Part shown: in pieces, positions 1-64,000 of the stretch | How positions within the stretch are numbered: position 1 is the stretch's first letter | How the letters are laid out: each line of letters opens with the position of its first letter | Source: Asterochloris sp. CNOR1 | Taxonomy: Eukaryota > Chlorophyta > Trebouxiophyceae > Trebouxiales > Trebouxiaceae | Direction of reading: 5' to 3' | Assembly: GCA_963969365.1 (NCBI GenBank) | Contig: OZ017760.1 | Location: 1,612,001-1,676,000 of the forward strand | Length of the DNA stretch: 64,000 nucleotides | Notes under the pieces: model-generated | Told to the model about the DNA's origin: nothing | The model's database searches: none | What the model saw: only the letters and a program-made list of their open reading frames with translations | Program-made: the position numbers and the translations under genes

Positions 1-1480
1 GCCTCTCCTGCCACCCCTGTCTATGAACTGGTCAAATGTCTGCTGGGCTTCTGACCCACACTCAAAGTGGGATCTGCTTCCTCAGGCTGCCTGGGTGCTG
101 GCTGTGAGGTGGCCCACCCAAGCAGTACTTGCCTGCCCCTCCTGTCTCTGAGTCTGTCTGATGTAGTCGGACTTTTTGAGTCACTATGCCTGGAGACCTT
201 CAGATGACAGCTGCATCAAGGAGCTACCACGCCAGGGGCCTTGCAGTGAAGTCGTAGTGCTGGGTCTTTTGGCTATGATGAGACTGCCCATCGGGGGCTT
301 CCCTCCCCCCACTGCTCTGATCTGCAGATGTCAGCTGGGCTTCTGAGCCATAAACCCGGGGGGGTGCATTGAGGTGGGTCTGCTGGGTTTGTTGGCTATG
401 ATGAGACTGCCCATGCGGGGCTTCCCTGCCCCCACTGCTCTGATCTGTAGATGTCAGCTGGGCTTCTGAGCTATCACGCCAGGCTGTTGCATTGAGATGG
501 GACTGCTGGGTCTGTTGGCTTGGATGAGACTGCCTGTTGGGGGCTTCCCTGCCCCCACTGCTCTGACCTTCAGATGTCAGCTGGGTTTCTGAGCTACGAC
601 GCCAGCTGTTGCATCGAGATGGAACTGCTGGGTATGTTGGCTTAGATGAGACTGCCCATCGGGGGCTTCCCTCCCCCCACTGCTCTGACCTTCAGATGTC
701 AGCTGGGTTTCTGAGCTATCATGCCAGGCTGTTGCATCGAGATGGACTGCTGGCATTGTTGCCTTGAAAGGGACTGCCCCGCTGGGGCTTCCTACCCCTA
801 CTGCTCTGACCTTCAGATGTCAGCTGGGTTTCTGAGCTATCACGCCAGGCTGTTGCATCAAGATGGGACTGCTGGGTTTGCTGGCTTGATGAACATGCCC
901 ATCAGGGGCTTCCTTGCCCACACCGCTGTGATCTTCAGATGTCAGCTGGGTTTCTGAGCTATCACGCCAGGCTGTTGCATTGCGATGGGACTGCTAGGTT
1001 TGTTGGCATGGACGAGACTGCCCAAGGGGGGCTTCCATTGCCCCACTGCTCTGATCTGCAGTCGTCAGCTGGGTCTCTGAGCTGTCATGCCAGGCTCTTG
1101 CCTTGAGGTATGTCTGCTAGGCTTGTCGGCTTTGATGAGACTGCCCATCAGGGGCTTCCCTGCCCCCACTGCTCTGATCTTCAGATGTCAGCTGGGCTCC
1201 TGAGCTATCACACCAGGGCATTGCCTGCATCAAGGGGTGGACTGCTGGCTTTCATGAGACTGTGCATGGGGGGCATCCCTGCCCGACCTTCACATGCCAG
1301 CTGGCTTTCTGAGGTATCCTGCCAAGGCTTGCCTTGAGGTCGGTCTGTCAGATTTGTTGGCTTTGATGAGACTGCCCTCTGGGGGCTTCCCTGCCCCCAC
1401 TGCTCTGACGTTCAGATGTCAGCTGGGCTTCTGAGCCATCACACCAGGGGATTGCATTGAGGTTGGCCTGCTGGGCGCTG
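1..1480. repeat. ~123 bp minisatellite, first block, in an eS10 intron
   Basis: Tandem degenerate units carry the landmark 'gatgagactgccc' about every 122-123 bases (positions 277, 400, 523, 645 and on), each followed by a 'ctgatctgcagatgtcagct' type segment and a 'gagctatcacgccag' type segment. Units drift most near the ends of the block. It lies upstream of the exon at 1656 and the unit contains a TGCAG trinucleotide context like a splice acceptor. Short open frames inside it follow the repeat and are not genes. The block continues beyond the left edge or starts close to it. Confidence 0.93.
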
Positions 1481-1655
1481 GCTGTCATGAGATCATCCTC
1501 CATGGCCCCACAGTGAGGTAGCTGCCTGGCCATAGGACCGGAAATGGGGCAGTGGCTGTGACGACACTGCCCTCTCACGACTCCCAGCCCTCCTGTCACA
1601 TGTGATCTTGGGATGTGAGCTTGGCGCGTTGAGGTTTGTGTTGGCTGTGCTGCAG

Positions 1656-4334
1656 GTCATCAAGCTGATGCAGAGCTTCAAGTCCAAGGAATTGGTGACC
1701 GAGCTTTTTGCCTGGAGGCACTACTACTGGTGGGTCTGCCATGCTGCCCTGTCTCCAGAGCACATACATGATGTTGGATGAGGTGCGGGCTGTGAGGCTG
1801 CTCGGCCAAGGGGTTTCATTGATTTTGTCACTTCATGTGACTTTCTTCAATCTGCAGCTAGCTTGAGGTTGGGGTTTGGTGGGTGCTGATGGCTTCTTTC
1901 GCAACACATCAGCAGCAAAGAGCCTGCTAAGAGGCTGGGAGGGGCCTCCCTGCCCCTACTGCTGTGATGCATTACTGTCAGCTGGGGTCTGAGCCACTAT
2001 GGCTTTGAGAGGTTTGGGGGGTTGTGGTGCTCAGACTGTGAGGCGAGTTGCCCAGGAGGAGCAGTGCTGCCTCCACTGCTATGAACCAGAGGTGAGCTGG
2101 GTTTCTAAGCGTGTCAGGGAATCTCACATGGGCTGCTATCTTGCTGGCCTTGTATAGCTGCTCCTTAGGGCCTATACCTGGCCCCACATCGCTGGTCTTT
2201 GATTGATTGTTAGCTGGTCTGCTGAGCTCTTACACCCGGGCCTGCTTTGAGAATGCTGGCTTTGATGAGACTGCGCCCTCTGGGGCTTCCCTGCCCCCAC
2301 TGCTCTGATCTCCAGATGTCAGCTGGGTCTCTGAGCCATCACGCCAGGGGTTTGCATTGAGGCGGGTCTGCCGAGTTTGCTGGCTTTGATGAGACTGCCC
2401 ATTGGGGGCTTCCCTGCCCCCACTGCTCTGATCTGCAGATGTCAGCTGGGTTTCTGAGCTATCACACCAGGGGGTTGCATTGAGGTGGGTCTGCTGGGTT
2501 TGGTGGCTTTGATGAGACTGCCCATCGGGGGCTTCCCTGCCCCCACTGCTCTGATGTGCAGATGTCAGCTGGGCTTCTGAGCTATCACACCAGGGGGTTG
2601 CTTTGAGGTGGGTTTATTGGCTTTGATGAGACTGCCCATCGGGGGCTTCCCTGCCCCCACTGCTCTGATCTGCAGATGTCAGCTGGGTTTCTGAGCTATC
2701 ACACCAGGGGGTTGCATTGAGGTGGGTCTGCTGGTTTTGTTGGCTTTGATGAGACTGCCCATCGGGGGCTTCCCTGCCCCCACTGCTCTGATCTGCAGAT
2801 GTCAGCTGGGTTTCTGAGCTATCACACCAGGGGGTTGCATTGAGGTGGGTCTGCTGGGTTTGTTGGCTTTGATGAGACTGCCCATCGGGGGCTTCCCTGC
2901 CCCCACTGCTCTGATGTGCAGATGTCAGCTGGGCTTCTGAGCTACCACACCAGGGGGTTGCATTGAGGTGGGTTTGTTGGCTTTGATGAGACTGCCCATC
3001 GGGGGCTTCCCTGCCCCCGCTGCTCTGCTATGCAGATGTCAGCTGGGCTTCTGAGCCATCACACCAGGGGGTTGCATTCAGGTGGGTCTGCTGGGTTTGT
3101 TGGCTTTGATGAGACTGCCCACCGGGGGCTTCCCTGCCCCCACTGCTCTGATCTGCGGATGTCAGCTGGGCTTCTGAGCTATCACGCCAGGGAGGTGCCT
3201 GTATTCAGGGTGGACTGTTGAGTGTTGTGGCTTTGATGAGACTGCCCTCTGGGGGCTTCCCTGCCCCCACCGCTCTGACCTTCAGATGTCAGCTGGGCTT
3301 CTGAGCTATCACGCCAGGGAGGTGCCTGTATTCAGGGTGGACTGTTGAGTGTTGTGGCTTTGATGAGACTGCCCTCTGGGGGCTTCCCTGCCCCCACCGC
3401 TCTGACCTTCAGATGTCAGCTGGGCTTCTGAGCTATCATGTCAGGGGCTGACTTGAATGTATGTTGTTGTGTTATCTGGCTTTCATGGTACTGCTCTTCG
3501 GCAGACTTCTTTGTTTACACACATGTGATACAATGATGTGAGTTCAGCCTGTAAGTTACTGTCACCGCCTGAGCTGCAACTGGCATGATAGTTGCTGCCA
3601 AAACTCACCTCCGTTGCTGGTTGTGGCATCTGCAGTCTCTGCTGGTGCAGTCTGGCAGCCGTCCCCTACTCAGTGTACACAGGAGCATTTCTCTGCATCT
3701 GCCTACAGGTTCCTCACAGATGAGGGCATCGAATTCCTGCGCACCTACCTGAACCTCCCCGCTGAGATCGTGCCTGCCACCCTGAAGAAGTCCACCAGGC
3801 CTCTTGAGCGTGACACCCGTGGCCCCGGCAGGTTTGGCGGCGACCGTCCCCCCAGGCGTGAGGGCGGCTTTGGTGGTGACAGGTGAGGCTCATGGCAGTC
3901 GCAAGGCACAGCGGGCCATGTGCTGCACATAGGGGCATCTCTGTCTTGTGTTACAGTTTGTCATGTCTGTGTGACGTGCGTGCGCCACGGTTGCTAAAAT
4001 ACTGAGCAGTGCATCTCCTTGCATCTCCTTGCAGGGAGGGTGGCTTCGGGCGTGACAGCTACCGTGGGCCGGGCGGTGGCTTTGGTCGTGGCGGCGGCGC
4101 ACCTGGTGGCGACAAGGTCAGCTGCAGTGTTTCATGCATGGGCAGGCAGCAAGCTGCCTGTGACTGTTTTCGTGCTGCCACGGGTTATGAGTCACATGAC
4201 ACCTGACTGCTTCTGCTGGTTCCTGCAACACTTTTGCTGACTGCCATGCACTCATGCTGCAGGCTGGCGCCCCTGGCGGCTACAAGCCAGAGTATGGCGG
4301 TGGAGGCTTTGGCCGTGGCAGCGCTCCTCAGTAG
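1656..4334 (+). CDS. RPS10: 40S ribosomal protein eS10 (3' four exons)
   Basis: This encodes the C-terminal part of cytosolic small-subunit protein eS10, which sits on the 40S head near the mRNA entry side. Exons are 1656-1729, 3709-3882, 4035-4116 and 4263-4334 (stop TAG), 134 codons including the stop. The first starts [12 protein letters not shown] and ends in HYYW, joined to [28 protein letters not shown] and then a Gly/Arg-rich tail with FGRG motifs ending GSAPQ. All of this is typical of eS10. The usual N-terminal MLIPK-type exon is not in the window, so it lies left of base 1. The intron 1730-3708 is almost 2 kb and mostly minisatellite, unusually large beside the two downstream introns of about 150 bases. 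A TGTAA lies about 60 bases after the stop. Confidence 0.94.
2255..3445. repeat. ~123 bp minisatellite, second block, with 360 bp higher-order repeat
   Basis: Landmark 'gatgagactgccc' lies at 2388, 2511, 2625, 2748, 2871, 2985, 3108, 3235 and 3362. Spacings are 123, 114, 123, 123, 114, 123, 127 and 127, so three-unit blocks of 360 bases repeat almost identically (2511-2870 and 2871-3107), and the last two 127-base units are nearly the same. This half is much more homogeneous than the first block, which points to recent amplification. It lies wholly inside the eS10 intron 1730-3708. The stretch 1481-2254 between the blocks holds the exon at 1656 and only very degenerate unit fragments. Confidence 0.95.
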
Positions 4335-4393
4335 CATGCTGTTTCCTTGTTTATTCCTCTTCTGAATGTGCTACTGCTCTCTTCTGGGGCAGC

Positions 4394-4398
4394 TGTAA
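4394..4398 (+). terminator. TGTAA poly(A) signal of eS10
   Basis: TGTAA lies 60 bases past the eS10 stop. TGTAA is the usual chlorophyte polyadenylation signal. The assignment rests on position and motif only. Confidence 0.55.
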
Positions 4399-4970
4399 GT
4401 TTGAATCTAAATGCAGAGATCTGGCCAGAATCATCTTGGCAGTTGTGTGAACCAGTCCACTGCACTCGATAGCACAATGCAGAAGGCTCTCAGTGCGTCT
4501 GCAATGTTAGGCGTTGATGAACGGTCAGCAGGAGAAAGTGTTCATGCAGCCGGCCTTCACAACCGGTCAAGACTGCATGCTGGGAGGAGAACATGGCCTG
4601 GAGCCAGCTTAGGCCGGTCGAGAGATGTCGAGAGGCAAGTTGGCTTGTCTCGGGATTTTGGGAGACTTCACAACCATTTCCCAACCAGGCTCATAGGATG
4701 CAGGTCTGCGCTGTCATAAAGTGCAGGCAACTCCAAGACATGCTGCTGGCTGAAGCTGCAGCTGCAGGGCAGGTTATCAAGTCAACCAGCTCTTTGGCGT
4801 GCTGTCTGCCGTGCCAGGGCAATGTCTAGCTAGCATTTTTCAGCTGCAAAGCCAATCTTCTCAGTGCACACCCAGGACATGCAGCAGAGTGTCTAGTGCC
4901 AGCTGCACATGTCTGGGACATGCCCATCTAGATAGGGTCATGCTGTGCTCTTGTACACTCGAGTAGATGC
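4399..4970. other. Intergenic stretch, eS10 to membrane protein
   Basis: I see no convincing coding signal here. It should hold the promoter and perhaps a 5' untranslated exon of the next gene, because the sequence just before the first clear codons at 5064 reads 'gctgcgtgcag', a good splice acceptor. Confidence 0.5.
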
Positions 4971-7154
4971 ATGCTAAGCTGTTGTGCCCTCCTGCTCTCC
5001 TTGTGCTCCCCTGGTGCCTTGATCTCACAACTGTCTAAACTCATGCTGCTTGCTGCGTGCAGGCTGGCCTCTCAGAGCAGCCGTTCATCCATTGCAGTCA
5101 AGGGGTACAGCAGCGGGAACAGTGCCAGCGTGGCCAGCCCCAGCTACTTTGCTGAGTACGAGGTGCATGGCCCCGACTTTACACATCTGACGGCAATCGC
5201 TCTCTTCGCGGCAGTGAAGTGAGTGGCAACAAAATGCAAGCTATGCAGTGCTTATGTGCATTCAGCTGCACAGGCCAGCCCAACTGGTGTGGGCCCGCAT
5301 ACGACCACATTGTAGCAGTTGCAGCGTGCTGCCACGTGGCTAAACCACCCAGCCCAGCAAGTTTGCCTCTGCCTGTGGCCATTACGAGACCCTGCAAGCT
5401 TGCTTCTGCCTGTGCAGGTATGGGGGTTTCAATTTCAGCACATCTACAGTGCTGATGGCCATGGCTTTCCTTCAGCTGGTGCAGGCCGCAGTCAGCCTGG
5501 TGCTGGGGCGTCACACAGTTGACAAAGTGAGCATCTGAGCTGCCTTGTGTGGATGGAAGGGGCCCTGCAGCCAGGCTGTAATCACTTGGGTGACTGCAGT
5601 GAGCCACCTTTGGCTGGCAGCAGCCCCAGCTGCCTATGCCTGCTGCTGTGCGCAGGTTCTGCACCCAAAGGTGCCTTGTGGCCTCTGCAATGTGCCCCGC
5701 AATGAGCCCGCATGCAGCCTGCTGCTGACAGCGTCCACATCGCGGGCCTGCAACTGTGACAGCAATGCAAGCCCCCAGCAGGTCGTGTGTCGTCCAGCTG
5801 GCGCTTCAGCGGCAGGTGCCCATGCTGCAGGTCGCGGATGTTGTGAGCCCTGCCGTGCTCGGCCTGTATGCTCTGAACTACCAGCAACTCCCCAGCACCT
5901 TTGGGGCCATGGTGGCGCTGTTTGGCATTGAGCTCTGCCAGCGTGCACCGGTGAGGACCCCAGCTGCACTTCTCTCCTGCTTCAGTTGAGAACATGCTCC
6001 GGGGCTGAATTCCACATGGTGTGGCAGGGCCTGCAGGCTGTCGCTGTTTGCTGGCTGCATCAAGTAACCACTCCCCTCTGCGTGCGCTGGAGCTGCTGCC
6101 CTCACAGGAGCTTCCATTGCCTGGCATGCAGGGTGGGGTGGCCAGGTGGCTCTGGTTTGCATCGCTGGCCCTGGCCTACAAATACAACTACGGCAGCATC
6201 TGGTGAGCCTTCTTGCTTGCGTCTCACCACCCAGAGACGCCCCAGCAACATCACATGAGCTGCCCCAAAGGACTTGTTGTGAGCAACACCTGCACATGGT
6301 GGTCTCTTTCCTTGCTCCTGCCATGTGGCCTGCCATCACTGAATCGCTATTGCACATGACTATTCCAGTGTGCAAGCAACGCCTGAGCCCATGAGGATGG
6401 GCAGGCTGGCCATACCATACAGCTGCCTGGTAGCCAGCAAGGCACAGGGCCAGCTGCTGCATCATGATGCAGCACAACTGCAACAGATAGTTTCAGAGCA
6501 TGTCTGGCTCCCTGCAGGTACACCACTGCGTTCACCCTGCTGGCCCTGTTCCGGCTGCAGCAGCAAGCCTCCAATGACTGGGGTCTTCTGCCCTGGCTGA
6601 CCACTCTGCCTGTGATCATCATCTCCTGGTGAGCATTGCTGGGCTCCGCCAGACCTGCCACCACCTGGCGGCACCAACAACCCTTCAGCCGCAACTTTGT
6701 GGGATGCTGGTGGTGCATGCTGTCAGCAGCCTGGCAAAGCTGGTGCTCTGCTGTTTCTGCACTGCTCTGCTTTGCCAGTGCCTCCCCCTGTGCGCGCTGC
6801 TGTCCTGTCGCTTCTCCCAGCCACCCAGCTGCCTCCTGCTGCCATGGTCTGCTGCTGTGCAACCAGGCCTCCCTCGCCTGTGGAGGCAGGCCCCGGGGCT
6901 TGGCTGGGCCCCGCTACCAGGGTCTACTGCCGTGCCCTTGTTTTGCATGGGGCCTGACCCGCACAGCCATGCAGACCATGCAAGACCAGCTGTTCCCTGA
7001 GCACATGGCTTCTGCCTGCAGCTACGTTGCCTACCGCCAGGTCTTTGTGCCGTGGGCAGTGTTGCTGTTCATGGCTCAAATCTGCTGGAGTGGGCTGCGG
7101 ATCGTGGGGGGTCTCTGGAGGGGCTCCGCTGCCCCTGACGGGTACAACATCTGA
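4971..7154 (+). CDS. Multi-pass membrane protein, function unknown
   Basis: Six exons join in phase: 4971-5218, 5418-5526, 5798-5950, 6108-6202, 6518-6628 and 7022-7154 (TGA), about 282 residues. Hydrophobic stretches include TAIALFAAVKYGG, VLMAMAFLQLVQAAVSLVL, VARWLWFASLALAY, YTTAFTLLALF, LPVIIISCYVAY and FVPWAVLLFMAQICW, so perhaps six or seven membrane segments, with a short polar tail ending PDGYNI. I do not recognise the family. The start is uncertain: ATG 4971 is in frame, but a TGCAG just before residue L32 looks like an acceptor, so the true N-terminus may come from an upstream exon. Exon phases and borders are otherwise clean. Two TGTAA signals follow at 7297 and 7320. Confidence 0.72.
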
Positions 7155-7296
7155 CATGGTTGAAGCAAATTCACTTCTTGACGAGTGACTGTACAGACTC
7201 TTATGTTCAGTGCTGCTGAGTATGCTCAAGCTGAGAACGTCATGCTGTTCTTGTATGCCTGTGATGTGTGATGACATTGTTGACTGGTTGTTGTCG

Positions 7297-7324
7297 TGTA
7301 AGAAGTCCTTGAACATCATTGTAA
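7297..7324 (+). terminator. Paired TGTAA poly(A) signals
   Basis: TGTAA occurs at 7297-7301 and 7320-7324, about 145 bases past the stop of the membrane-protein gene. They fit chlorophyte polyadenylation signals. Confidence 0.5.
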
Positions 7325-7892
7325 CAAGTCCTCAAACACCATGATCATGCAGGAGATACCAGTACTCTCCACCTTGTACAGCAGGCAGGCTGTGTCTCAA
7401 CAGAGCAGTCCCATGGGTGGTGAGTAATGAGTTAAGTGGTGGGTCAACCTCACACTGTGTGTGGTACTACTGGTGGTAATCTCACACCATCGTGCACATC
7501 AGAAGCATTTCTGGTGCATGCAGGAGCAAAAACACGCAAAGATGTTTGAAAATGTGCTTATCCCCTGTGCTTATCTCTGCATGTTGTGACCTGTGACATG
7601 CACGGGAGAGTTTCATGTGCACTGCACTCTGTTAAGGACATGGCGTGCCCTTTGGCTTTGATCAGCAAGCCTGTTATGTCACAGACTGCAACTAACAGAG
7701 GAGTTGCACAGTAGTCTTTCAACTCTCACAGAGCTAGCAGGGAGGGATGCTTGTTCTGCGGCATTTTGCCACCTCGCGTTGCCCAGACAAAGGGAAGCTC
7801 AAGGTGCCAACCTGCTCTCATGTGTCATTCAGCTTGGTTGCTCACTACTGACGTTTCAATCTTGTTCCTGCTGTCCTGCTTTGTGACGACCT
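7325..7892. other. Convergent 3' intergenic stretch
   Basis: This is the space between the 3' ends of the membrane-protein gene (+) and the AIG2-like gene (-). It is more AT-rich than the genes. I see no coding or RNA signal in it. Confidence 0.5.
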
Positions 7893-8398
7893 TCATGCTC
7901 TTCTCTCTTTGCAATAGGCTCGCCAGCTGCCAGATTCGATTATGGGGCAATTTATAACCTCATGAGGCGTGCAGAGATAGGTGTCAACGCGACGGCCGTC
8001 CGCAAGTGCGATGCAAGTGCGCTGGTAGAAGTCTGGGTGCCCTTCAAGGCGATCAAGCGAAGCAAGGGTCACCTGATCGACTTCATACACTTCCCCCGCA
8101 ACAGTGTGCTCGCCGCCGGCCACAGACGCTGGGAACAGCCCCATGTCATGCAGCTCAAAGGAGGGCGTGGTCTCGGCCCGTCTACAAGCCGCGAGTGTAC
8201 AAGAAGCCTGTGATTTTGCTCACCAGCGAGCAATGTCCCATAGACAAAGACATGTTGCAGCCTGTCAACTTTGCCCGCCAGCACGGTAGTCTGCTCTGGC
8301 CATGAAGCAGTTGACGTGGACGGTGCAACATGACGCTGCAGCAGGCAGATCAGCAGCCAGCTTGTGATGCATTCCAAGACATGTGTTATCTGCATCAC
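7893..8398 (-). CDS. AIG2-like gamma-glutamylcyclotransferase, with an internal frame break
   Basis: The N-terminal part carries HVFVYGTLLAGEQNHRLL, with the Y-G-T-L substrate-binding loop of the gamma-glutamylcyclotransferase (AIG2/BtrG-like) fold. The C-terminal part carries FELHDMGLFPASV, then GEVYEVDQVTLASLDRLEGH and PDFYQRTCIAL, with the catalytic-type Glu in the LEGHP segment. Family members act on gamma-glutamyl peptides or amines. The two halves are in different frames, and the switch falls near 8180-8192 (after RLV, before RAETTPSF). No GT-AG intron fits there, so this is a one- or two-base indel: a sequencing or assembly error, or a recent pseudogene. The stop is at 7893. The start is unclear: the frame stays open up to 8398, but family members normally begin only a few residues before YGTL, so a short upstream exon is possible. 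Confidence 0.72.
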
Positions 8399-9060
8399 TG
8401 CCTGCTCTCCTGCAGCCTGTCAGCCTGCTCAGCACAGGCTGGTGTATACATCAACTCCTGACGCTCTGTGAGGGTTACCCCACCTCCGTCGATGATTTTG
8501 GTCCAGCACATGTCTGTTCGGCGGCATCATGACCTGCATGGTCATCTTGAGGTGATGGCAAAGGATTATGAGCCCAAGACCAGCCGAACTGCCACAAACA
8601 TGCAACGGGCATGTCACAAGCTATTAGCATGGCACATGTCAGCTGTGGCATTGCATACCTGTCACGTCAAGTCCATGCTTTCTGCCCATCGGGCCTGCAT
8701 CTGCTGAGGTCAGGTGTTGTTTGTCATGGAACGCCTCCGTGCTCTGCTCACAGCGGCGTAGTCCATCCTGATCTTCAAAGCAGACGCTGGCCTCTCGGTG
8801 CATGAGGGTGAATCGCGCCTCTCAGGATTCTGGATGGAGTGCCACGGCTGTGGGGCAAGACTCTCTACAGCTCACGTCACTGGCCCTGTATTCCGCTTCT
8901 CGCTCAGACAGCCTGGTCAAGTGCAACCCACTGCATTGCAATCATCGGAGCTGCAGTGCCACCAGACTCAGTGAGTGGTTTACAGGCTGTATAACACCCT
9001 GTCAGTCACTCTGCCAGCTGGCTTGGGGCGTGAAGACCAAGGGCTGTGCTGTGACAGCAC
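8399..9060. other. Divergent intergenic region
   Basis: This lies between the 5' ends of the AIG2-like gene (-) and ISCA1 (+), so it should hold both promoters. I see no clear coding exon or promoter element. Confidence 0.45.
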
Positions 9061-10087
9061 ATGGTATTCACCCCCCTTGCGGTACTCGCAGCACAAGCAG
9101 CCCAGGCCACCAGCAGGTCTGCGCCGCGGCTGAGATTGCTCAAGTCCCCAGTCACCCTTACCGAGGCTGCTGCTGGACGAATCAAGCAGCTCCTGAACAA
9201 AAGGCAGAAGGTGAGACCTGCTGCTGTGTCTGCACATGAGGACTTGCTTCCATGCGTCTCAGTGCTTCTGCATTTATCACTGCATGGTATTGCTTGAACT
9301 GATGCCTGTCTCCATACAGGAGTATCTGAAATTAGGCATCAAGAGGCGGGGCTGCAACGGCCTGGCATACACCCTCAACTACTCAGGTAGTGCGGCCATG
9401 CATGAAGCAATGCAATGCCCAGCAGGTCGCCTGTACAGGTTGCAGCGTGCTCAACATGCAGGATAGTGCTGCATGCAAGCAGATCCTCCCCATGTGGATG
9501 ATCATGCTGCCATACCGCCTGTACAGACTGCAGCGTGTACAGCATGCAAGACAGTGCTGCATGCAAGCCTGGTCAGGAGGGGCAGTGCTGTCCCCATGCC
9601 GCCCCTCCCATGAAGACAAGCAGCAGCCAAGGACCTAATCCTGACATGTAGAGAGCAAGGGCAAGTTTGATGAACTTGTGGAGCAGAATGGTGTCCGGAT
9701 GCTTATAGACCCTGGAGCGCTGATGCACCTCATGGGGACCAAGATCGATTTTGTGGAGGACAGGATCAGGTGAAGTTGTCAGGGCCACCAAGTTGTCAAG
9801 CACAGGGCAGGGGGATTCTGCTGCGCCGACCATGCAGCCGGGCAGGCAGATAGGCTTGAGAATTTGCATGGCATCTGGGAAACCTGCAGTCCAAAGCACA
9901 TCCCTGTCTGCTGAGTTGTGCTGCCTGCATCCCGCGCGCATGTCCTTGCCCGACCAGCCTGCCATCCGTACATCAGCCTGCACAAATGCCTCCTTCTGAC
10001 TTGATCATTGCCTGCAGGTCTGAATTCACTTTTAGCAATCCCAACTCCAAGGGATCCTGTGGCTGTGGAGAGTCCTTCACCACATGA
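9061..10087 (+). CDS. ISCA1: A-type iron-sulfur cluster assembly protein ISCA1
   Basis: Four exons, 9061-9210, 9320-9386, 9652-9769 and 10018-10087 (TGA), give 134 residues, the usual size. A-type scaffolds receive or carry Fe-S clusters for mitochondrial 4Fe-4S enzymes. The three conserved cysteines are visible: one in [11 protein letters not shown] and two in GSCGCGESF at the C-terminus. Other family blocks are [27 protein letters not shown] and DFVEDRI before SEFTFSNPN. The first ~25 residues have Ala, Ser and Arg but no acids, fitting a mitochondrial presequence (inference). ATG 9061 is the only in-frame start giving such a leader. Confidence 0.95.
9427..9569. repeat. Two-copy tandem repeat in ISCA1 intron 2
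   Basis: A ~53-base segment starting 'cgcctgtacag' and ending 'gtgctgcatgcaagc' occurs at 9427-9480 and again at 9517-9569, about 90 bases apart, with moderate divergence. Confidence 0.8.
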
Positions 10088-10581
10088 CCAGGCATAAGCA
10101 GATGACTGCACAGCCTGATGGCTCGGCGTTTCCAGCTGCATGAATCTTAGCCCTCTGCTGCCTGCATGCATTGTGCAGCTGCTGCCGGCGACAGTACCTG
10201 TTGTGGATCACCTGAACTGCTCAAATTCTCTAGCAACTGAGTGAAACCCCTCTCCCCTGGATTGACATGCATGGCCAGCAGGTCAAGTCAAACGTGGTGT
10301 GTGAAGTCTGGCAAGCCGCTTGCCTCGCGAGTTTCCTACAAAGATCGAAGCCTCAGAGTGTGTGTGAGGCACTGCGAGGCACCCTGTTGCAGGTGAGGAG
10401 AATGGACGCTAGCTGGCCTCCAAGTGGCTGCGAAGCAAGCAGAAGTGTCCTACACATCACATGAACCTTTTTGGGCCAATGCAATGTCTGGGGTGCATGC
10501 TTGCATTGCGCTGCTTGCATCACCATGATGCTGTGTGAGGGTGTGTATGTGCAGGCACCATAGACATAAACTGAGGCAGCC
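10088..10581. other. Intergenic stretch, ISCA1 to HAD gene
   Basis: The two genes are in tandem on the plus strand. I see no coding signal. It should hold the ISCA1 3' UTR and the promoter of the HAD gene. Confidence 0.45.
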
Positions 10582-13500
10582 ATGGCAGACCAGGCATCCC
10601 CGCAAACAAATGGGACAAATACGACCAAGGCCACAGCAGCGTTGCCTGCAGAGCACAAGCCTTTATTGAAGTGAGCCTGCCCCATACACCTCCATCCTGC
10701 CCCTCCTGCCTGCACGCAGGAAATTTGCATCCTGTGCATGAGACCTTTTGGGCCAGTCATTCCATGCCAGATCATTTTGATGTTATTTGATGAGACTGAC
10801 GCCCACACTCTCTGCCTGCCAGCAATGTGGCTTTCTTTGACATAGATGGCAGCCTGGTGCACTACCCCCAAACGCTAGAGAAGTGGGGCGACATCACAGG
10901 GCCCTCTGTGCTGCCAGGCTGCTTCATGTATGTCGACAGGGTAAGCAGTGTAGAGTGTGTGCATGTGGAGCAGAGCTACAGGGACTGTGCATGCGTGACC
11001 GGTGTGCCTAAGCCTTCTGCTGTCTTCCCCAGCAGCTGGAAATGTACATCATCATGAAAAGTACATTGCTGGGCAGAGCAACTGCATGTGACTGCCTGCT
11101 TGCTGGCGCTGGGCACCTCAGCAAGCAACCTGCAGCTGATGCGGCTGAGCCTTCTGCTGGCAACCCAAGCACCTCAGGCTCAATCTTGGTGAATTGCAGG
11201 AGAGTGGCAAGCGCCACAAGTTGCTGAAATTGCCCCCCACCACAACGGGAGTGCAGGTGATTGCAGCATGAGCCTGGCCTGTCCAGAAACCTCTTGCTCC
11301 CTTGTTCAGCATGCACAGGCACCAAGCTCTGGGCATGCATGCTGCGCAACCTCCTGCACATGCAGCGCCATCTCTCTGAGCAGTGCACCCTGAATGCCTC
11401 AGGCGCTGCCTGCTGACATCCTTGCATGATTGGCTGCCTGGCTGCCGCAGGGCGTCATCTCTGTGCAGACGTTGACAGCTCTGGCGAAGCTGCGTGAGGC
11501 AGGAGTGCGCCTGGTGCTCATAACAGGGGCACGCATGTCCACCCTGCTGCAGCGGCTGCCCTTCCTACCCGCCGCTGATGCTTTTGTGTGTGAGAATGGT
11601 GGGTGTTGCAAAGAGCAACTTTGCACCAGTTGCATCAGTACTTCATCTGGCTGCTGCAGAGGCCCTTGTGTGCGATCCCAGGCATGCCAACCTCCATGCC
11701 GTGCCAGCCATCGCATGTTGGGTGCTGCACCAGCTTTGCCAAAACCTCCTGCTGCAGATGTCTATGCAAAAGGTGGTAACCATAATCAACTTGCATGACA
11801 GAGTGCAGCCCAATAGCCAGGGTCTCTGTCAAAGGGGTCAACTTGAGTGAAGGCGAAAACAGCATCAGGCCTGCTGCATGTTGCCAACCCGCACAAAGCT
11901 TGCAGCCAGACGTCTGCCTCTCTCAGGTGTTGGGCAGGCTGACCACAATACGATGCATGTCCTATGACAAGCTGAGGCCTGACTGACAGCAATGCTGCAG
12001 GTGGGCGCATCTTCTACTCCAATTCGAGCCTGCCAACAGCCCTTCCTTGGGCAGAAGACATGGACTGGAGGAAGCTGCTCAATTCCACAGGTGTGCACCG
12101 TGCCTCATGCAAAGGACCTGCTTAACTGAGTTGTTTGCTTCACTTCTTGCGCAAAATGCAGCCCAATCCATGCTTAGGTTGTGGCTCTGCATTGCTTGCT
12201 CCACCCCAGCTGCCAAGCTCAATGCTTGGCCTAATTTTGTAAGGGATTTGAGTGCAGCTCAGAGGGTCAAAGCTGGGTCGTAAGAGGCATCTGCCCTGCC
12301 ATCCATGCAGCTGGGCCGCCAGACTCTGAGGTCACCCCACCGGAGAAGCGCAAGGGCAAGCTGTGGGAGTTCTACAGAGAGGTTACTTCTCAGGGCTGGC
12401 CAGTTGACTGCCACAGCTATACGACAAACTTCAGGTGTGCTGCAGCATGAGCACAGCCCAGTAGTGTGGAGCACCTAGGGGACACCAGGCCATGCAAGGA
12501 CCGCAGGCCTGCAGCAAGCATGTCACAGACCTTCGCTTGCACCTCGCGCAGCCTGCACAGCTCATTGCGGTGCGTGAGGCACAGAAGTTGCACCTGCGAT
12601 AGCCCCACAGTGCTGGGCTCGGCACACAGGGGGTGCCCAATATGCAGGACGGCCCCTGCGTTGGACATCTAGCCATGCTGCTGCCACCCAAGCGCTCCTG
12701 CCGCCCGACGCTGTTGTGGGCATGAAAAGCTGCTGCATACATGCCTGGGCAAGCCTTTACAAAACTGTTTATCGCTGTTGGCCTTAGACCACCATGCATC
12801 CCATCAGCTGACTGATTGCAAACCGACTCAACTGTCACCCAGAGGCTCATGCTGCTGGACTGGCCGTGAAGAGCCATGCCTGCTTCCTGGCCTTCCCACC
12901 ATGAAGGTGACAGCCTGAATGACTGCAGGATCAAGGTGCGGGACCCCCACTCTCAGGATGACCTTGAGAAGCTCTTGCAGAGCCTGCCAGAGGAGCTGGC
13001 GACCTCCTACAACCTGGGCCTGGCAGACGTGTACCCAGCCATCAGCGGCAAGCACAATGCAGCCAAGCACCTGCTGGAGGTGTTCAAGGCATCGGCAGAC
13101 TCCGCAGTGCTGATGGCTGACGATGACAATGACCTGGGTGAGATCTTTTGGTAGCCAAAGCCTGTGCCTGCTGGAGGTGTTCATGTTCCAGGGTGCTAAA
13201 CTGACGATGACACTGACCTTGGTCGGCATAGCTGCCAATCTTGTCTCAGGCAAAGGGCGGTCTGCTGTTTCTAGGTCAGGCTGCTGCATGACACAATGTT
13301 GAAAATAGGCAGCAGCACTGCCCCGGCTCAGGCAGGGCTGACAGCTTGCTGCTGCATTACAAAGCTGGCGCCTGGCAGAGCCGAAGCAGCAGGCCTTGGC
13401 GAGCATATGGTCATCATGATCGAAGCCTGTTTGATGTGCGTGAGCACAACCCAGCAGGCATAGCGTCCATCAAAAAACCTCAGAGGTTTGGGCCACCTTA

Positions 13501-13802
13501 TTCCAAAAGCGGTTGCAGACCTGCATGATTGGTGGTGTGCAGGGTCTGGCCTGGGCACAAGTGGAGTGAGGCTGCTGCATGGCCGCCCACAGGCAGCCGG
13601 CTTGACATTATTGTGCTTGGCTGCAGGCCTGGCGGAGCTGGTGGGCAAGGTGTTCGTGCCCAGCATCACTTCAGAGTCCATGCGCCGCGCAACAGAGGCT
13701 GACACCAAGAAGTTCATGGTGTCTGACAAGGGAGGAGTCATTGGCACTGAAACTCTGCTTCAGCACATCACTGATCACTTTGGTGGATACATAATGGGCT
13801 GA
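10582..13802 (+). CDS. HAD-superfamily phosphatase, Cof/SPP-like type
   Basis: Eight exons: 10582-10670, 10823-10940, 11200-11256, 11451-11598, 12001-12090, 12311-12434, 12929-13137 and 13627-13802 (TGA), 336 residues, all phases consistent. HAD motif I is FFDIDGSL near residues 33-40 (nucleophile Asp and acid-base Asp). Motif II is LVLITGAR near 109-116. Motif IV is LMADDDNDL near 269-277, which binds Mg2+. The order and the cap position between motifs II and IV (NGGRIFY and the DWRKLL region) fit the Cof/sucrose-phosphatase-like C2-cap group, which hydrolyses small phosphate esters. The substrate cannot be read from sequence. The first 25 residues are Thr/Ala/Asn-rich and not an obvious targeting signal. 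The intron after the exon ending at 13137 holds a decayed copy of that exon end. Confidence 0.88.
13168..13229 (+). repeat. Decayed copy of HAD exon 7 end plus donor
   Basis: Intronic sequence starting 'ctgctggaggtgttca' and running to 'gacgatgacactgacctt' matches the real exon end at 13071-13137 ('ctgctggaggtgttca' and 'gacgatgacaatgacctg') with an internal deletion. It lies about 97 bases downstream. Confidence 0.8.
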
Positions 13803-14457
13803 GGCTGCTGGGCGCTGTGTGCACAACAGCACACCACACCAGACAAGCACTGATCAGGCTCAGCACACAGCCATAGACATAGCAACCTCCAGCCTGAGCC
13901 ATAGTCAGCAGCCACACCAAGACACGAGAGCAACAGTGAGTTCTGGAACATTGACAAGCTGAACTGCTCTGAGAGTCTGTGAAACATGCCACTCGTGCCT
14001 GTTGTACCAGCCCATGAGCTGTGTGCAACTGCTAACGTTTTACAGAATGGAGACTCCTCATTCGTGTACCACAAAATGATTACTTCTTTCCTTCACTTCG
14101 ACACTCTGCGCTTGAAAGCGCCTGGCTGCCTGAGGCGCCAACGTATCAGCTTCGGTTAGCTCGTTACTAGAGCTACACCACCGGCCTCATCCAGGTGAGT
14201 GGCTAGGGACCAAGCGTCCGGTTTCAGAGCCAGGCGGCTCAGGCTTGCTGAGCCCTCATCACACACTGGCACCGCACTGGGCTGCCCAGGGGAGCGGGCA
14301 GGCCATTGCGCTGTTGTGAGCTTGGCGGTACTGCAACCTCATCCGCTGGGGCCGGTGTCTTACGTGACGTGTCTCTGCCCAGCTCATGATCCCTGTGACA
14401 GCATCCTCACCCCGTTTGCAGGCCACATAAATCTTACCACAGCTTCCAGCAACCACC
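13803..14457 (+). other. HAD 3' flank and eEF3 leader with a 5' UTR intron
   Basis: The sequence from about 14100 to 14194 ends in 'catccag' followed by a canonical donor 'gtgagt' at 14195. An acceptor 'tttgcag' ends at 14421, and the eEF3 ATG follows at 14458. This fits a non-coding first exon and a 227-base 5' UTR intron. No other gene is seen between 13803 and 14100. Confidence 0.6.
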
Positions 14458-17400
14458 ATGGTTCAGGCAACAACTGTGGTTCAGCCCGGCGCAGTGGACC
14501 CCATGTCTGGCAAGCTGCCCCACGTGCCCAGCCACCAGAGCGTGCTGGATGTCAACAGGATGGAGGAGTCGCCTAACTCGCCAGGTGGGTGCCCCAGGCG
14601 CCAATTCTCTGTGACAGTGTGAATGGTACTTGCCTCATCCCCAGTCTGGATCACGCTGCCCTGTTGCTGCACACCCAGCACCAGTGCAGTGCAGGCGGCA
14701 CAGACCAGCAGGTGTCACGTCACCCGCACACCTTCTGTCAGGGAGGCTGACAGGGCTGGAGCAGGATTTTGCTGAAGTTGACAGCCTTGTTGCCACCATT
14801 CCACAGTATGGCTTTGCTTGCCAGTTCTCTGGGCAGGAGTTGTGCAGTAGCAGCTCCTGCAACTAATCTTGCCAGCATGACCTCATCTGGCAGTCTGCAG
14901 CCAAACCTGAACCGACATGTCCGTCTCTGTGCTCTGCAGAAGCCCAGGCTGTGGCGGCAATCATGAAGAAAGTTGGCAGTGCCAGTGCCGCTGAGCGCCA
15001 GGCAGCCGCCAAGGAAGTCGTGGAGCAGGTCAAGAGCTCAGGGGTCACTGGCCTTGTGGTGAGTCGCCTTGTGGCGAGCTCTACCCCATCCTGCATCCTT
15101 GAGGGGCTGCTGCCTTGGGGGCAGTGCAGGCAGAAGTGTGGCATCATGTCAAGTGCTCGCCCCATGCACAGCTTGCCCTCATAGAGTCAAAGGAAGTGTT
15201 CTTGCACATGGTGAGGCTGCTCAGGGAGGGCTTGCGGTTGGTCTGCGACTGGGAAATTGCCTGTGACCAGTGGCTCGGTGGTGACAGGACGGCAGCCAGA
15301 AGATTGCCCTGCCATCTGTAATGCACAGCAGGGCTGCGGCGTGCACACAAACCTGGCTGCCTTTGGTGATTGTGCAGGCGCCACGAGCAGTCATGTAATG
15401 GTCTGCTCAAGTTCCTAGCCTTGGGAGCTCTGTCCTGACACCTTCTTGCAACTTCTACAGCCGGGGGACACCTCTGCAGTGTCACAGCCTGCTGTGCAAG
15501 AGGCGGCTGAGGACGGCTTATGCAGCTGCAGCTAGCCTCTTTCTTACGGTGCTGGCATTGCAGGGGCAACACCTGCTGCTACACAGCTTATCTTCCACTG
15601 CTTGATTGCAGAGCAACAGCCTGCTGGACAAGATCAAGGCAGCAGTGGAGGACAACTCAGCGCCCCTGGCGCGTGAGGGTGCCCTGGCAGTGCTCACAGC
15701 TGTGGCCAACAGTGGCGGCACAGTGGCTGAGCCCTACGTGGTGCCTCTGTTGGACCTTGTGCTGGAGCGCTATGCCGACAAGGTGACAAGTCAAGAGTCC
15801 TGCATGTGCATGCATTTGTGCACGCATGTGCCCTGGCACAGGCTGAGGGGGCTGCTGCAGCTGACCTGGCCTATACCCTGGCCTACAAAGCTGGCTGCAC
15901 TGTTGCCATGCTGCAAGGCTCCAGCTTTCACAGATAGACATGTCTGCATGCATGTCTTGGCCTGGGGAACAGGGCAGTCCCTCTGCTGCATCATGCAGGG
16001 CCCTGTTGGTTGCGAAATGTCCCTGCTGCCCTCCATTGTGCTGACAGACCTTCCTGTGCTTACCTCTGCAGGTGAAGGCAGTGGCAGATGAGGCAGCTGT
16101 GGCTGCCAAGGCCATCATTGCCAATGCCAACCCGGCAGCAGTGCGGGTCATCCTGCCCCTGCTGTTCGCAGCCATGGAGCACAAGCGCAAGTGGCAGGTC
16201 AAGGCGGCAGCCCTCAAGCTGCTGTCCTCCCTGCGCAAGAGCGCCCCCAAGGAGCTGCAGGTGGAGCTGCCTGCGGTGGTGCCCCAGGTGGCTGGCTGCT
16301 TCGCAGACGCCAAGCCCCAGGTCAAGGTGAGCCCCCTGGTGGGGTAGGGGACGTAAAGGGATTGACTGAGCTTCGCACAGGGGCATTACCAGACACATAA
16401 GGGGCTGGCTGACCGCATCGCGATTTTCACTGCCAAGCCCTGGAGCCACTCGTACACATTTGGGCATTCAACTGCCTGAGACAGAGGGCGGGCCGTCAGC
16501 TCTGCATGTACATGCCTGGATGTGCAGCAGTTCATTACTGCTGCCTGCCATGTTGCTGCTGCCTCAACCTGCCTGCCTGGCTCCCATAGGGCATTTGTAC
16601 CCGACTTCCGCACTTTTCGACACCCCAACTATCAAGGCTGAACCTCGCTATCTCGCCTCTGCCTGCAGAGCCAGGCAATCAAAACCCTGACGGAGGCCTG
16701 CGGCGCAATTGGCAACCGTGACATTGAGCCCTTTGTGCCAGCAGTCATCAGCTGCATGGCCAACCCTGCAGAGACAGCCGAGTGTGTGCACAAGCTGTCT
16801 GCCACCACATTTGTGCAGGTGAGCTGCTCTGTCTGCTTGTTTCAAAAAGTGATGGTTTAGGGAGGTTGAAGAACCATACACCATACCCCTTGAAACCCAC
16901 CTGCCTGCACAGATTGTGTCGGCCATGCTGATGCCTGACCTCGCCTTATGTGCTGATCCTGTCACCATGCTTCGGCCTTCATACCTGGGGCCAAGCCTGT
17001 GCGATGGTAAGTGCTGTTTCCGCTGTGTCTTGATCAGATCATATCAAAGCTGGGGCAGCAGCCCTTTGCCTATGCTGACAAGCTGTGTAATATGACCATT
17101 GCAAACACATGTTTGCAAAAGCTCGCCCTGGTGATCATGGTTCCCCTGCTGTTCTTGTGCATGACTCAATGTTGATCGCCTTTCTCTCTCCTGCAGGCAG
17201 TGGAGGCCCTGTGCCCCTGCTGTGTCTGACCCACTGATTGCCGACGTCCTCACTGCAGGCAGTCAAAGCGCCTCTCCGGGCGTTCAGGGTGCCCCTGCTG
17301 TTCCTTTGCCTGACCCACTGATTGCCAACGCTCTCGCTGCAGGCAGTGGAGGCGCCTGCCCTCGCAATCATGGTGCCCCTGCTGGTGCGCGGCCTGCGCG

Positions 17401-20400
17401 AGAGGACGACCGCCATCAAGCGCAAGTCCTGCGTCATCATTGACAACATGAGCAAGCTGGTGGAGAACCCTGCCGACGCCGCTGTGTTTCTGCCCAGGCT
17501 GCTCCCTGGTGTGAAGGAGGTGGCCGAGAATGTGTCTGACCCTGAGTGCCGGTGAGTGCAGCACCTGGGCATCTGGCCAGGACGAGCTGTGGGTTGCTTC
17601 TAGGATGCTTCTTGCTTTCTCCCCTGCCAGTAAGGTGCAGGTTTGCAAATTGCATCAACAGCATGTGCTGCAGTGCTTTGGCACCGCCCACATGATGTGG
17701 ATACCAAGCGGTCAGATCTTCAGCTTGACAGCTTTTGTGCCAGTAGCACTGCATGTGCTGGCAGCCTGCAGGTCCTCACTTCCTGACATGCGCAAATGCT
17801 GAGGCTGCTGCTGTTTTGCTGCAGGTCTGTGGCTGGCAAGGCCCTGGTGACCCTGCTGAAGGTGGGCGCTGAGGGGGAGACCACCGCCATTGTGGCCAGT
17901 GAGCAGGTGAGCTAACTTACGACCCAACCAGTCTCCGTTGTCATCCTGCCCTGCAGCCATGCCAGGTTGGCTTGGTGGGGCAACGCAGCGGTAGGCACAT
18001 GCAGGGCCAAAGGCTCCTGGCCCTTGTTGTGTTGGCCTCAGTGTCTGCTTAGCTGAGCTCTGAATGTTCTCTCAATCAGACTGGCAGCCTGTGCCTGGCC
18101 TAGCCCCTGTGTCCCTGCTGAACATGCATCACCCTTTCCATACACATGTACATTGGCAGGATGGCCTGAAGTGGAAGCCTGCCCACCTTGCCTGCAGGAG
18201 GTGCTGGGCCAGCTGCGCAAGGAGACTGCCAAGGTGGGCAAGGGCGGTGACGAGATGGTGTTCGCCTATGTGACTGCCCTGACCGCTGGGCTGATCAACC
18301 GCAGCTGCTATGACGAGGAGGCCTGGAAGGAGGTGGGTCAAGAGCTTCTTTTTATTGTGCTGGCTTGGCCAAGCTTCTGCGTCTTCTGTGTCCTGGCTGC
18401 CTGCCTTGGCAGCGTCTGCCTCCTGTCCGCCAATTCCCATTGGTGTCATCACTGCGGCGCAGCCATGTTTGCTCGGCATTGCCTGCTTCCCAAGCCTATT
18501 GACTGTTCATCTGCTCTATGCAACTCACTACACTGCAGCCTCATTACAACGAATCCTTGCACTGCAGTGTGTGGTGCCCTACCTGGGTGCCTTCCTGGGC
18601 AAGGCTGAGCCTGAGGTGGTGGCCAAGGGGCTGCTCTCCTTCTTTTTCAAGGAGATGCAGGAGAAGACCAAGTCGACCGAGGAGTTTGAGGAGGGCGAGG
18701 ACCTGTGCAACTGCGAGTTCTCCCTGGCCTACGGTGAGCTCCTGGGCCTGTAGGTGCATGGGCCTATGGTGATCCCCTGGGCCTGTGGGTGCATGGGCCT
18801 AGGGTGAGCTCCTTGGCTTGTGGGGTCATGGGCCTATGGTGAGCTCCTGAGCTCCTAGGTTTATGGAGGGAGGGGACGACCAAATATGGTGAGCTCCCAT
18901 GGGAGTGGGAAGACCTTCAGCAATGCCTAGGCTCGTTGCTGAATCAATCTCATAACTACCTGCATCATCAGCACCCATATGCTTCAGTGCTAGCTGGGGA
19001 AATGCTGGGCCCTCGCAGGTGGTGTTGTTCTGTAGAAAGTGGCGTGGCTGCAGCTCAACTCTGCCCTGATGAATGGCCAGCTAGTGCTCAATGTGGTGTA
19101 CCTCTGCCCTGCAGGTGGCAAGATCCTGCTGAACAATGCTCGCCTGCACCTGAAGAGGGGTAAGCGGTATGGTCTGTGCGGGCCCAATGGTGCCGGCAAG
19201 TCCACCCTGATGAGGGCCATCAGCAATGGCCAGCTGGACGGGTTCCCCCCCAAGGAGGAGTTGAGGACGGTGAGGACTCTCTCTCATGCTCCTTGCACAC
19301 ACTTCGCACAGGGCGATGGGTCCCTGAGGAAGGCTATCTGAAGCTCTTTTCTCTCACACTTTACCCTGGCTGGCAAAGCACCCAGCAGAGACCTGGGTGG
19401 CTTCTGTCTGCATAGGCAAGGGCTTCAGCCTGCATCTTCCTGGCTTTGGGTCCGGGCCTGCGTCACAGTTTATGGTGTCGTCAGTGCCGTGGCCCGCTGT
19501 CTGACGTTTTACTATTAGTCTGGCACCCTGCGGTGGCAATAGAGCTTTTCTGATTGATGTATTGGACTGATTGCAGGTGTATGTGGAGCACGACATTGAC
19601 TCCAGCGAGAGTGACATGGCTGTCGTGGAGTTTGTGTATGCTGACAAGATCCTGCAGGGTAAGCTGCTTGAGAACATGATCCTGTTTGTGCTGTTGGGGC
19701 AACTGTGTTACTGAGTGTGTTGTCGGCTTGAGCTGCTTCTCCAGTTCATCCCGTCAAAGCTGCAGAACCTGTGGTTCAAATTGTGTCCAGAGCCTGTGCT
19801 TGCTCAGACCTCTGTCTCCCGTAACCAGCCGCTCCTGTGCTCGACCTGCTGTGTTGACTGCCGTCTCGTATGCTGACTGCTGTTCTGCAAATCTGCTGCA
19901 GACGCCAGCCACCCCAGCCATGGTGCCGTGGAGGAGATCTTGACCAGCGTGGGCTTCACGGAGGAGATGCAGAAGTCGCCAGTGGGCAGCCTGTCCGGTG
20001 GCTGGAAGATGAAGTTGGCTCTGGGTGAGCATTCTTGCCTGCCGCTGGATATAGCTGCCTGTGCAGCCTGAACGTGCCTGTTTGTTTACAGTTCTGGTGA
20101 GGGTGGCCTGCACAGCCTCAACTTCCACTGATACACTGCTTGCGCCAGAGTTGCCATGGTAAATCTGCTCGTCTGCTGCAGCATAGCTTCCCCACCACAT
20201 CCTGTTTGCTTGCATGAAGATCTGCTAGCATGTGTGCCACTAGCACTACCGCTGGTGTTGTGGCAGTGCCTTAGCTGAGTGTAGTGATGTGCCCCCTGCA
20301 GCCCGCGCTATGCTGATGAAGGCCGACATCATGCTGCTGGATGAGCCCACCAACCACCTGGACGTCACCAATGTGGCGTGGCTGGAGAACTACCTGACCC

Positions 20401-23400
20401 ACCTGCCTGACGTGACCTCCATGGTCGTGTCCCACGACAGCGGGTTCCTGGACCATGTGTGCACCGGCATCATCCACTATGAGAACCGGAAGCTGAAGCA
20501 TTACAAGGTGAGCTCTGCTGCCAGGGATGGCCAAAAACTAGTCTCGGGGTTGGTTGTGGTCACAGGAAGCTGAGGCACGACACATGCTGCTGCTACATAC
20601 TCAGTAGGGAATGGCTCAGCTGCACAGGGGCAGCAGTTGTGCCAGCTGCTACAGCTTGTCTGGCTTACATCAAATTTGCCAAGTCTGTTGCACAAGCTTT
20701 CAGTTGCCACCTTGTTAATTGTATGAGCGCAACGTCAGTGCCTGCAGCTCCAGGCCAGCTCTGCATTCCACATTTGGCCCGCACTTCTGAGCAATGCCGA
20801 CCCGTCTCTGCCCCTCCCTACAGGGCAACCTGTCTGAGTTTGTGAAGAGGGTGCCAGAGGCGCGCAGCTACTATTCCCTGGAGGACACCCAGCTCAGCTT
20901 CAAGTTCCCTGAGCCCGGCTTCCTGGACGGCATCAAGACCAAGGACAAGGCCATCCTCAAGATGACACGCGTCGGCTTCACGTGAGTTGCGAGCTGTGCA
21001 GCCATGTCGCCCTGCCAAGAAGCACTCTGCACACTTGCTGTAAAACTGGGTGCAGGAGGGTGGAACCCTGCACCATGCAGCGTTGCACTGATCATGCACA
21101 ACATAATGACCTTCTGGAACCCATGTGGCTGGCCCAGCCGCGCACATCGCAGTGCTGTGCATCTGCATAGCATTATGTTGCAGTCTATGAGTACATCTTG
21201 GAACCTTTATCCCAGTTGCCACATGATGGGATTGCATCAACTCCCTAACACCTCAGGTACAGATATCGTTGACCTCCTGCAGGTACCCCAACACCACCAA
21301 GAAGGTTGTAGAGGGCGCCAGCCTGGCAGTGACGCTGAACAGCCGCGTGGCGGTGATCGGCGCCAATGGTGCTGGCAAGTCCACCCTCATCAAGGTGTTG
21401 ACAGGTGAGAGGCTGCTCCCATGGTGCAGTGGGGTCCTGCCTGACGAACATGCCAGCCTGAGCATCCCAATTTGGCACACTCCGCAGCTGTCCCCTCATG
21501 CTGTTACCTTTGTCAAAACCTATAATGGAATGCATTTCTTTGCGTGCAGGGGAGCTTGAGGCCAGTGAGGGCACGGTGACCAAGCACCCCAACCTGCGGG
21601 TGGCCTACGTCGCCCAGCACGCCTTCCACCACATTGAGAAGCACCTGGACAAGACTCCCAACGAGTACATCCAGTGGCGGTATGCTGGTGGGGAGGACAG
21701 GGAGGAGCAGGAGAAGGTGTCTCGCCAGGTGAGGCTTGCCCGCCAGGGGTCTCTGTCTGCTGCCGCCTCGCCCGGCCAGCGCAAGTTTGTGGTGCGCGCT
21801 TGTGGCCAGGGGTCTTTGTCTGCTGCTGCTTCGCTGGGCCAGCGTGAATGTGTGGTGGACGCTTGTGGCCATCTGGTACTGGGGCTTGAGGGGCTTCCAT
21901 TGAGATTGGTCAAGCTGGCACGCAGCATTCATAGCCCCGTCAGCCTGCAGCAGCAGTAGGCGCTCGGGTGTGCACCTCTCCTTGCTCCTGTCATGTGTAA
22001 TGCTACATGGCCTCCCCCCTTCAGTCTAGCTCAGCTCCAGATTCATTTTGCATGGTCCCCTCCCTTCAGGTCAGCTTAGCTCAAAGTTGCCTTTTACCAG
22101 ATGAAGTTGTCAATCACCCACCTTGACCGCGTTGTGCCCCTGCAGACCAACGAGGAGGACGAGAAGAAGATGGCTGAGAAGCATGTGGTGGACGGCGTCA
22201 AGAGGGTGGTGGAGAAGCTGCTGGCGCGGCGCAAGCTCAAGCGCAGCTACGAGTATGAGGTCCAGTGGCAGGGGCAGCCCCCCACCAGCGAGTACACCAC
22301 ATGGTTCCCTCGCGACAAGTGAGTCCCTCAGTCAAGGGTCTACAAGGGTTTCGCCCACCTGCAAGTACACAGGCTATAAATGGGCGAGGGGGCTTTAGGG
22401 CTCCCTGAGCAACCTGCTCCTGCATTACAGCTTTGCACATCTTCTGTGTATTTGTGCTGCTGAGGTGCCTGTGTCGGCCAGGACAGATCTGGTGACTGGC
22501 ACAGGCTCTTTTGGGTGGGCCGCGGCCTGCTGTGGCCCACTTGAAGACGATCTGCAGCTCATTGATCTTGCAACCTTCATCTGGCTTTGCCCCTGGTAGG
22601 CCTTGTGACTGCCTAGCACTGGCTGTGTGGCTGACTGCCCTCCTCACTGCTTGCCCTGCAGGCTGGAGGAGATGGGCTTCGTCAAAATGGTGAACGAGAT
22701 TGACGCCCGGGAGGCAGCCAACCAGGGCATGGTCATCCGCCCCCTGACCCAGGCCAACATCCAGAAGCACCTGGAGTCTGTGGGCCTGGAGTCCGAGTTC
22801 GCCACCCACTCTCGGATGAGGGGCCTGTCAGGTGGGGCTGGGGGCTTTGGTGATGCTGCGCAGCTTGCGGTCTGACTCCTGCTGCGTGCTGCCGCTCATG
22901 TGGATCTGTGCTCCTGCCTGCCTTCACTGTTTGAGAGCAGTCTCTCAGGGTTGAGACTTCCAACTGCTGCTGCATGCTGCATCTTGTGTGGGTCTGTGCT
23001 TCTGCCTGCCTTTGTTTGAGGATTGCAAAAATTTGGCTAGCCGCACTGCTTGTACAGCCATGCAGCTCGAGGCCAGCTCTAGCTGTCTCATGCGTGCTGG
23101 GCTCGGCCATCCTGCCTGGCAGGTTTTCAGAACACCTGACAGGCAGGTGTTCGCCAAACCTGCCAGTCATGTGTCTGCCTAGCAGGACACCACTGGTGCC
23201 GCATGCTCCCTTGCCAGTCACAGAGTGACAATGCACACAATCCCTCCCTTCCCTGCTGCAGGTGGCCAGCGCATGAAGTGTGTCATGGGCGCAGCCACCT
23301 GGAACAACCCCCACATCATCGTCCTGGATGAGCCCTCCAACTTCCTGGACCGCGACTCCCTGGGTGCCCTCACAGCGGCCCTGAAGGGCTTTGGCGGCGG

Positions 23401-24085
23401 CGTGCTCATCATCTCCCACAACAAGGGTGAGTTTAAGCATGCATGGTTGCCGCTATGGGCTGTCATCGAGTTAGCATCACAGCAGCTGTCATACAAGGCG
23501 CTGCCTGCCACACACAACTAGTTTGTGCCCTTTGGCTGACATTTCTGCTGCCGGTCCTGCTACAGAGTTCACAGACGCCATCTGCCCAACCCAGTGGGTG
23601 GTGGCTAATGGCAAGGTGCAGCTCAAGGGAGAGGTGGACAAGGCCTCACGGGACGCTGACAAGCTGGACTGGAAGCAGGCAGAGACCACCCTGGACGCCC
23701 TTGGCAACACTGTCAAGGTCAAGGTGAGGAGCCGCCAATAGAGCACTTTGGGGCCGCCGCAGAGCATGCTCTGATCTGGGGAGGCAGCCATGCGGCTTCT
23801 GTACTGTGTGGTACAGCCCCTGGGGTGGGAAACCTTGCAGCCCTGCTTGTGGTAGCTTTTCAGAGGCCTGCTGCCTGCATCTGACTGGTTTCTGGCACAG
23901 CAAAAGCTCTGCTTGTTGAGGTGCTGAGGTGGTTGCAGAAGTTGCTCACCAACCGCTGTGCACCTCACCTGCAGGGCCCCAAGAAGAAGCTGTCCAACAA
24001 GGAGAAGAAGCAGAGGGCCAAGGTCAGGAAGGCCCGCCGCGAGCGGGGTGAGGAGGTGTCTGACACAGACGAGGATGACCTCTGA
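14458..24085 (+). CDS. eEF3: Translation elongation factor 3 (ABCF-type eEF3)
   Basis: Twenty-one coding exons: 14458-14584, 14940-15058, 15612-15782, 16072-16326, 16669-16818, 17343-17551, 17825-17906, 18198-18332, 18568-18733, 19115-19269, 19577-19658, 19902-20024, 20302-20507, 20824-20981, 21283-21404, 21550-21728, 22146-22318, 22662-22831, 23262-23426, 23566-23723 and 23975-24085. Together they give 1071 residues (yeast eEF3 has 1044). HEAT repeats fill roughly residues 40-430. The first ABC domain has Walker [10 protein letters not shown] (~495), signature LSGGW (~578) and Walker [12 protein letters not shown]. The second has GANGAGKST (~742), LSGGQ and [10 protein letters not shown]. 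Between signature and Walker A of domain 2 sits the eEF3-type chromodomain-like insert ([19 protein letters not shown]). The tail is Lys-rich with an acidic end. eEF3 is a ribosome-bound ATPase that helps tRNA release from the E site. It looks intact. Confidence 0.96.
17125..17342 (+). repeat. Three decayed copies of the eEF3 exon 6 start and acceptor
   Basis: Just before the true exon at 17343 the intron repeats the exon start (GCAGTGGAGGCGCCTGCC followed by ATCATGGTGCCCCTGCTG). Decayed versions lie at about 17125-17195, 17196-17264 and 17265-17342, each about 70-80 bases. Each ends in a plausible acceptor ('ctcctgcag', 'ctcactgcag', 'ctcgctgcag'). Two copies also share 'tgacccactgattgcc'. 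Only the last acceptor opens the conserved reading frame. Confidence 0.9.
18726..18860 (+). repeat. Four tandem copies of the eEF3 exon 9 donor
   Basis: The exon end and donor 'ggcctacggtgagctcctgg' is followed by three near copies, 'ggcctatggtgatcccctgg', 'ggcctagggtgagctccttg' and 'ggcctatggtgagctcctga', with a period of about 35 bases. The first copy is the real splice site (exon ends at 18733). Confidence 0.93.
21741..21880 (+). repeat. Two-copy 69 bp repeat in eEF3 intron after exon 16
   Basis: 'ccaggggtctctgtctgctg' and the related 'ccaggggtctttgtctgctg' start two units of about 69 bases, each ending near 'cgcttgtggcc' or its equivalent. The first unit begins a few bases inside the intron. 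Confidence 0.85.
22872..23025 (+). repeat. Two-copy repeat in eEF3 intron after exon 18
   Basis: Two units of about 64 bases share 'ctgctgcgtgctg' or 'ctgctgcatgctg', then 'ctgtgcttctgcctgcctt' or its near match, then 'gtttgag'. They lie at 22872-22935 and 22960-23025. Confidence 0.8.
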
Positions 24086-24826
24086 GTGGGGCCAGCCAGC
24101 TTGCTGCACACCAGAGACCCAAAACAGTATAAAGCACTAGTAGTTGCAGTCAGTCAAGAGCACGCTGAGAGCTGGGCGGCATAGCAGGCCACAGCAGCGT
24201 GCCATGTCTGTCATGAACCCTTAGGATCGGCCTGTCATGCATAAAACATACTGCTTCAGGCTCCATAAGCCCCGCGGGAGATGTACACTGCCTTTGATGC
24301 AATCATTTACGAATTCACTTCTTGCGGCTGCTCAGTTGCTAAGTCATTGCCCAGCAACTTTGAAGAGAAGCGCCGCTGCCCATGCCTGACTCATGGGCAT
24401 AAGCCTCATCAAGCTTGGTGTCTGTTCTAGCTGATCAATTTGCGTTGTAACGACAAAAGTGTCCAACAGTATTAGCAAGCAAGCTGGGACTCAAAACATT
24501 GCTGCCAGTGCAGCCATGCCAGGGATGCCCTCATATTGTTAATGAAAATGGCTGCCGGATGGCACCCACCACTTCGGAATTTTCAAACTGCAAGCCCACA
24601 TCCTTATGCCTGTCAAGACTGCCCAGAACTATGTTCCCCCTATGTGCAAGCCTGTAAGGGGCATCCATCTCCTGATCCCTAGCCAGTAGTGTTCAAGCTG
24701 GGTTCTTGTTGCAGCTGACCACAACAGAAGGGTCAACAGTGTTCAAAATTGAGCCGTGAACCAGCCTGGCAGCAGAGGAGATGGTCATGAGCACAGATGG
24801 TGTCACAAGCAGAGCCGTCCAGGGCC
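24086..24826. other. Convergent 3' region, eEF3 and DedA-like genes
   Basis: This 740-base AT-richer stretch should hold both 3' UTRs. A TGTAA at about 24446 could serve eEF3. I see no coding or RNA signal in it. Confidence 0.5.
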
Positions 24827-27800
24827 TCAAACATACGAGGAGACTGCGTTTCCGCCATGAGGGGAGTCATGAGGAGACCAGGGGCTGTCATCAGAGTGAA
24901 GGGTGAGGCTGCTGCTGTTTTCAGCTCTGCCTGGCAAGGTTCGCCGAGCCTGCAGCATGTGAGTAACAGCTGCTGCCGGAGGGAGACACGCGAACAGCTG
25001 CAGCAGGCCGCTTCTGTCAGTGGCCCAGGTGCTGCTGGAAAGATGCCACGAACAGGAGATGGCTGCGGCCTGCCAATGCATGCAGGCCAGATGCCAGACT
25101 TGACAGGACTTTCCGAGCCACTGATGACTGAGGCTTACCAACACCCGTGAAGGGAGCAGGGCCTCTTCGTCATCAAGCCCTGAATCGTCATTCCCGCTGT
25201 CGCGGTGGCTGTCTGCTGCAGGCGCTGCCTGCATCTCTGCCTCTGCACGTCTAAAAGCCCGTCTGCACAGCAGACAGCATGGTGTGGGTTGTAGCAGGCG
25301 CAAGAGCAGGGGTGCCCCTGTTCTCTGATTTGAAACTGCAGCAGACACCAGGCAGCCATCTGAGCTGGATGGCAGCCACAGCTGCCATTTGGCCCCACCC
25401 TGAACCCAGCCCACAGCAGGGACGTCCAGCAGATCGGTGCAGTGAGCAGGCAGCAACAGCACAGCACACAACCTTGTCTTGCCAGCCAACCTTGGTAGCC
25501 TCAGGGGCAGGCATCCTAGGGTTGCCGCCTTAGACACAGCCACAGTGTTTGATCAGAGATGCACTGCAAATGCGCTGCTGTGGTACTTGAAAACACTTGG
25601 CGCACATATGTTGCAAAGACGCAAGTGCTCAGTTGAGCAGTGTTGGCCATGCATCCTGGAAGGACACCTGACAACAAAGGTAGACCACACGACCGCCGTG
25701 ATCATGAAGAAGCAGGTCACTCCCATGAGCACATATTTGATGGGCCCATGAGCCCCCCCCTTGCCATCGATGACTGAGGAGATGTCCTCAGACAGGGAGC
25801 CAAAGTAGCACAGGATTGAGCACTCAGGGATGATGCCTGCAGGGCAGCGAAGACCTGCATCCAGGTGAGGCAGCAAAGAGGTGCTGCAGGCTGCACCATC
25901 CGCTCTGTGGTATAAAGTAATGGACATGCTTGGTGGGGCGGCTGCTACCACAGCGGTAGTGCTGAGGGGATGCTGTTTGATTGTGATGCCTAGCATGACA
26001 GAATGCGTCGTGACTGCTCAGTAGTTCTCTTGGCAGAAGAGACAAAGTAGCACCAGAAGCAGCATCACATGGGAATGCTGCCAGGACAGGCAGATAGAGA
26101 ACGATTGTGGCAGCTGTCAGGCTGACGCTCTCTGGCGCAGAGCCTGCAGGACAGTGAGGCACGCTGGGAGGCTGCGCTTTGACACTTGCTTAACCAACTT
26201 GTTGACCGTGATCGTGATGCTTCGCACGGTCACAGTCACGTACCACAACGGCAGTGCTCAAGTAATGCTAGACTAGCACAGGGTAGAGCACTGGGTATCA
26301 TGCCTGCAGGGCAGTGAAGCAGGGTGCACAGTGTCAGCAGCAGCTAGCGGCATTGCGCAGACCAATGACAGGTCTTGCACTGGACAGTGCTGGATGAGAT
26401 GGCTGCTGACAGGCATTACAAAATGGAGCACTCAGAGGGGAATATATTTGTAGCCAGGGTGCAGTAGAGCGCCTGATGAGGTGGCGGCAGCAGTCCTGGC
26501 TGGCTTCAACTGGCAGCAAGACCGGACTGTGGCAGAGTGCAGGCAGAAGAAAATTGCCACGTTCTCCTGCAGAGTTGTGCATGACCTGCAAGAGCTGCTT
26601 TAGCTCAGCCACATGTAGATTTGGAACCTAATGCTTAGCAGTATCCTGTGAGCCATGCCACAAAGCAGCGTGCCTGACTGACACGAAGCATTGCTTGGCA
26701 GGCCCAGTCCAGCCACTAGCCAGCCTCAGACAAAGCTGCAACCCCCCTGTACGTCCATGCCCTCACCAAAGAAGGACGTGACGGAGAAGACCCAGAAATT
26801 CATGCCAGTCAGCGCCATCGCAATGTTGAGGACATTGTAGGGCACTGCGGGGCTCAGCCGCAGCAGCAGGAGCAGCTTCCAGCCCTCCTCTTGGATGGCC
26901 CTGTCCAAGACGTCCCACTTCTTCCACTTGGCCCTCATGTACCCTGACATGGCGTCCCGCAGGAGGTACCTGCAGGGTGGCAGCAGAGTAGGCTCTCTTG
27001 CATAGCCCTGCCAGTGGCTATCACTGACAGGTGGGTACATGCAAGAACATTGCTGCCCTAAGTGTGAGCAGCTGCTGAGTCAGCAGCTGCCGTCATGTAG
27101 CCGGACATGGCGGCCGGTAGCAGGTTCCTGCAGAGTTGCTCAGGCATTAGGTGAGCTTCGAGTGCAGTGCCTGCGCCTGCAGCAGCCTAGGAAGGTTCCT
27201 GGGTGTAGTGTCCCATAGCAGACACCTGCACTGGGAGAAAGCCGCCTCTGATGCATGGCTCCACAAAGGTTATCCTGCAGTCAGGGAGTCTGTTAGAGCG
27301 GCTGGGAAGGTGTAGCGCCGCACAGGAAGGCCGTCACAAGGCTGGCCGGGGTTGGCCCCAATGCAGTGTTTGCAAGGTGGTCAAGGGTTGCAGTGCAACA
27401 TGTGAGTTGGGGTCGCCCCAGTCAGCAGCACACATAAATCAGACACGGCAACTGAGTAGAGAGCGTCCTGCCCGCTGGCTGCTGGCCTGGCCAGCAGTAT
27501 TGCAAGCCCATGGCCCCACACTGCAAGAGTTGAGCTGGCGCTGCATGCTGACCCAAAGGCTGCAGTCAGCCACAGCAGCGCAGCAACAAGCCAGTGTCAC
27601 AGTGCAGTGCACGGTCGCTCAATCTGCATGAGCTCAGCCAGCAGTGCAGTGCCACCAGGAGAGGCAGCTGCATGCAGCCCTGCTGCTCACCTGGCCAGCA
27701 GGAAGGCGAGCGGCTGCCCGACCCCTCCCCCCACCCAGACTGCTAGAAGGCCTTTGGGGAATCTGGAAGCAACAGCAACTGACCTTTTAGCATGTGAATG

Positions 27801-29981
27801 TGTTGCGCTGTCTGGTACAAGCCAAGAGCGGACAGCACAGTGCTACATGTGCCCTGGTACAAAAGCACCAATCAGGTCTCCAGGCCTGACTGCTGACTGC
27901 GGCAGGCGTGGCAGGTGTCTGATGGGACCAACAGCAACGCCTGCTGCAGTCTGGGCCTGGGACTGTGGCCTGCACCTGGCGGGGACCATGGCAGCTGGGG
28001 CTCCCAGGCCCGCTCAGCGTGCCAGACGTTTCAGAGCTCACCCAAAGACGAATCCTGCGCCCAGAATCAGTACCACTCCGGGCAGGAAAAGGGCGACATT
28101 GGCGCAGTAGATGGCCAGGAAGATGCCCCAGCCCCGCCAGTTGTTCTGCTTCTGGAACCACCGCAGCAGGGCCCCAAAAATCTTGAAACCCTGCAGGCAC
28201 AGTGGGCTGCATGCCCTTGCAAGCCTTCTGGACCAAGTGGCAAGACCAGATGGCTGCGGCGGCACCTAGGGCAAAATTTGGCATGGTGACAGAGGTCTCC
28301 TGATTGCTGGCATGTGAGTGTCTGCTGACGGAGCACACGCTGGACAGGTTGTGCCATGCAGGAGCCACCAGGCAGCCCATGGGGTATGACAGGTCGGAGC
28401 ATGACACCTTGACTGACTGTCTGGTGCAGACAGAAAGATGGTGCCTGCAGACACAAGATGGCGGCAGGTCTACCCAGGTTGAGGTATGGGTTCCACCTTT
28501 ACTGAGACGAGCACGATGAGGGTGATGATGACTGCCAGCACAAGGGCCTTCTCCCAGTTGCCCAGGCAGAAGTGGAAGATCCTGGCAAACACACTACGCT
28601 TGTCTGTGGTAGGCTGCAGGGCAGGGCAGGGAGGCAGTCATGCTTGAGGAGTCATGCAGCCCCACATGTGCTGCACAGTGCAGGGAGAGAAGCGGCAGTG
28701 ATGCACCTCATTCTGGCAGTTTTACTGCACAGCACAGCATGAAGGGGTTCAGCACTTGGGACTATGCAGGCTGCCCAAAGCTCAGGAGGGCGGCGCTCTG
28801 GGCTGTCAATCTGGCAGCCTTCACTTGCAGACAGTGAAGCATGTCCACTGCAGGCTGCAGATCAGGTGACAGAGTCAGCTGCTGGCAGGCCGAGAGATTA
28901 GCCTCTGCTGATGTTGCAACATTTGCAGGCAGGCTCAACATTGACAGCTGCATGTCTGCAACTCACAACATGGGCTAAGAGCTGCCGCAATGAGCGGCAA
29001 TTCAGAGGGTCGGGGAATGCATGCGCTGAGGGTTTGGGTGCAGCATGCAGGCCAATGCTCCTCCGCAGATCTGCCGTCAACAGACGTGCAGCCCTCCCCC
29101 AAAGAAGGCTGCAGCATTGCACCCTGCGTGTGCTTGCCAGCTTGAGCCCACCTGATGCTGGCGCAACAATCCTTCCATGCAGCCAGTGCTGTCTCGCATG
29201 TGAATGTTTGCCCACCTGTTGTTGGGCAGGGAAGCTGCGCTGGTCCTTGGCAGGCTGCTGCTGCGCAACTTGCACCACTGGGGAGGCGGGTGGCGACAAT
29301 GGGTCTGTGTTTGGCAGCATGGGCAGCTCTATGTCCTCGGACTCCCCCTCTGTCTTGCCCTGGCTGCTGCCTGACAGGCTCGACAGTGCCACCTTCACTC
29401 TCGCTCCCCAGCTGGGCCGTCTGCATGCAGTAAAGACAGCAACTTGCTCTTGCCTGTGAGCCAGCACTGCCTGGTGAGAGGCTACATGTGCAGTCCTCTC
29501 GTGCGGCGCGGCGGCCTGCAGACAGCAGCTTCACACTGCTCTGCTTGTGCCCCAGCATGCCGCAGGATGACACTGGTGTGCACCATCCACTGCCAGCTGG
29601 ACGGCCTGCAGGGGGGGCAGGACAGAGTGCTGGTGTTGCCTGGCCTGTGTTTGGACATCAATTGTGAAAGGGAGTGTGTGCATCCTCTTGGGTGGTAAGA
29701 CTTGGAGCATGTCAGCCCATTGCAGCATGAGGTGATACGATCCCTCAAAGGCAACAGCAGGTAGGCCGGCATGGGGAGCTGCGGCACTGAAGGCAGCAGG
29801 CAGCTGAGCCAGCAGCATGCAGGGCATGCCAGCAAGCGATGGAGTCAGGCCCGCTCACATCAGGAGCGCAGCAGGAGCCGCCCTGCAGGAGCAGGAGCCT
29901 GACTCACCTGCTGGGCGCAGCAGCACTGGGAGAAGCAAGACCATCTGCGGGCTGAGTCTCATCTGCTGTGGGGGCCTCCAT
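24827..29981 (-). CDS. TVP38/TMEM64 family (DedA-like, VTT domain) membrane protein
   Basis: Nine exons in transcript order: 29981-29908, 29420-29216, 28613-28497, 28190-28042, 27762-27691, 26969-26767, 25836-25668, 25262-25139 and 24949-24827 (TGA), 411 residues, all phases consistent. Residues 1-95 are Ser/Pro/acidic and cytosolic-looking. A membrane segment (LVLAVIITLIVLVSV) follows. The VTT core starts WRGWGIFLAIYCANVALFLP, then GVVLILGAGFVFGFPKG, VGQPLAFLLAR, the hallmark LLLLRLSPAVPYNVLN, ALTGMNFWVF, FFGIIPECSILCYFGS and a last membrane segment (CFFMITAVVWSTFVV). The tail has an RRAFRRAEAE segment and Ser/Asp-rich ends. Relatives (TVP38, TMEM41/64) act in Golgi/ER traffic and lipid scrambling. 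The start ATG 29981 gives MEAPTADETQ. Two introns hold decayed copies of exon starts. Confidence 0.92.
26039..26319 (-). repeat. Two decayed copies of DedA-like exon 7 start and acceptor
   Basis: The true exon edge on the plus strand reads 'caaagtagcacaggattgag' then 'cctgcagggcagcgaag' (25801-25852). A close copy lies at 26272-26319 ('actagcacagggtagagcac' then 'cctgcagggcagtgaag'). A weaker one lies at 26039-26093 ('gacaaagtagcaccagaag' then 'gctgccaggacaggcag'). Both lie upstream of the exon in transcript direction. Confidence 0.85.
27088..27135 (-). repeat. Decayed copy of DedA-like exon 6 start and acceptor
   Basis: The true edge (plus strand 26923-26975) reads 'ctcatgtaccctgacatggc' then 'ggaggtacctgcag'. 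The copy reads 'gtcatgtagccggacatggc' then 'agcaggttcctgcag'. The copy is in the upstream intron and its frame is closed. Confidence 0.9.
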
Positions 29982-31646
29982 TGTGCTTCAGATGCCTTGG
30001 TGGCGCCCTGGAGCGCCCTAGGGCGCAGGGCTGTTGAAAGCAAGGGCAACGGTGCTGTGATGCGCGCCTGCTGCTGGGTGCAGCTAGCCCAACGGGGGCA
30101 CGCTGCCGTGTGGGGTCTCCTGAGTCGTCAGCAGCGTGCCAGCCTGGGGCAGGCAGTCTGGGGCAGGCCTGCCCAGCATATGCACAAGCCTGCCGCAGCT
30201 GCTGCTGTCATGGTCAATTTTAGGCGGCACATGCTGTCTGCTCCCACTGGCTGCCTGCTGGGCCGATGTGGCCCTTGCCTGTTTATGCTGCTGGTTTTGG
30301 GATGCTCAGCCCCCTGCTGAAGATGTCTATCAAGCCCACGAGTACCTCTGCTTATGGCAAAGGGAGCTGGCTGCAGCTGGTCCCTGGGAGGAGTTGCCTT
30401 TTGGGTAATGTGCCGGAAGGTTATGTGTTTCAGTGCTTTCGTTGAGACTGTCCTCCAAGTCAACAAGAGCTCGAATGCGAGCCAGCAATAGATGCTCAGA
30501 AAGGTTTCTTGAGAGGAAGCCCCATGCGGTTGACTTGTAAGTCAATGGCACACTAGCATGTCTGCTGCAGCCAGCTTGACAAGTGAGGGGCTGGCATGTT
30601 GACTGTGTGCATAAGTCAGTAACTTCAACCATGCCATCATGTAAGCTCGATTGATGGGTGACAGACAGCATTGCTGCCTTGCCTGGGGAGAAAGGGTGTC
30701 TGCCTGCTGGCATCATGGCATTCAGCATCCTTAGATGCCAGGCCAGGATTGGCCAGATCACATACTCTGCAATGAGCACTTTGCTTGACGTGAGAAGCTC
30801 CGAGCTGGTACTCAGGCGTCGCTGCACACCCACTCACCCAGCATACCCTTCCCAGGCCGGACAGGCATCCGGGGAGAGGTGGCGCTGGCCAGCCTGCTGC
30901 AGCAGCCCTTTGCCTGCCAGGATGGTGCAGAGGACACACTAGTACAGGCAGGTCGCCTGCTGTCTGCGGTGCTGAGGCAGGACAAAAGGCTTGCTGCAGC
31001 CGCCAAGCGAGGCGGCGTTGCAGGTGACAGGGCTAACTGGTGCAATCATTGCTGGCATCTTGCCACAGTGCTGTCAGATCCTGCGTGCCTGTGGTGGACC
31101 AGAGCACCCTAAGCCCAAGGCAGCCAAGTCAGGCGGGCCTGATGAGGCACTTCCCTGTTTAGGTGCAATACCTTGGTAAGATGTGGAGGAGTAGAGCATT
31201 TGGATTAGACTGATTGGTAAGCAGCTGACCTGCTTCACCAAGCTGGTCAATTGCTTGGACCACGTCTCTGGTGGTCCTGAGGGGACTGAGGTTCTTGGCC
31301 CACATGATGAGCAGACTGCACGGCCTGGGCAAGTGGTCAACTGAACCTCAACATTGACTGCAATGCTGCTTGCTTCAGCTCTGTGACGTCACTTGAATTA
31401 AAGTCTTGCTCACTTGGATTCATTGTCATGTGAGGCCCAGCCAGACAGCAGCCTCAATTCGATGACCTTCCTCAGATTGCGTGTAGTTCACACAAACACT
31501 AACTACTCTGATTCAGCCTCATCCAACGCTTGTGAGAAGGACTTGGCATTGATGGGTGCATGCCCATTGGTTGGCCCATGGTGGACCGGCAAGGGCCTGC
31601 AGCAAACGCCAGCTGCTCAGCAGCCTGGTGCGTGCCACAAGCCAGA
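29982..31646. other. Intergenic region between DedA-like and TMEM45-like genes
   Basis: This should hold the promoter of the DedA-like gene and the 3' end of the TMEM45-like gene. Some open frames exist, but none shows conserved-looking protein or clean splice borders. A short further 3' exon of the TMEM45-like gene in this stretch cannot be excluded. Confidence 0.4.
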
Positions 31647-34600
31647 TCAAACAACAAAGCTGCAGATTAGGCAGGAAAGGCAGACAATGCAGGTCGCCCA
31701 ATCAGGTGCACAGACAGAGATTGCCCCATCAGGCACACAGCTGCAGGGCACCCACTTGTAGGTTCTCTGCTGGCGCTTGTAGTACACCTTCATGCCGCAG
31801 AAGACTGCAGCCAACAGCACAAGCCTCAGCATGGCTCACTGGGTGTGCTCTGTGTTGTCTGATGGCGTGACAATGCAACAAGCAGCAAGTGACATCTTCT
31901 GAGGCAGTGACCTGCATGTTGCCAATCCTTTTGTTTGGACTCAACAAAAATGGATGTGCCTGTCCATTCAACTGTAAGCTGCCACAACTTTTCGTGACGA
32001 GCTTCATCCTGGCAAACAGACTTACCTGTCAAGCTGAACATCATCACAAACATCCACCAGGTGACATAAACCACCGGGACGAACATTACTGAGCCGTGAT
32101 AGTCGGGGTCCCACTGCATGTTATCTGCACAGGCAGAAGTAGCTCAGCGGGAGAGCATTGTGGCTGCTGAGAGACACCGTGAGCAGGCCACCAATTGACA
32201 TTGAGCAGCTGTCTCTGGGCTGCTAAGGCAGCTGGGAGTAGCACAAAGCAGAGACTTTGCAGGTGCCCCATGCCAGGCTGCTTGGTAGGCCCAAGGTGGC
32301 AGCAGGAGACAGTGCCGCCGTCTGCGAAAGCCCCAGCCTTCAGACCAGATGCTCAGAGAGCAGCAGCGCCTGGGGGGCTGGGGCAGCTTTTGCTACAGGC
32401 AGACCAAAGCACAGGTGCATCAGTGCCACGGAGGCTTGATCAGACCTGGCATGAAAACATCCCACCAGCGCTGCCGGGAGGCATGCACAGTGAGGCAAGC
32501 CCACCTGTTGCACACAAGCCCAGCAGGACTGCAGCTGCAGTGGGCACCCCCCTGACTGAACAGGATGTTGGCTACCAGGACGAACCACATGCCTTGCATG
32601 ATGATGAGCATGCACCAAGCCTGTGCACAAGGGGTTGCTGCCAATTCCCTTTACAGCTTTGTCTGAGATGTAAGCCAGGGCCTGTGGTGCACAAACACAA
32701 TGCCGACCCCAACTTTATGCTGAATCCAACTGTAAGCCCACCTCTGAACAGGATGTGGGCCACCTGGATGAACCAAATGCCCTGCATGATGATGAGCATG
32801 GGCCGCGCGGCTGCCAGAAGGAAGTTGTTGGGGCGGCACATCTCCCCCACAATGACAACAAAGGTGGACAAGATTGTGATGACCAACAGGGTGTGCACCC
32901 TTACATCCAGCGCGTACCCCTGCAGGCACATCATCGGAGGTTTTGTAGCTTATTTGGTGTACGTCAAGGAGTGTAGCATGGCATTATGTTGTCATGGATC
33001 TGTCTGGCAGGCTAGGCGCGAGCAGGTGCCCTGCTGTGGTCTCCTGCAGGGCAGCAGGTCAAAAACAAGATCTCACTGAAGATCTTCACAAAGGGTGGCA
33101 AAGTTTGTGACCGCGCATCTGGGCGGTCTGCCTGCCGCATGGCGGCCACTGACAATCTGGCACCTCTGAAGCCTTGTAAATGCAAGCTGTCTGAGCTTTG
33201 ACCTCTGCAAGCGTGGCCAGGACGGCCATGGATGCTGTGTGGGCTCGGCGCTGCCATCAATGTCATGCAGCAATCTACCAATGTCTTATGCTGCATGCCG
33301 CAATGCTGTGCGCAGGCAAGCGCCCAGCCGTCAAAGACAGCAGCTTGCACACCAGGGTTAGAGCCTACCTGAAGGTGGAAGGCAAAAAGGAGGCCCTCTA
33401 TGAGCACAGCCATGCTGAGGGATGCCTGCAACATCAGCAACCAGTTCTTTAGGCATCTGCCCAGCAGGACCAGCAGCAGCCTTGCAGATCAAGCCACTGG
33501 TCACAGGCAGGTGTGAGGCAGGGGTGCACTTACCAGGCTGCAGGAATTTGCTTGCACCGCATACCAGTGGCACCACAGCAGGCTCATACTACAACACCAA
33601 GCGGCGCTGCACCTCGCAGCATGCACCATGCAGGCTGCACAGACATTCAGCACAGCACAGCCTCTGAAGACTGCATCCATCAGGGGCTCACATGATGTAT
33701 GCCGCTGGGCATCCTGGCACAACTCCACTGGTTGCTGTGGTAAATTGAACCCAAGAGACGCCACACAGGGCCCCAAACTCACGTGTTCGATGCCGCTGGG
33801 CATCTTAGCATAGTGGGACAGCACGTCCACACAGCCCGACAGCAGGAAGGCCAGGTACATGGCTGAGTGCTGCCAGTCCTGCAGGTGGTGCTCCACAAAA
33901 CGCCCATCCTCCTCATACAGGTACCTGCGGGTGAGGAGGGACAGGGCTGATGCACCTCATGCCACAGCACTGCTGAGTGCTGCCACACAAGGCCACAAGG
34001 GCCTACCGACCCAAGCATGCGGCACTGCAATGCAGCGGGGCAGCTACTTCAATGGCAATACTTACTGGTGCAGGATGCATGAGGCGCAGCAAGGCATCAG
34101 GTATCAGGTCGCCCTGCAGTCTGCTGCACATCTGCGAGCCTCCACCCGGGGTCTCTCTGGCTTCGCCCTGCTCAGGCATAATTCACCATCGTTTTAGTCC
34201 CAACAGGCATGCTCTAGCCGAAACCTTCCACGAAACATCATGGTCGGCCCCTGGTGCAGGTCTTACCCCAGACCTTGGGCCTGCCCCTCATGCACACCTG
34301 ACTTGAGCAAGGTGTTGTGCTCTGGGGAGCTGCACCTGAAATGGGGCTGGCCGGCCCAGAGCTCTCCATTGATGCCAATGAACGTGAGAGTGATCTTCAG
34401 CCACGGCTCCAGCATGCGTGCCCGCGCGCAGGGGAACTCGTGCCAAGCTCTGGAGCTGAACGGGGCTTTGGCAGTCGCCTGCATGCAGAGGGGCAAGCTT
34501 GTTGTCATGCAGTGTTTCAGGCTTGGTCTGGCGCTGACCAAAGCATGAGCTGGCCTTTGCTGAGTGGCAAGCGCCAGAGACAAGCCAACCAGCCTGCAGC

Positions 34601-35016
34601 ATACGACATGATCAGCCTGCTTGAGCAGCGCCACTCAGCCTGTGTGGAGTATTGCTCCCAAATGGGGTTCTGCTCTAGACATCTGCAACCTGACCATTCA
34701 GATCTGCACATGGGGCAGCATATCTCGTATCTCAAGCAGATGCGCAGCACTCCTCAGGACTCTGCCTAGCATGCTGCCACCCCTTGCACAGCAACCCCTG
34801 TTGCCACCATGGGTACCAACACCAGGCAGCTAGTTGGCTTCAGCGTCTGACCTTCAGGTATTGCCGAAAGACCATGACCAGCCAGTAGCTGCCCCAGGTC
34901 AGGAAGAACCCCCCTGGAAGGACGTGCCCCAGGAAGGCGCCGTGTGTGGGGTGCCGGATAGTGCCGGGCGGCAGGGCCACTGCTGCTGCTGCTGTGTCAT
35001 GGTCCATGTGATCCAT
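31647..35016 (-). CDS. TMEM45/DUF716-family membrane protein
   Basis: Seven exons in transcript order: 35016-34852, 34478-34336, 33924-33783, 33425-33369, 32919-32742, 32124-32026 and 31804-31647, about 313 residues. Family landmarks appear in order: the N-terminal HGAFLGHVLPGGFFLTWGSYW, EEDGRFVEHHLQDWQHSAMY, ASLSMAVLIEGLLFAFHLQ, VHTLLVITILSTFVVIV, then PMLIIMQGIWFIQVAHILF and YVTWWMFVMMFSL. These give about seven membrane segments. TMEM45 proteins are poorly understood; plant members are linked to viral-defence responses. The start MDHMDHD at 35016 was chosen because family N-termini are short. The last exon is less certain: after KVYYKRQQRTYK it reads through to a stop at 31647, but a donor right after that segment could lead to another exon. 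The neighbouring DedA-like gene is co-oriented. Confidence 0.86.
32541..32612 (-). repeat. Decayed copy of TMEM45-like exon 5 end and donor
   Basis: On the plus strand the true exon end 32733-32802 reads 'ctgaacaggatgtgggccac' and 'ctgcatgatgatgagcatg'. The copy at 32541-32612 reads 'ctgaacaggatgttggctac' and 'ttgcatgatgatgagcatg'. In the copy the frame still encodes MLIIMQG, but the donor is changed. It lies downstream of the exon in transcript direction. Confidence 0.92.
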
Positions 35017-35511
35017 GTGGGTCTCTGGGCTGCTGATCAAGCCTACATTGAGCAGCACCAAGCATGGCTTCACTTGCAGGTCCAGTAGGTTGCCTGGAGC
35101 CACAGGAAGCATCCTGCTGCATGGTGCTTCTCATGTGCAGGGCTGCCCAGATGTGTTGTGATGAGTGCTGTGCAGAGGAGATGACAGCAGGCTGATTGGT
35201 AATGTCAGGTATCACCTGTCCACTGAGGCCTTGGCTTCCCCGCAGGAGCACCAAGAAGCTGGGAGTGGCTCGCGTAGCCAGAAGAGTTTCTCAGCAATGT
35301 GAGGCAGAAAGCCACCTGATGCTTGAAGCCGCTGCAGCTATTAGATCTGCACACAAGCTGTTACTGGCTGTTACTGGACCAGCTTGGAGGGCTTATCAAA
35401 GTGCAATTGGGAAGAGAGTGCTGCAGCGTCTTAGCACGATGCTTTGCACATCACAAGGGGCTGGGCACAGATGGCGCTAAGCTCGCTTCTGTAGATGGTG
35501 GAACTGGCACA

Positions 35512-36566
35512 TTATCCAGCATGCCCTCTATTTTCAGATTCGGCAGGAACTGGCAGGGCCAACTTGTAAGGCACCGGCCCAGACTGGTCCGCAGCTGTCA
35601 TACCGGGACTTGGAGAACGCTCAGCACCACCATCGACGTCCTCATCCTGGATTAATGGTGTCCTGACCACGGAGGAGGCAGGGCTGACACCCAAGTCTTG
35701 CCACTCAGACTCAAAGGCTGTGAGCTGAAAAGTAAGTTTCTGCCGGTCGCGCATGACACTGGCACCCCTCATCCTGGCTCTCCAATTGGGAGCTGGGCAG
35801 CTGTTGTCACACATCTCTCAGCTATACAGCCAGTACAGCACAGCTATCCTGTCAATGCTCCAGCCAGCGCTGCACTGCTACCAGCCCTCACGTAGCGAGA
35901 CGCAATGCCGGACGCTGCAGTAGTTGCATCTAAATGCATCTCATCAGGTGTTCAGGCCTGCTCTGTGCATTGTTGGCCGGCATGATCATGCAGCATGGGG
36001 CTGTCTGCACAGCTGTGTAGCTGCTATTTGCTGATGTAGGCTTCATCTCTGCGCAGCACTGAAGTGCCTGCACAACGTGACAGCATGAGACAACACGCAG
36101 CTGCCTTGCAAGCTCGCAGCAGCCCCAGGTGATAGAATGCACTTCGAGCACGGACGCATAGTCCTTTTCTAGGGCCACTGCAGGCAGAGCAGGCGCCAAC
36201 TGGGCTCGTCTGCGTCATCAGGGGCCCCTGCCTCCCTGCCCATGGACATGCTTCCATCTTGCAGGCTTGCAGCGCAGCTGTGACCCTGCTAGTACTGCTA
36301 CCTGGTGCTTGCAGCCAGAGGGAGCCTGCCTGCCCACAACACTTGTTGCAACGCAGACGCACAGCCATTTTGGAAGCTACCAGGTGCCGTGCAGCGCATG
36401 TGGCCCAGCATGACCTGTAGACAATGTCAGCAGGCCCTCAGCTGCGACCAGAGAATCCAGAAAGGCCACTGCAATTATGCTCACCTCTGCCTAACCCACT
36501 TCAGCAGCCATTGCCAGCAACACAAAGGCATCAATTTCCTGGGATTTGAGTTTCTTGAGCACAGTG
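35512..36566 (-). CDS. Exons of an unassigned gene (fragmentary model)
   Basis: A likely 3'-terminal exon runs 35724-35512. It has a strong acceptor ('cttacttttcag') and opens LTAFESEWQDLG, then an acidic, Ser/Pro-rich tail ending ESENRGHAG and a TAA. A second candidate exon, 36566-36500, encodes TVLKKLKSQEIDAFVLLAM, ends at a GTGGGT donor and looks helical. A third possible piece near 36170-36120 encodes VALEKDYASVLE. I could not join them in phase, so other small exons are probably missing, and I do not recognise a family. Confidence 0.35.
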
Positions 36567-37100
36567 CTGAGAGACAGGGCCACAACGCAATAAAATTGGA
36601 CCAAAAAGGCTGCCTGCTGTTTCAGTCACGCCAATGTAGCTTGCAGGCATTGGTAATGTCCATGGCAAGATGCATCAACCATTTGAGGCATGGGGTGGGG
36701 CGGATGTGTCAGGAAAGCTGCTGGGCTGCTGTACCATGTGCTGCAGGGTCTTGCACATGCTCAGGCACCATGTCCTGTCAAGGGGAGACATAGGCTCGGA
36801 TGTCACAGGCTCAGAAAGGCTCTTTCAGACTGAGCACTTGCACTTTGCATTGCATATTGGATTTGATGTGTGAAGCTGGGGGCTCTGTGCTGTCTCATGA
36901 TCACGACAACCTTCTTCCAGTGCACGATGAAAAGGCAGCTCTTCAAACTCATGACATTATGAGAGGTTGTGGCTAATCTACAACGCTTATTCAAAGTGGG
37001 CAGATGCTGGTAGCCAATGCATGGTGCTGTCGTTTGCTGGAATAAGGTTGCTGTGAGGACCACTCAGCGGCGGTGAGTAAAACAGACTCGGAACACTGAA
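36567..37100. other. Intergenic stretch upstream of transporter
   Basis: This AT-richer stretch should hold the promoter of the transporter gene and perhaps the 5' end of the unassigned minus-strand gene. No convincing exon was found. Confidence 0.4.
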
Positions 37101-37525
37101 CATTGGAATCAAACGATTTACTTTCTCGGGCTCTAAAAGGAATCTCACCGGCTATTGCGGCCTGAGGGCGCTATTCACGCACTTTTTGGGAACACCGTGG
37201 TGGTGCCGAGCAGGTTTATCAACACAGCGACTTTTGACTCGAAGGGAGCCAGCCGGCCGCCTGAAGCAGGTGAGGCCGTGTACCAGTAGCCAGGCCAATG
37301 TTAAACCGTTTCAGCTAAGCCCTGTGGCTGCTGGCAGCAAGCCACAGCACAGCTGCTTGCACACGGCAGTCCCAAGCCCTTACAGCAGTAACAGATATAT
37401 TCTTCAGCACTCACTAAAAGGTTGCAACACACCAGATCCAAAGGCGGGCTACGCACAGGCCTTGAACATCTGGCTGGAATGATGCTGCAACACCAAGATG
37501 CCATTTGGTTTGTATGCAGGTTGCC
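37100..37525 (+). other. 5' UTR exon and intron of transporter gene
   Basis: The sequence up to 37269 ends 'ctgaagcag' before a good donor 'gtgagg'. An acceptor 'tgtatgcag' ends at 37519, and the ATG at 37526 is seven bases into the next exon. The exact transcription start is not visible. Confidence 0.5.
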
Positions 37526-40500
37526 ATGGCGTCTGGAGCCTCCACTGCCAGCGGGGTGTCCAGCCAGTCAGCTGGTCTGGACAGCCTCATCTCCCCAACA
37601 GAGGTGGGGAGATGCAGTTGATTCCCTGAGACCATGAACTCAGTCATGACCTCCATTGCGGCCTGTCTGCCAGGCTATTCGTGTGTGTCGCATGGGTGCA
37701 CTCTTGCTCTGGGAGACAGGTTCAATTGGCCGGGCAGCATGAAGTATTGTCATTAAGTCACTCAGCACCTTTGTCATGGAATATTGCTTCCCCTGATGGC
37801 GGCATGGTGCCAGGCGGCATGGTGGGTGTCACTCTGGATTCAATAAAGCCCTGAGCCCCTGCCCATCCTGCAGGAGCACTATGCCCGCCAGCAGAAGTAC
37901 ATGGCCGGCTCCATGCTGACTGAGGCCGAGGATGAGGATGTCCCTCTCTTCTACTTTAACAACCCCCTCAAGTTCCTGAAGTGGGTGTCTAGCTGGGCAA
38001 TTCCAGGGTGAGCTGCCTGATCTGCAAGAACTCACTGCATGTTGAAAGTCTGCTTCATTTACGGACCTGGTTTTCAGCTACTGATGTCCTCCACCCGCCC
38101 TCATTTCGCTGCCATCTGTAGCACACCCCCCCTCCCCCCCCCCCCCCTTGTTTGGCTGCCCTCTGCAGCACCACTGCCTGCTGCAGAGCAACAAAAGCTG
38201 CTGCAGGCTGCGCAGCCGCCTCTGACAAATTTAGCATCTTAGCTAATGCTTACATGATGTGTCCACAATGGCTTTATTTATGCGCCAGGTGCTGGCCTGA
38301 AAATCTCTGCAATCCTGCTCTGCAGACTGGGCATGTTCTGCGAGGCCTACTTTATCTTCTCCATTGGCAACATCGGCCCTCTTCTGTCAGCAGAGTACCC
38401 AGAGTGCTGGAAGAGTTACAAAAAGGTGAGTTGCAGTGGATTTGTGAAGAATTCTGTCGACTGCATGCACATCTCTGTTGCTGCCAGCTGAGCAGCACTG
38501 CCATTGCCTGCTGAATTATCCCCAAGGGGTGCAGTGCTCTGCCTGCTGGAACCACGGAGCCTATCCTTGCTGCCTGTGAGTAGCTTGGCCTTACCCTCTG
38601 CCTTGCCACCCATTTGCAGGGGTGCACCAAGACCCTGACCCAGGTGCCCAGCTACATCCAGATTGTTGGCATCATCTTGGGTATGGTTACACTCGGCTTT
38701 GTTGGTGACAAAATCGGCCGCAAGTGGGGCTCTGTGACCACAGCTTCACTCATGCTGATTGGAGCCATCCTGCTCGTCTCCACCAGCGCTCCATCAGAGA
38801 GGGGCTTTGTCATCTTCTACATTGTCAGGTGACAGTGCTGGGCTTGGCAGGTTGTGCAGTGTAATTTGCTGCCGTGTTCTGTAGAGCTTGCGACATTCAT
38901 TGATTGATTGATTCAGTAGAGGGCTTGCTGTAGTGCCTGGAATCGTAGCACAGTGCAGAACTGACTCCTGACTTGCTGCTGCCTACAGCCAGTTTATGTT
39001 TGGCTACGGTGTGGGTGGTGAATACCCCATGGCTGCCGGCTCAGCTGCTGAGCGTGCTGAGGCTCGTGGCAGGGCTTCTGCCAAGAAGCGTGGACGCGAG
39101 GTCGTGCTGACCTTCTCGATGCAGGCAAGATGAGATAACTTCTATCAGAAGCTGTAGCGCTGCATGAAGCTGCCCTGTGCATTTGCAGCACTGCTGCTTG
39201 CAGCTCGACCTTCTTGCTGCCTTACATATGTTCACAGGCTGCTGGTAGCGCTCAGCTCCTGTCTTGCATGCACACGCAGCACTGTTGCCTGGCTACTCAT
39301 AAGTCAGCCTTGCACCCATAGCTCACACAAGTGTACCCCACCTGCTGCAGGGTGTAGGCAACTTCGTCAACGTGGCTGTGCTGTGCGTCCTGATGCCCAT
39401 CTTTGGCATTGCCACCCCCAACCACCCCAAGAACAAGTACAAAAACACGTATGGCGCACCCAGGTGACCTGAGTTGTGGCGCTGCCAACATTTTGCCTGG
39501 CAGCAGCACACATCTGCATGTCCAGCGGCATGTGCAGCAGATGATGCAGCAGCCCCTGCTGCTGAGAGCTGCAGCACTGGCATGGCCTTGCAGCTGCCCA
39601 AACCACTGCATGCACTCAAGCTCGCCTTTGCCTCCCACCTGCTGCAGGCTGTCTGGCGTGTGGCGCACTTCCTTTGCTCTTGGCTTCCTTCCCCTCCTTT
39701 ACATGCTGTACTACCGTATCTTCCGCCTGCGCGAATCTGCAGTGTGGAAGAAGCGCATGTCCCAGGTGTCCACACAGAAGCAGACCGGCCACTTTGCGCT
39801 GTTGATCAAGCACTACTGGCAGAGGCTACTCGCCACTGCTGGCTGCTGGTTCCTCTGGGACTACAGGTGAGGGTGCTGCTCATGGGTTAGTATAGTATCT
39901 GAAAGAGCTTACAGGTTGCCAATCAAGCGAGAGGCCTCGCCCCACAGCCTGTCTTGGGGCAGCCATCCCTGCGCTGTGATCAAAGCTCTGCAGCAGCCCA
40001 TAGCCCACTGTTCGGATGCAGCCATTCCAGGTAGGGCTGCTCCTGACATTTCCTCTGCCCGCGCAGTTTCTATGGCAACAAGGTGTTCCAGTCCTCCTTC
40101 ATTGCCATCCTGTCTCCCAACGCCACCATCCTTGTCAACCTGCTCTGGACCCTGCTGAACTCTGGCATTGCCCTCATCGGGTACTGGCTGGCAGCTTGCG
40201 TGATCGACAATGTGCGCGTCGGTCGCCTCAGGCTGCAGCTGCTCGGCTTTTTCATGGTAAGTCGGGTCTGCCAGGCTGCAGCATCTGCTTTCCCTTGCGC
40301 AAGATCTGGCCAGTCGTGACTCTCAGCCTGTCTGGTCAGCCATGAACCAGCCTGATGGTGTCCTCAGCTTTCTGGCTGCTGCTGCAGCCAGGTTGTTGCC
40401 TTCTGCGACCTGGCCTCTCCCTGCCTGTTGCTGCATCAGCCACATTTGCAGCAGCAACCTGCCAGCTGCCTCCAGCACACTACCCCTTACCAGCAAAGCT

Positions 40501-41952
40501 GACCCATGTACTTATGCAGGTCATGACACTTTTCTATGTCTCCGCTGCTGCATACAAGCCTCTGACCTCCAAGGGTGGCATCCACGTGTTCCAGTTCATC
40601 TATTTCTTCAGCTCCTTCTGGGGCCAGTTTGGTGAGTGTTGGCGTCTAGCCAGCGTGCTTGTGCAGGCACCTACAGCTCAGCACATGTCATTGCCTGCTG
40701 CACAGCCACAGCTAGTTCTTCACTTCTGCTCGTTGCCTGTGGTGCAGGGCCTAACTGCACCACTTTCCTGTTGGCTGGTGAGCTGTATCCCACTGAGATG
40801 CGCACAAGTGCACACGGCTTTTCTGCCGGTTTCGCCAAGCTTGGAGCACTGTGGGCCTCCATCCACTTCAACTACTTGGGCAGCAGGTAGGCACCTCTTT
40901 CGTTTGATGTGCTGCAGCTCTTAGGCTGGTGCCTGTGTGGGGGTACCAGTGGTAAGTCTGAAAGACCCTCCCTTTGTGGGTACTGCTGCCTTTGTGGGTA
41001 TTGCTGCCTAACATTGAATGTACTTGGCTATCTGCCAGCCTTTTCTTCTGCAATCTGCTAATCGTGTGCCTGCAGGCCCAAATTCTGGTGGACCTCTACC
41101 TTCAACGCTCTGGGTCTGATTGCCACCTTTGTCTTCCTGCCCGACCCTGCACGCATCTCTCTGGCCGAGACTGACCGTCGCTGGAGGTACCTAACCACCG
41201 GCAAGACCTACCATGGCGAGGCCATCAACTCCAAGTCCATCTCTTGGTGAGGCATTTGGCAGCTTTTCAATTACTGTGCGGTATGCTGCTCTTGCCAGCT
41301 GGCCTGCTTGGCACTTGCCCAGGTAGTATCTGGTCAGCCTGGTCACTTGGCATTGCAAGCATTGGCTGGAAATTGTCTTGGTAGACAGCAGGCTGTACTT
41401 GGTTACAGACATGTACTTGGGGTCTCAATCACATGGTTCCCTTCATGGCTGTTCTCGTACTCCTTCCTGCTTTTCTGTTGCAGGTTTGAGTGGGCTTTCC
41501 TGCGCCAGCACAAAAACTACAACAGGCAGCTGGACCAGGAGGAGTTCATGGCCGACTTGAAGGCTGACGGCTACATCGCCCCGGACACCAACATGAAGGC
41601 TGGTGCTTACGGCAGGTCAGTCACTGTCTAGTGCTGTCTGTGTGTTGCACTGTCCTGCTGGTTCACAACTGCTTTGCAAGGCGCAGTCTGTGTCATCTGC
41701 CCGCCCAAATGTCAGCAGCTTTGCTCCTAACAATTTGAACTGTGCCAGCCTTCCTCTGCCATGAGTCCTTGGCTGCTATGACCTGCTGCTCTGCCCTATC
41801 ACTCTTTGCTCTGCTGCCAGGCACCAATCCCCTACCTGCTCACCTTGTGCAGGAGCAGCCCCGACGACCTCCAGAAACCAAAGAACGTGGAAATGACTGG
41901 CACTAATGGCATGAATGGCACAAATGGCACCAACAGTCACTCTGTCGTTTAG
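37526..41952 (+). CDS. MFS transporter, phosphate:H+ symporter (PHS)-like
   Basis: Thirteen coding exons: 37526-37603, 37874-37980, 38326-38425, 38620-38828, 38989-39124, 39351-39463, 39648-39866, 40067-40256, 40520-40631, 40748-40886, 41076-41246, 41484-41615 and 41853-41952 (TAG), 601 residues. MFS signature GDKIGRKWGS follows the second membrane helix. FGYGVGGEYPMAAGSAAERA matches the PHS-family GG-YP-A motif, and AGELYPTEMRTSAHGFSAG is the second-half MFS motif. The central loop has KYKNTYGAPR, and a long soluble tail (FLRQHKNYNRQLDQEEF) ends in an Asn/Gly/Thr-rich stretch. PHS members take up phosphate or organic anions with protons at the plasma membrane. The substrate is inferred from motif only. 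The intron after 39124 begins with GC (CAG then gcaaga), a GC-AG intron. Introns are otherwise canonical. Confidence 0.9.
38126..38147 (+). repeat. Poly-C tract
   Basis: Twenty-one C in 22 bases, broken by one T at 38133, lie in the intron after transporter exon 2. It is not near either splice site. Confidence 0.95.
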
Positions 41953-42586
41953 ATTTCCATACCTCTTGTGCTCAGCCTCCCTCCGGTAGGGGAGGGTTCA
42001 GCAGACCACCATGTTTGTGCCCTCCCAGTGTAGCGCCTCAGTCGTCTTGTCCGTGGGCTCTTGTGCTATCACTCGGGTCCCAGCAAACATACCTCGTGCC
42101 ATTCGCACCGCATCATACTGTGAAGATTTTTACGCCACGCAGATTCTGAATGTTGCCTTTCAGCAGCAGATGTGGTGGGTTGTGCTTCTGATGCATGATC
42201 CACATTACACCAAGTTAGAACTTTGAATTGTTTTGTAGTCTCTGCTTTCTCCAAGGGAGATACAATCATTGACTGCCTTGCCTCCAAGCTACCAGCTTAG
42301 CTGTTGCTGCTTCAGTACATTTCAACCATGTAAATGATTGGGAGACTGTGAAGCAATCATGTCTTGCATGTTCCATTGGTTACAACCATGGTCAGAGATG
42401 CAATGGCATTGAACTCGATTTCACTTAAGGCTCTGCTTAAGAGCTGGCACACCATTCACACTGGAAGCAAGCGCCTGGGATCGTTTTGCTCACAGGCCAG
42501 CATGTGGTGGCGACTGCGATTGATTTTAAGTGGTCAGGCTGAGACATGGGCGGATTCGGGTTGAGGCTCAACACAACTGCAAAGTC
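41953..42586 (+). other. Transporter 3' flank and intergenic stretch
   Basis: A TGTAA at 42329-42333, 377 bases past the stop, could be the transporter poly(A) signal. The rest has no coding signal and should hold the promoter of the PP28-like gene. Confidence 0.45.
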
Positions 42587-43908
42587 ATGGCAAGGGGGCG
42601 TGGGAGAGGAAGGGGAAGGGGTAGAGGTCGTGGACGTGGTGGGGGATCAGATTCTGATGAATCTGATGGAGAGCAGCCAAACAAGATGGGCAAGTGCCTG
42701 CCTAATGGCACAGCATTGGCAGCTTCATGTTCCACTTGCTCAAACATGAATCATTGCGCTGCAGCCGGCCAGAGCGCCACTGCAGGCATGCTGCCACCCA
42801 GCGACTCTGAGAGTGAGGAGGATGAGGCCCCTGCCGCAAGCAAGAAAGGCGGGCAGGTGGGGTTTGAGGCTGCTTGCAGCTCGCCTCTGGCTTGCCACAT
42901 GGCTCTTGACTCGTGCACGTCATGATGTCGCGGGCCCAATGCAAACAGCAACGGGAGCTAGGTTTGTGCAGCAAGCTGCCTCAAGCCATGGGGCAATTCT
43001 GCTTGGCAGTAAGCAGATGCACAACGGCCAACACTTACATTCCACATTAGGCACATGAGCTGAGGCTGCATCCCGATCGTTGTCCTGCAGCCTGCGACCG
43101 CAGGCATGCTGCCTCCCAGCAGCAGTGAGGATGAGAGCGAGACAGAGGAGGAAAAGGCAGCAGCAAAGGCCCGGGCAACAAAGCCACCCCGGCCAGCTGT
43201 GATGGATGAGCCCAAGAAGTGAGTCCTCTTGCCTAAGTTTGAATGAGGCTGTACAAGCCTCCTGCAATTCTGCCGGATGCATGCAAGTGTGTCGTACTGA
43301 GCCCGCCGTGCCCTGGTTGAGCCTGCTGGCCCCACTGTAGGCAGCTTATGCCCCAACAGGCAGGCTTGGGCACAGCCTGATGTGAGCCTGCCAGTCTGGG
43401 TAGCTGCACAGGACAGGATATTGAAGCTGTGCAGCCCGCCACCTCTGCACATTCTGCCAGCAGCTTCTCTCCAGGCTGCCAGCCATATGTGCTGCAGGCT
43501 AAGCTGTGCCTGCCCCGCCACAGCCTGTCGTGCTTCCTGAAAAGAACTGCGTGTTGCAGGAAAAAGGACGACGAGGTGGACCCTGAGCAGATAAGGCGAG
43601 ACATGGAGCGGCTGAAGCTGCTAAAGGACAAGAGGTGCTGCCTGTGTGCTGCCTTCTGCTGCATTGCACACACTGCATGAGGGTCACAGAGCACCTGCTG
43701 GTGCTGCTGTTTATTGCTGCAATGCTCGCGAGCATCCAAAGTGCGAGCTGTCACCCTGCAGGCGCGGTCATCTGCAACTTCTGTCTGCAGGGAGCGTGAC
43801 AGGCTCAAACGCATCGCAGATGAGGGCTGGGATAGATATGCCCCTGTCACCGAGAGCAATGGGCCCCCTGACTCTGTGCCTGTCAAGGGTCCACCTGAAG
43901 AGCACTGA
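42587..43908 (+). CDS. Small acidic PP28-like phosphoprotein with a duplicated exon
   Basis: Five exons, 42587-42689, 42765-42856, 43091-43218, 43560-43634 and 43791-43908, give 171 residues. The N-terminus is an (RG)n run (MARGRGRGRG on), then DSDESDGE. Exons 2 and 3 each encode a TAGMLPPS block followed by an acidic Ser/Glu stretch (SDSESEEDE and SSEDESETEEE), casein-kinase-2-type sites. The C-terminus has RRDMERLKLLKDKRERDRLK and then RIADEGWDRYAP, which resembles the helical end of casein-kinase substrate PP28/PDAP1-type proteins of plants (moderate confidence). Exons 2 and 3 are clearly related in nucleotide sequence. The first intron seems to use a GC donor (G then gcaagt); alternatively exons 1 and 2 could be read through, as the frame is open. 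Confidence 0.68.
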
Positions 43909-43993
43909 TTGTTCTGAGAAAAATGTCAAACAATTTGGCTAACCTTCAACAGTCAGTCTATTTCCACTCTGTCCATCTTAACCACTTTGTCAC

Positions 43994-46900
43994 ATGCCGG
44001 CTATTCTGAACCGGCTTAACGTTCGACATGACTGTGTCATTCCGGCAAGTGCGGCATGTGGATCCATGCCACGACATGCTGGAATGTGGGGCAGAGCCAG
44101 CCTGTATCGCAGGAGGTGCCAGCTTGCAACGAGGTGCAGGCAGCACAACCGCACAGCTGTGACTCAGCCAGGCAATGGTGCAGTGCCTGGCCAGCAGCAG
44201 GACGGCAGGAAGAAGGTTGTAATCATCGGCTCTGGCTGGGCAGGTAATCATTCATTGGGAACCTGGCTGCATTTTGCAGCTGTATCTGCATTGCTGCATG
44301 TTTGAAAGAGCAGCAGCTGCACTCACCAGGTGCAACGCAGCTTCATGCTCTGGACGCCCTCACATCCAGGTTTTGGAGCTGCCAAGCACCTGTCGGAGCA
44401 GGGGTATGGCGTTACACTGGTGGATGGGTCCCCCAACCCTGGGGGCCTCTCAGCTGGCTGGCGGACGGAGCAGGGTCGGGCAGTGGAGGCAGGGACCAAG
44501 GGATTCTGGTACCAGGTGTGCTGCTGAATGAGCAGCCTCTGTGCAGGCAGCAGCTCACCTTTGGCCCTTGTTCATCCTCCCCATGCGCTACTGAGGTGTC
44601 CTTCAGTTGAGCTGAGCACCTGAGCACCTGGCCGGCAGACACTGAACGCAGGAGCTTCAGCAGCACTTGGACACTGCCAGAACGATGATTGTCCATGCCT
44701 GCCTGGCAGCACCACCGCTCCTCCCACAACACATGAGTGCCTGCCCTGCAGTATCACAACATCTTCTCCCTGGTACGTGAGCTGGGCATCCCCTGGCCTT
44801 TCACAGACTGGACGACCAGCGGGTTCTGGTGAGCACCTCGGCACATGCCCTGTGCCCGCTCCTGCCTGTTCCTGTGGCCGGTGCACGCCGTCCCGGTCAT
44901 TAGGTGGTGCTGTCAAAGGCTCAGTTGAGGTTGCTACACCTGAACAATTGGCTTGACTTTAGGGGAAACATTGCTTTTGGTACTCAGGGCCACAGTCATG
45001 CCCTAGCAACTCTTGGCAGTGCATGAGATTGATGTCAGAGTGCAAGCAGGCATAGTCAGCAGCGACCTGCCTGGCTTGTCCTTTGGCCCCAGAGCATTGC
45101 CTTTGTGTTCAGATGGGGCATGCTGCTGATAATCTTGAGCTGTTGTTTAAGGCTGTGCAACTGAACAAGCTGTATGGCATGGCCCAGCTACGCAAGCTTT
45201 GCTGTTGATTTAGGCCATGCAAACCAAACAAGCTGCATAGTGTGCACCACCTATGCAAGCTTCGTTGATGAGCCCAAGTCTCCAATTGCAGGTCACCCCG
45301 AGGCCTGACAATATCTGCCCCCGTCTTTTCGTCTAAGCAGCGCTTCCCCGCCCTGGTGGGGCAGTTCATCCACACCTTTCCCCTTTTCAGGTGGGGCTCT
45401 CCCAGACTCTGCCAGCACAGCCAACTCATTTGCTGCATACCAGCAGGCTGGGGCCTGCTGTTTGCCACAGTGAGGGCTCCAGCCTGTATAGCACCCGCGT
45501 CTGGCCTGCCGGGAAGCCTGAGGTCACCACCTGCAGCCTTTGACAGCGGCTATGCTACTTGGTGCCCAGCATTGGGAGCACTGCGTGGCAACAGCTGCTG
45601 AGCGGCAGGCGCCTTCAGATGCCACTTGCCCTGCCGGCCAGCGCTCTACCTGCTGTGCAACACCTTGCACTCATATATGACAATGCATGTGTGCCTCTGC
45701 AGAACCCTGCCACTGGCAGAGCGCGTCACCATGCTGCCCTGGCTGTACAGCGTGCTGGACTATGATGCAACAGCCAGCAGCTATGACCGATATGACAAGA
45801 TGAGCGCTCGCGACATGTTCGAGAGGTGGGTTGCTGTGCTGTGCCTCCCTGGCTCATCATGAGAGGCTGCACAGTTTGTTGGCATTGTTCATGCAATGAA
45901 GCTTGTGCTGCTTACTGTTTCCAAGCATCATGTTGCCGTTCATGTGCTACAAAGGGAGGCATGCTTGCATGTTATTGAGGGTCTGTACTGCGCTCCTCTT
46001 AACTCTTGGCCCTGTGCCTGCTGTGTCCCTGCGCCCTGCCAGTGTCACTGCATGCAGCACACTGACACCCTGCTGCGAGAGGACCACCTTTTTGCACCAT
46101 CATGCCCCTGCTGCTGCAGCTTATATATGTTTTGGCACATGTCCCTCCCATGCCACACTTTTCAATATAGCACCAGAAGTCCTGCCCACAGGCGCCGCCT
46201 GCTACAGATCTGGAGTGGCGTATAAGCGCATGCATGCACCCCGCAGCAATCCAGCTGCTCAGCCTGCACTCCCACGTGCTGCAGGTTTGGCGTTTCCAAG
46301 CGCATGTATGAGGAGTTTGTCAAACCGACGCTGCTTGTGGGCCTGTTTGCGCCGCCAGAGGAGCTGTCTGCTGCAGCTGTCATCGAGTGTCTGTACTTTT
46401 ACGGTGAGGTCCTTGCCAAGCCTTTCTTACTGGCATCAGCACTACACATTCCAGCCTTCGCTCCTGCAGCTGCACCCCAAGCTGAAGCTTTTCTGCCTGT
46501 CGGTCCACACTAGAGATGGATGTGGACTCTGCTTCCAGGGCAAGCCTCATGTTGCACTGCGCACCCTGCCACCATGCAGCCTGCTGACATCTGTTTCCAT
46601 GTGCTCATTTTGCCTCTGCTGCTTTGCAGCTCTGGCGCTCCAGACCCTGTGCGGCCTGCAATAAGGCGCTGTGCGCATGCAGGCTGTGCACGAGCAGGCT
46701 GCTTCTGCATGAGCACAAATGTGCAGTCCAGGTCTCTGCTGCAGCCCTGGATCCCCTGTGCCTCAGCCAGCTGCCTTGGCTAAACGCCATCTGCCCCTGC
46801 TTTAGCACTGGCATCAAGCTCAGCAAGCTTGTGTCCCTCTGGCAGCCCTGCTGTGCATCGCCTGTCCAGCCTGCAAACAGGGCCCTGGCCGGCCACCCAC

Positions 46901-49900
46901 AGGCTATCACTGCCGGCACAATGCTGCAGGCACCCAGCGAGCAGGTGTTCCTGCTGCAGCCCCAGCCCTGCAGTTTGCAGCAAGGCACCGGCCACACCCT
47001 GACACAAGCACTGGACCAGTGTCCAAAGCTGCAGCAGCACTGGCTGACCAGGGCCTGTGCAGCCTGCAGTAACATTATGGCACCCTGCAGGCTGCCTCTG
47101 CTTTTGAAGCATTCAACCAATGACTGACTCCTCTGCAGCCCTGGCCCACCAGAACGACTTCGACGTCTGCTGGTGCAAGGGCTCTGTGGCAGAGTGCATC
47201 TTCCAGCCCCTGATCCAGCGCATCCAGCAGGCAGGCGGCCGCATCGTGGGCGGCCAGTTTGTCACCAATGTGCAGGTGAACACCTGCCCACATGTGGAAC
47301 CTGGGGATTGGCTGTTGTGTGGCTGCATCGGCCCCTAGCAACTGGCAGCCAGGCTTAAGTCAGATGCTTCTGACTGGCTGGGCTGCGCTGTGGCTTGCTG
47401 CCTGCCTGTGTGCCACCTGCTACTCATTGCTGGCCCTGGATCTAAGTAGCTGGGCTGTTCTGCGGCGTGCTGCCTGCCTGTGTGCTACTCATTACTGGCC
47501 CACGGAGCTAACTTACCTGCCCCGTGCTGCCTGCAGGTGGATGCACACTCAGGTCAGGCCACGGGAGTGACCGCCACAGACCGCCAGGGGCAGAAGCATG
47601 ACTATCCAGCTGATGCAGTCGTCTTTGCTGTTGGCATCACAGGTGAGGCAGCAGCCACGACCCTGTTGCTGCTGCGCAAGGACTGCTGTGGCATGTCCAC
47701 AACAACCTGCTGCAGCAAAGGGGAGCCTCATTGCGCTGCACTGCAGTACCAGTGGCGTGCAACTGTCCCTGCAGACTTGACGCATCAGCAGGGGAATGTC
47801 ACCTCGGTGCGCTGCAGCACCAGCACCGTGCAGCCATGTCAGCAGCTCATGCCTCTGCCGACATGGGCAGAGCAACAACTGGTTGCTTGCACGACCTGCA
47901 GCCCAGGAAAGCGTACCTGCAGAGCTGACGCCTCAGACCTGCGCTACAGTGCAGGCATGCAGAAGCTGGTGAGCGGGTGCTCGTCCCTGGCGCAGCGCCC
48001 AGAGTTCAGGAAGATCCTCAATCTGAGCGGGCTGGACGTTATTGCCACCCGCCTGTGGTGAGGTTGCAGACATGCATCTGTTTGAAAGCGGACACTTGCT
48101 ATGCTGTGTCATGTCAGACGACCTGCTGCTGCCCTTAGGTGCTGCCTGCCTGGGATCTGCTAGATGCCCTGGACGTACACTCCCCTGCAGCCTGGTCTGT
48201 GTTGGGCTGACTGCCCTTGTTGGGGTGGTGTTAGGGTGCAGAGCAGGCTGCACATGCTAGCTCTCTCGCCCTTTGGCGGTGGGTGTACAGGTGTGTCGCA
48301 TTGCTAGAAATCCTGCATGGCAGGCTGCCGGTCTGATCAGCAGCACTGATGCAGATGGCTTTCTAGTGTTGTGCACATGTTCTGCAATCTCCTGCTTCGC
48401 ACAATGTGCCACACCTTCAGGTCTCTTTGCACTGCCCTGCAGGCTGGACCGGAAGGTTCAGACCCAGTTCCCCGCCAACGTGCTCTCGGGCTTTGATGAC
48501 ACGATGGGCAGCACCTATTTTAACCTCAATGAGCTGCAGGTAGGCTGGTACTGACAGCCAGCAAACAGCGACCTGGCGGTGGGCGGCGGACGGTTTGCTG
48601 TGTGAGGCCCAGTCAGTGTGCTGTCAACATGGCAGCAAAGCTGCCTCTGCCCTGTTCATGCGCTGAGCACCTCCTCTGGAGGTAGGGCGCTGCAGCAGCA
48701 AAAAGGTTGGCTGGTTCCCTATGCAGAGAAGTAGCTGCAGGGGTGTAGGGCAAGTTCTGACGTGAGCATACACAGATGCACATGTATTGGGTTGGAGATC
48801 TGAATGGGAATGTGAGTTCCTGCGACTTGTAAACTAAGCAGCTTGTGTGCAATTTTTTATAATTACAGGGTCACTTGACAGAACATCAGAGCTTGCCACC
48901 TCTACCCTGCTGAGCGGGTCCGCTGTCAGTATCGACAATGGCAGTGTGACTTCTATCAGTTGCTGGAAGCAGCACATTGCAGACTCAGCGTCATCAGCCT
49001 GTCTTTGCCATGCGATACAGCCAAAAGCATCCCTTTCTGCACTGCAGGACGAGTATGCTGATGAGCCTGGCACAGTGATTGCCTCAGACTTCTACCACTC
49101 CAATGAGCTGATGCCCCTATCTGACGAAGCCATCATCAATCGAGTGGTCAGCAACATGGGCGCCTGCGAGCCAGCCTTTTTGGGAGCGCAGGTGAGTACT
49201 GTTGGGGAGGCATCAGTGTGGTGTTTTGGGTTCAGCAGTGTCAGGTCGCACACGCCATGTCAGCAGCCCTCCCCGGGTGACTGGTGGGTGTTTTTGGAAG
49301 ATGTAGCCTGGCAGTGCAGGGGTTGCACAGACCTGGTCAGCTGCTGGCAGCCATGGGCAGCACAGATCAGTATGTGTTAGAGCCTGTTGACCTGCCGGTG
49401 CAGGGGCTGCACAAACCTTGTTGGTGTCGTCGCAGGGGGCCAAGGGTGAGCACTGTCGCATGGAGTTGACCTGGCATGGGCTTGCCAGCAGCCTGCCAGG
49501 GGGGTCCACTCAAAATTGTGGGGAAGGTATTGTCAGCCTGCCAGTGCAGGCTACAACAGCCGCACGGGGTCGACAGGCAGGAGCAGGCTGGCGCAGGCCT
49601 GCTTCATGCAGATCGTGTACAACAGACAGTCAATGACTGCTGCCTGCCTGCAGGCCTGCCTGCTGTGACAATTCCCCAAGACCCCCTGCTGCTACAGCCA
49701 TTTTCATGCTCAATGTGCAGGTGATTGACAGCAAGGTCCTGCGCTTCCCTAAGGCTGTGACCCACTTCAGTCCGGGCTCCCACGCCTCGCGCCCGCGCCA
49801 GCAGACTTCATTTGGCAACGTCTTCATCGCTGGGGACTGGGTCAGGGACCTCGATCATGGAGCCAATGGGCTGTCTCAGGAAAGAACTTTGCACTGCAGT

Positions 49901-50226
49901 CAGCCCCAAGTCATTCTGCAGAGGCTGGCAATTCTACATGAATTGCAAGGGGCCTGACGCCAATTTGCACACACTTGCAGAACGTCATCCCTGCCCTTTG
50001 GCCAGATCGCTCCCATTGCCCCACTGGAAGCTTTTGCAATGCTGTGCAGGAACGTGCCTATGTCAGTGGACTGACAGCTGCAAATCTTGTGGTCAGGCGG
50101 CTGGATGTGGGGGTCGAGGCTAAAGTGCTCCCTGTGGAGGCAGACGAGCCCCACATTGTGGTGGCAAGGCAGGCCAACAAGCTTTTCAAGTCAGCATTAG
50201 AGGCTGTGCTGCCAGCACCGCTGTAA
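43994..50226 (+). CDS. FAD-dependent desaturase/amine-oxidase-like enzyme, probably plastid
   Basis: Thirteen exons: 43994-44243, 44370-44515, 44752-44828, 45292-45390, 45703-45825, 46285-46403, 47139-47275, 47537-47642, 47955-48057, 48443-48539, 49048-49191, 49721-49879 and 50050-50226 (TAA), about 578 residues. A dinucleotide-binding motif VVIIGSGWAGFGAAKHL lies near residues 75-90, followed by EQGYGVTLVDGSPNPGGLSA, the FAD ribose-binding region of the carotenoid desaturase/protoporphyrinogen oxidase/amine oxidase superfamily. The C-terminal FAD motif is NVFIAGDWVRDLDHGANGLS then ERAYVSGL. The ~70-residue leader is rich in Arg, Ala, Gln and Cys and nearly free of acids, like a chloroplast transit peptide (inference). 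Substrate unknown; isoprenoid or tetrapyrrole redox chemistry is plausible. The border after 49879 has no GT or GC where conservation expects the exon to end. ATG 43994 is only 85 bases after the previous stop. Confidence 0.88.
45141..45265 (+). repeat. Two-copy 62 bp repeat in FAD-enzyme intron 3
   Basis: Units start 'tgttgtttaaggc' and 'tgttgatttaggc' and both contain 'aacaagctg' and 'gcaagctt'. They lie at 45141-45202 and 45203-45265. Confidence 0.82.
47385..47536 (+). repeat. Tandem duplication ending at the FAD-enzyme exon 8 acceptor
   Basis: Two units share 'gctgcctgcctgtgtgc', 'ctactcatt' and 'ctggccc'. A third partial copy 'gtgctgcctgcag' is the true acceptor before exon 47537. The earlier units lack the terminal AG or are weaker acceptors. 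Confidence 0.82.
49305..49560 (+). repeat. Degenerate repeats in FAD-enzyme intron 11
   Basis: 'agtgcaggggttgcacagacc', 'ggtgcaggggctgcacaaacc' and a weaker 'agtgcaggctacaaca' recur at about 49312, 49397 and 49540, giving a loose repeat with TGCAG cores. Confidence 0.65.
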
Positions 50227-50535
50227 GCGGCTGCCACCAGACGCTTTGTTCAAATTTGTTTTGCTGGACTGAAAATTTTTGCAATTGCTATTGATCATAG
50301 TACAATATTGATCAGGAATGTCAATCATTGCTGTCAGTGGTTGCTGAATTTGAATAGCATGAAAGCAAGGCAGGGGAAAGTCAGGGCCGGCCGACATGTC
50401 AGGCGTTTTAAGCAACTGCCAGTAAGTGGGGGTCAGGGCTGAGCGAGTGCCGTTTGAATGCAGCAACAAGGTCATGGGGGAGCACTTTTCCTCTCAAGTG
50501 CGGTGGGAAGCAATCAAGCAGATAGGGGCAGACTT
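50227..50535. other. Convergent 3' stretch
   Basis: AT-rich space between the 3' ends of the FAD enzyme (+) and glycosyltransferase (-). No further signal seen. Confidence 0.5.
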
Positions 50536-53500
50536 TTAGACAGAACCTGAGACAGACACTGATGCGTTTTGATGCTTCGCCTTGTCCATGTAGCCAGCAT
50601 AGGCCATCATCATCTCCTTGTACAGCCTGCAAGCAGGCAGGCAGCACCTCAGGCACTGGCAGTGTCAACTTGCCTGAGGCAGACAAGGAATGATTGCAAC
50701 AATGCAGGCCGAGGTCACTTCAGACTGCAAGGCCGTGGGCCACAGCCAAGTTTGAAGGCAGGCAGCCATCTAAAGGCTACCAGCGTGACCATCTTAGAAA
50801 CAAAGAGGAGTGCAACTCTCAGGTCTGCCGGCGAGCTTGCAGTTGCTGGGCCAAAGAATCTCACAGCGCTTCAGTCTTTTGCTTGCAGGCATTGAGGACA
50901 GGCAGCAATCTTCCGCAGTGGTGCAGGCTTTGATACATAGGGACCCTGAGAGTCCCCGACCTGCCCTCAAGCATAGATGGTCACGCAGGCCGGGAGGCAC
51001 ACAAAAGCATGCTCTGCCTCTGCTCACCTGCCCTCATCGGGCGCCATCAAGTAGATGTCGGCATAGACCTCGAAGCAGGGGCAGTCTTCCTTTAGCCTGT
51101 CCAAGCGCCACTCATCCCTGGCGAGCACATAGCAATCAAGGCAGCGCTCAGGCTTGGGGCCGTGGGCGTGGGTCAGAACAATGCTTGCGCTAGAGCCCCA
51201 GTAGCCTGCAGCAAGGAGGAATGACAGATGTCAGCGCACAATGATGCAGCTTTGCAGTATATGCTGCGCATGGGCCTGGGGCACTGGCACGGCCCAGACA
51301 ATGTCTGCGCAGGAGCCCCAGCAGCCCACATAGAAGACATGACACAAGGATGGACCAGGCTGTGCAGGCCAAGCAGCAAGCCATCAGCATGGGATCTGCA
51401 CAATGCTTGCATTAGAGCCTGAGTAAGCTCCAGCAAGGGGCAGGACCAATGCGTTACAGAGCTCTGGCAGCTACCCTCTTCAAGTGCGGGGCAGCCTGAT
51501 GCATGCATGGCAGCTGCAGCAGCCTGCACAAGGGATGACGTAAGTGTGACAGGCACGTTGAGCCCTGGTACAAGCACGCCAGTAGCCTGTGCAATACATG
51601 TAGGGTGTGCAGCTGAGGCCGGGGCATGACGCAGTTTCCAAGGCTGCGTGTAGATGCCTGCAGGATGCCACACAGCACTTGCAGTGCAGCAGATGGTGTC
51701 ATGTTGTCTCATTCCTCAGCTCCTGAAGTGATGGACTGCCCTACAGGTGCAGGGCTATGAGGCACCACCTCGGGCTCTGTTTGGGCTTAGAGCAGGCAAG
51801 GAACCCACCTTTCCAGTTGAAGCGGTCTGGGAGGGTGACGATCTTGGAGCCAGCACCAAATCCATAGTACTCATTCAGCATTGACTGCTCGAAGGCGGGG
51901 AAGTCCCAGCCATGGTTGTTGCCAAAAGCCTTCAGAGCAGGCCACTCTGCTGCCATTCCCTGCAGGCAGAAGGTACTGCAGTCAGTCCAAAGACTTGTGT
52001 GTGTTTGTGCAGACTCCTGTTTGCAAGAAGGCTGCACAGCGCAGAGCAGGCCAGGTTCTGCCTGGCCCAACTGGTTCAACCTCCTGCTGTCAGGTGAGAC
52101 ACGTGCGCCCTGATGGCAGGGTATGCAGGCAGCAGGATCAAGGCAAGGTGCAGGTTCGGCAGGCGAGCCTCATCAAGCAGAACATCCAGAGGGGTCCCTG
52201 GGCGACTCAGTGTGGCCCCAGGACTTCAGTTGAGATCATTGCGCAGCTTGCTGCCTGAGCAGGCCACGCTCCTAGACCCAATCACTGTGCCCCAGCACTT
52301 TTGCAGGAGATAGCACACAGAGGTTCTCAAAAGCACGACAGCTGGCTGCCTGTAATCCCTAGCCCCTGACCAAGGCCACCTTGCTCTGTAGCCTCTCACA
52401 AAGGCTGCAAGCGTAGCAGCTGACCAGCACACCACCACCCACAGTGCCTTGAAAACCAGGGAGCACACAGGCCTCACCGAAATGTTCATGAGCATGACGC
52501 CACTGTTGAACGTATTGAACTCATCGCCTCTGTGGTTGACTTCAGGAGTCAAAGCAATGACTGCTGGCCTGTCCACCGTGCAGGGGTCAAAGGTGCTCCA
52601 GAACATCACATCCACATCTGTATACACTGCAGACAAGCACACAGACGGGCTGTGTCAAGAGCAGCCAGCTGAGGCTCACTCTCACATACATATTGCTTGG
52701 TGCAGTAGTAGTTCTTGATGGCAAGGCACAGCTCAAGGGACCACAGGGGCAGCACTGAGGCAAGAAACTGCAGGACAGAGGCTGCGTTGCTGCAGGAGCA
52801 CACAGCAGATGAGCCTCAACAGGCTGCCAATGAGAAGCAACAGGTGCCTTGAAGCACTTCTGCAGGACACCAGAGGGTTGCCCAGCCAAGCCTGGGCAGG
52901 CACCTGCAGCTGTCCGTCTAGCTTCCTGACAGCTGCAAGTGCACTCACAGCTCGTGACTTCCAGCTGCAGCGACACGCAGCACACTGATACCAGCAAGCA
53001 GCAGCCTGCAGCCAGAGTGGCCTGAGGGCGGTCTGCAGCTGCCTGCAGCAAGCAATGCCCCTGAAGCAGCGGCAACCCAAAAGCCCAGCTGGACTCACAG
53101 ACATAGTCCTTGTTGATGACCCCTGCCAGGTCTGGATGGGACTTGCCCAGCTGTTTCAGCAGTTCAGGCACAATCGTGGGCAGGTCCAGGCGCGCATAGA
53201 TGTTCTCCACGTAGAGGTGGTAGTCCTCGTGGCCGCGGGCTTCGTTGCGTTCACTGGGCTGCCCTGCCACGGCCTGCACGACAGGGAGGCAGCTCCTGAG
53301 GGTTGGCAGACACATAGTGATGATGGGCTGAGGCTATTTGTGAGCTGCACTAGGCTTGCTGGGCTTGCCCTGCCATGGCCCGAACCTCACAGATGTCTCG
53401 GTCATCCATGCTTGGGGGTTGATCCTCAGAGCTGCACGCTCTGCTGTGCCTGCTGGGCCCCCCTGCCATTGCCAGCATGGGATCTTGAGCATCACTGGAT

Positions 53501-54650
53501 GCTGCACTCCTCTCTTAGCAGCATTCATATTCTGCACACCGCGGTAGCAGGAGTACACCTGAAGGGAGGTGCTGCTGCCTGTGTCCCGGCCTGTATGAGC
53601 ACTGGCGTGGCCTTCAGGCACGACTGCATGACGTGTCTCCTGCTGGCGTCAGTGCAGACGCACCCTAGGACCCAATGCATGTCTGTTTGCCAGTGCTCCT
53701 GCAGAAGATGTCTGCCAAACCCTACTCAAAAGCACGCTGACCTGAATGTCCTTCAAGAAAGTGAGTCTGTGGTGGTACACCAGGCAGCCATGCTCCCGGA
53801 ACCAGTTGAGCATGTCGTGATAGGTGTTGGCGTCTGACTCGGGCTGCTGATCTGCGAAGATGAGGATGGGCACCAGGTTGGGGCTGTTCTCCTGGGCAGA
53901 CAGAACTGCTGCCTGGGCATAACGCCTGCAGCCAGTGGGGGCCACAGCAGTTAGACAGAGCAAACGCAGCCATGTCAATTGCTTGGGCGCAGAGATGCAG
54001 CAGGCCAGCACTGCTCAATCCCAATGTGGAGGGCACAATGCCTGCAGGCCGGGGGAGACACCCTTTGCTGTGGCTGGCTTTCTGTCAAAGATCTGGGACT
54101 GTTTTGGGCGGACAGCACTGCTGCCTGGACATTGTGCAGAATGCGTCTGCTTTGGCGGCGGGCCTGTTATGAAAGACCTGTTGCCTGGACGTAGCGCTTG
54201 CAGGCAGCTGGAACTGACAACCTCATGAGGTGAAGATCAGGCAGGATACACATGGGCCACCTGGGTGACTGATGCGGTCAAGATGAGGCTTGGGGCCCAC
54301 CTGGCTGGGACAAACTGACTGATGAGCAGGTCTGGCAAGCGCAGGATTGAGCAAAGCCAAACTGCTCACCAGTAGTCCTTGTCAAGGGGGGTGTAAGAAC
54401 TCTGAGCTGTGAACCAGAGCATGCGCTGCCTGCAGCCCTTCCAGCGTTCCACAGGGAGCAGGGCAACATGCTGGTCCAGCATTTGCAGACTGGCCTGCTG
54501 CAGGGCCTTCCTGGTGGTGTTGTGGTGATGCTGACTCAATGCGCTGCGCCAGAAGTTACCCCAGCCCGACACCTGGCCTGTCAGTTGCAGGCCCAGGAGA
54601 CAGGCCAGCAGCAAGGCCTTCCAGGAGGCCCGATGGGGTCTCTCCCACAT
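50536..54650 (-). CDS. Secretory-pathway glycosyltransferase with a DxD motif
   Basis: Seven exons in transcript order: 54650-54370, 53925-53742, 53273-53099, 52626-52478, 51959-51809, 51205-51028 and 50626-50536, 402 residues. A basic N-terminus then WKALLLACLLGLQLTG is a signal peptide or signal anchor. The nucleotide-sugar fold shows LWFTAQSSYTPLD, LVPILIFADQQ, LNWFREHGCLVYHH and FLKDIQ. YTDVDVMFWSTFDP carries the metal-binding D-x-D near residue 215, FNTFNSGVMLMN follows, and FEQSMLNEYYG gives the second conserved block. The layout resembles GT8-like retaining transferases (galactinol synthase or glycogenin type), but I cannot name the family with confidence. Cys-rich residues near the C-terminus (ERCLDCYV, DCPCFEVY) suggest disulfides. 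It likely acts in the Golgi or ER lumen. Three of its introns hold decayed copies of the next exon start. Confidence 0.87.
51271..51440 (-). repeat. Two decayed copies of glycosyltransferase exon 6 start
   Basis: The true edge (plus strand 51171-51212) reads 'caatgcttgcgctagagccc' then 'gtagcctgcag'. Copies lie at 51271-51333 ('caatgtctgcgcaggagccc' then 'gcagcccac') and 51385-51440 ('caatgcttgcattagagcct' then 'gagtaagctccagcaag'). The spacing is about 100-120 bases. They are upstream of the exon in transcript direction. Confidence 0.9.
53357..53480 (-). repeat. Decayed copies of glycosyltransferase exon 3 start
   Basis: The true edge (53253-53285) reads 'ctgggctgccctgccacggc' and then the acceptor. 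Similar blocks 'ctgggcttgccctgccatgg' (53359) and 'ctgggcccccctgccattgc' (53452) lie in the intron upstream in transcript direction. Confidence 0.7.
54094..54211 (-). repeat. Two decayed copies of glycosyltransferase exon 2 start
   Basis: The true edge (53881-53935) reads 'cagacagaactgctgcctgg' then 'cgcctgcagccag'. Copies lie at 54094-54145 ('cggacagcactgctgcctgg' then 'tgtgcagaatg') and 54160-54211 ('gaaagacctgttgcctggac' then 'gcgcttgcaggcag'). Confidence 0.85.
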
Positions 54651-54837
54651 TCCTTAAGCCCTCTGGAGAATGTCAAACAGCGGCTGCTACACCTTGACGG
54701 GAACCAGTTTGATGAACAGCTGTGTCGCCGTTACTAATTTCTCATCAAATACGTGTATTCTTTTCCCACAGTGATCAAGCAAAGCAGGCATTGATGCAGC
54801 TTTTGCACGTCTTCAGGGGGCCTCGCTTGAAGCATGC

Positions 54838-57800
54838 TCAGTAGTCCCTCCTCCTGGGGCTGCGGTCTCTATCTCTGTCCCCACCATCTGCGGCATGGTG
54901 ATCACACTGGTATAAGTTCATGCAAGGACTACAAGAGCACCCAGCCGCACCAGAGCTGATATGAAGCACATCGCTTCTAGAGCAAGCCAGGAACTTTGTT
55001 GAGCAAAATCATATGAGCTCAACGTGCAGAATTGCAGCAGTTGCAGCAAGCCCGCAGCATCAGCAGGTTCGCAAATGAAGGAGGCTCACCACCTCTGAGA
55101 CGTGCAAGAGCAGCCTCCTCGCGAGACTTCCTGTCACCGCCGTCCCTGCCTCCCCTGCGCTTTGGGCGGCCAAACTCATCATATCTGCAGCAGCAGCAGC
55201 TGGACCATGAGGAGCAGAGGAGCAGGGCTTCTTGCATGCATCACGTCCAGCCATGCAGCAGCTGGGCTGCAGGATGGCTATGTAGTGAAACTGCAGGCGT
55301 GCAGGTTGCACAGCTCACGGCCATGCAGCTCCCAGGCTGTGAGAGATGCTGCCGTTGCTGTCCAACATGGACAGGCTTAACAAACTCAGACAGGCGCTCA
55401 CTCATCATCATCCCGACCGCCTTCCCGCCTGCGGCGGCGAGACTCCTCCAGCTCCCTCTCATCCAACTCCTGCAAAGTAAGTTTGACTTCCTTTGAGTGC
55501 CTCAGTGCGAACAAACACTGATGCAAGGAGCTAGGGGAAGACATGCCCAACACCAGCAGGCACGAGATACCAATTCTCCAAGCGACATGGCTGTCAAGTG
55601 CAGCAGGTTCCTGCGCAAAGCAAATGACAACTGATGCAAGCAGCTGGGTACAGATACACCCAGCACCAGCAGGCATGGACCACCACCATTTTGAGTGACA
55701 TGGCTGTAAAATGCAGTGAGCTCCTGTGAAGATCAAGTAGCACAACCAGGATTTGGTGCCTGCCGCTGCATGTCAGTGACACCTGCTGCTCTTGCCATTA
55801 GTCTGCCACACTAACAGGGCTCTGTGCAGTTGAGGACCTGGCTGCAGTCTCATGAAGCACGTACTGCTGGCGCCTAAGCCCCCTGGCTGGCTAGAGAACG
55901 TGTGAGACCCTTGAGGTGAAAATCAGTATGCCATGCCTTTACAGGTAACAGTGGCTGGCCTTTCCCTGCCTGTTCCAAAGGAGGAAGGGCATAAGCACCT
56001 TGTAGCCACCAGCCTGGCCCTCCCGAGTCACGTCCACGGTGCCAGGCTTGGGCGCGTTGCACTGGTTGCAGGAGGAGCGGCGAGCCCAGTTCACATTGCC
56101 GCAAGAGGTGCAGGTCCAGTCTTCAGGCGCAAACAGCCCTGCAGTGGTGGGGGCCTGATGTCAGCAAGGGTACGCAGGGTGCTTGAGACAGGCAAAAGGA
56201 GACCTGCGGTGGCGGGTCAGCTCCTCTCAGCACGCGCATGCTGAGTGCTTCGGACACCTTGCAAGTACAGCCACGCCAGTGCTTTGGCACAAATAACTTG
56301 CCGAGCTCTGCAGCAATTGCATGCTGGCTGCCTGATATCTTTCTTGCAGGGGAGATCTGTGACAGTCCTGCCCTGCAGTGGTAGTAAGGACTGGCAGATG
56401 TGCTCAAGCACACCGCTGCTTGGGATGCGCACTGCAGGTGCAGTGCTCTATGTCTGCCGCATCAGTAACTGAGACACTTGCACCGAGACCCAGCAAGGGC
56501 TGCTGTTATCAGTGCTGCCCCACCTGGTGGACCCTGGGGGGCAGCCTCAGTCCTGCCCCTTCCTGCGCCACCACCATGGCCGCCACGGTCTGCAGTACAG
56601 AAGCACAGAGTGTCCCAGGCAAGGCACAGCAGTGTTTGCAGGCTGTACAGGGACTCCAACGTATCAACCATTGCCCTCAGCATGAGGCTACTTTATGTGC
56701 AGACCAATAAAGTGTAGCGTCACATGCTGTGCTGTGCCTATGGCAAGGAGGACGCAAGAAGAGTGCAAGAAATGTGTAGGTTCCTGTCTGACAGCTGACA
56801 GCCCCTGTCATTACAGCTAGCGGCCCCTCCCATGCAATGCACGGGGGACCTTATGAGCATGTCGCATTCAAGTGCTTTCATGGATGTTTACAGCAATTCT
56901 GCCTTCGATTGGACTGCGGAGCTCACCTCCCCCATAGCCACCACCGCCTCGACCGCCACCATAGCCTGCAGCACAGGTGGTGGACTGTTGTCGTGCGCAG
57001 AAGGGCATGCTGCATGTTTGCTTATCTGGGCAGAAGATGATGATGATCCAATGCAGGCCAGCCCTGTGGCAGATAAGGGGTCAAAGGGTTTCGCGGCTCA
57101 CCACCACCTCCTCCATAGCCACCCCCACCCATGTCACCGCCAGCATCAGCAGGCTTGGGCGTCCCACAACGGTTGCAGGAGCTCCTGCGGGGCAGCAGGG
57201 GCGCCTTGAAGCTTCAATGACGATAATCGTCAGCAGCATGCTCACTGCAGACTCTACTGCCACAATGTCAGCAGCAGGGCGCTTCTGGTGCCATGACCCA
57301 GCAGGTGCGCATTGCCATGCAGATTGTGCATCGCGGCTTGGGGGAGTGCTCCACCCCTGGGCACAGGCATGCACAGCACCAGCAGCTGCACATTCCTCAT
57401 TGGCAACAGTAGCTGAACCAGCATCTTGCGAAGCAGCAGTGAGTCCAGAACACTTCGTGATTCCAAGGGATGGACAATCCTCCTCAGCAGTAGCGGGTGC
57501 CATCTTTGCAGGCAGGCTGCTGCACCCACGGGCAGTGCTCACTTTGAGGCAAAGCAGTTGTTGCCACAGTTTGGGCATGGCCAGTCCCCAGGGCGGGGGG
57601 CAGGGCCGCCGCGACCGCCGCCGCCACCAGGTGGGCCCCCAAATCTGCCGCCACCACCGCCACCGCCGCTGCCGTAGCCTCCTGCAGCACAAGCTTGCTC
57701 AACCAAAGGATTTTGACAGAAGCTCACTCCCAGGTTACAGCCGTTGGGAGAGGTACTGTGAAGTCACGTCAATTTGAGCACCCACAGCTTCTTGTCCATC

Positions 57801-59883
57801 CCAGAGTGCCACATCTGTCCTCCAGCCTGAGCAACAGGTCAGTATGACTGACTGCTGCCCTTCCATTGAACCCATAACCAGGTGCAACAGGGCGGAGTGA
57901 TAGTGAGCCCCAACAGCAACTCACGCATGCCAGCTGTGCATGCACATGCACCCCCCAGGAAGCAGCAAGATGATGGCAGGAGTCCCCTGCAGACATGTCT
58001 CAAAGTCTGCTGAGCCTGAATCAGAGGTCGAGGCTCACCTCCGCCACCGAAACCGCCCCCGCCCATGTCGCCGCCGGCATCAGCAGGCTTGGGCGTGCCG
58101 CAGCGGTTGCAGCTCATCCTGCAGGTAGGGGGCTAAGCATGCTTAAAGTTGGACTGCTTGAAAGGGCCTGGGTGCCGTTAAGCGGGGCCAGCCAATGTGA
58201 GCAGGCACCAAGACTGGCAGGTGAAGCTGGGCTGCTAAGGAAGGGCTCAGGCCGCTCAAGCAGACCTGGGCAGCTGGTGCGATCAGGCAGCGCTTCCCTG
58301 CAGCCGCCACCAGACAGCAGCAGTCCTGAGTGTAAGTACTTGCATGCACTTGAAGCAGAGCTTTGAGGGGCAGATGAGCCCAGGAACAGCACATCAGATA
58401 GGCATTTCAGCAGAGCTCAGGCAGAGCTTACTTGGAGGCAAAGCAGTTGTTTCCGCACTGAGGGCACGGCCAGTCCCCTGGGCGGGGAGCAGGGCCACCC
58501 CGGCCGCCACCGCCACCAAAGCCGCCGCCGCCTCCTCCAAAGTCATCTGCATGGCAGCAGCAGGCCTTCAGCCAGCTGCCCTGGCGCTCAGCTGTCAGGG
58601 GGAGCAGAAAGCAGTCACTTGGTGCCATGCTGTACTCTTGGTGTGCACTGCCTCACGCGCAGCTTGCTCAACTGTGACATGCGCGGGAGCCAAGCAAGTG
58701 CAGCGCAGAGGCTGGTGACGCAGGGGCACCCCACCAGCAGCAGCCCCAGTGCGTCAGGGTCCTTCCAATGCCGGCCACCCCAACCAGGACCCCGCAAACC
58801 TGCCTCAGGCGCCGCCGCCTGCTGGGCGCAGGGGCCCAGCAGAGGCTCAACTGACCTCGCCGACCGCCCCCATAACCACCACCCCCACCACCGCCGCCAT
58901 ACCCGCCCCCACCACCACCTCCGTAGGATCTACCGCCGCCGCCACCGCCGCCGCCGGCATTGCCATACCCTCCCTCATACTTGGTGGACTTACGGTCAGC
59001 CAGGGTCACCGTGATCATGGAGCCTGCAGGCAGAGGGCCGTGACCTTCAGCTCGCTGGCAGCAGTATGTACAATGCAGGACAGCACTACAGGTGTGGTAT
59101 CTGCAGGCTGTGCCCCTGCTGCAGCCTGCTCAGGAACAGCTTACCAACAATCTGATCACAGCAGGGCAGGCCATTGAGGACAGCAGACAGCAGGCCAGCG
59201 CCTGGTGGTGCAACACAGTGCTGCAGCAGCACACCACCGCCACAGCACTGCTCACCCTTGAACTCCTTGCCGCTGAACCAGGACACAGCTGAGCCTGCTG
59301 TGAAGGGATCCTCGTAGGTAACTGTGCCGTCACCCTTGGGCTGGCCTGTGGCCTTGTCACGGTAGATCCAGACCTGCACATGCACGGGCAGGCAGTGGAA
59401 GGCATCCTGCACAAGTGGTGAGCTGGCACCTCTTCATCATGCAGCTTACGGCCTAACACTGCAGCCTGTGCATGTCTGCAGGGCGTCTGGGCACGGCAGA
59501 AGCACAACTCCCCAGCAAGCAAAATGCATTGACAAGGAGACCAGCTCTGCAGAGCTCAAGATCAGTATGAGGTCCAGCACTTGCCAGCCAGTGGGTATGG
59601 TAAGCTTGACACCCCTGTTGCAGCAATGCGTGTTGTGTGGAGGCTTGCACCTTGGGCTTCTTGGCCTTTTTGTCCATCTTAATGACACCAATGGAGCCAA
59701 AGTGGTCAGTCAGGTCCTGCTCTGTGGTCTGAGGACTCAGGCCGCTGATGTAGACACAGTCTGTGTCTGGCGCCTGCAAGCCCAGGCAGAGGGGTCAGGG
59801 CCCTGGCCCTCTACTGCCAGGATCACACAACTTGAGCAGCACAGGGTCACCTCAAAGCTCATGGTATCTGCGTTGTATGCCAT
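54838..59883 (-). CDS. TAF15/FET-like RNA-binding protein: RRM and three RanBP2 zinc fingers
   Basis: Fourteen exons in transcript order: 59883-59851, 59773-59651, 59373-59256, 59023-58856, 58546-58432, 58118-58039, 57681-57543, 57184-57102, 56965-56927, 56589-56524, 56138-55999, 55469-55402, 55184-55090 and 54887-54838, 438 residues. An RRM covers residues ~13-100 (RNP2 VYISGL, RNP1-like [19 protein letters not shown]). Gly-rich and RGG-type linkers follow. RanBP2-type fingers read [15 protein letters not shown] with [20 protein letters not shown] with CNRCG, and [21 protein letters not shown]. The tail is Glu/Arg-rich ([14 protein letters not shown]), with [12 protein letters not shown] and an RS-type end ([13 protein letters not shown]). 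This order fits plant TAF15 and animal FUS/EWS/TAF15 proteins, which bind RNA and associate with TFIID and Pol II. Exon pairs 5-6 and 7-8 are a tandem duplication. ATG 59883 follows an acceptor, so a 5' UTR intron is likely. Confidence 0.93.
55517..55745. repeat. Two-copy ~115 bp repeat in TAF15-like intron
   Basis: Both units begin 'actgatgcaag', contain 'cccaacaccagcaggca' or 'cccagcaccagcaggca', and share 'gacatggctgt'. They lie at 55517-55630 and 55631-55745, between exons 55999-56138 and 55402-55469. Confidence 0.88.
57102..58546 (-). repeat. Tandem duplication of the zinc-finger exon pair
   Basis: Exons 58546-58432 plus 58118-58039 and exons 57681-57543 plus 57184-57102 encode the same order: Gly-rich lead, [13 protein letters not shown] finger half, intron in the Ser-Lys codon, [20 protein letters not shown]. 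Even codons such as 'aacaactgctttgcctc' are shared. The unit is about 865 bases. Confidence 0.92.
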
Positions 59884-60601
59884 GGTGCCAACAAAGCTGC
59901 CTGCAGCATGAGAGGGCCATGATCTGACACAGCACAAGTGGCATGTGGGCATTCTTTTCAGCCAGCAGTTGTCAGTGCAGCAGGCAGCCTCAGAGCCTCC
60001 TCACTGACCGGCTCAGGTGGGGCAAGCCTGCCACTGCCGCCTGCTGGGTGCCAGCAGCTGATCTGGGGCAATCCGGTCAGCTTCAGCAAGTAAAGAACCC
60101 TGTTGCGCCCACTTTGCCCGCTTGCCGGGCCCGAAGGGCTTGGAAGTGTGCACTTGCTTTCTGGGCTGTGCTCCAAACATTTGGGGTTGACAAGCGAAGA
60201 ACTGTACGTTTCTTGAAGGACCCACTGGTGGTAAGCAAACACCAGATGAAGCAGAAGGCAGCTGCCTGATGGTGGGGTGCACATGCCATCACAGTCTACA
60301 TTACAGTGTACCCCAAGTCCCAAGCAGAGCCAGCCTGCTGACCCCTCGGCATCAGCTGTTGCCACAGTGGCGCAGGGCAAGGACCAGCCCTCCCAAGGGG
60401 CTCTTTGGCAGTGGCAATGACAGGAAAGAGCTGGTGGGTGCAGGAGCTTCAGGATCAGCCTTTGCTTTGCCGGCCTATGGGTGCCTGCTGTTGATTTGAC
60501 AAGCCCCTTTTGACTATCTAGATTTGCCTGCTGATTGCCTCTGCTCTTGGTTGGCAGCAGGGGCATGCCGCCAATCCCAAGATGCTGCTTCTGATGTGCA
60601 G
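59884..60601 (+). other. Divergent intergenic region with a candidate start exon
   Basis: It lies between the TAF15-like gene (-) and the last gene (+). ATG at 60283 opens a 45-codon frame starting MPSQSTLQCTPSPKQSQPAD with a Ser/Pro/Gln-rich look like a disordered N-terminus. No clear donor joins it to the exon at 60602, so it is only a candidate first exon. Confidence 0.35.
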
Positions 60602-63600
60602 GAGGATGAAATTTTCAGGCTGCAGAACAAGGAAAAGGAGAGTCAGGAGCAGGGGAAGCCAAGAGAGGAGCCCCAGCAGGTGTGCCTCAGCCTGTCATTA
60701 TGTTGCTGAATGGACCTGGCTCACACTGCCGTAAGGGTGTCAGCCTGGCCTGCAGGAGGCCGTCAATCTGCTGATACCATTGGCGGTCATTGTCTGGTTT
60801 GAGATGGCCTCGACACTGATTGATCGGTTCAGGCCTGCCTCCTCCCTGTAGTCTGAGGTGGAGCGCCTCAGCATGCAACAGAGCCCACCAGGGATGCACA
60901 GGAGGTGGTGCGCGCCACTAAGGGCAGCAATGCCGTCAGAGTGACAGTACAAGGAGTCAAGCTTGTCCTTCAGCTGTCTGGGCTGCTGGCCGCTGTCCAT
61001 GTTGCTGAGCAGTGCACTTCTGTAGCGCACATACGCCCTGCATGGGGAGAGAGCATGCTTCTGTGTGGTACACATGGCACTGCTGTTGTTGCACTGGTGT
61101 AACAGATGATAGTCCATGACGTTGAGATTCACAAACAGACTGAGAGTGACAATGGGCAGCTTTGCTACAGCAGACCAACCCAAGAAACCCCATCAATGGT
61201 TGAACAAAGGGGTTGAGTGTGGACATCATCCATTCATTGATTAGATATTAGGTGTATATTTAAAATATTAGCCAGAACACAAACTTCTCTAAGTTCCACG
61301 TCAGAGTTTAGAGCAGGACCCGCTTAGCTCAGGAGCACCAGTGGGACACTCCACATGGCAGCTGCCGTGCCCACCTAAAGTGACCCGTTCAGAACCCTGC
61401 TCCTGGACTGGACCTAGGACAGTGCTGGGTGCTCTGTGACCATGGTGAGACCTCAGGCCTATCACCCCACAGATTGATGAACCGTCAGCTTCGCGCTTGC
61501 TGCCGGCACGGGTGGCGCTGCCCAGCCCCTGGATGCAGCCCTCGTCCCCGGGCTCTTACTCAGACAGGCCTCTCTGTCGAAGCCTCCTCAGGGCTTTTTG
61601 GAAGCCTCCATGACCACACACCCTCCCAAAGCTCAGCCTGCATCACACTGTCCATCCATCTGTTTCCTAAGTCATTCCCCTCTTCGCTGGCAGCAAGTGA
61701 GATTATCACCTCGTGTGGGCCTGCCCTCCCTCATGATACACAGAGTGACAGGTGCTTGGTTGTGCAGGAGCTTGACCTGGAGCGGCAACGGGAGGTCATG
61801 AGGCAGTGGACAGAAGAGCTGGCCGAGCTGGCAGAGGGACCTCTGAAAGCGAGGTCAGACATCTAGACAGAAGCACACATGCCGGCATTGAAGTGCATCT
61901 TTGGCAAATTTTTTGATCTCAGCCTGTATGGCACTGGATGCGCCTGATCACATCCCTGACGAAAGCAGATCTTTGCTCTGGCTCCAGATCCACACTCTGC
62001 TCTGCAGGCACTCTGATTCAGATTCCTCCAGCAGCCCTTCACGGCCCTTGCTGACAGAGACCCCCTTTGAGAGTGTGGAGGCGTCCCTGACATCCGACTT
62101 TGACTGGGACGCAGCAGTTGGCGAGGAGGCAGGACACCTACCCCGGCCGGGGCGTGGCAAGATGCCAACTCTGGAGCAGGACCAGCAGGTCAGCATGCTG
62201 CAGAGCAATTTCAGGGCGTCCCTGATGCTGGCAGGGACTGAGCTTGGTGGAGCTACTTTGGCAGTGCACCCTGTTGACAATATCCTTTTGCTCAGAAGGT
62301 TGGGCAGGTCATGCCATTACGTGGTTTTGGTACGTTGAGCCATGGGTTCATTGCCATCCATTGCTTGTGCTGCTGTAGGAGGTTGCCTCAGCCCTGGCAG
62401 GCAAGGAGAATTGCGCGACAGCTGCGACACGCAGCCCACGCAGGAGCACAGACAGTAACAGGGGGCAGAAGCGTTCCTCTGCGGAGATGTCAGGGTCGGC
62501 CTACGCCTCCTGCTACTGCAGCACTCGGCCATCCAGGGAATCTGGGGAGCTGGAGCAACGTGCGCCGAGTGTGGCAGGCGTCACCTCACGGCAGCTGTCC
62601 CGGGCAGCCAGCCTGTGGGGCCCTGCTGTGGACGACCCCACCCCAGCAGAGGTCACGGCAGATGAGGCAGGCCGGGGCTGGCGCGGCATGCAGGCAGTTG
62701 GCCTGTGGGGCCCATCAGCAGGCGATGAGGCAGCGTCAGCACCTGCAGCAGCTGACAAGCTCAGCAAGCAGCAGACGCCACCCAAGTTCGCTGATGCCTC
62801 GACCACACCCAGCAAGGGCAGCGTAGCCAAGCCGCGAAGCCTGCTGACTGGCTGGCTGAGCCGGGCCAAGCAGAATCTGCTGGATCGCTTTGTGACCCCT
62901 GCCCAGCCTGTGACGGTGTCCAGCTCCAAGGAGCAGGAGATCAACAGCAACGACAGCGAGAACCTGCCCTGCAAGGTGAGCTGGGTGCACTAGCTAGGGG
63001 CCACTTCAGGGCTGCTGGGCAGCCTTTTGCATAAGCTGGTGACAGCATCAACATGCGCTGCAAGTGAGCCGGCCCTTTGTTCTCTGCACACCTGGCTCTG
63101 GAGGGCTGCGTGCTAGCTGGAGGGTGCTTGTGCAGTATCTGGTCATGGGGAGTGAGAGCAGTGTGAAAAGGAGGTGGTTGCACAATCTGGCAAGGGCCTC
63201 TGCTGGCTGCCCAGGGCTTCAGGGTGGCTGCCAAACACCTGTGTATGGATGTGCATAGGTGCAGCTTGCTGCAATCCAAAGGCAGGCTGTGCAGCCCATT
63301 CCTGGATTGTCTGTGGCTGCTTGTGCTGGTGCGTGCTATCTGGTCCGTATCGTCCATCCCTGCATGTCTGCGTTGCATGTTGTAAAGGGCACAGCATACA
63401 TGCAGCAATTGGGCGCAGTATACATGCAGCAATTTTAGACTTTTACATGCCAGCTGCTTGTGCTGTTGCCAGGTGCCGCCTTGGCAAAGCAGTCACCGTT
63501 CCAACACTAGCATCATGTAATTGCAGGTCCAGAAGCGTTCGTCTTCAGATGGGCTGGCTGAGCCAATGCCACGCCGCCGTCATGCCATTGACTACGGGAG

Positions 63601-64000
63601 CATTGGTGCAGGTAGGAGATGAGCCTTCGCCCGCTGCCACAATGACACTGTCGTCATAGTTCTTGAGGGGAAAGCTGCGGCAGCATGCCAGCCAGCAGCC
63701 TGTTTCAGAGCATGTTGCCCGGCAGGGGCTGCATGGTCAGGTTGTGTGCTGCACATCCCCTGTCGCTGCTCTTCTTGCCCACCAGGCTCTGGCACCACCT
63801 TCTGCATGCAGCTCGAGCTGCTCTAGTGCCGTCAGGACAGGTTCTGCCTTGGCCTCATCTCAACCTGCCAACTGCAGCACATGCATGTTCCCTGGGGGTG
63901 CCATCACTGAGCACTTCCATTACACCTCAGCAGCTCTGTGTCCTAGACAGCTTCTGTGTCAGCCTCAGCAACAGTGTTCCAATTGCCAGTATGCTACTCC
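60602..64000 (+). CDS. Serine-rich protein, unrecognised, runs off the window
   Basis: Five exons are supported: 60602-60679, 61768-61853, 62008-62188, 62379-62975 and 63527-63611, 342 residues in consistent phase. The first two encode a charged, probable coiled-coil stretch (EDEIFRLQNKEKESQEQ and ELDLERQREVMRQWTEEL). Then come Ser/Asp-rich low-complexity segments (HSDSDSSSSPSRP) and FDWDAAVGEEAGHLPRP. A long exon is rich in Ser/Ala/Pro and repeats a short unit (SLWGPAVDDPTP and GLWGPSAGDEAA), followed by SLLTGWLSRAKQNLLDRF and PMPRRRHAIDYGSIGA. Much looks disordered. I recognise no domain. The sequence after 63611 is intron to the window edge. The 5' end is unknown. Confidence 0.62.

What the first reader, a model, noticed from the sequence alone, without database searches (positions are those of the whole stretch)
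11000..55000. Intron growth by tandem copying of exon edges with their splice sites
Seen in sequence: in at least five genes (HAD, eEF3, DedA-like, TMEM45-like, glycosyltransferase), intron DNA next to an exon holds one to three decayed copies of that exon edge. Exon starts are copied upstream with the TGCAG acceptor; exon ends are copied downstream with the GTGAG donor. Units are 35-120 bases with graded decay. The copies act as decoy splice sites unless decay has silenced them. Splice-site duplication is known as one way to make introns, but I know of no genome where this edge-directed copying is so common. A mechanism (slippage, repair templated across the junction, or something tied to splicing intermediates) is inference.
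Basis: partly seen in the sequence, partly recalled or inferred. Interest (0 to 1): 0.9.

Follow-up and report, generated by a model that had tools for sequence, protein, structure and literature searches.

The report
Mostly blind tandem duplication lengthens introns
Introns in this stretch of probable green-alga DNA do contain decayed copies of neighbouring exon edges with their splice sites, but about as many as random short tandem duplications would leave, so nothing need be aiming at exon edges.

Summary
In all five named genes, intron DNA beside an exon carries decayed direct copies of that exon edge, often with the splice site. Direct local self-similarity far exceeds chance: 45 matches against 0.4 in shuffles. 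Inverted matches are at chance.

"Edge-directed" copying is not needed. Of 24 duplication events in 70 introns, 11 cross a junction; random placement predicts 10.1 ± 2.1, and eight nested thresholds agree within about one s.d.. Exon edges match their own intron in 13 of 138 cases and intron-internal segments in 17 of 252 (Fisher p = 0.43); exon interiors in 0 of 74; edges against a foreign intron in 0 of 138.

Best explanation: short tandem duplication filtered by selection on the mRNA.

Two hints point the other way, both weak. The edge/internal ratio is 1.83 (bootstrap 0.83-4.78), against 0.78-0.98 simulated. Junction copies are short for their distance (P 0.02-0.1, one variant <0.001). At least 6 of the 21 strongest cryptic splice sites lie on such copies. 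No related genome or RNA was available.

The parts
17125..17396 (+). eEF3 intron 5 end and exon 6 start (exon starts 17343) with copies at 17211-17312 (lag 84) and 17127-17211 (lag about 146); decoy acceptors at 17259 and 17197
   Evidence: boundary supported by yeast eEF3A alignment
18726..18866 (+). eEF3 exon 9 end and donor (last exon base 18733) in 35-base tandem units; decoy donors after 18768, 18803, 18838
21742..21871 (+). eEF3 intron 16, purely intronic tandem duplication, unit 63
22875..23012 (+). eEF3 intron 18, purely intronic duplication, lag 88
13107..13223 (+). HAD exon end and donor (last exon base 13137) and its copy near 13193-13223, lag 84
   Evidence: HAD identity
32547..32830 (-). 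TMEM45-like exon end and donor (last exon base 32742) and copy at 32547-32640, lag 188; copied donor lost
33687..33810 (-). TMEM45-like exon end and donor (last exon base 33783) and copy at 33687-33719, lag 91; copied GTGAG kept
26931..27178 (-). DedA-like exon start (26969) and copy at 27089-27178, lag 158; TGCAG kept
   Evidence: VTT domain
25799..26407 (-). DedA-like exon start (25836) and copy at 26267-26407, lag 467, with a probable further copy near 26142-26166
51159..51438 (-). Glycosyltransferase exon start (51205) and copies at lags 222 and 120; copied acceptors decayed
53879..54211 (-). Glycosyltransferase exon start (53925) and copies at 54031-54061, 54094-54132, 54171-54211; acceptor in the range of real sites only at 54041
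47369..47501 (+). Carotenoid-isomerase-like gene intron 6, purely intronic duplication, lags 72 and 65
45159..45271 (+). Carotenoid-isomerase-like gene intron 2, purely intronic duplication, lag 63

Best explanation
Short local tandem duplications (roughly 20-250 bases) strike this DNA largely without regard to splice junctions. In genes with introns of about 300 bases, a unit of about 100 bases that touches an intron has a large chance (2u/(I+u)) of crossing one of its two junctions, and then copies an exon edge together with its splice site. The mRNA stays unchanged only if the outer, original site goes on being used, so surviving copies lie inside the intron and the intron grows by one unit. 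Copies then decay neutrally. A copy compared with a conserved exon diverges at about half the rate of two intronic copies, so exon-edge copies stay visible longest and catch the eye. Shown: direct-only, distance-limited duplication, and a junction share that fits random placement. Inferred: slippage or microhomology-mediated tandem duplication as the DNA event, and selection as the filter.
For: Direct matches 45 against 0.375 expected, concentrated at short lags; inverted matches at chance, 4 against 2-5 at score 14 and 1 against 0 at score 16, three shuffles. Junction-crossing events 11 of 24 against 10.1 ± 2.1 expected; over eight nested thresholds observed/expected 15/13.3, 12/12.2, 11/10.1, 11/9.1, 10/8.7, 8/7.6, 6/6.0, 5/3.8. 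Blind-duplication simulation: junction share 0.53, 0.47-0.56 over five parameter sets. Segment test: edges 13/138, intron-internal 17/252, exon interior 0/74, foreign intron 0/138. Donor and acceptor sides balanced, 6 and 5. Some events are complete tandems: eEF3 lags 35 and 84 and 63. Exon-exon matches are in frame in 11 of 12 cases, though 10 of these lie in one Gly-rich gene.
Against: Edge/internal hit ratio 1.83 in real introns (14/138 against 14/252; bootstrap 0.83-4.78) against 0.78 and 0.98 in two matched simulations. For 7 of the 9 firm junction events the rest of the presumed unit shows no significant similarity (p 0.07-0.98). A full-length tandem unit decaying with small indels is disfavoured for several of eight cases tested: P(sim<=obs) 0.02 or less under all three indel rates for TMEM45 lags 188 and 91 and GT lag 212, 0.04 or less for DedA lag 467; HAD lag 84, DedA lag 158, GT lag 272 depend on the rate and GT lag 222 is compatible. 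Seven of 9 firm junction events have a match below 0.4 of the lag against 2.0-4.7 simulated, P 0.022-0.095 in four variants and <0.001 in one with units limited to 120 bases. Expected counts use present lags, which later indels may have changed. Gene models lack RNA support.
Confidence: 0.74

Rival explanations
1. Edge-directed copying: a process tied to splice junctions or splicing intermediates (R-loops, reverse-spliced or reverse-transcribed lariat-exon intermediates) preferentially copies exon edges into the adjoining intron.
For: Edge/internal hit ratio 1.83 against 0.78-0.98 simulated, interval 0.83-4.78; several exon-edge copies include the splice site and little further intron; 7 of 9 firm junction events have short matches relative to their lag, more than simulated; exon interiors are never the source, 0/74.
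Against: Junction share of events fits random placement; purely intronic events are as many (13 of 24); the two strongest junction events, both in eEF3, are complete tandem units; absence of exon-interior sources is also required by tandem duplication.
Confidence: 0.12
2. Repair-mediated capture: double-strand-break repair (SDSA type) inserts short copies of nearby DNA into introns, as described in primates, not necessarily adjacent to the source.
For: Explains short matches at long lags; precedent PMC2671141 (abstract and two sections read).
Against: Exon interiors are not sources, 0/74, though blind capture should take them; inverted copies are at chance; the strongest events are exact tandems.
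Confidence: 0.09
3. Chance or low-complexity G+C-rich similarity and shared splice-site consensus.
For: Some weak pairs (HAD lag 97, eEF3 intron 7 lag 262) and the Gly-rich exon repeats of the RNA-binding gene may be of this kind.
Against: Shuffles give 0.375 against 45; the real sequence at lags of 1000 and beyond gives 0-1 matches per bin; edges against foreign introns 0/138.
Confidence: 0.02
4. Functional alternative or mutually exclusive partial exons, or regulated decoys that throttle expression.
For: 9 of 15 copied sites are within the score range of real sites.
Against: All 10 decoys tested give premature stops; 6 of 15 copied sites have fallen below the range of real sites; no RNA data.
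Confidence: 0.03

Closest known systems
Potato RdRp tandem duplication crossing an intron-exon boundary (PMC4974935; passages, including much of the abstract)
   Same: A tandem unit holding an intron's 3' side and the following exon's 5' side, with acceptor and exon edge copied, as in eEF3 intron 5
   Different: There a new intron arose; here the existing intron appears simply lengthened and the copies decay, over several introns
[quoted passage not shown]
   Same: Tandem duplication supplies duplicate splice sites
   Different: That model duplicates exonic AGGT to create an intron; here intron-exon junctions are duplicated and the intron grows
Repair-mediated proximal duplications in primates (PMC2671141; abstract and two sections)
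   Same: Short, closely linked duplications; by its Table 2, 295 of 824 landed in introns and 4 sources were partial exon/intron segments
   Different: There at least one copy is inverted and breakpoints carry filler or deletions; here only direct copies exceed chance and some are exact tandems
Minisatellite-like tandem arrays in introns
   Same: Head-to-tail units, e.g. 35-base units at eEF3 donor 18733 and 123-base arrays in the RPS10 gene
   Different: Most events here have only two or three decayed copies

Membership tests
Local tandem duplication (blind) | Copies in direct orientation only | tested here: met
   direct 45 against 0.375; inverted at chance
Local tandem duplication (blind) | Copies close together, excess falling with distance | tested here: met
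Local tandem duplication (blind) | Placement independent of splice junctions | tested here: met
   by events: 11 observed, 10.1 ± 2.1 expected. The segment test is looser: ratio 1.83 (0.83-4.78) against 0.78-0.98 simulated
Local tandem duplication (blind) | Match covers the whole lag (complete unit) | tested here: inconclusive
   met for eEF3 lags 35 and 84 and 63; not for 7 of 9 firm junction events
   13/138 against 17/252, Fisher p = 0.43; rerun 14/138 against 14/252, ratio interval 0.83-4.78; no excess by events
Introner elements | The same element in introns of many genes | tested here: not met
   within the window only: edges against a foreign intron 0/138; few matches at long lags. Whole introns were not aligned to each other, and no genome is held
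Rogers-type intron gain | A new intron absent in relatives | not testable with these tools
   no algal relative found
Repair-mediated proximal duplication | Sources include any nearby DNA, either orientation | tested here: not met
   exon interior 0/74; inverted at chance
Tandem alternative exons | Copy keeps an open frame in the mRNA | tested here: not met
   10 of 10 decoys tested (of 15 copies) give premature stops

The most novel reading that the evidence does not exclude
Besides blind tandem duplication, some junction copies may come from a second process that copies a short exon edge into the adjoining intron at a distance, raising edge copies up to about twofold. In this lineage such junction duplications would be a main supplier of strong cryptic splice sites (6 firm and 2 probable of the 21 strongest in 70 introns) and so of raw material for alternative splicing.
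Probability: 0.13. Interest if true: 0.7.

Novelty: new member of a known kind. Interest (0 to 1): 0.32.

Why it matters
It offers a simple account of how introns in compact genomes lengthen: random short tandem duplications, which by geometry alone often straddle splice junctions. It warns that 'edge copying' can be largely an effect of geometry plus slower apparent decay of exon-derived copies. As a by-product, duplications seed strong decoy splice sites, a measurable route to new alternative splicing. One paper on Chlamydomonas and relatives says that the selective advantage of their long introns remains unknown (PMC8226300, passages).

Tried and rejected
Early gene-finder runs drifted into nonsense and were discarded; one search used fixed splice profiles. 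A first edge test gave 12 of 138 edges at p <= 0.01; its rank against other introns was weak because introns differ in length, so it was replaced by matched segment classes. The first pairwise aligner mostly aligned sequence to itself and was replaced by a banded aligner. Searches for an algal relative found none: genome contigs gave four bacterial loci with ABC-type matches, viral contigs nothing. A PDB search with the HAD fragment gave nothing useful. Low-complexity similarity was rejected. Literature searches gave no report of the same pattern in an alga among the titles and abstract openings listed; passages of PMC5966456 were not relevant. This is not proof of absence.

It is not, because an internal pair can be hit from both copies, the four segments overlap in shorter introns, and edge copies decay more slowly.

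Rows dropped: 8 of 78 predicted introns before as doubtful; before one more was dropped (RPS10x 4, inside a fused model) and GT intron 1 was restored, giving 70. Two of 140 edges under 25 bases were dropped. Intron-internal segments came only from introns of 180 bases or more. Bases 1-3900 (123-base arrays) were left out of the match scans, and lags were limited to 15-500 for event counts. Two of the 11 junction events (eEF3 intron 7 lag 262, HAD lag 97) are weak; 9 are firm. The zinc-finger RNA-binding gene model is poor, so its intronic event (55517) is uncertain; the donor of GT intron 4 may be misplaced; TMEM45 and DedA were predicted as one fused model and the false joining intron was left out. 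8 of the 9 predicted proteins of 100 aa or more were sent to Pfam, where the HAD fragment and the glycosyltransferase had no hit.
Full report
SETTING. The window looks like nuclear DNA of a green alga (57% GC, many introns, TGCAG acceptors, GTGAG donors); that attribution is inference. No genome is held for it. I wrote a small gene finder; the accepted run gave nine models of 100 aa or more. The eEF3 model, 1054 residues in 21 exons, matches yeast eEF3A (E = 7e-274, query 31-1052) and stays collinear across the joins in the part of the alignment printed. Pfam supports RPS10, HAD, DedA/VTT, DUF716 (TMEM45-like), a sugar-transporter-like protein, an amine-oxidase-type protein (called carotenoid-isomerase-like here from recall) and a RanBP-zinc-finger RNA-binding protein. 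The glycosyltransferase has only a sub-threshold GT8 match, E = 0.017. Of 78 predicted introns I used 70; the median was 312.5 bases in the set, which differs by one intron from the set onwards.

THE OBSERVATION. A scan for ungapped direct matches at lags 15-500 over bases 3901-64000 gave 45 at score 16 or more, against a mean of 0.375 in eight block-wise dinucleotide shuffles. The excess falls with distance: 24, 11, 6, 2 and 2 matches in the first five bins of 105 lags, then 0-2 in the bins sampled out to 16 kb. Inverted matches are at chance: 4 against 3, 2 and 5 at score 14; 1 against 0, 0 and 0 at score 16. Examples: eEF3 exon start 17343, with copies at lags 84 and about 146 that carry intact TGCAG acceptors; eEF3 exon end 18733, with three further 35-base units carrying GTGAT, GTGAG and GTGAG; glycosyltransferase exon start 53925 with three upstream copies.

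IS IT EDGE-DIRECTED? (1) Events. Clustering matches gave 24 events in 20 of 70 introns; 11 cross a junction and 13 are purely intronic. If a unit of length u falls at random on an intron of pre-duplication length I, the chance of crossing a junction is 2u/(I+u), with another form where u exceeds I; summed over events this predicts 10.1 ± 2.1. Eight nested thresholds from 14 to 22 give observed/expected 15/13.3, 12/12.2, 11/10.1, 11/9.1, 10/8.7, 8/7.6, 6/6.0 and 5/3.8. (2) Simulation of blind tandem duplication, with neutral decay in introns and slow change in exons, gives a junction share among detected events of 0.53, and 0.47-0.56 over five parameter sets; observed 11 of 24, or 9 of 22 if two weak events are left out. 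At p <= 0.05 the counts are 24, 33, 1 and 7. This comparison is not a clean null, since an internal pair can be hit from both copies while edge copies decay more slowly. In a matched simulation blind duplication gives an edge/internal ratio of 0.78 or 0.98; a rerun on the real introns gave 14/138 and 14/252, ratio 1.83, bootstrap interval 0.83-4.78. So tests 1 and 2 show no edge preference, and test 3 allows one of about twofold without showing it.

WHY IT LOOKS DIRECTED. Only duplications that leave the mRNA unchanged should survive, which puts every junction copy inside the intron: exon starts upstream, exon ends downstream. A copy compared with a conserved exon accumulates differences on one side only, so it stays recognisable longer than an intron-intron pair. 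In the first simulation junction events have longer lags (median 135 against 79) and lower coverage of the lag (0.54 against 0.66) than internal ones. The data go the same way: the 9 firm junction events have median lag 158 and the 13 internal ones 63 (counted by hand). Exon-exon matches are almost all in frame, 11 of 12, 10 of them in one Gly-rich gene.

WHAT DOES NOT FIT WELL. For 7 of 9 firm junction events the remainder of the presumed unit shows no significant similarity (HAD p = 0.078 and DedA lag 467 p = 0.074 are borderline). A full-length tandem unit decaying with small indels predicts more: P is 0.02 or less under all three indel rates for TMEM45 lags 188 and 91 and GT lag 212, 0.04 or less for DedA lag 467, rate-dependent for HAD, DedA lag 158 and GT lag 272, and compatible for GT lag 222. 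Seven of nine firm junction events have a match shorter than 0.4 of the lag, against 2.0-4.7 expected; P is 0.033, 0.051, 0.022, <0.001 and 0.095 over five variants. Two of 13 internal events do (counted by hand). Later insertions between copies would explain this. So would a second, non-tandem copying process, but blind capture of nearby DNA should also take exon interiors (0 of 74) and give inverted copies (none above chance).

DECOY SPLICE SITES. Using profiles from the 70 introns, and allowing a shift of up to 6 bases, 9 of 15 copied sites score at or above the 5th percentile of real sites and 6 do not. Ordinary introns already hold many such sites: 7.8% of 1384 intronic GTs and 6.7% of 1660 AGs reach that level. 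Of the 21 strongest (11 donors and 10 acceptors at or above the real median), 6 lie on catalogued junction copies and 2 more (18888, 26143) probably do. Using any of the 10 decoys tested would bring a premature stop; three of these were read in the fused TMEM45-DedA model and one behind a doubtful first exon of the glycosyltransferase. Whether any is used is unknown.

SCALE. Detectable copies cover 2017 of 26357 intron bases (7.7%). Introns with an event are longer (median 454 against 298, p = 0.001), partly because longer introns offer more room.

KNOWN GROUND. A tandem duplication crossing an intron-exon boundary has been described in a potato gene (PMC4974935, passages). Tandem duplication is a recognised source of splice sites (PMC3443670, passages). 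Primate repair-mediated duplications have copied partial exon/intron segments (PMC2671141, abstract and two sections). What is seen here is a dense sample of the same kind of event in a probable alga. I could not test whether it is denser than elsewhere.

Noticed in passing
258-1475 and 2257-3438: Two arrays of about ten copies each of the same 123-base unit lie on either side of a single short RPS10 exon (about 1657-1729), so this exon is embedded in one tandem array; the intron end before the exon also looks like a decayed unit (by eye).
   Followed up: partly
18726-18900: Several strong GTGAG donors (after 18733, 18803, 18838 and probably 18888) within about 160 bases at the start of eEF3 intron 9; a natural test of which donor a spliceosome chooses.
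   Followed up: partly
14503-24085: An apparently complete eEF3 (fungal-type translation elongation factor 3) gene with 20 introns.
   Followed up: yes
9428-9568, 42776-43135, 63387-63434: Further local direct duplications outside the modelled genes; these regions may hold genes that I did not model.
   Followed up: no
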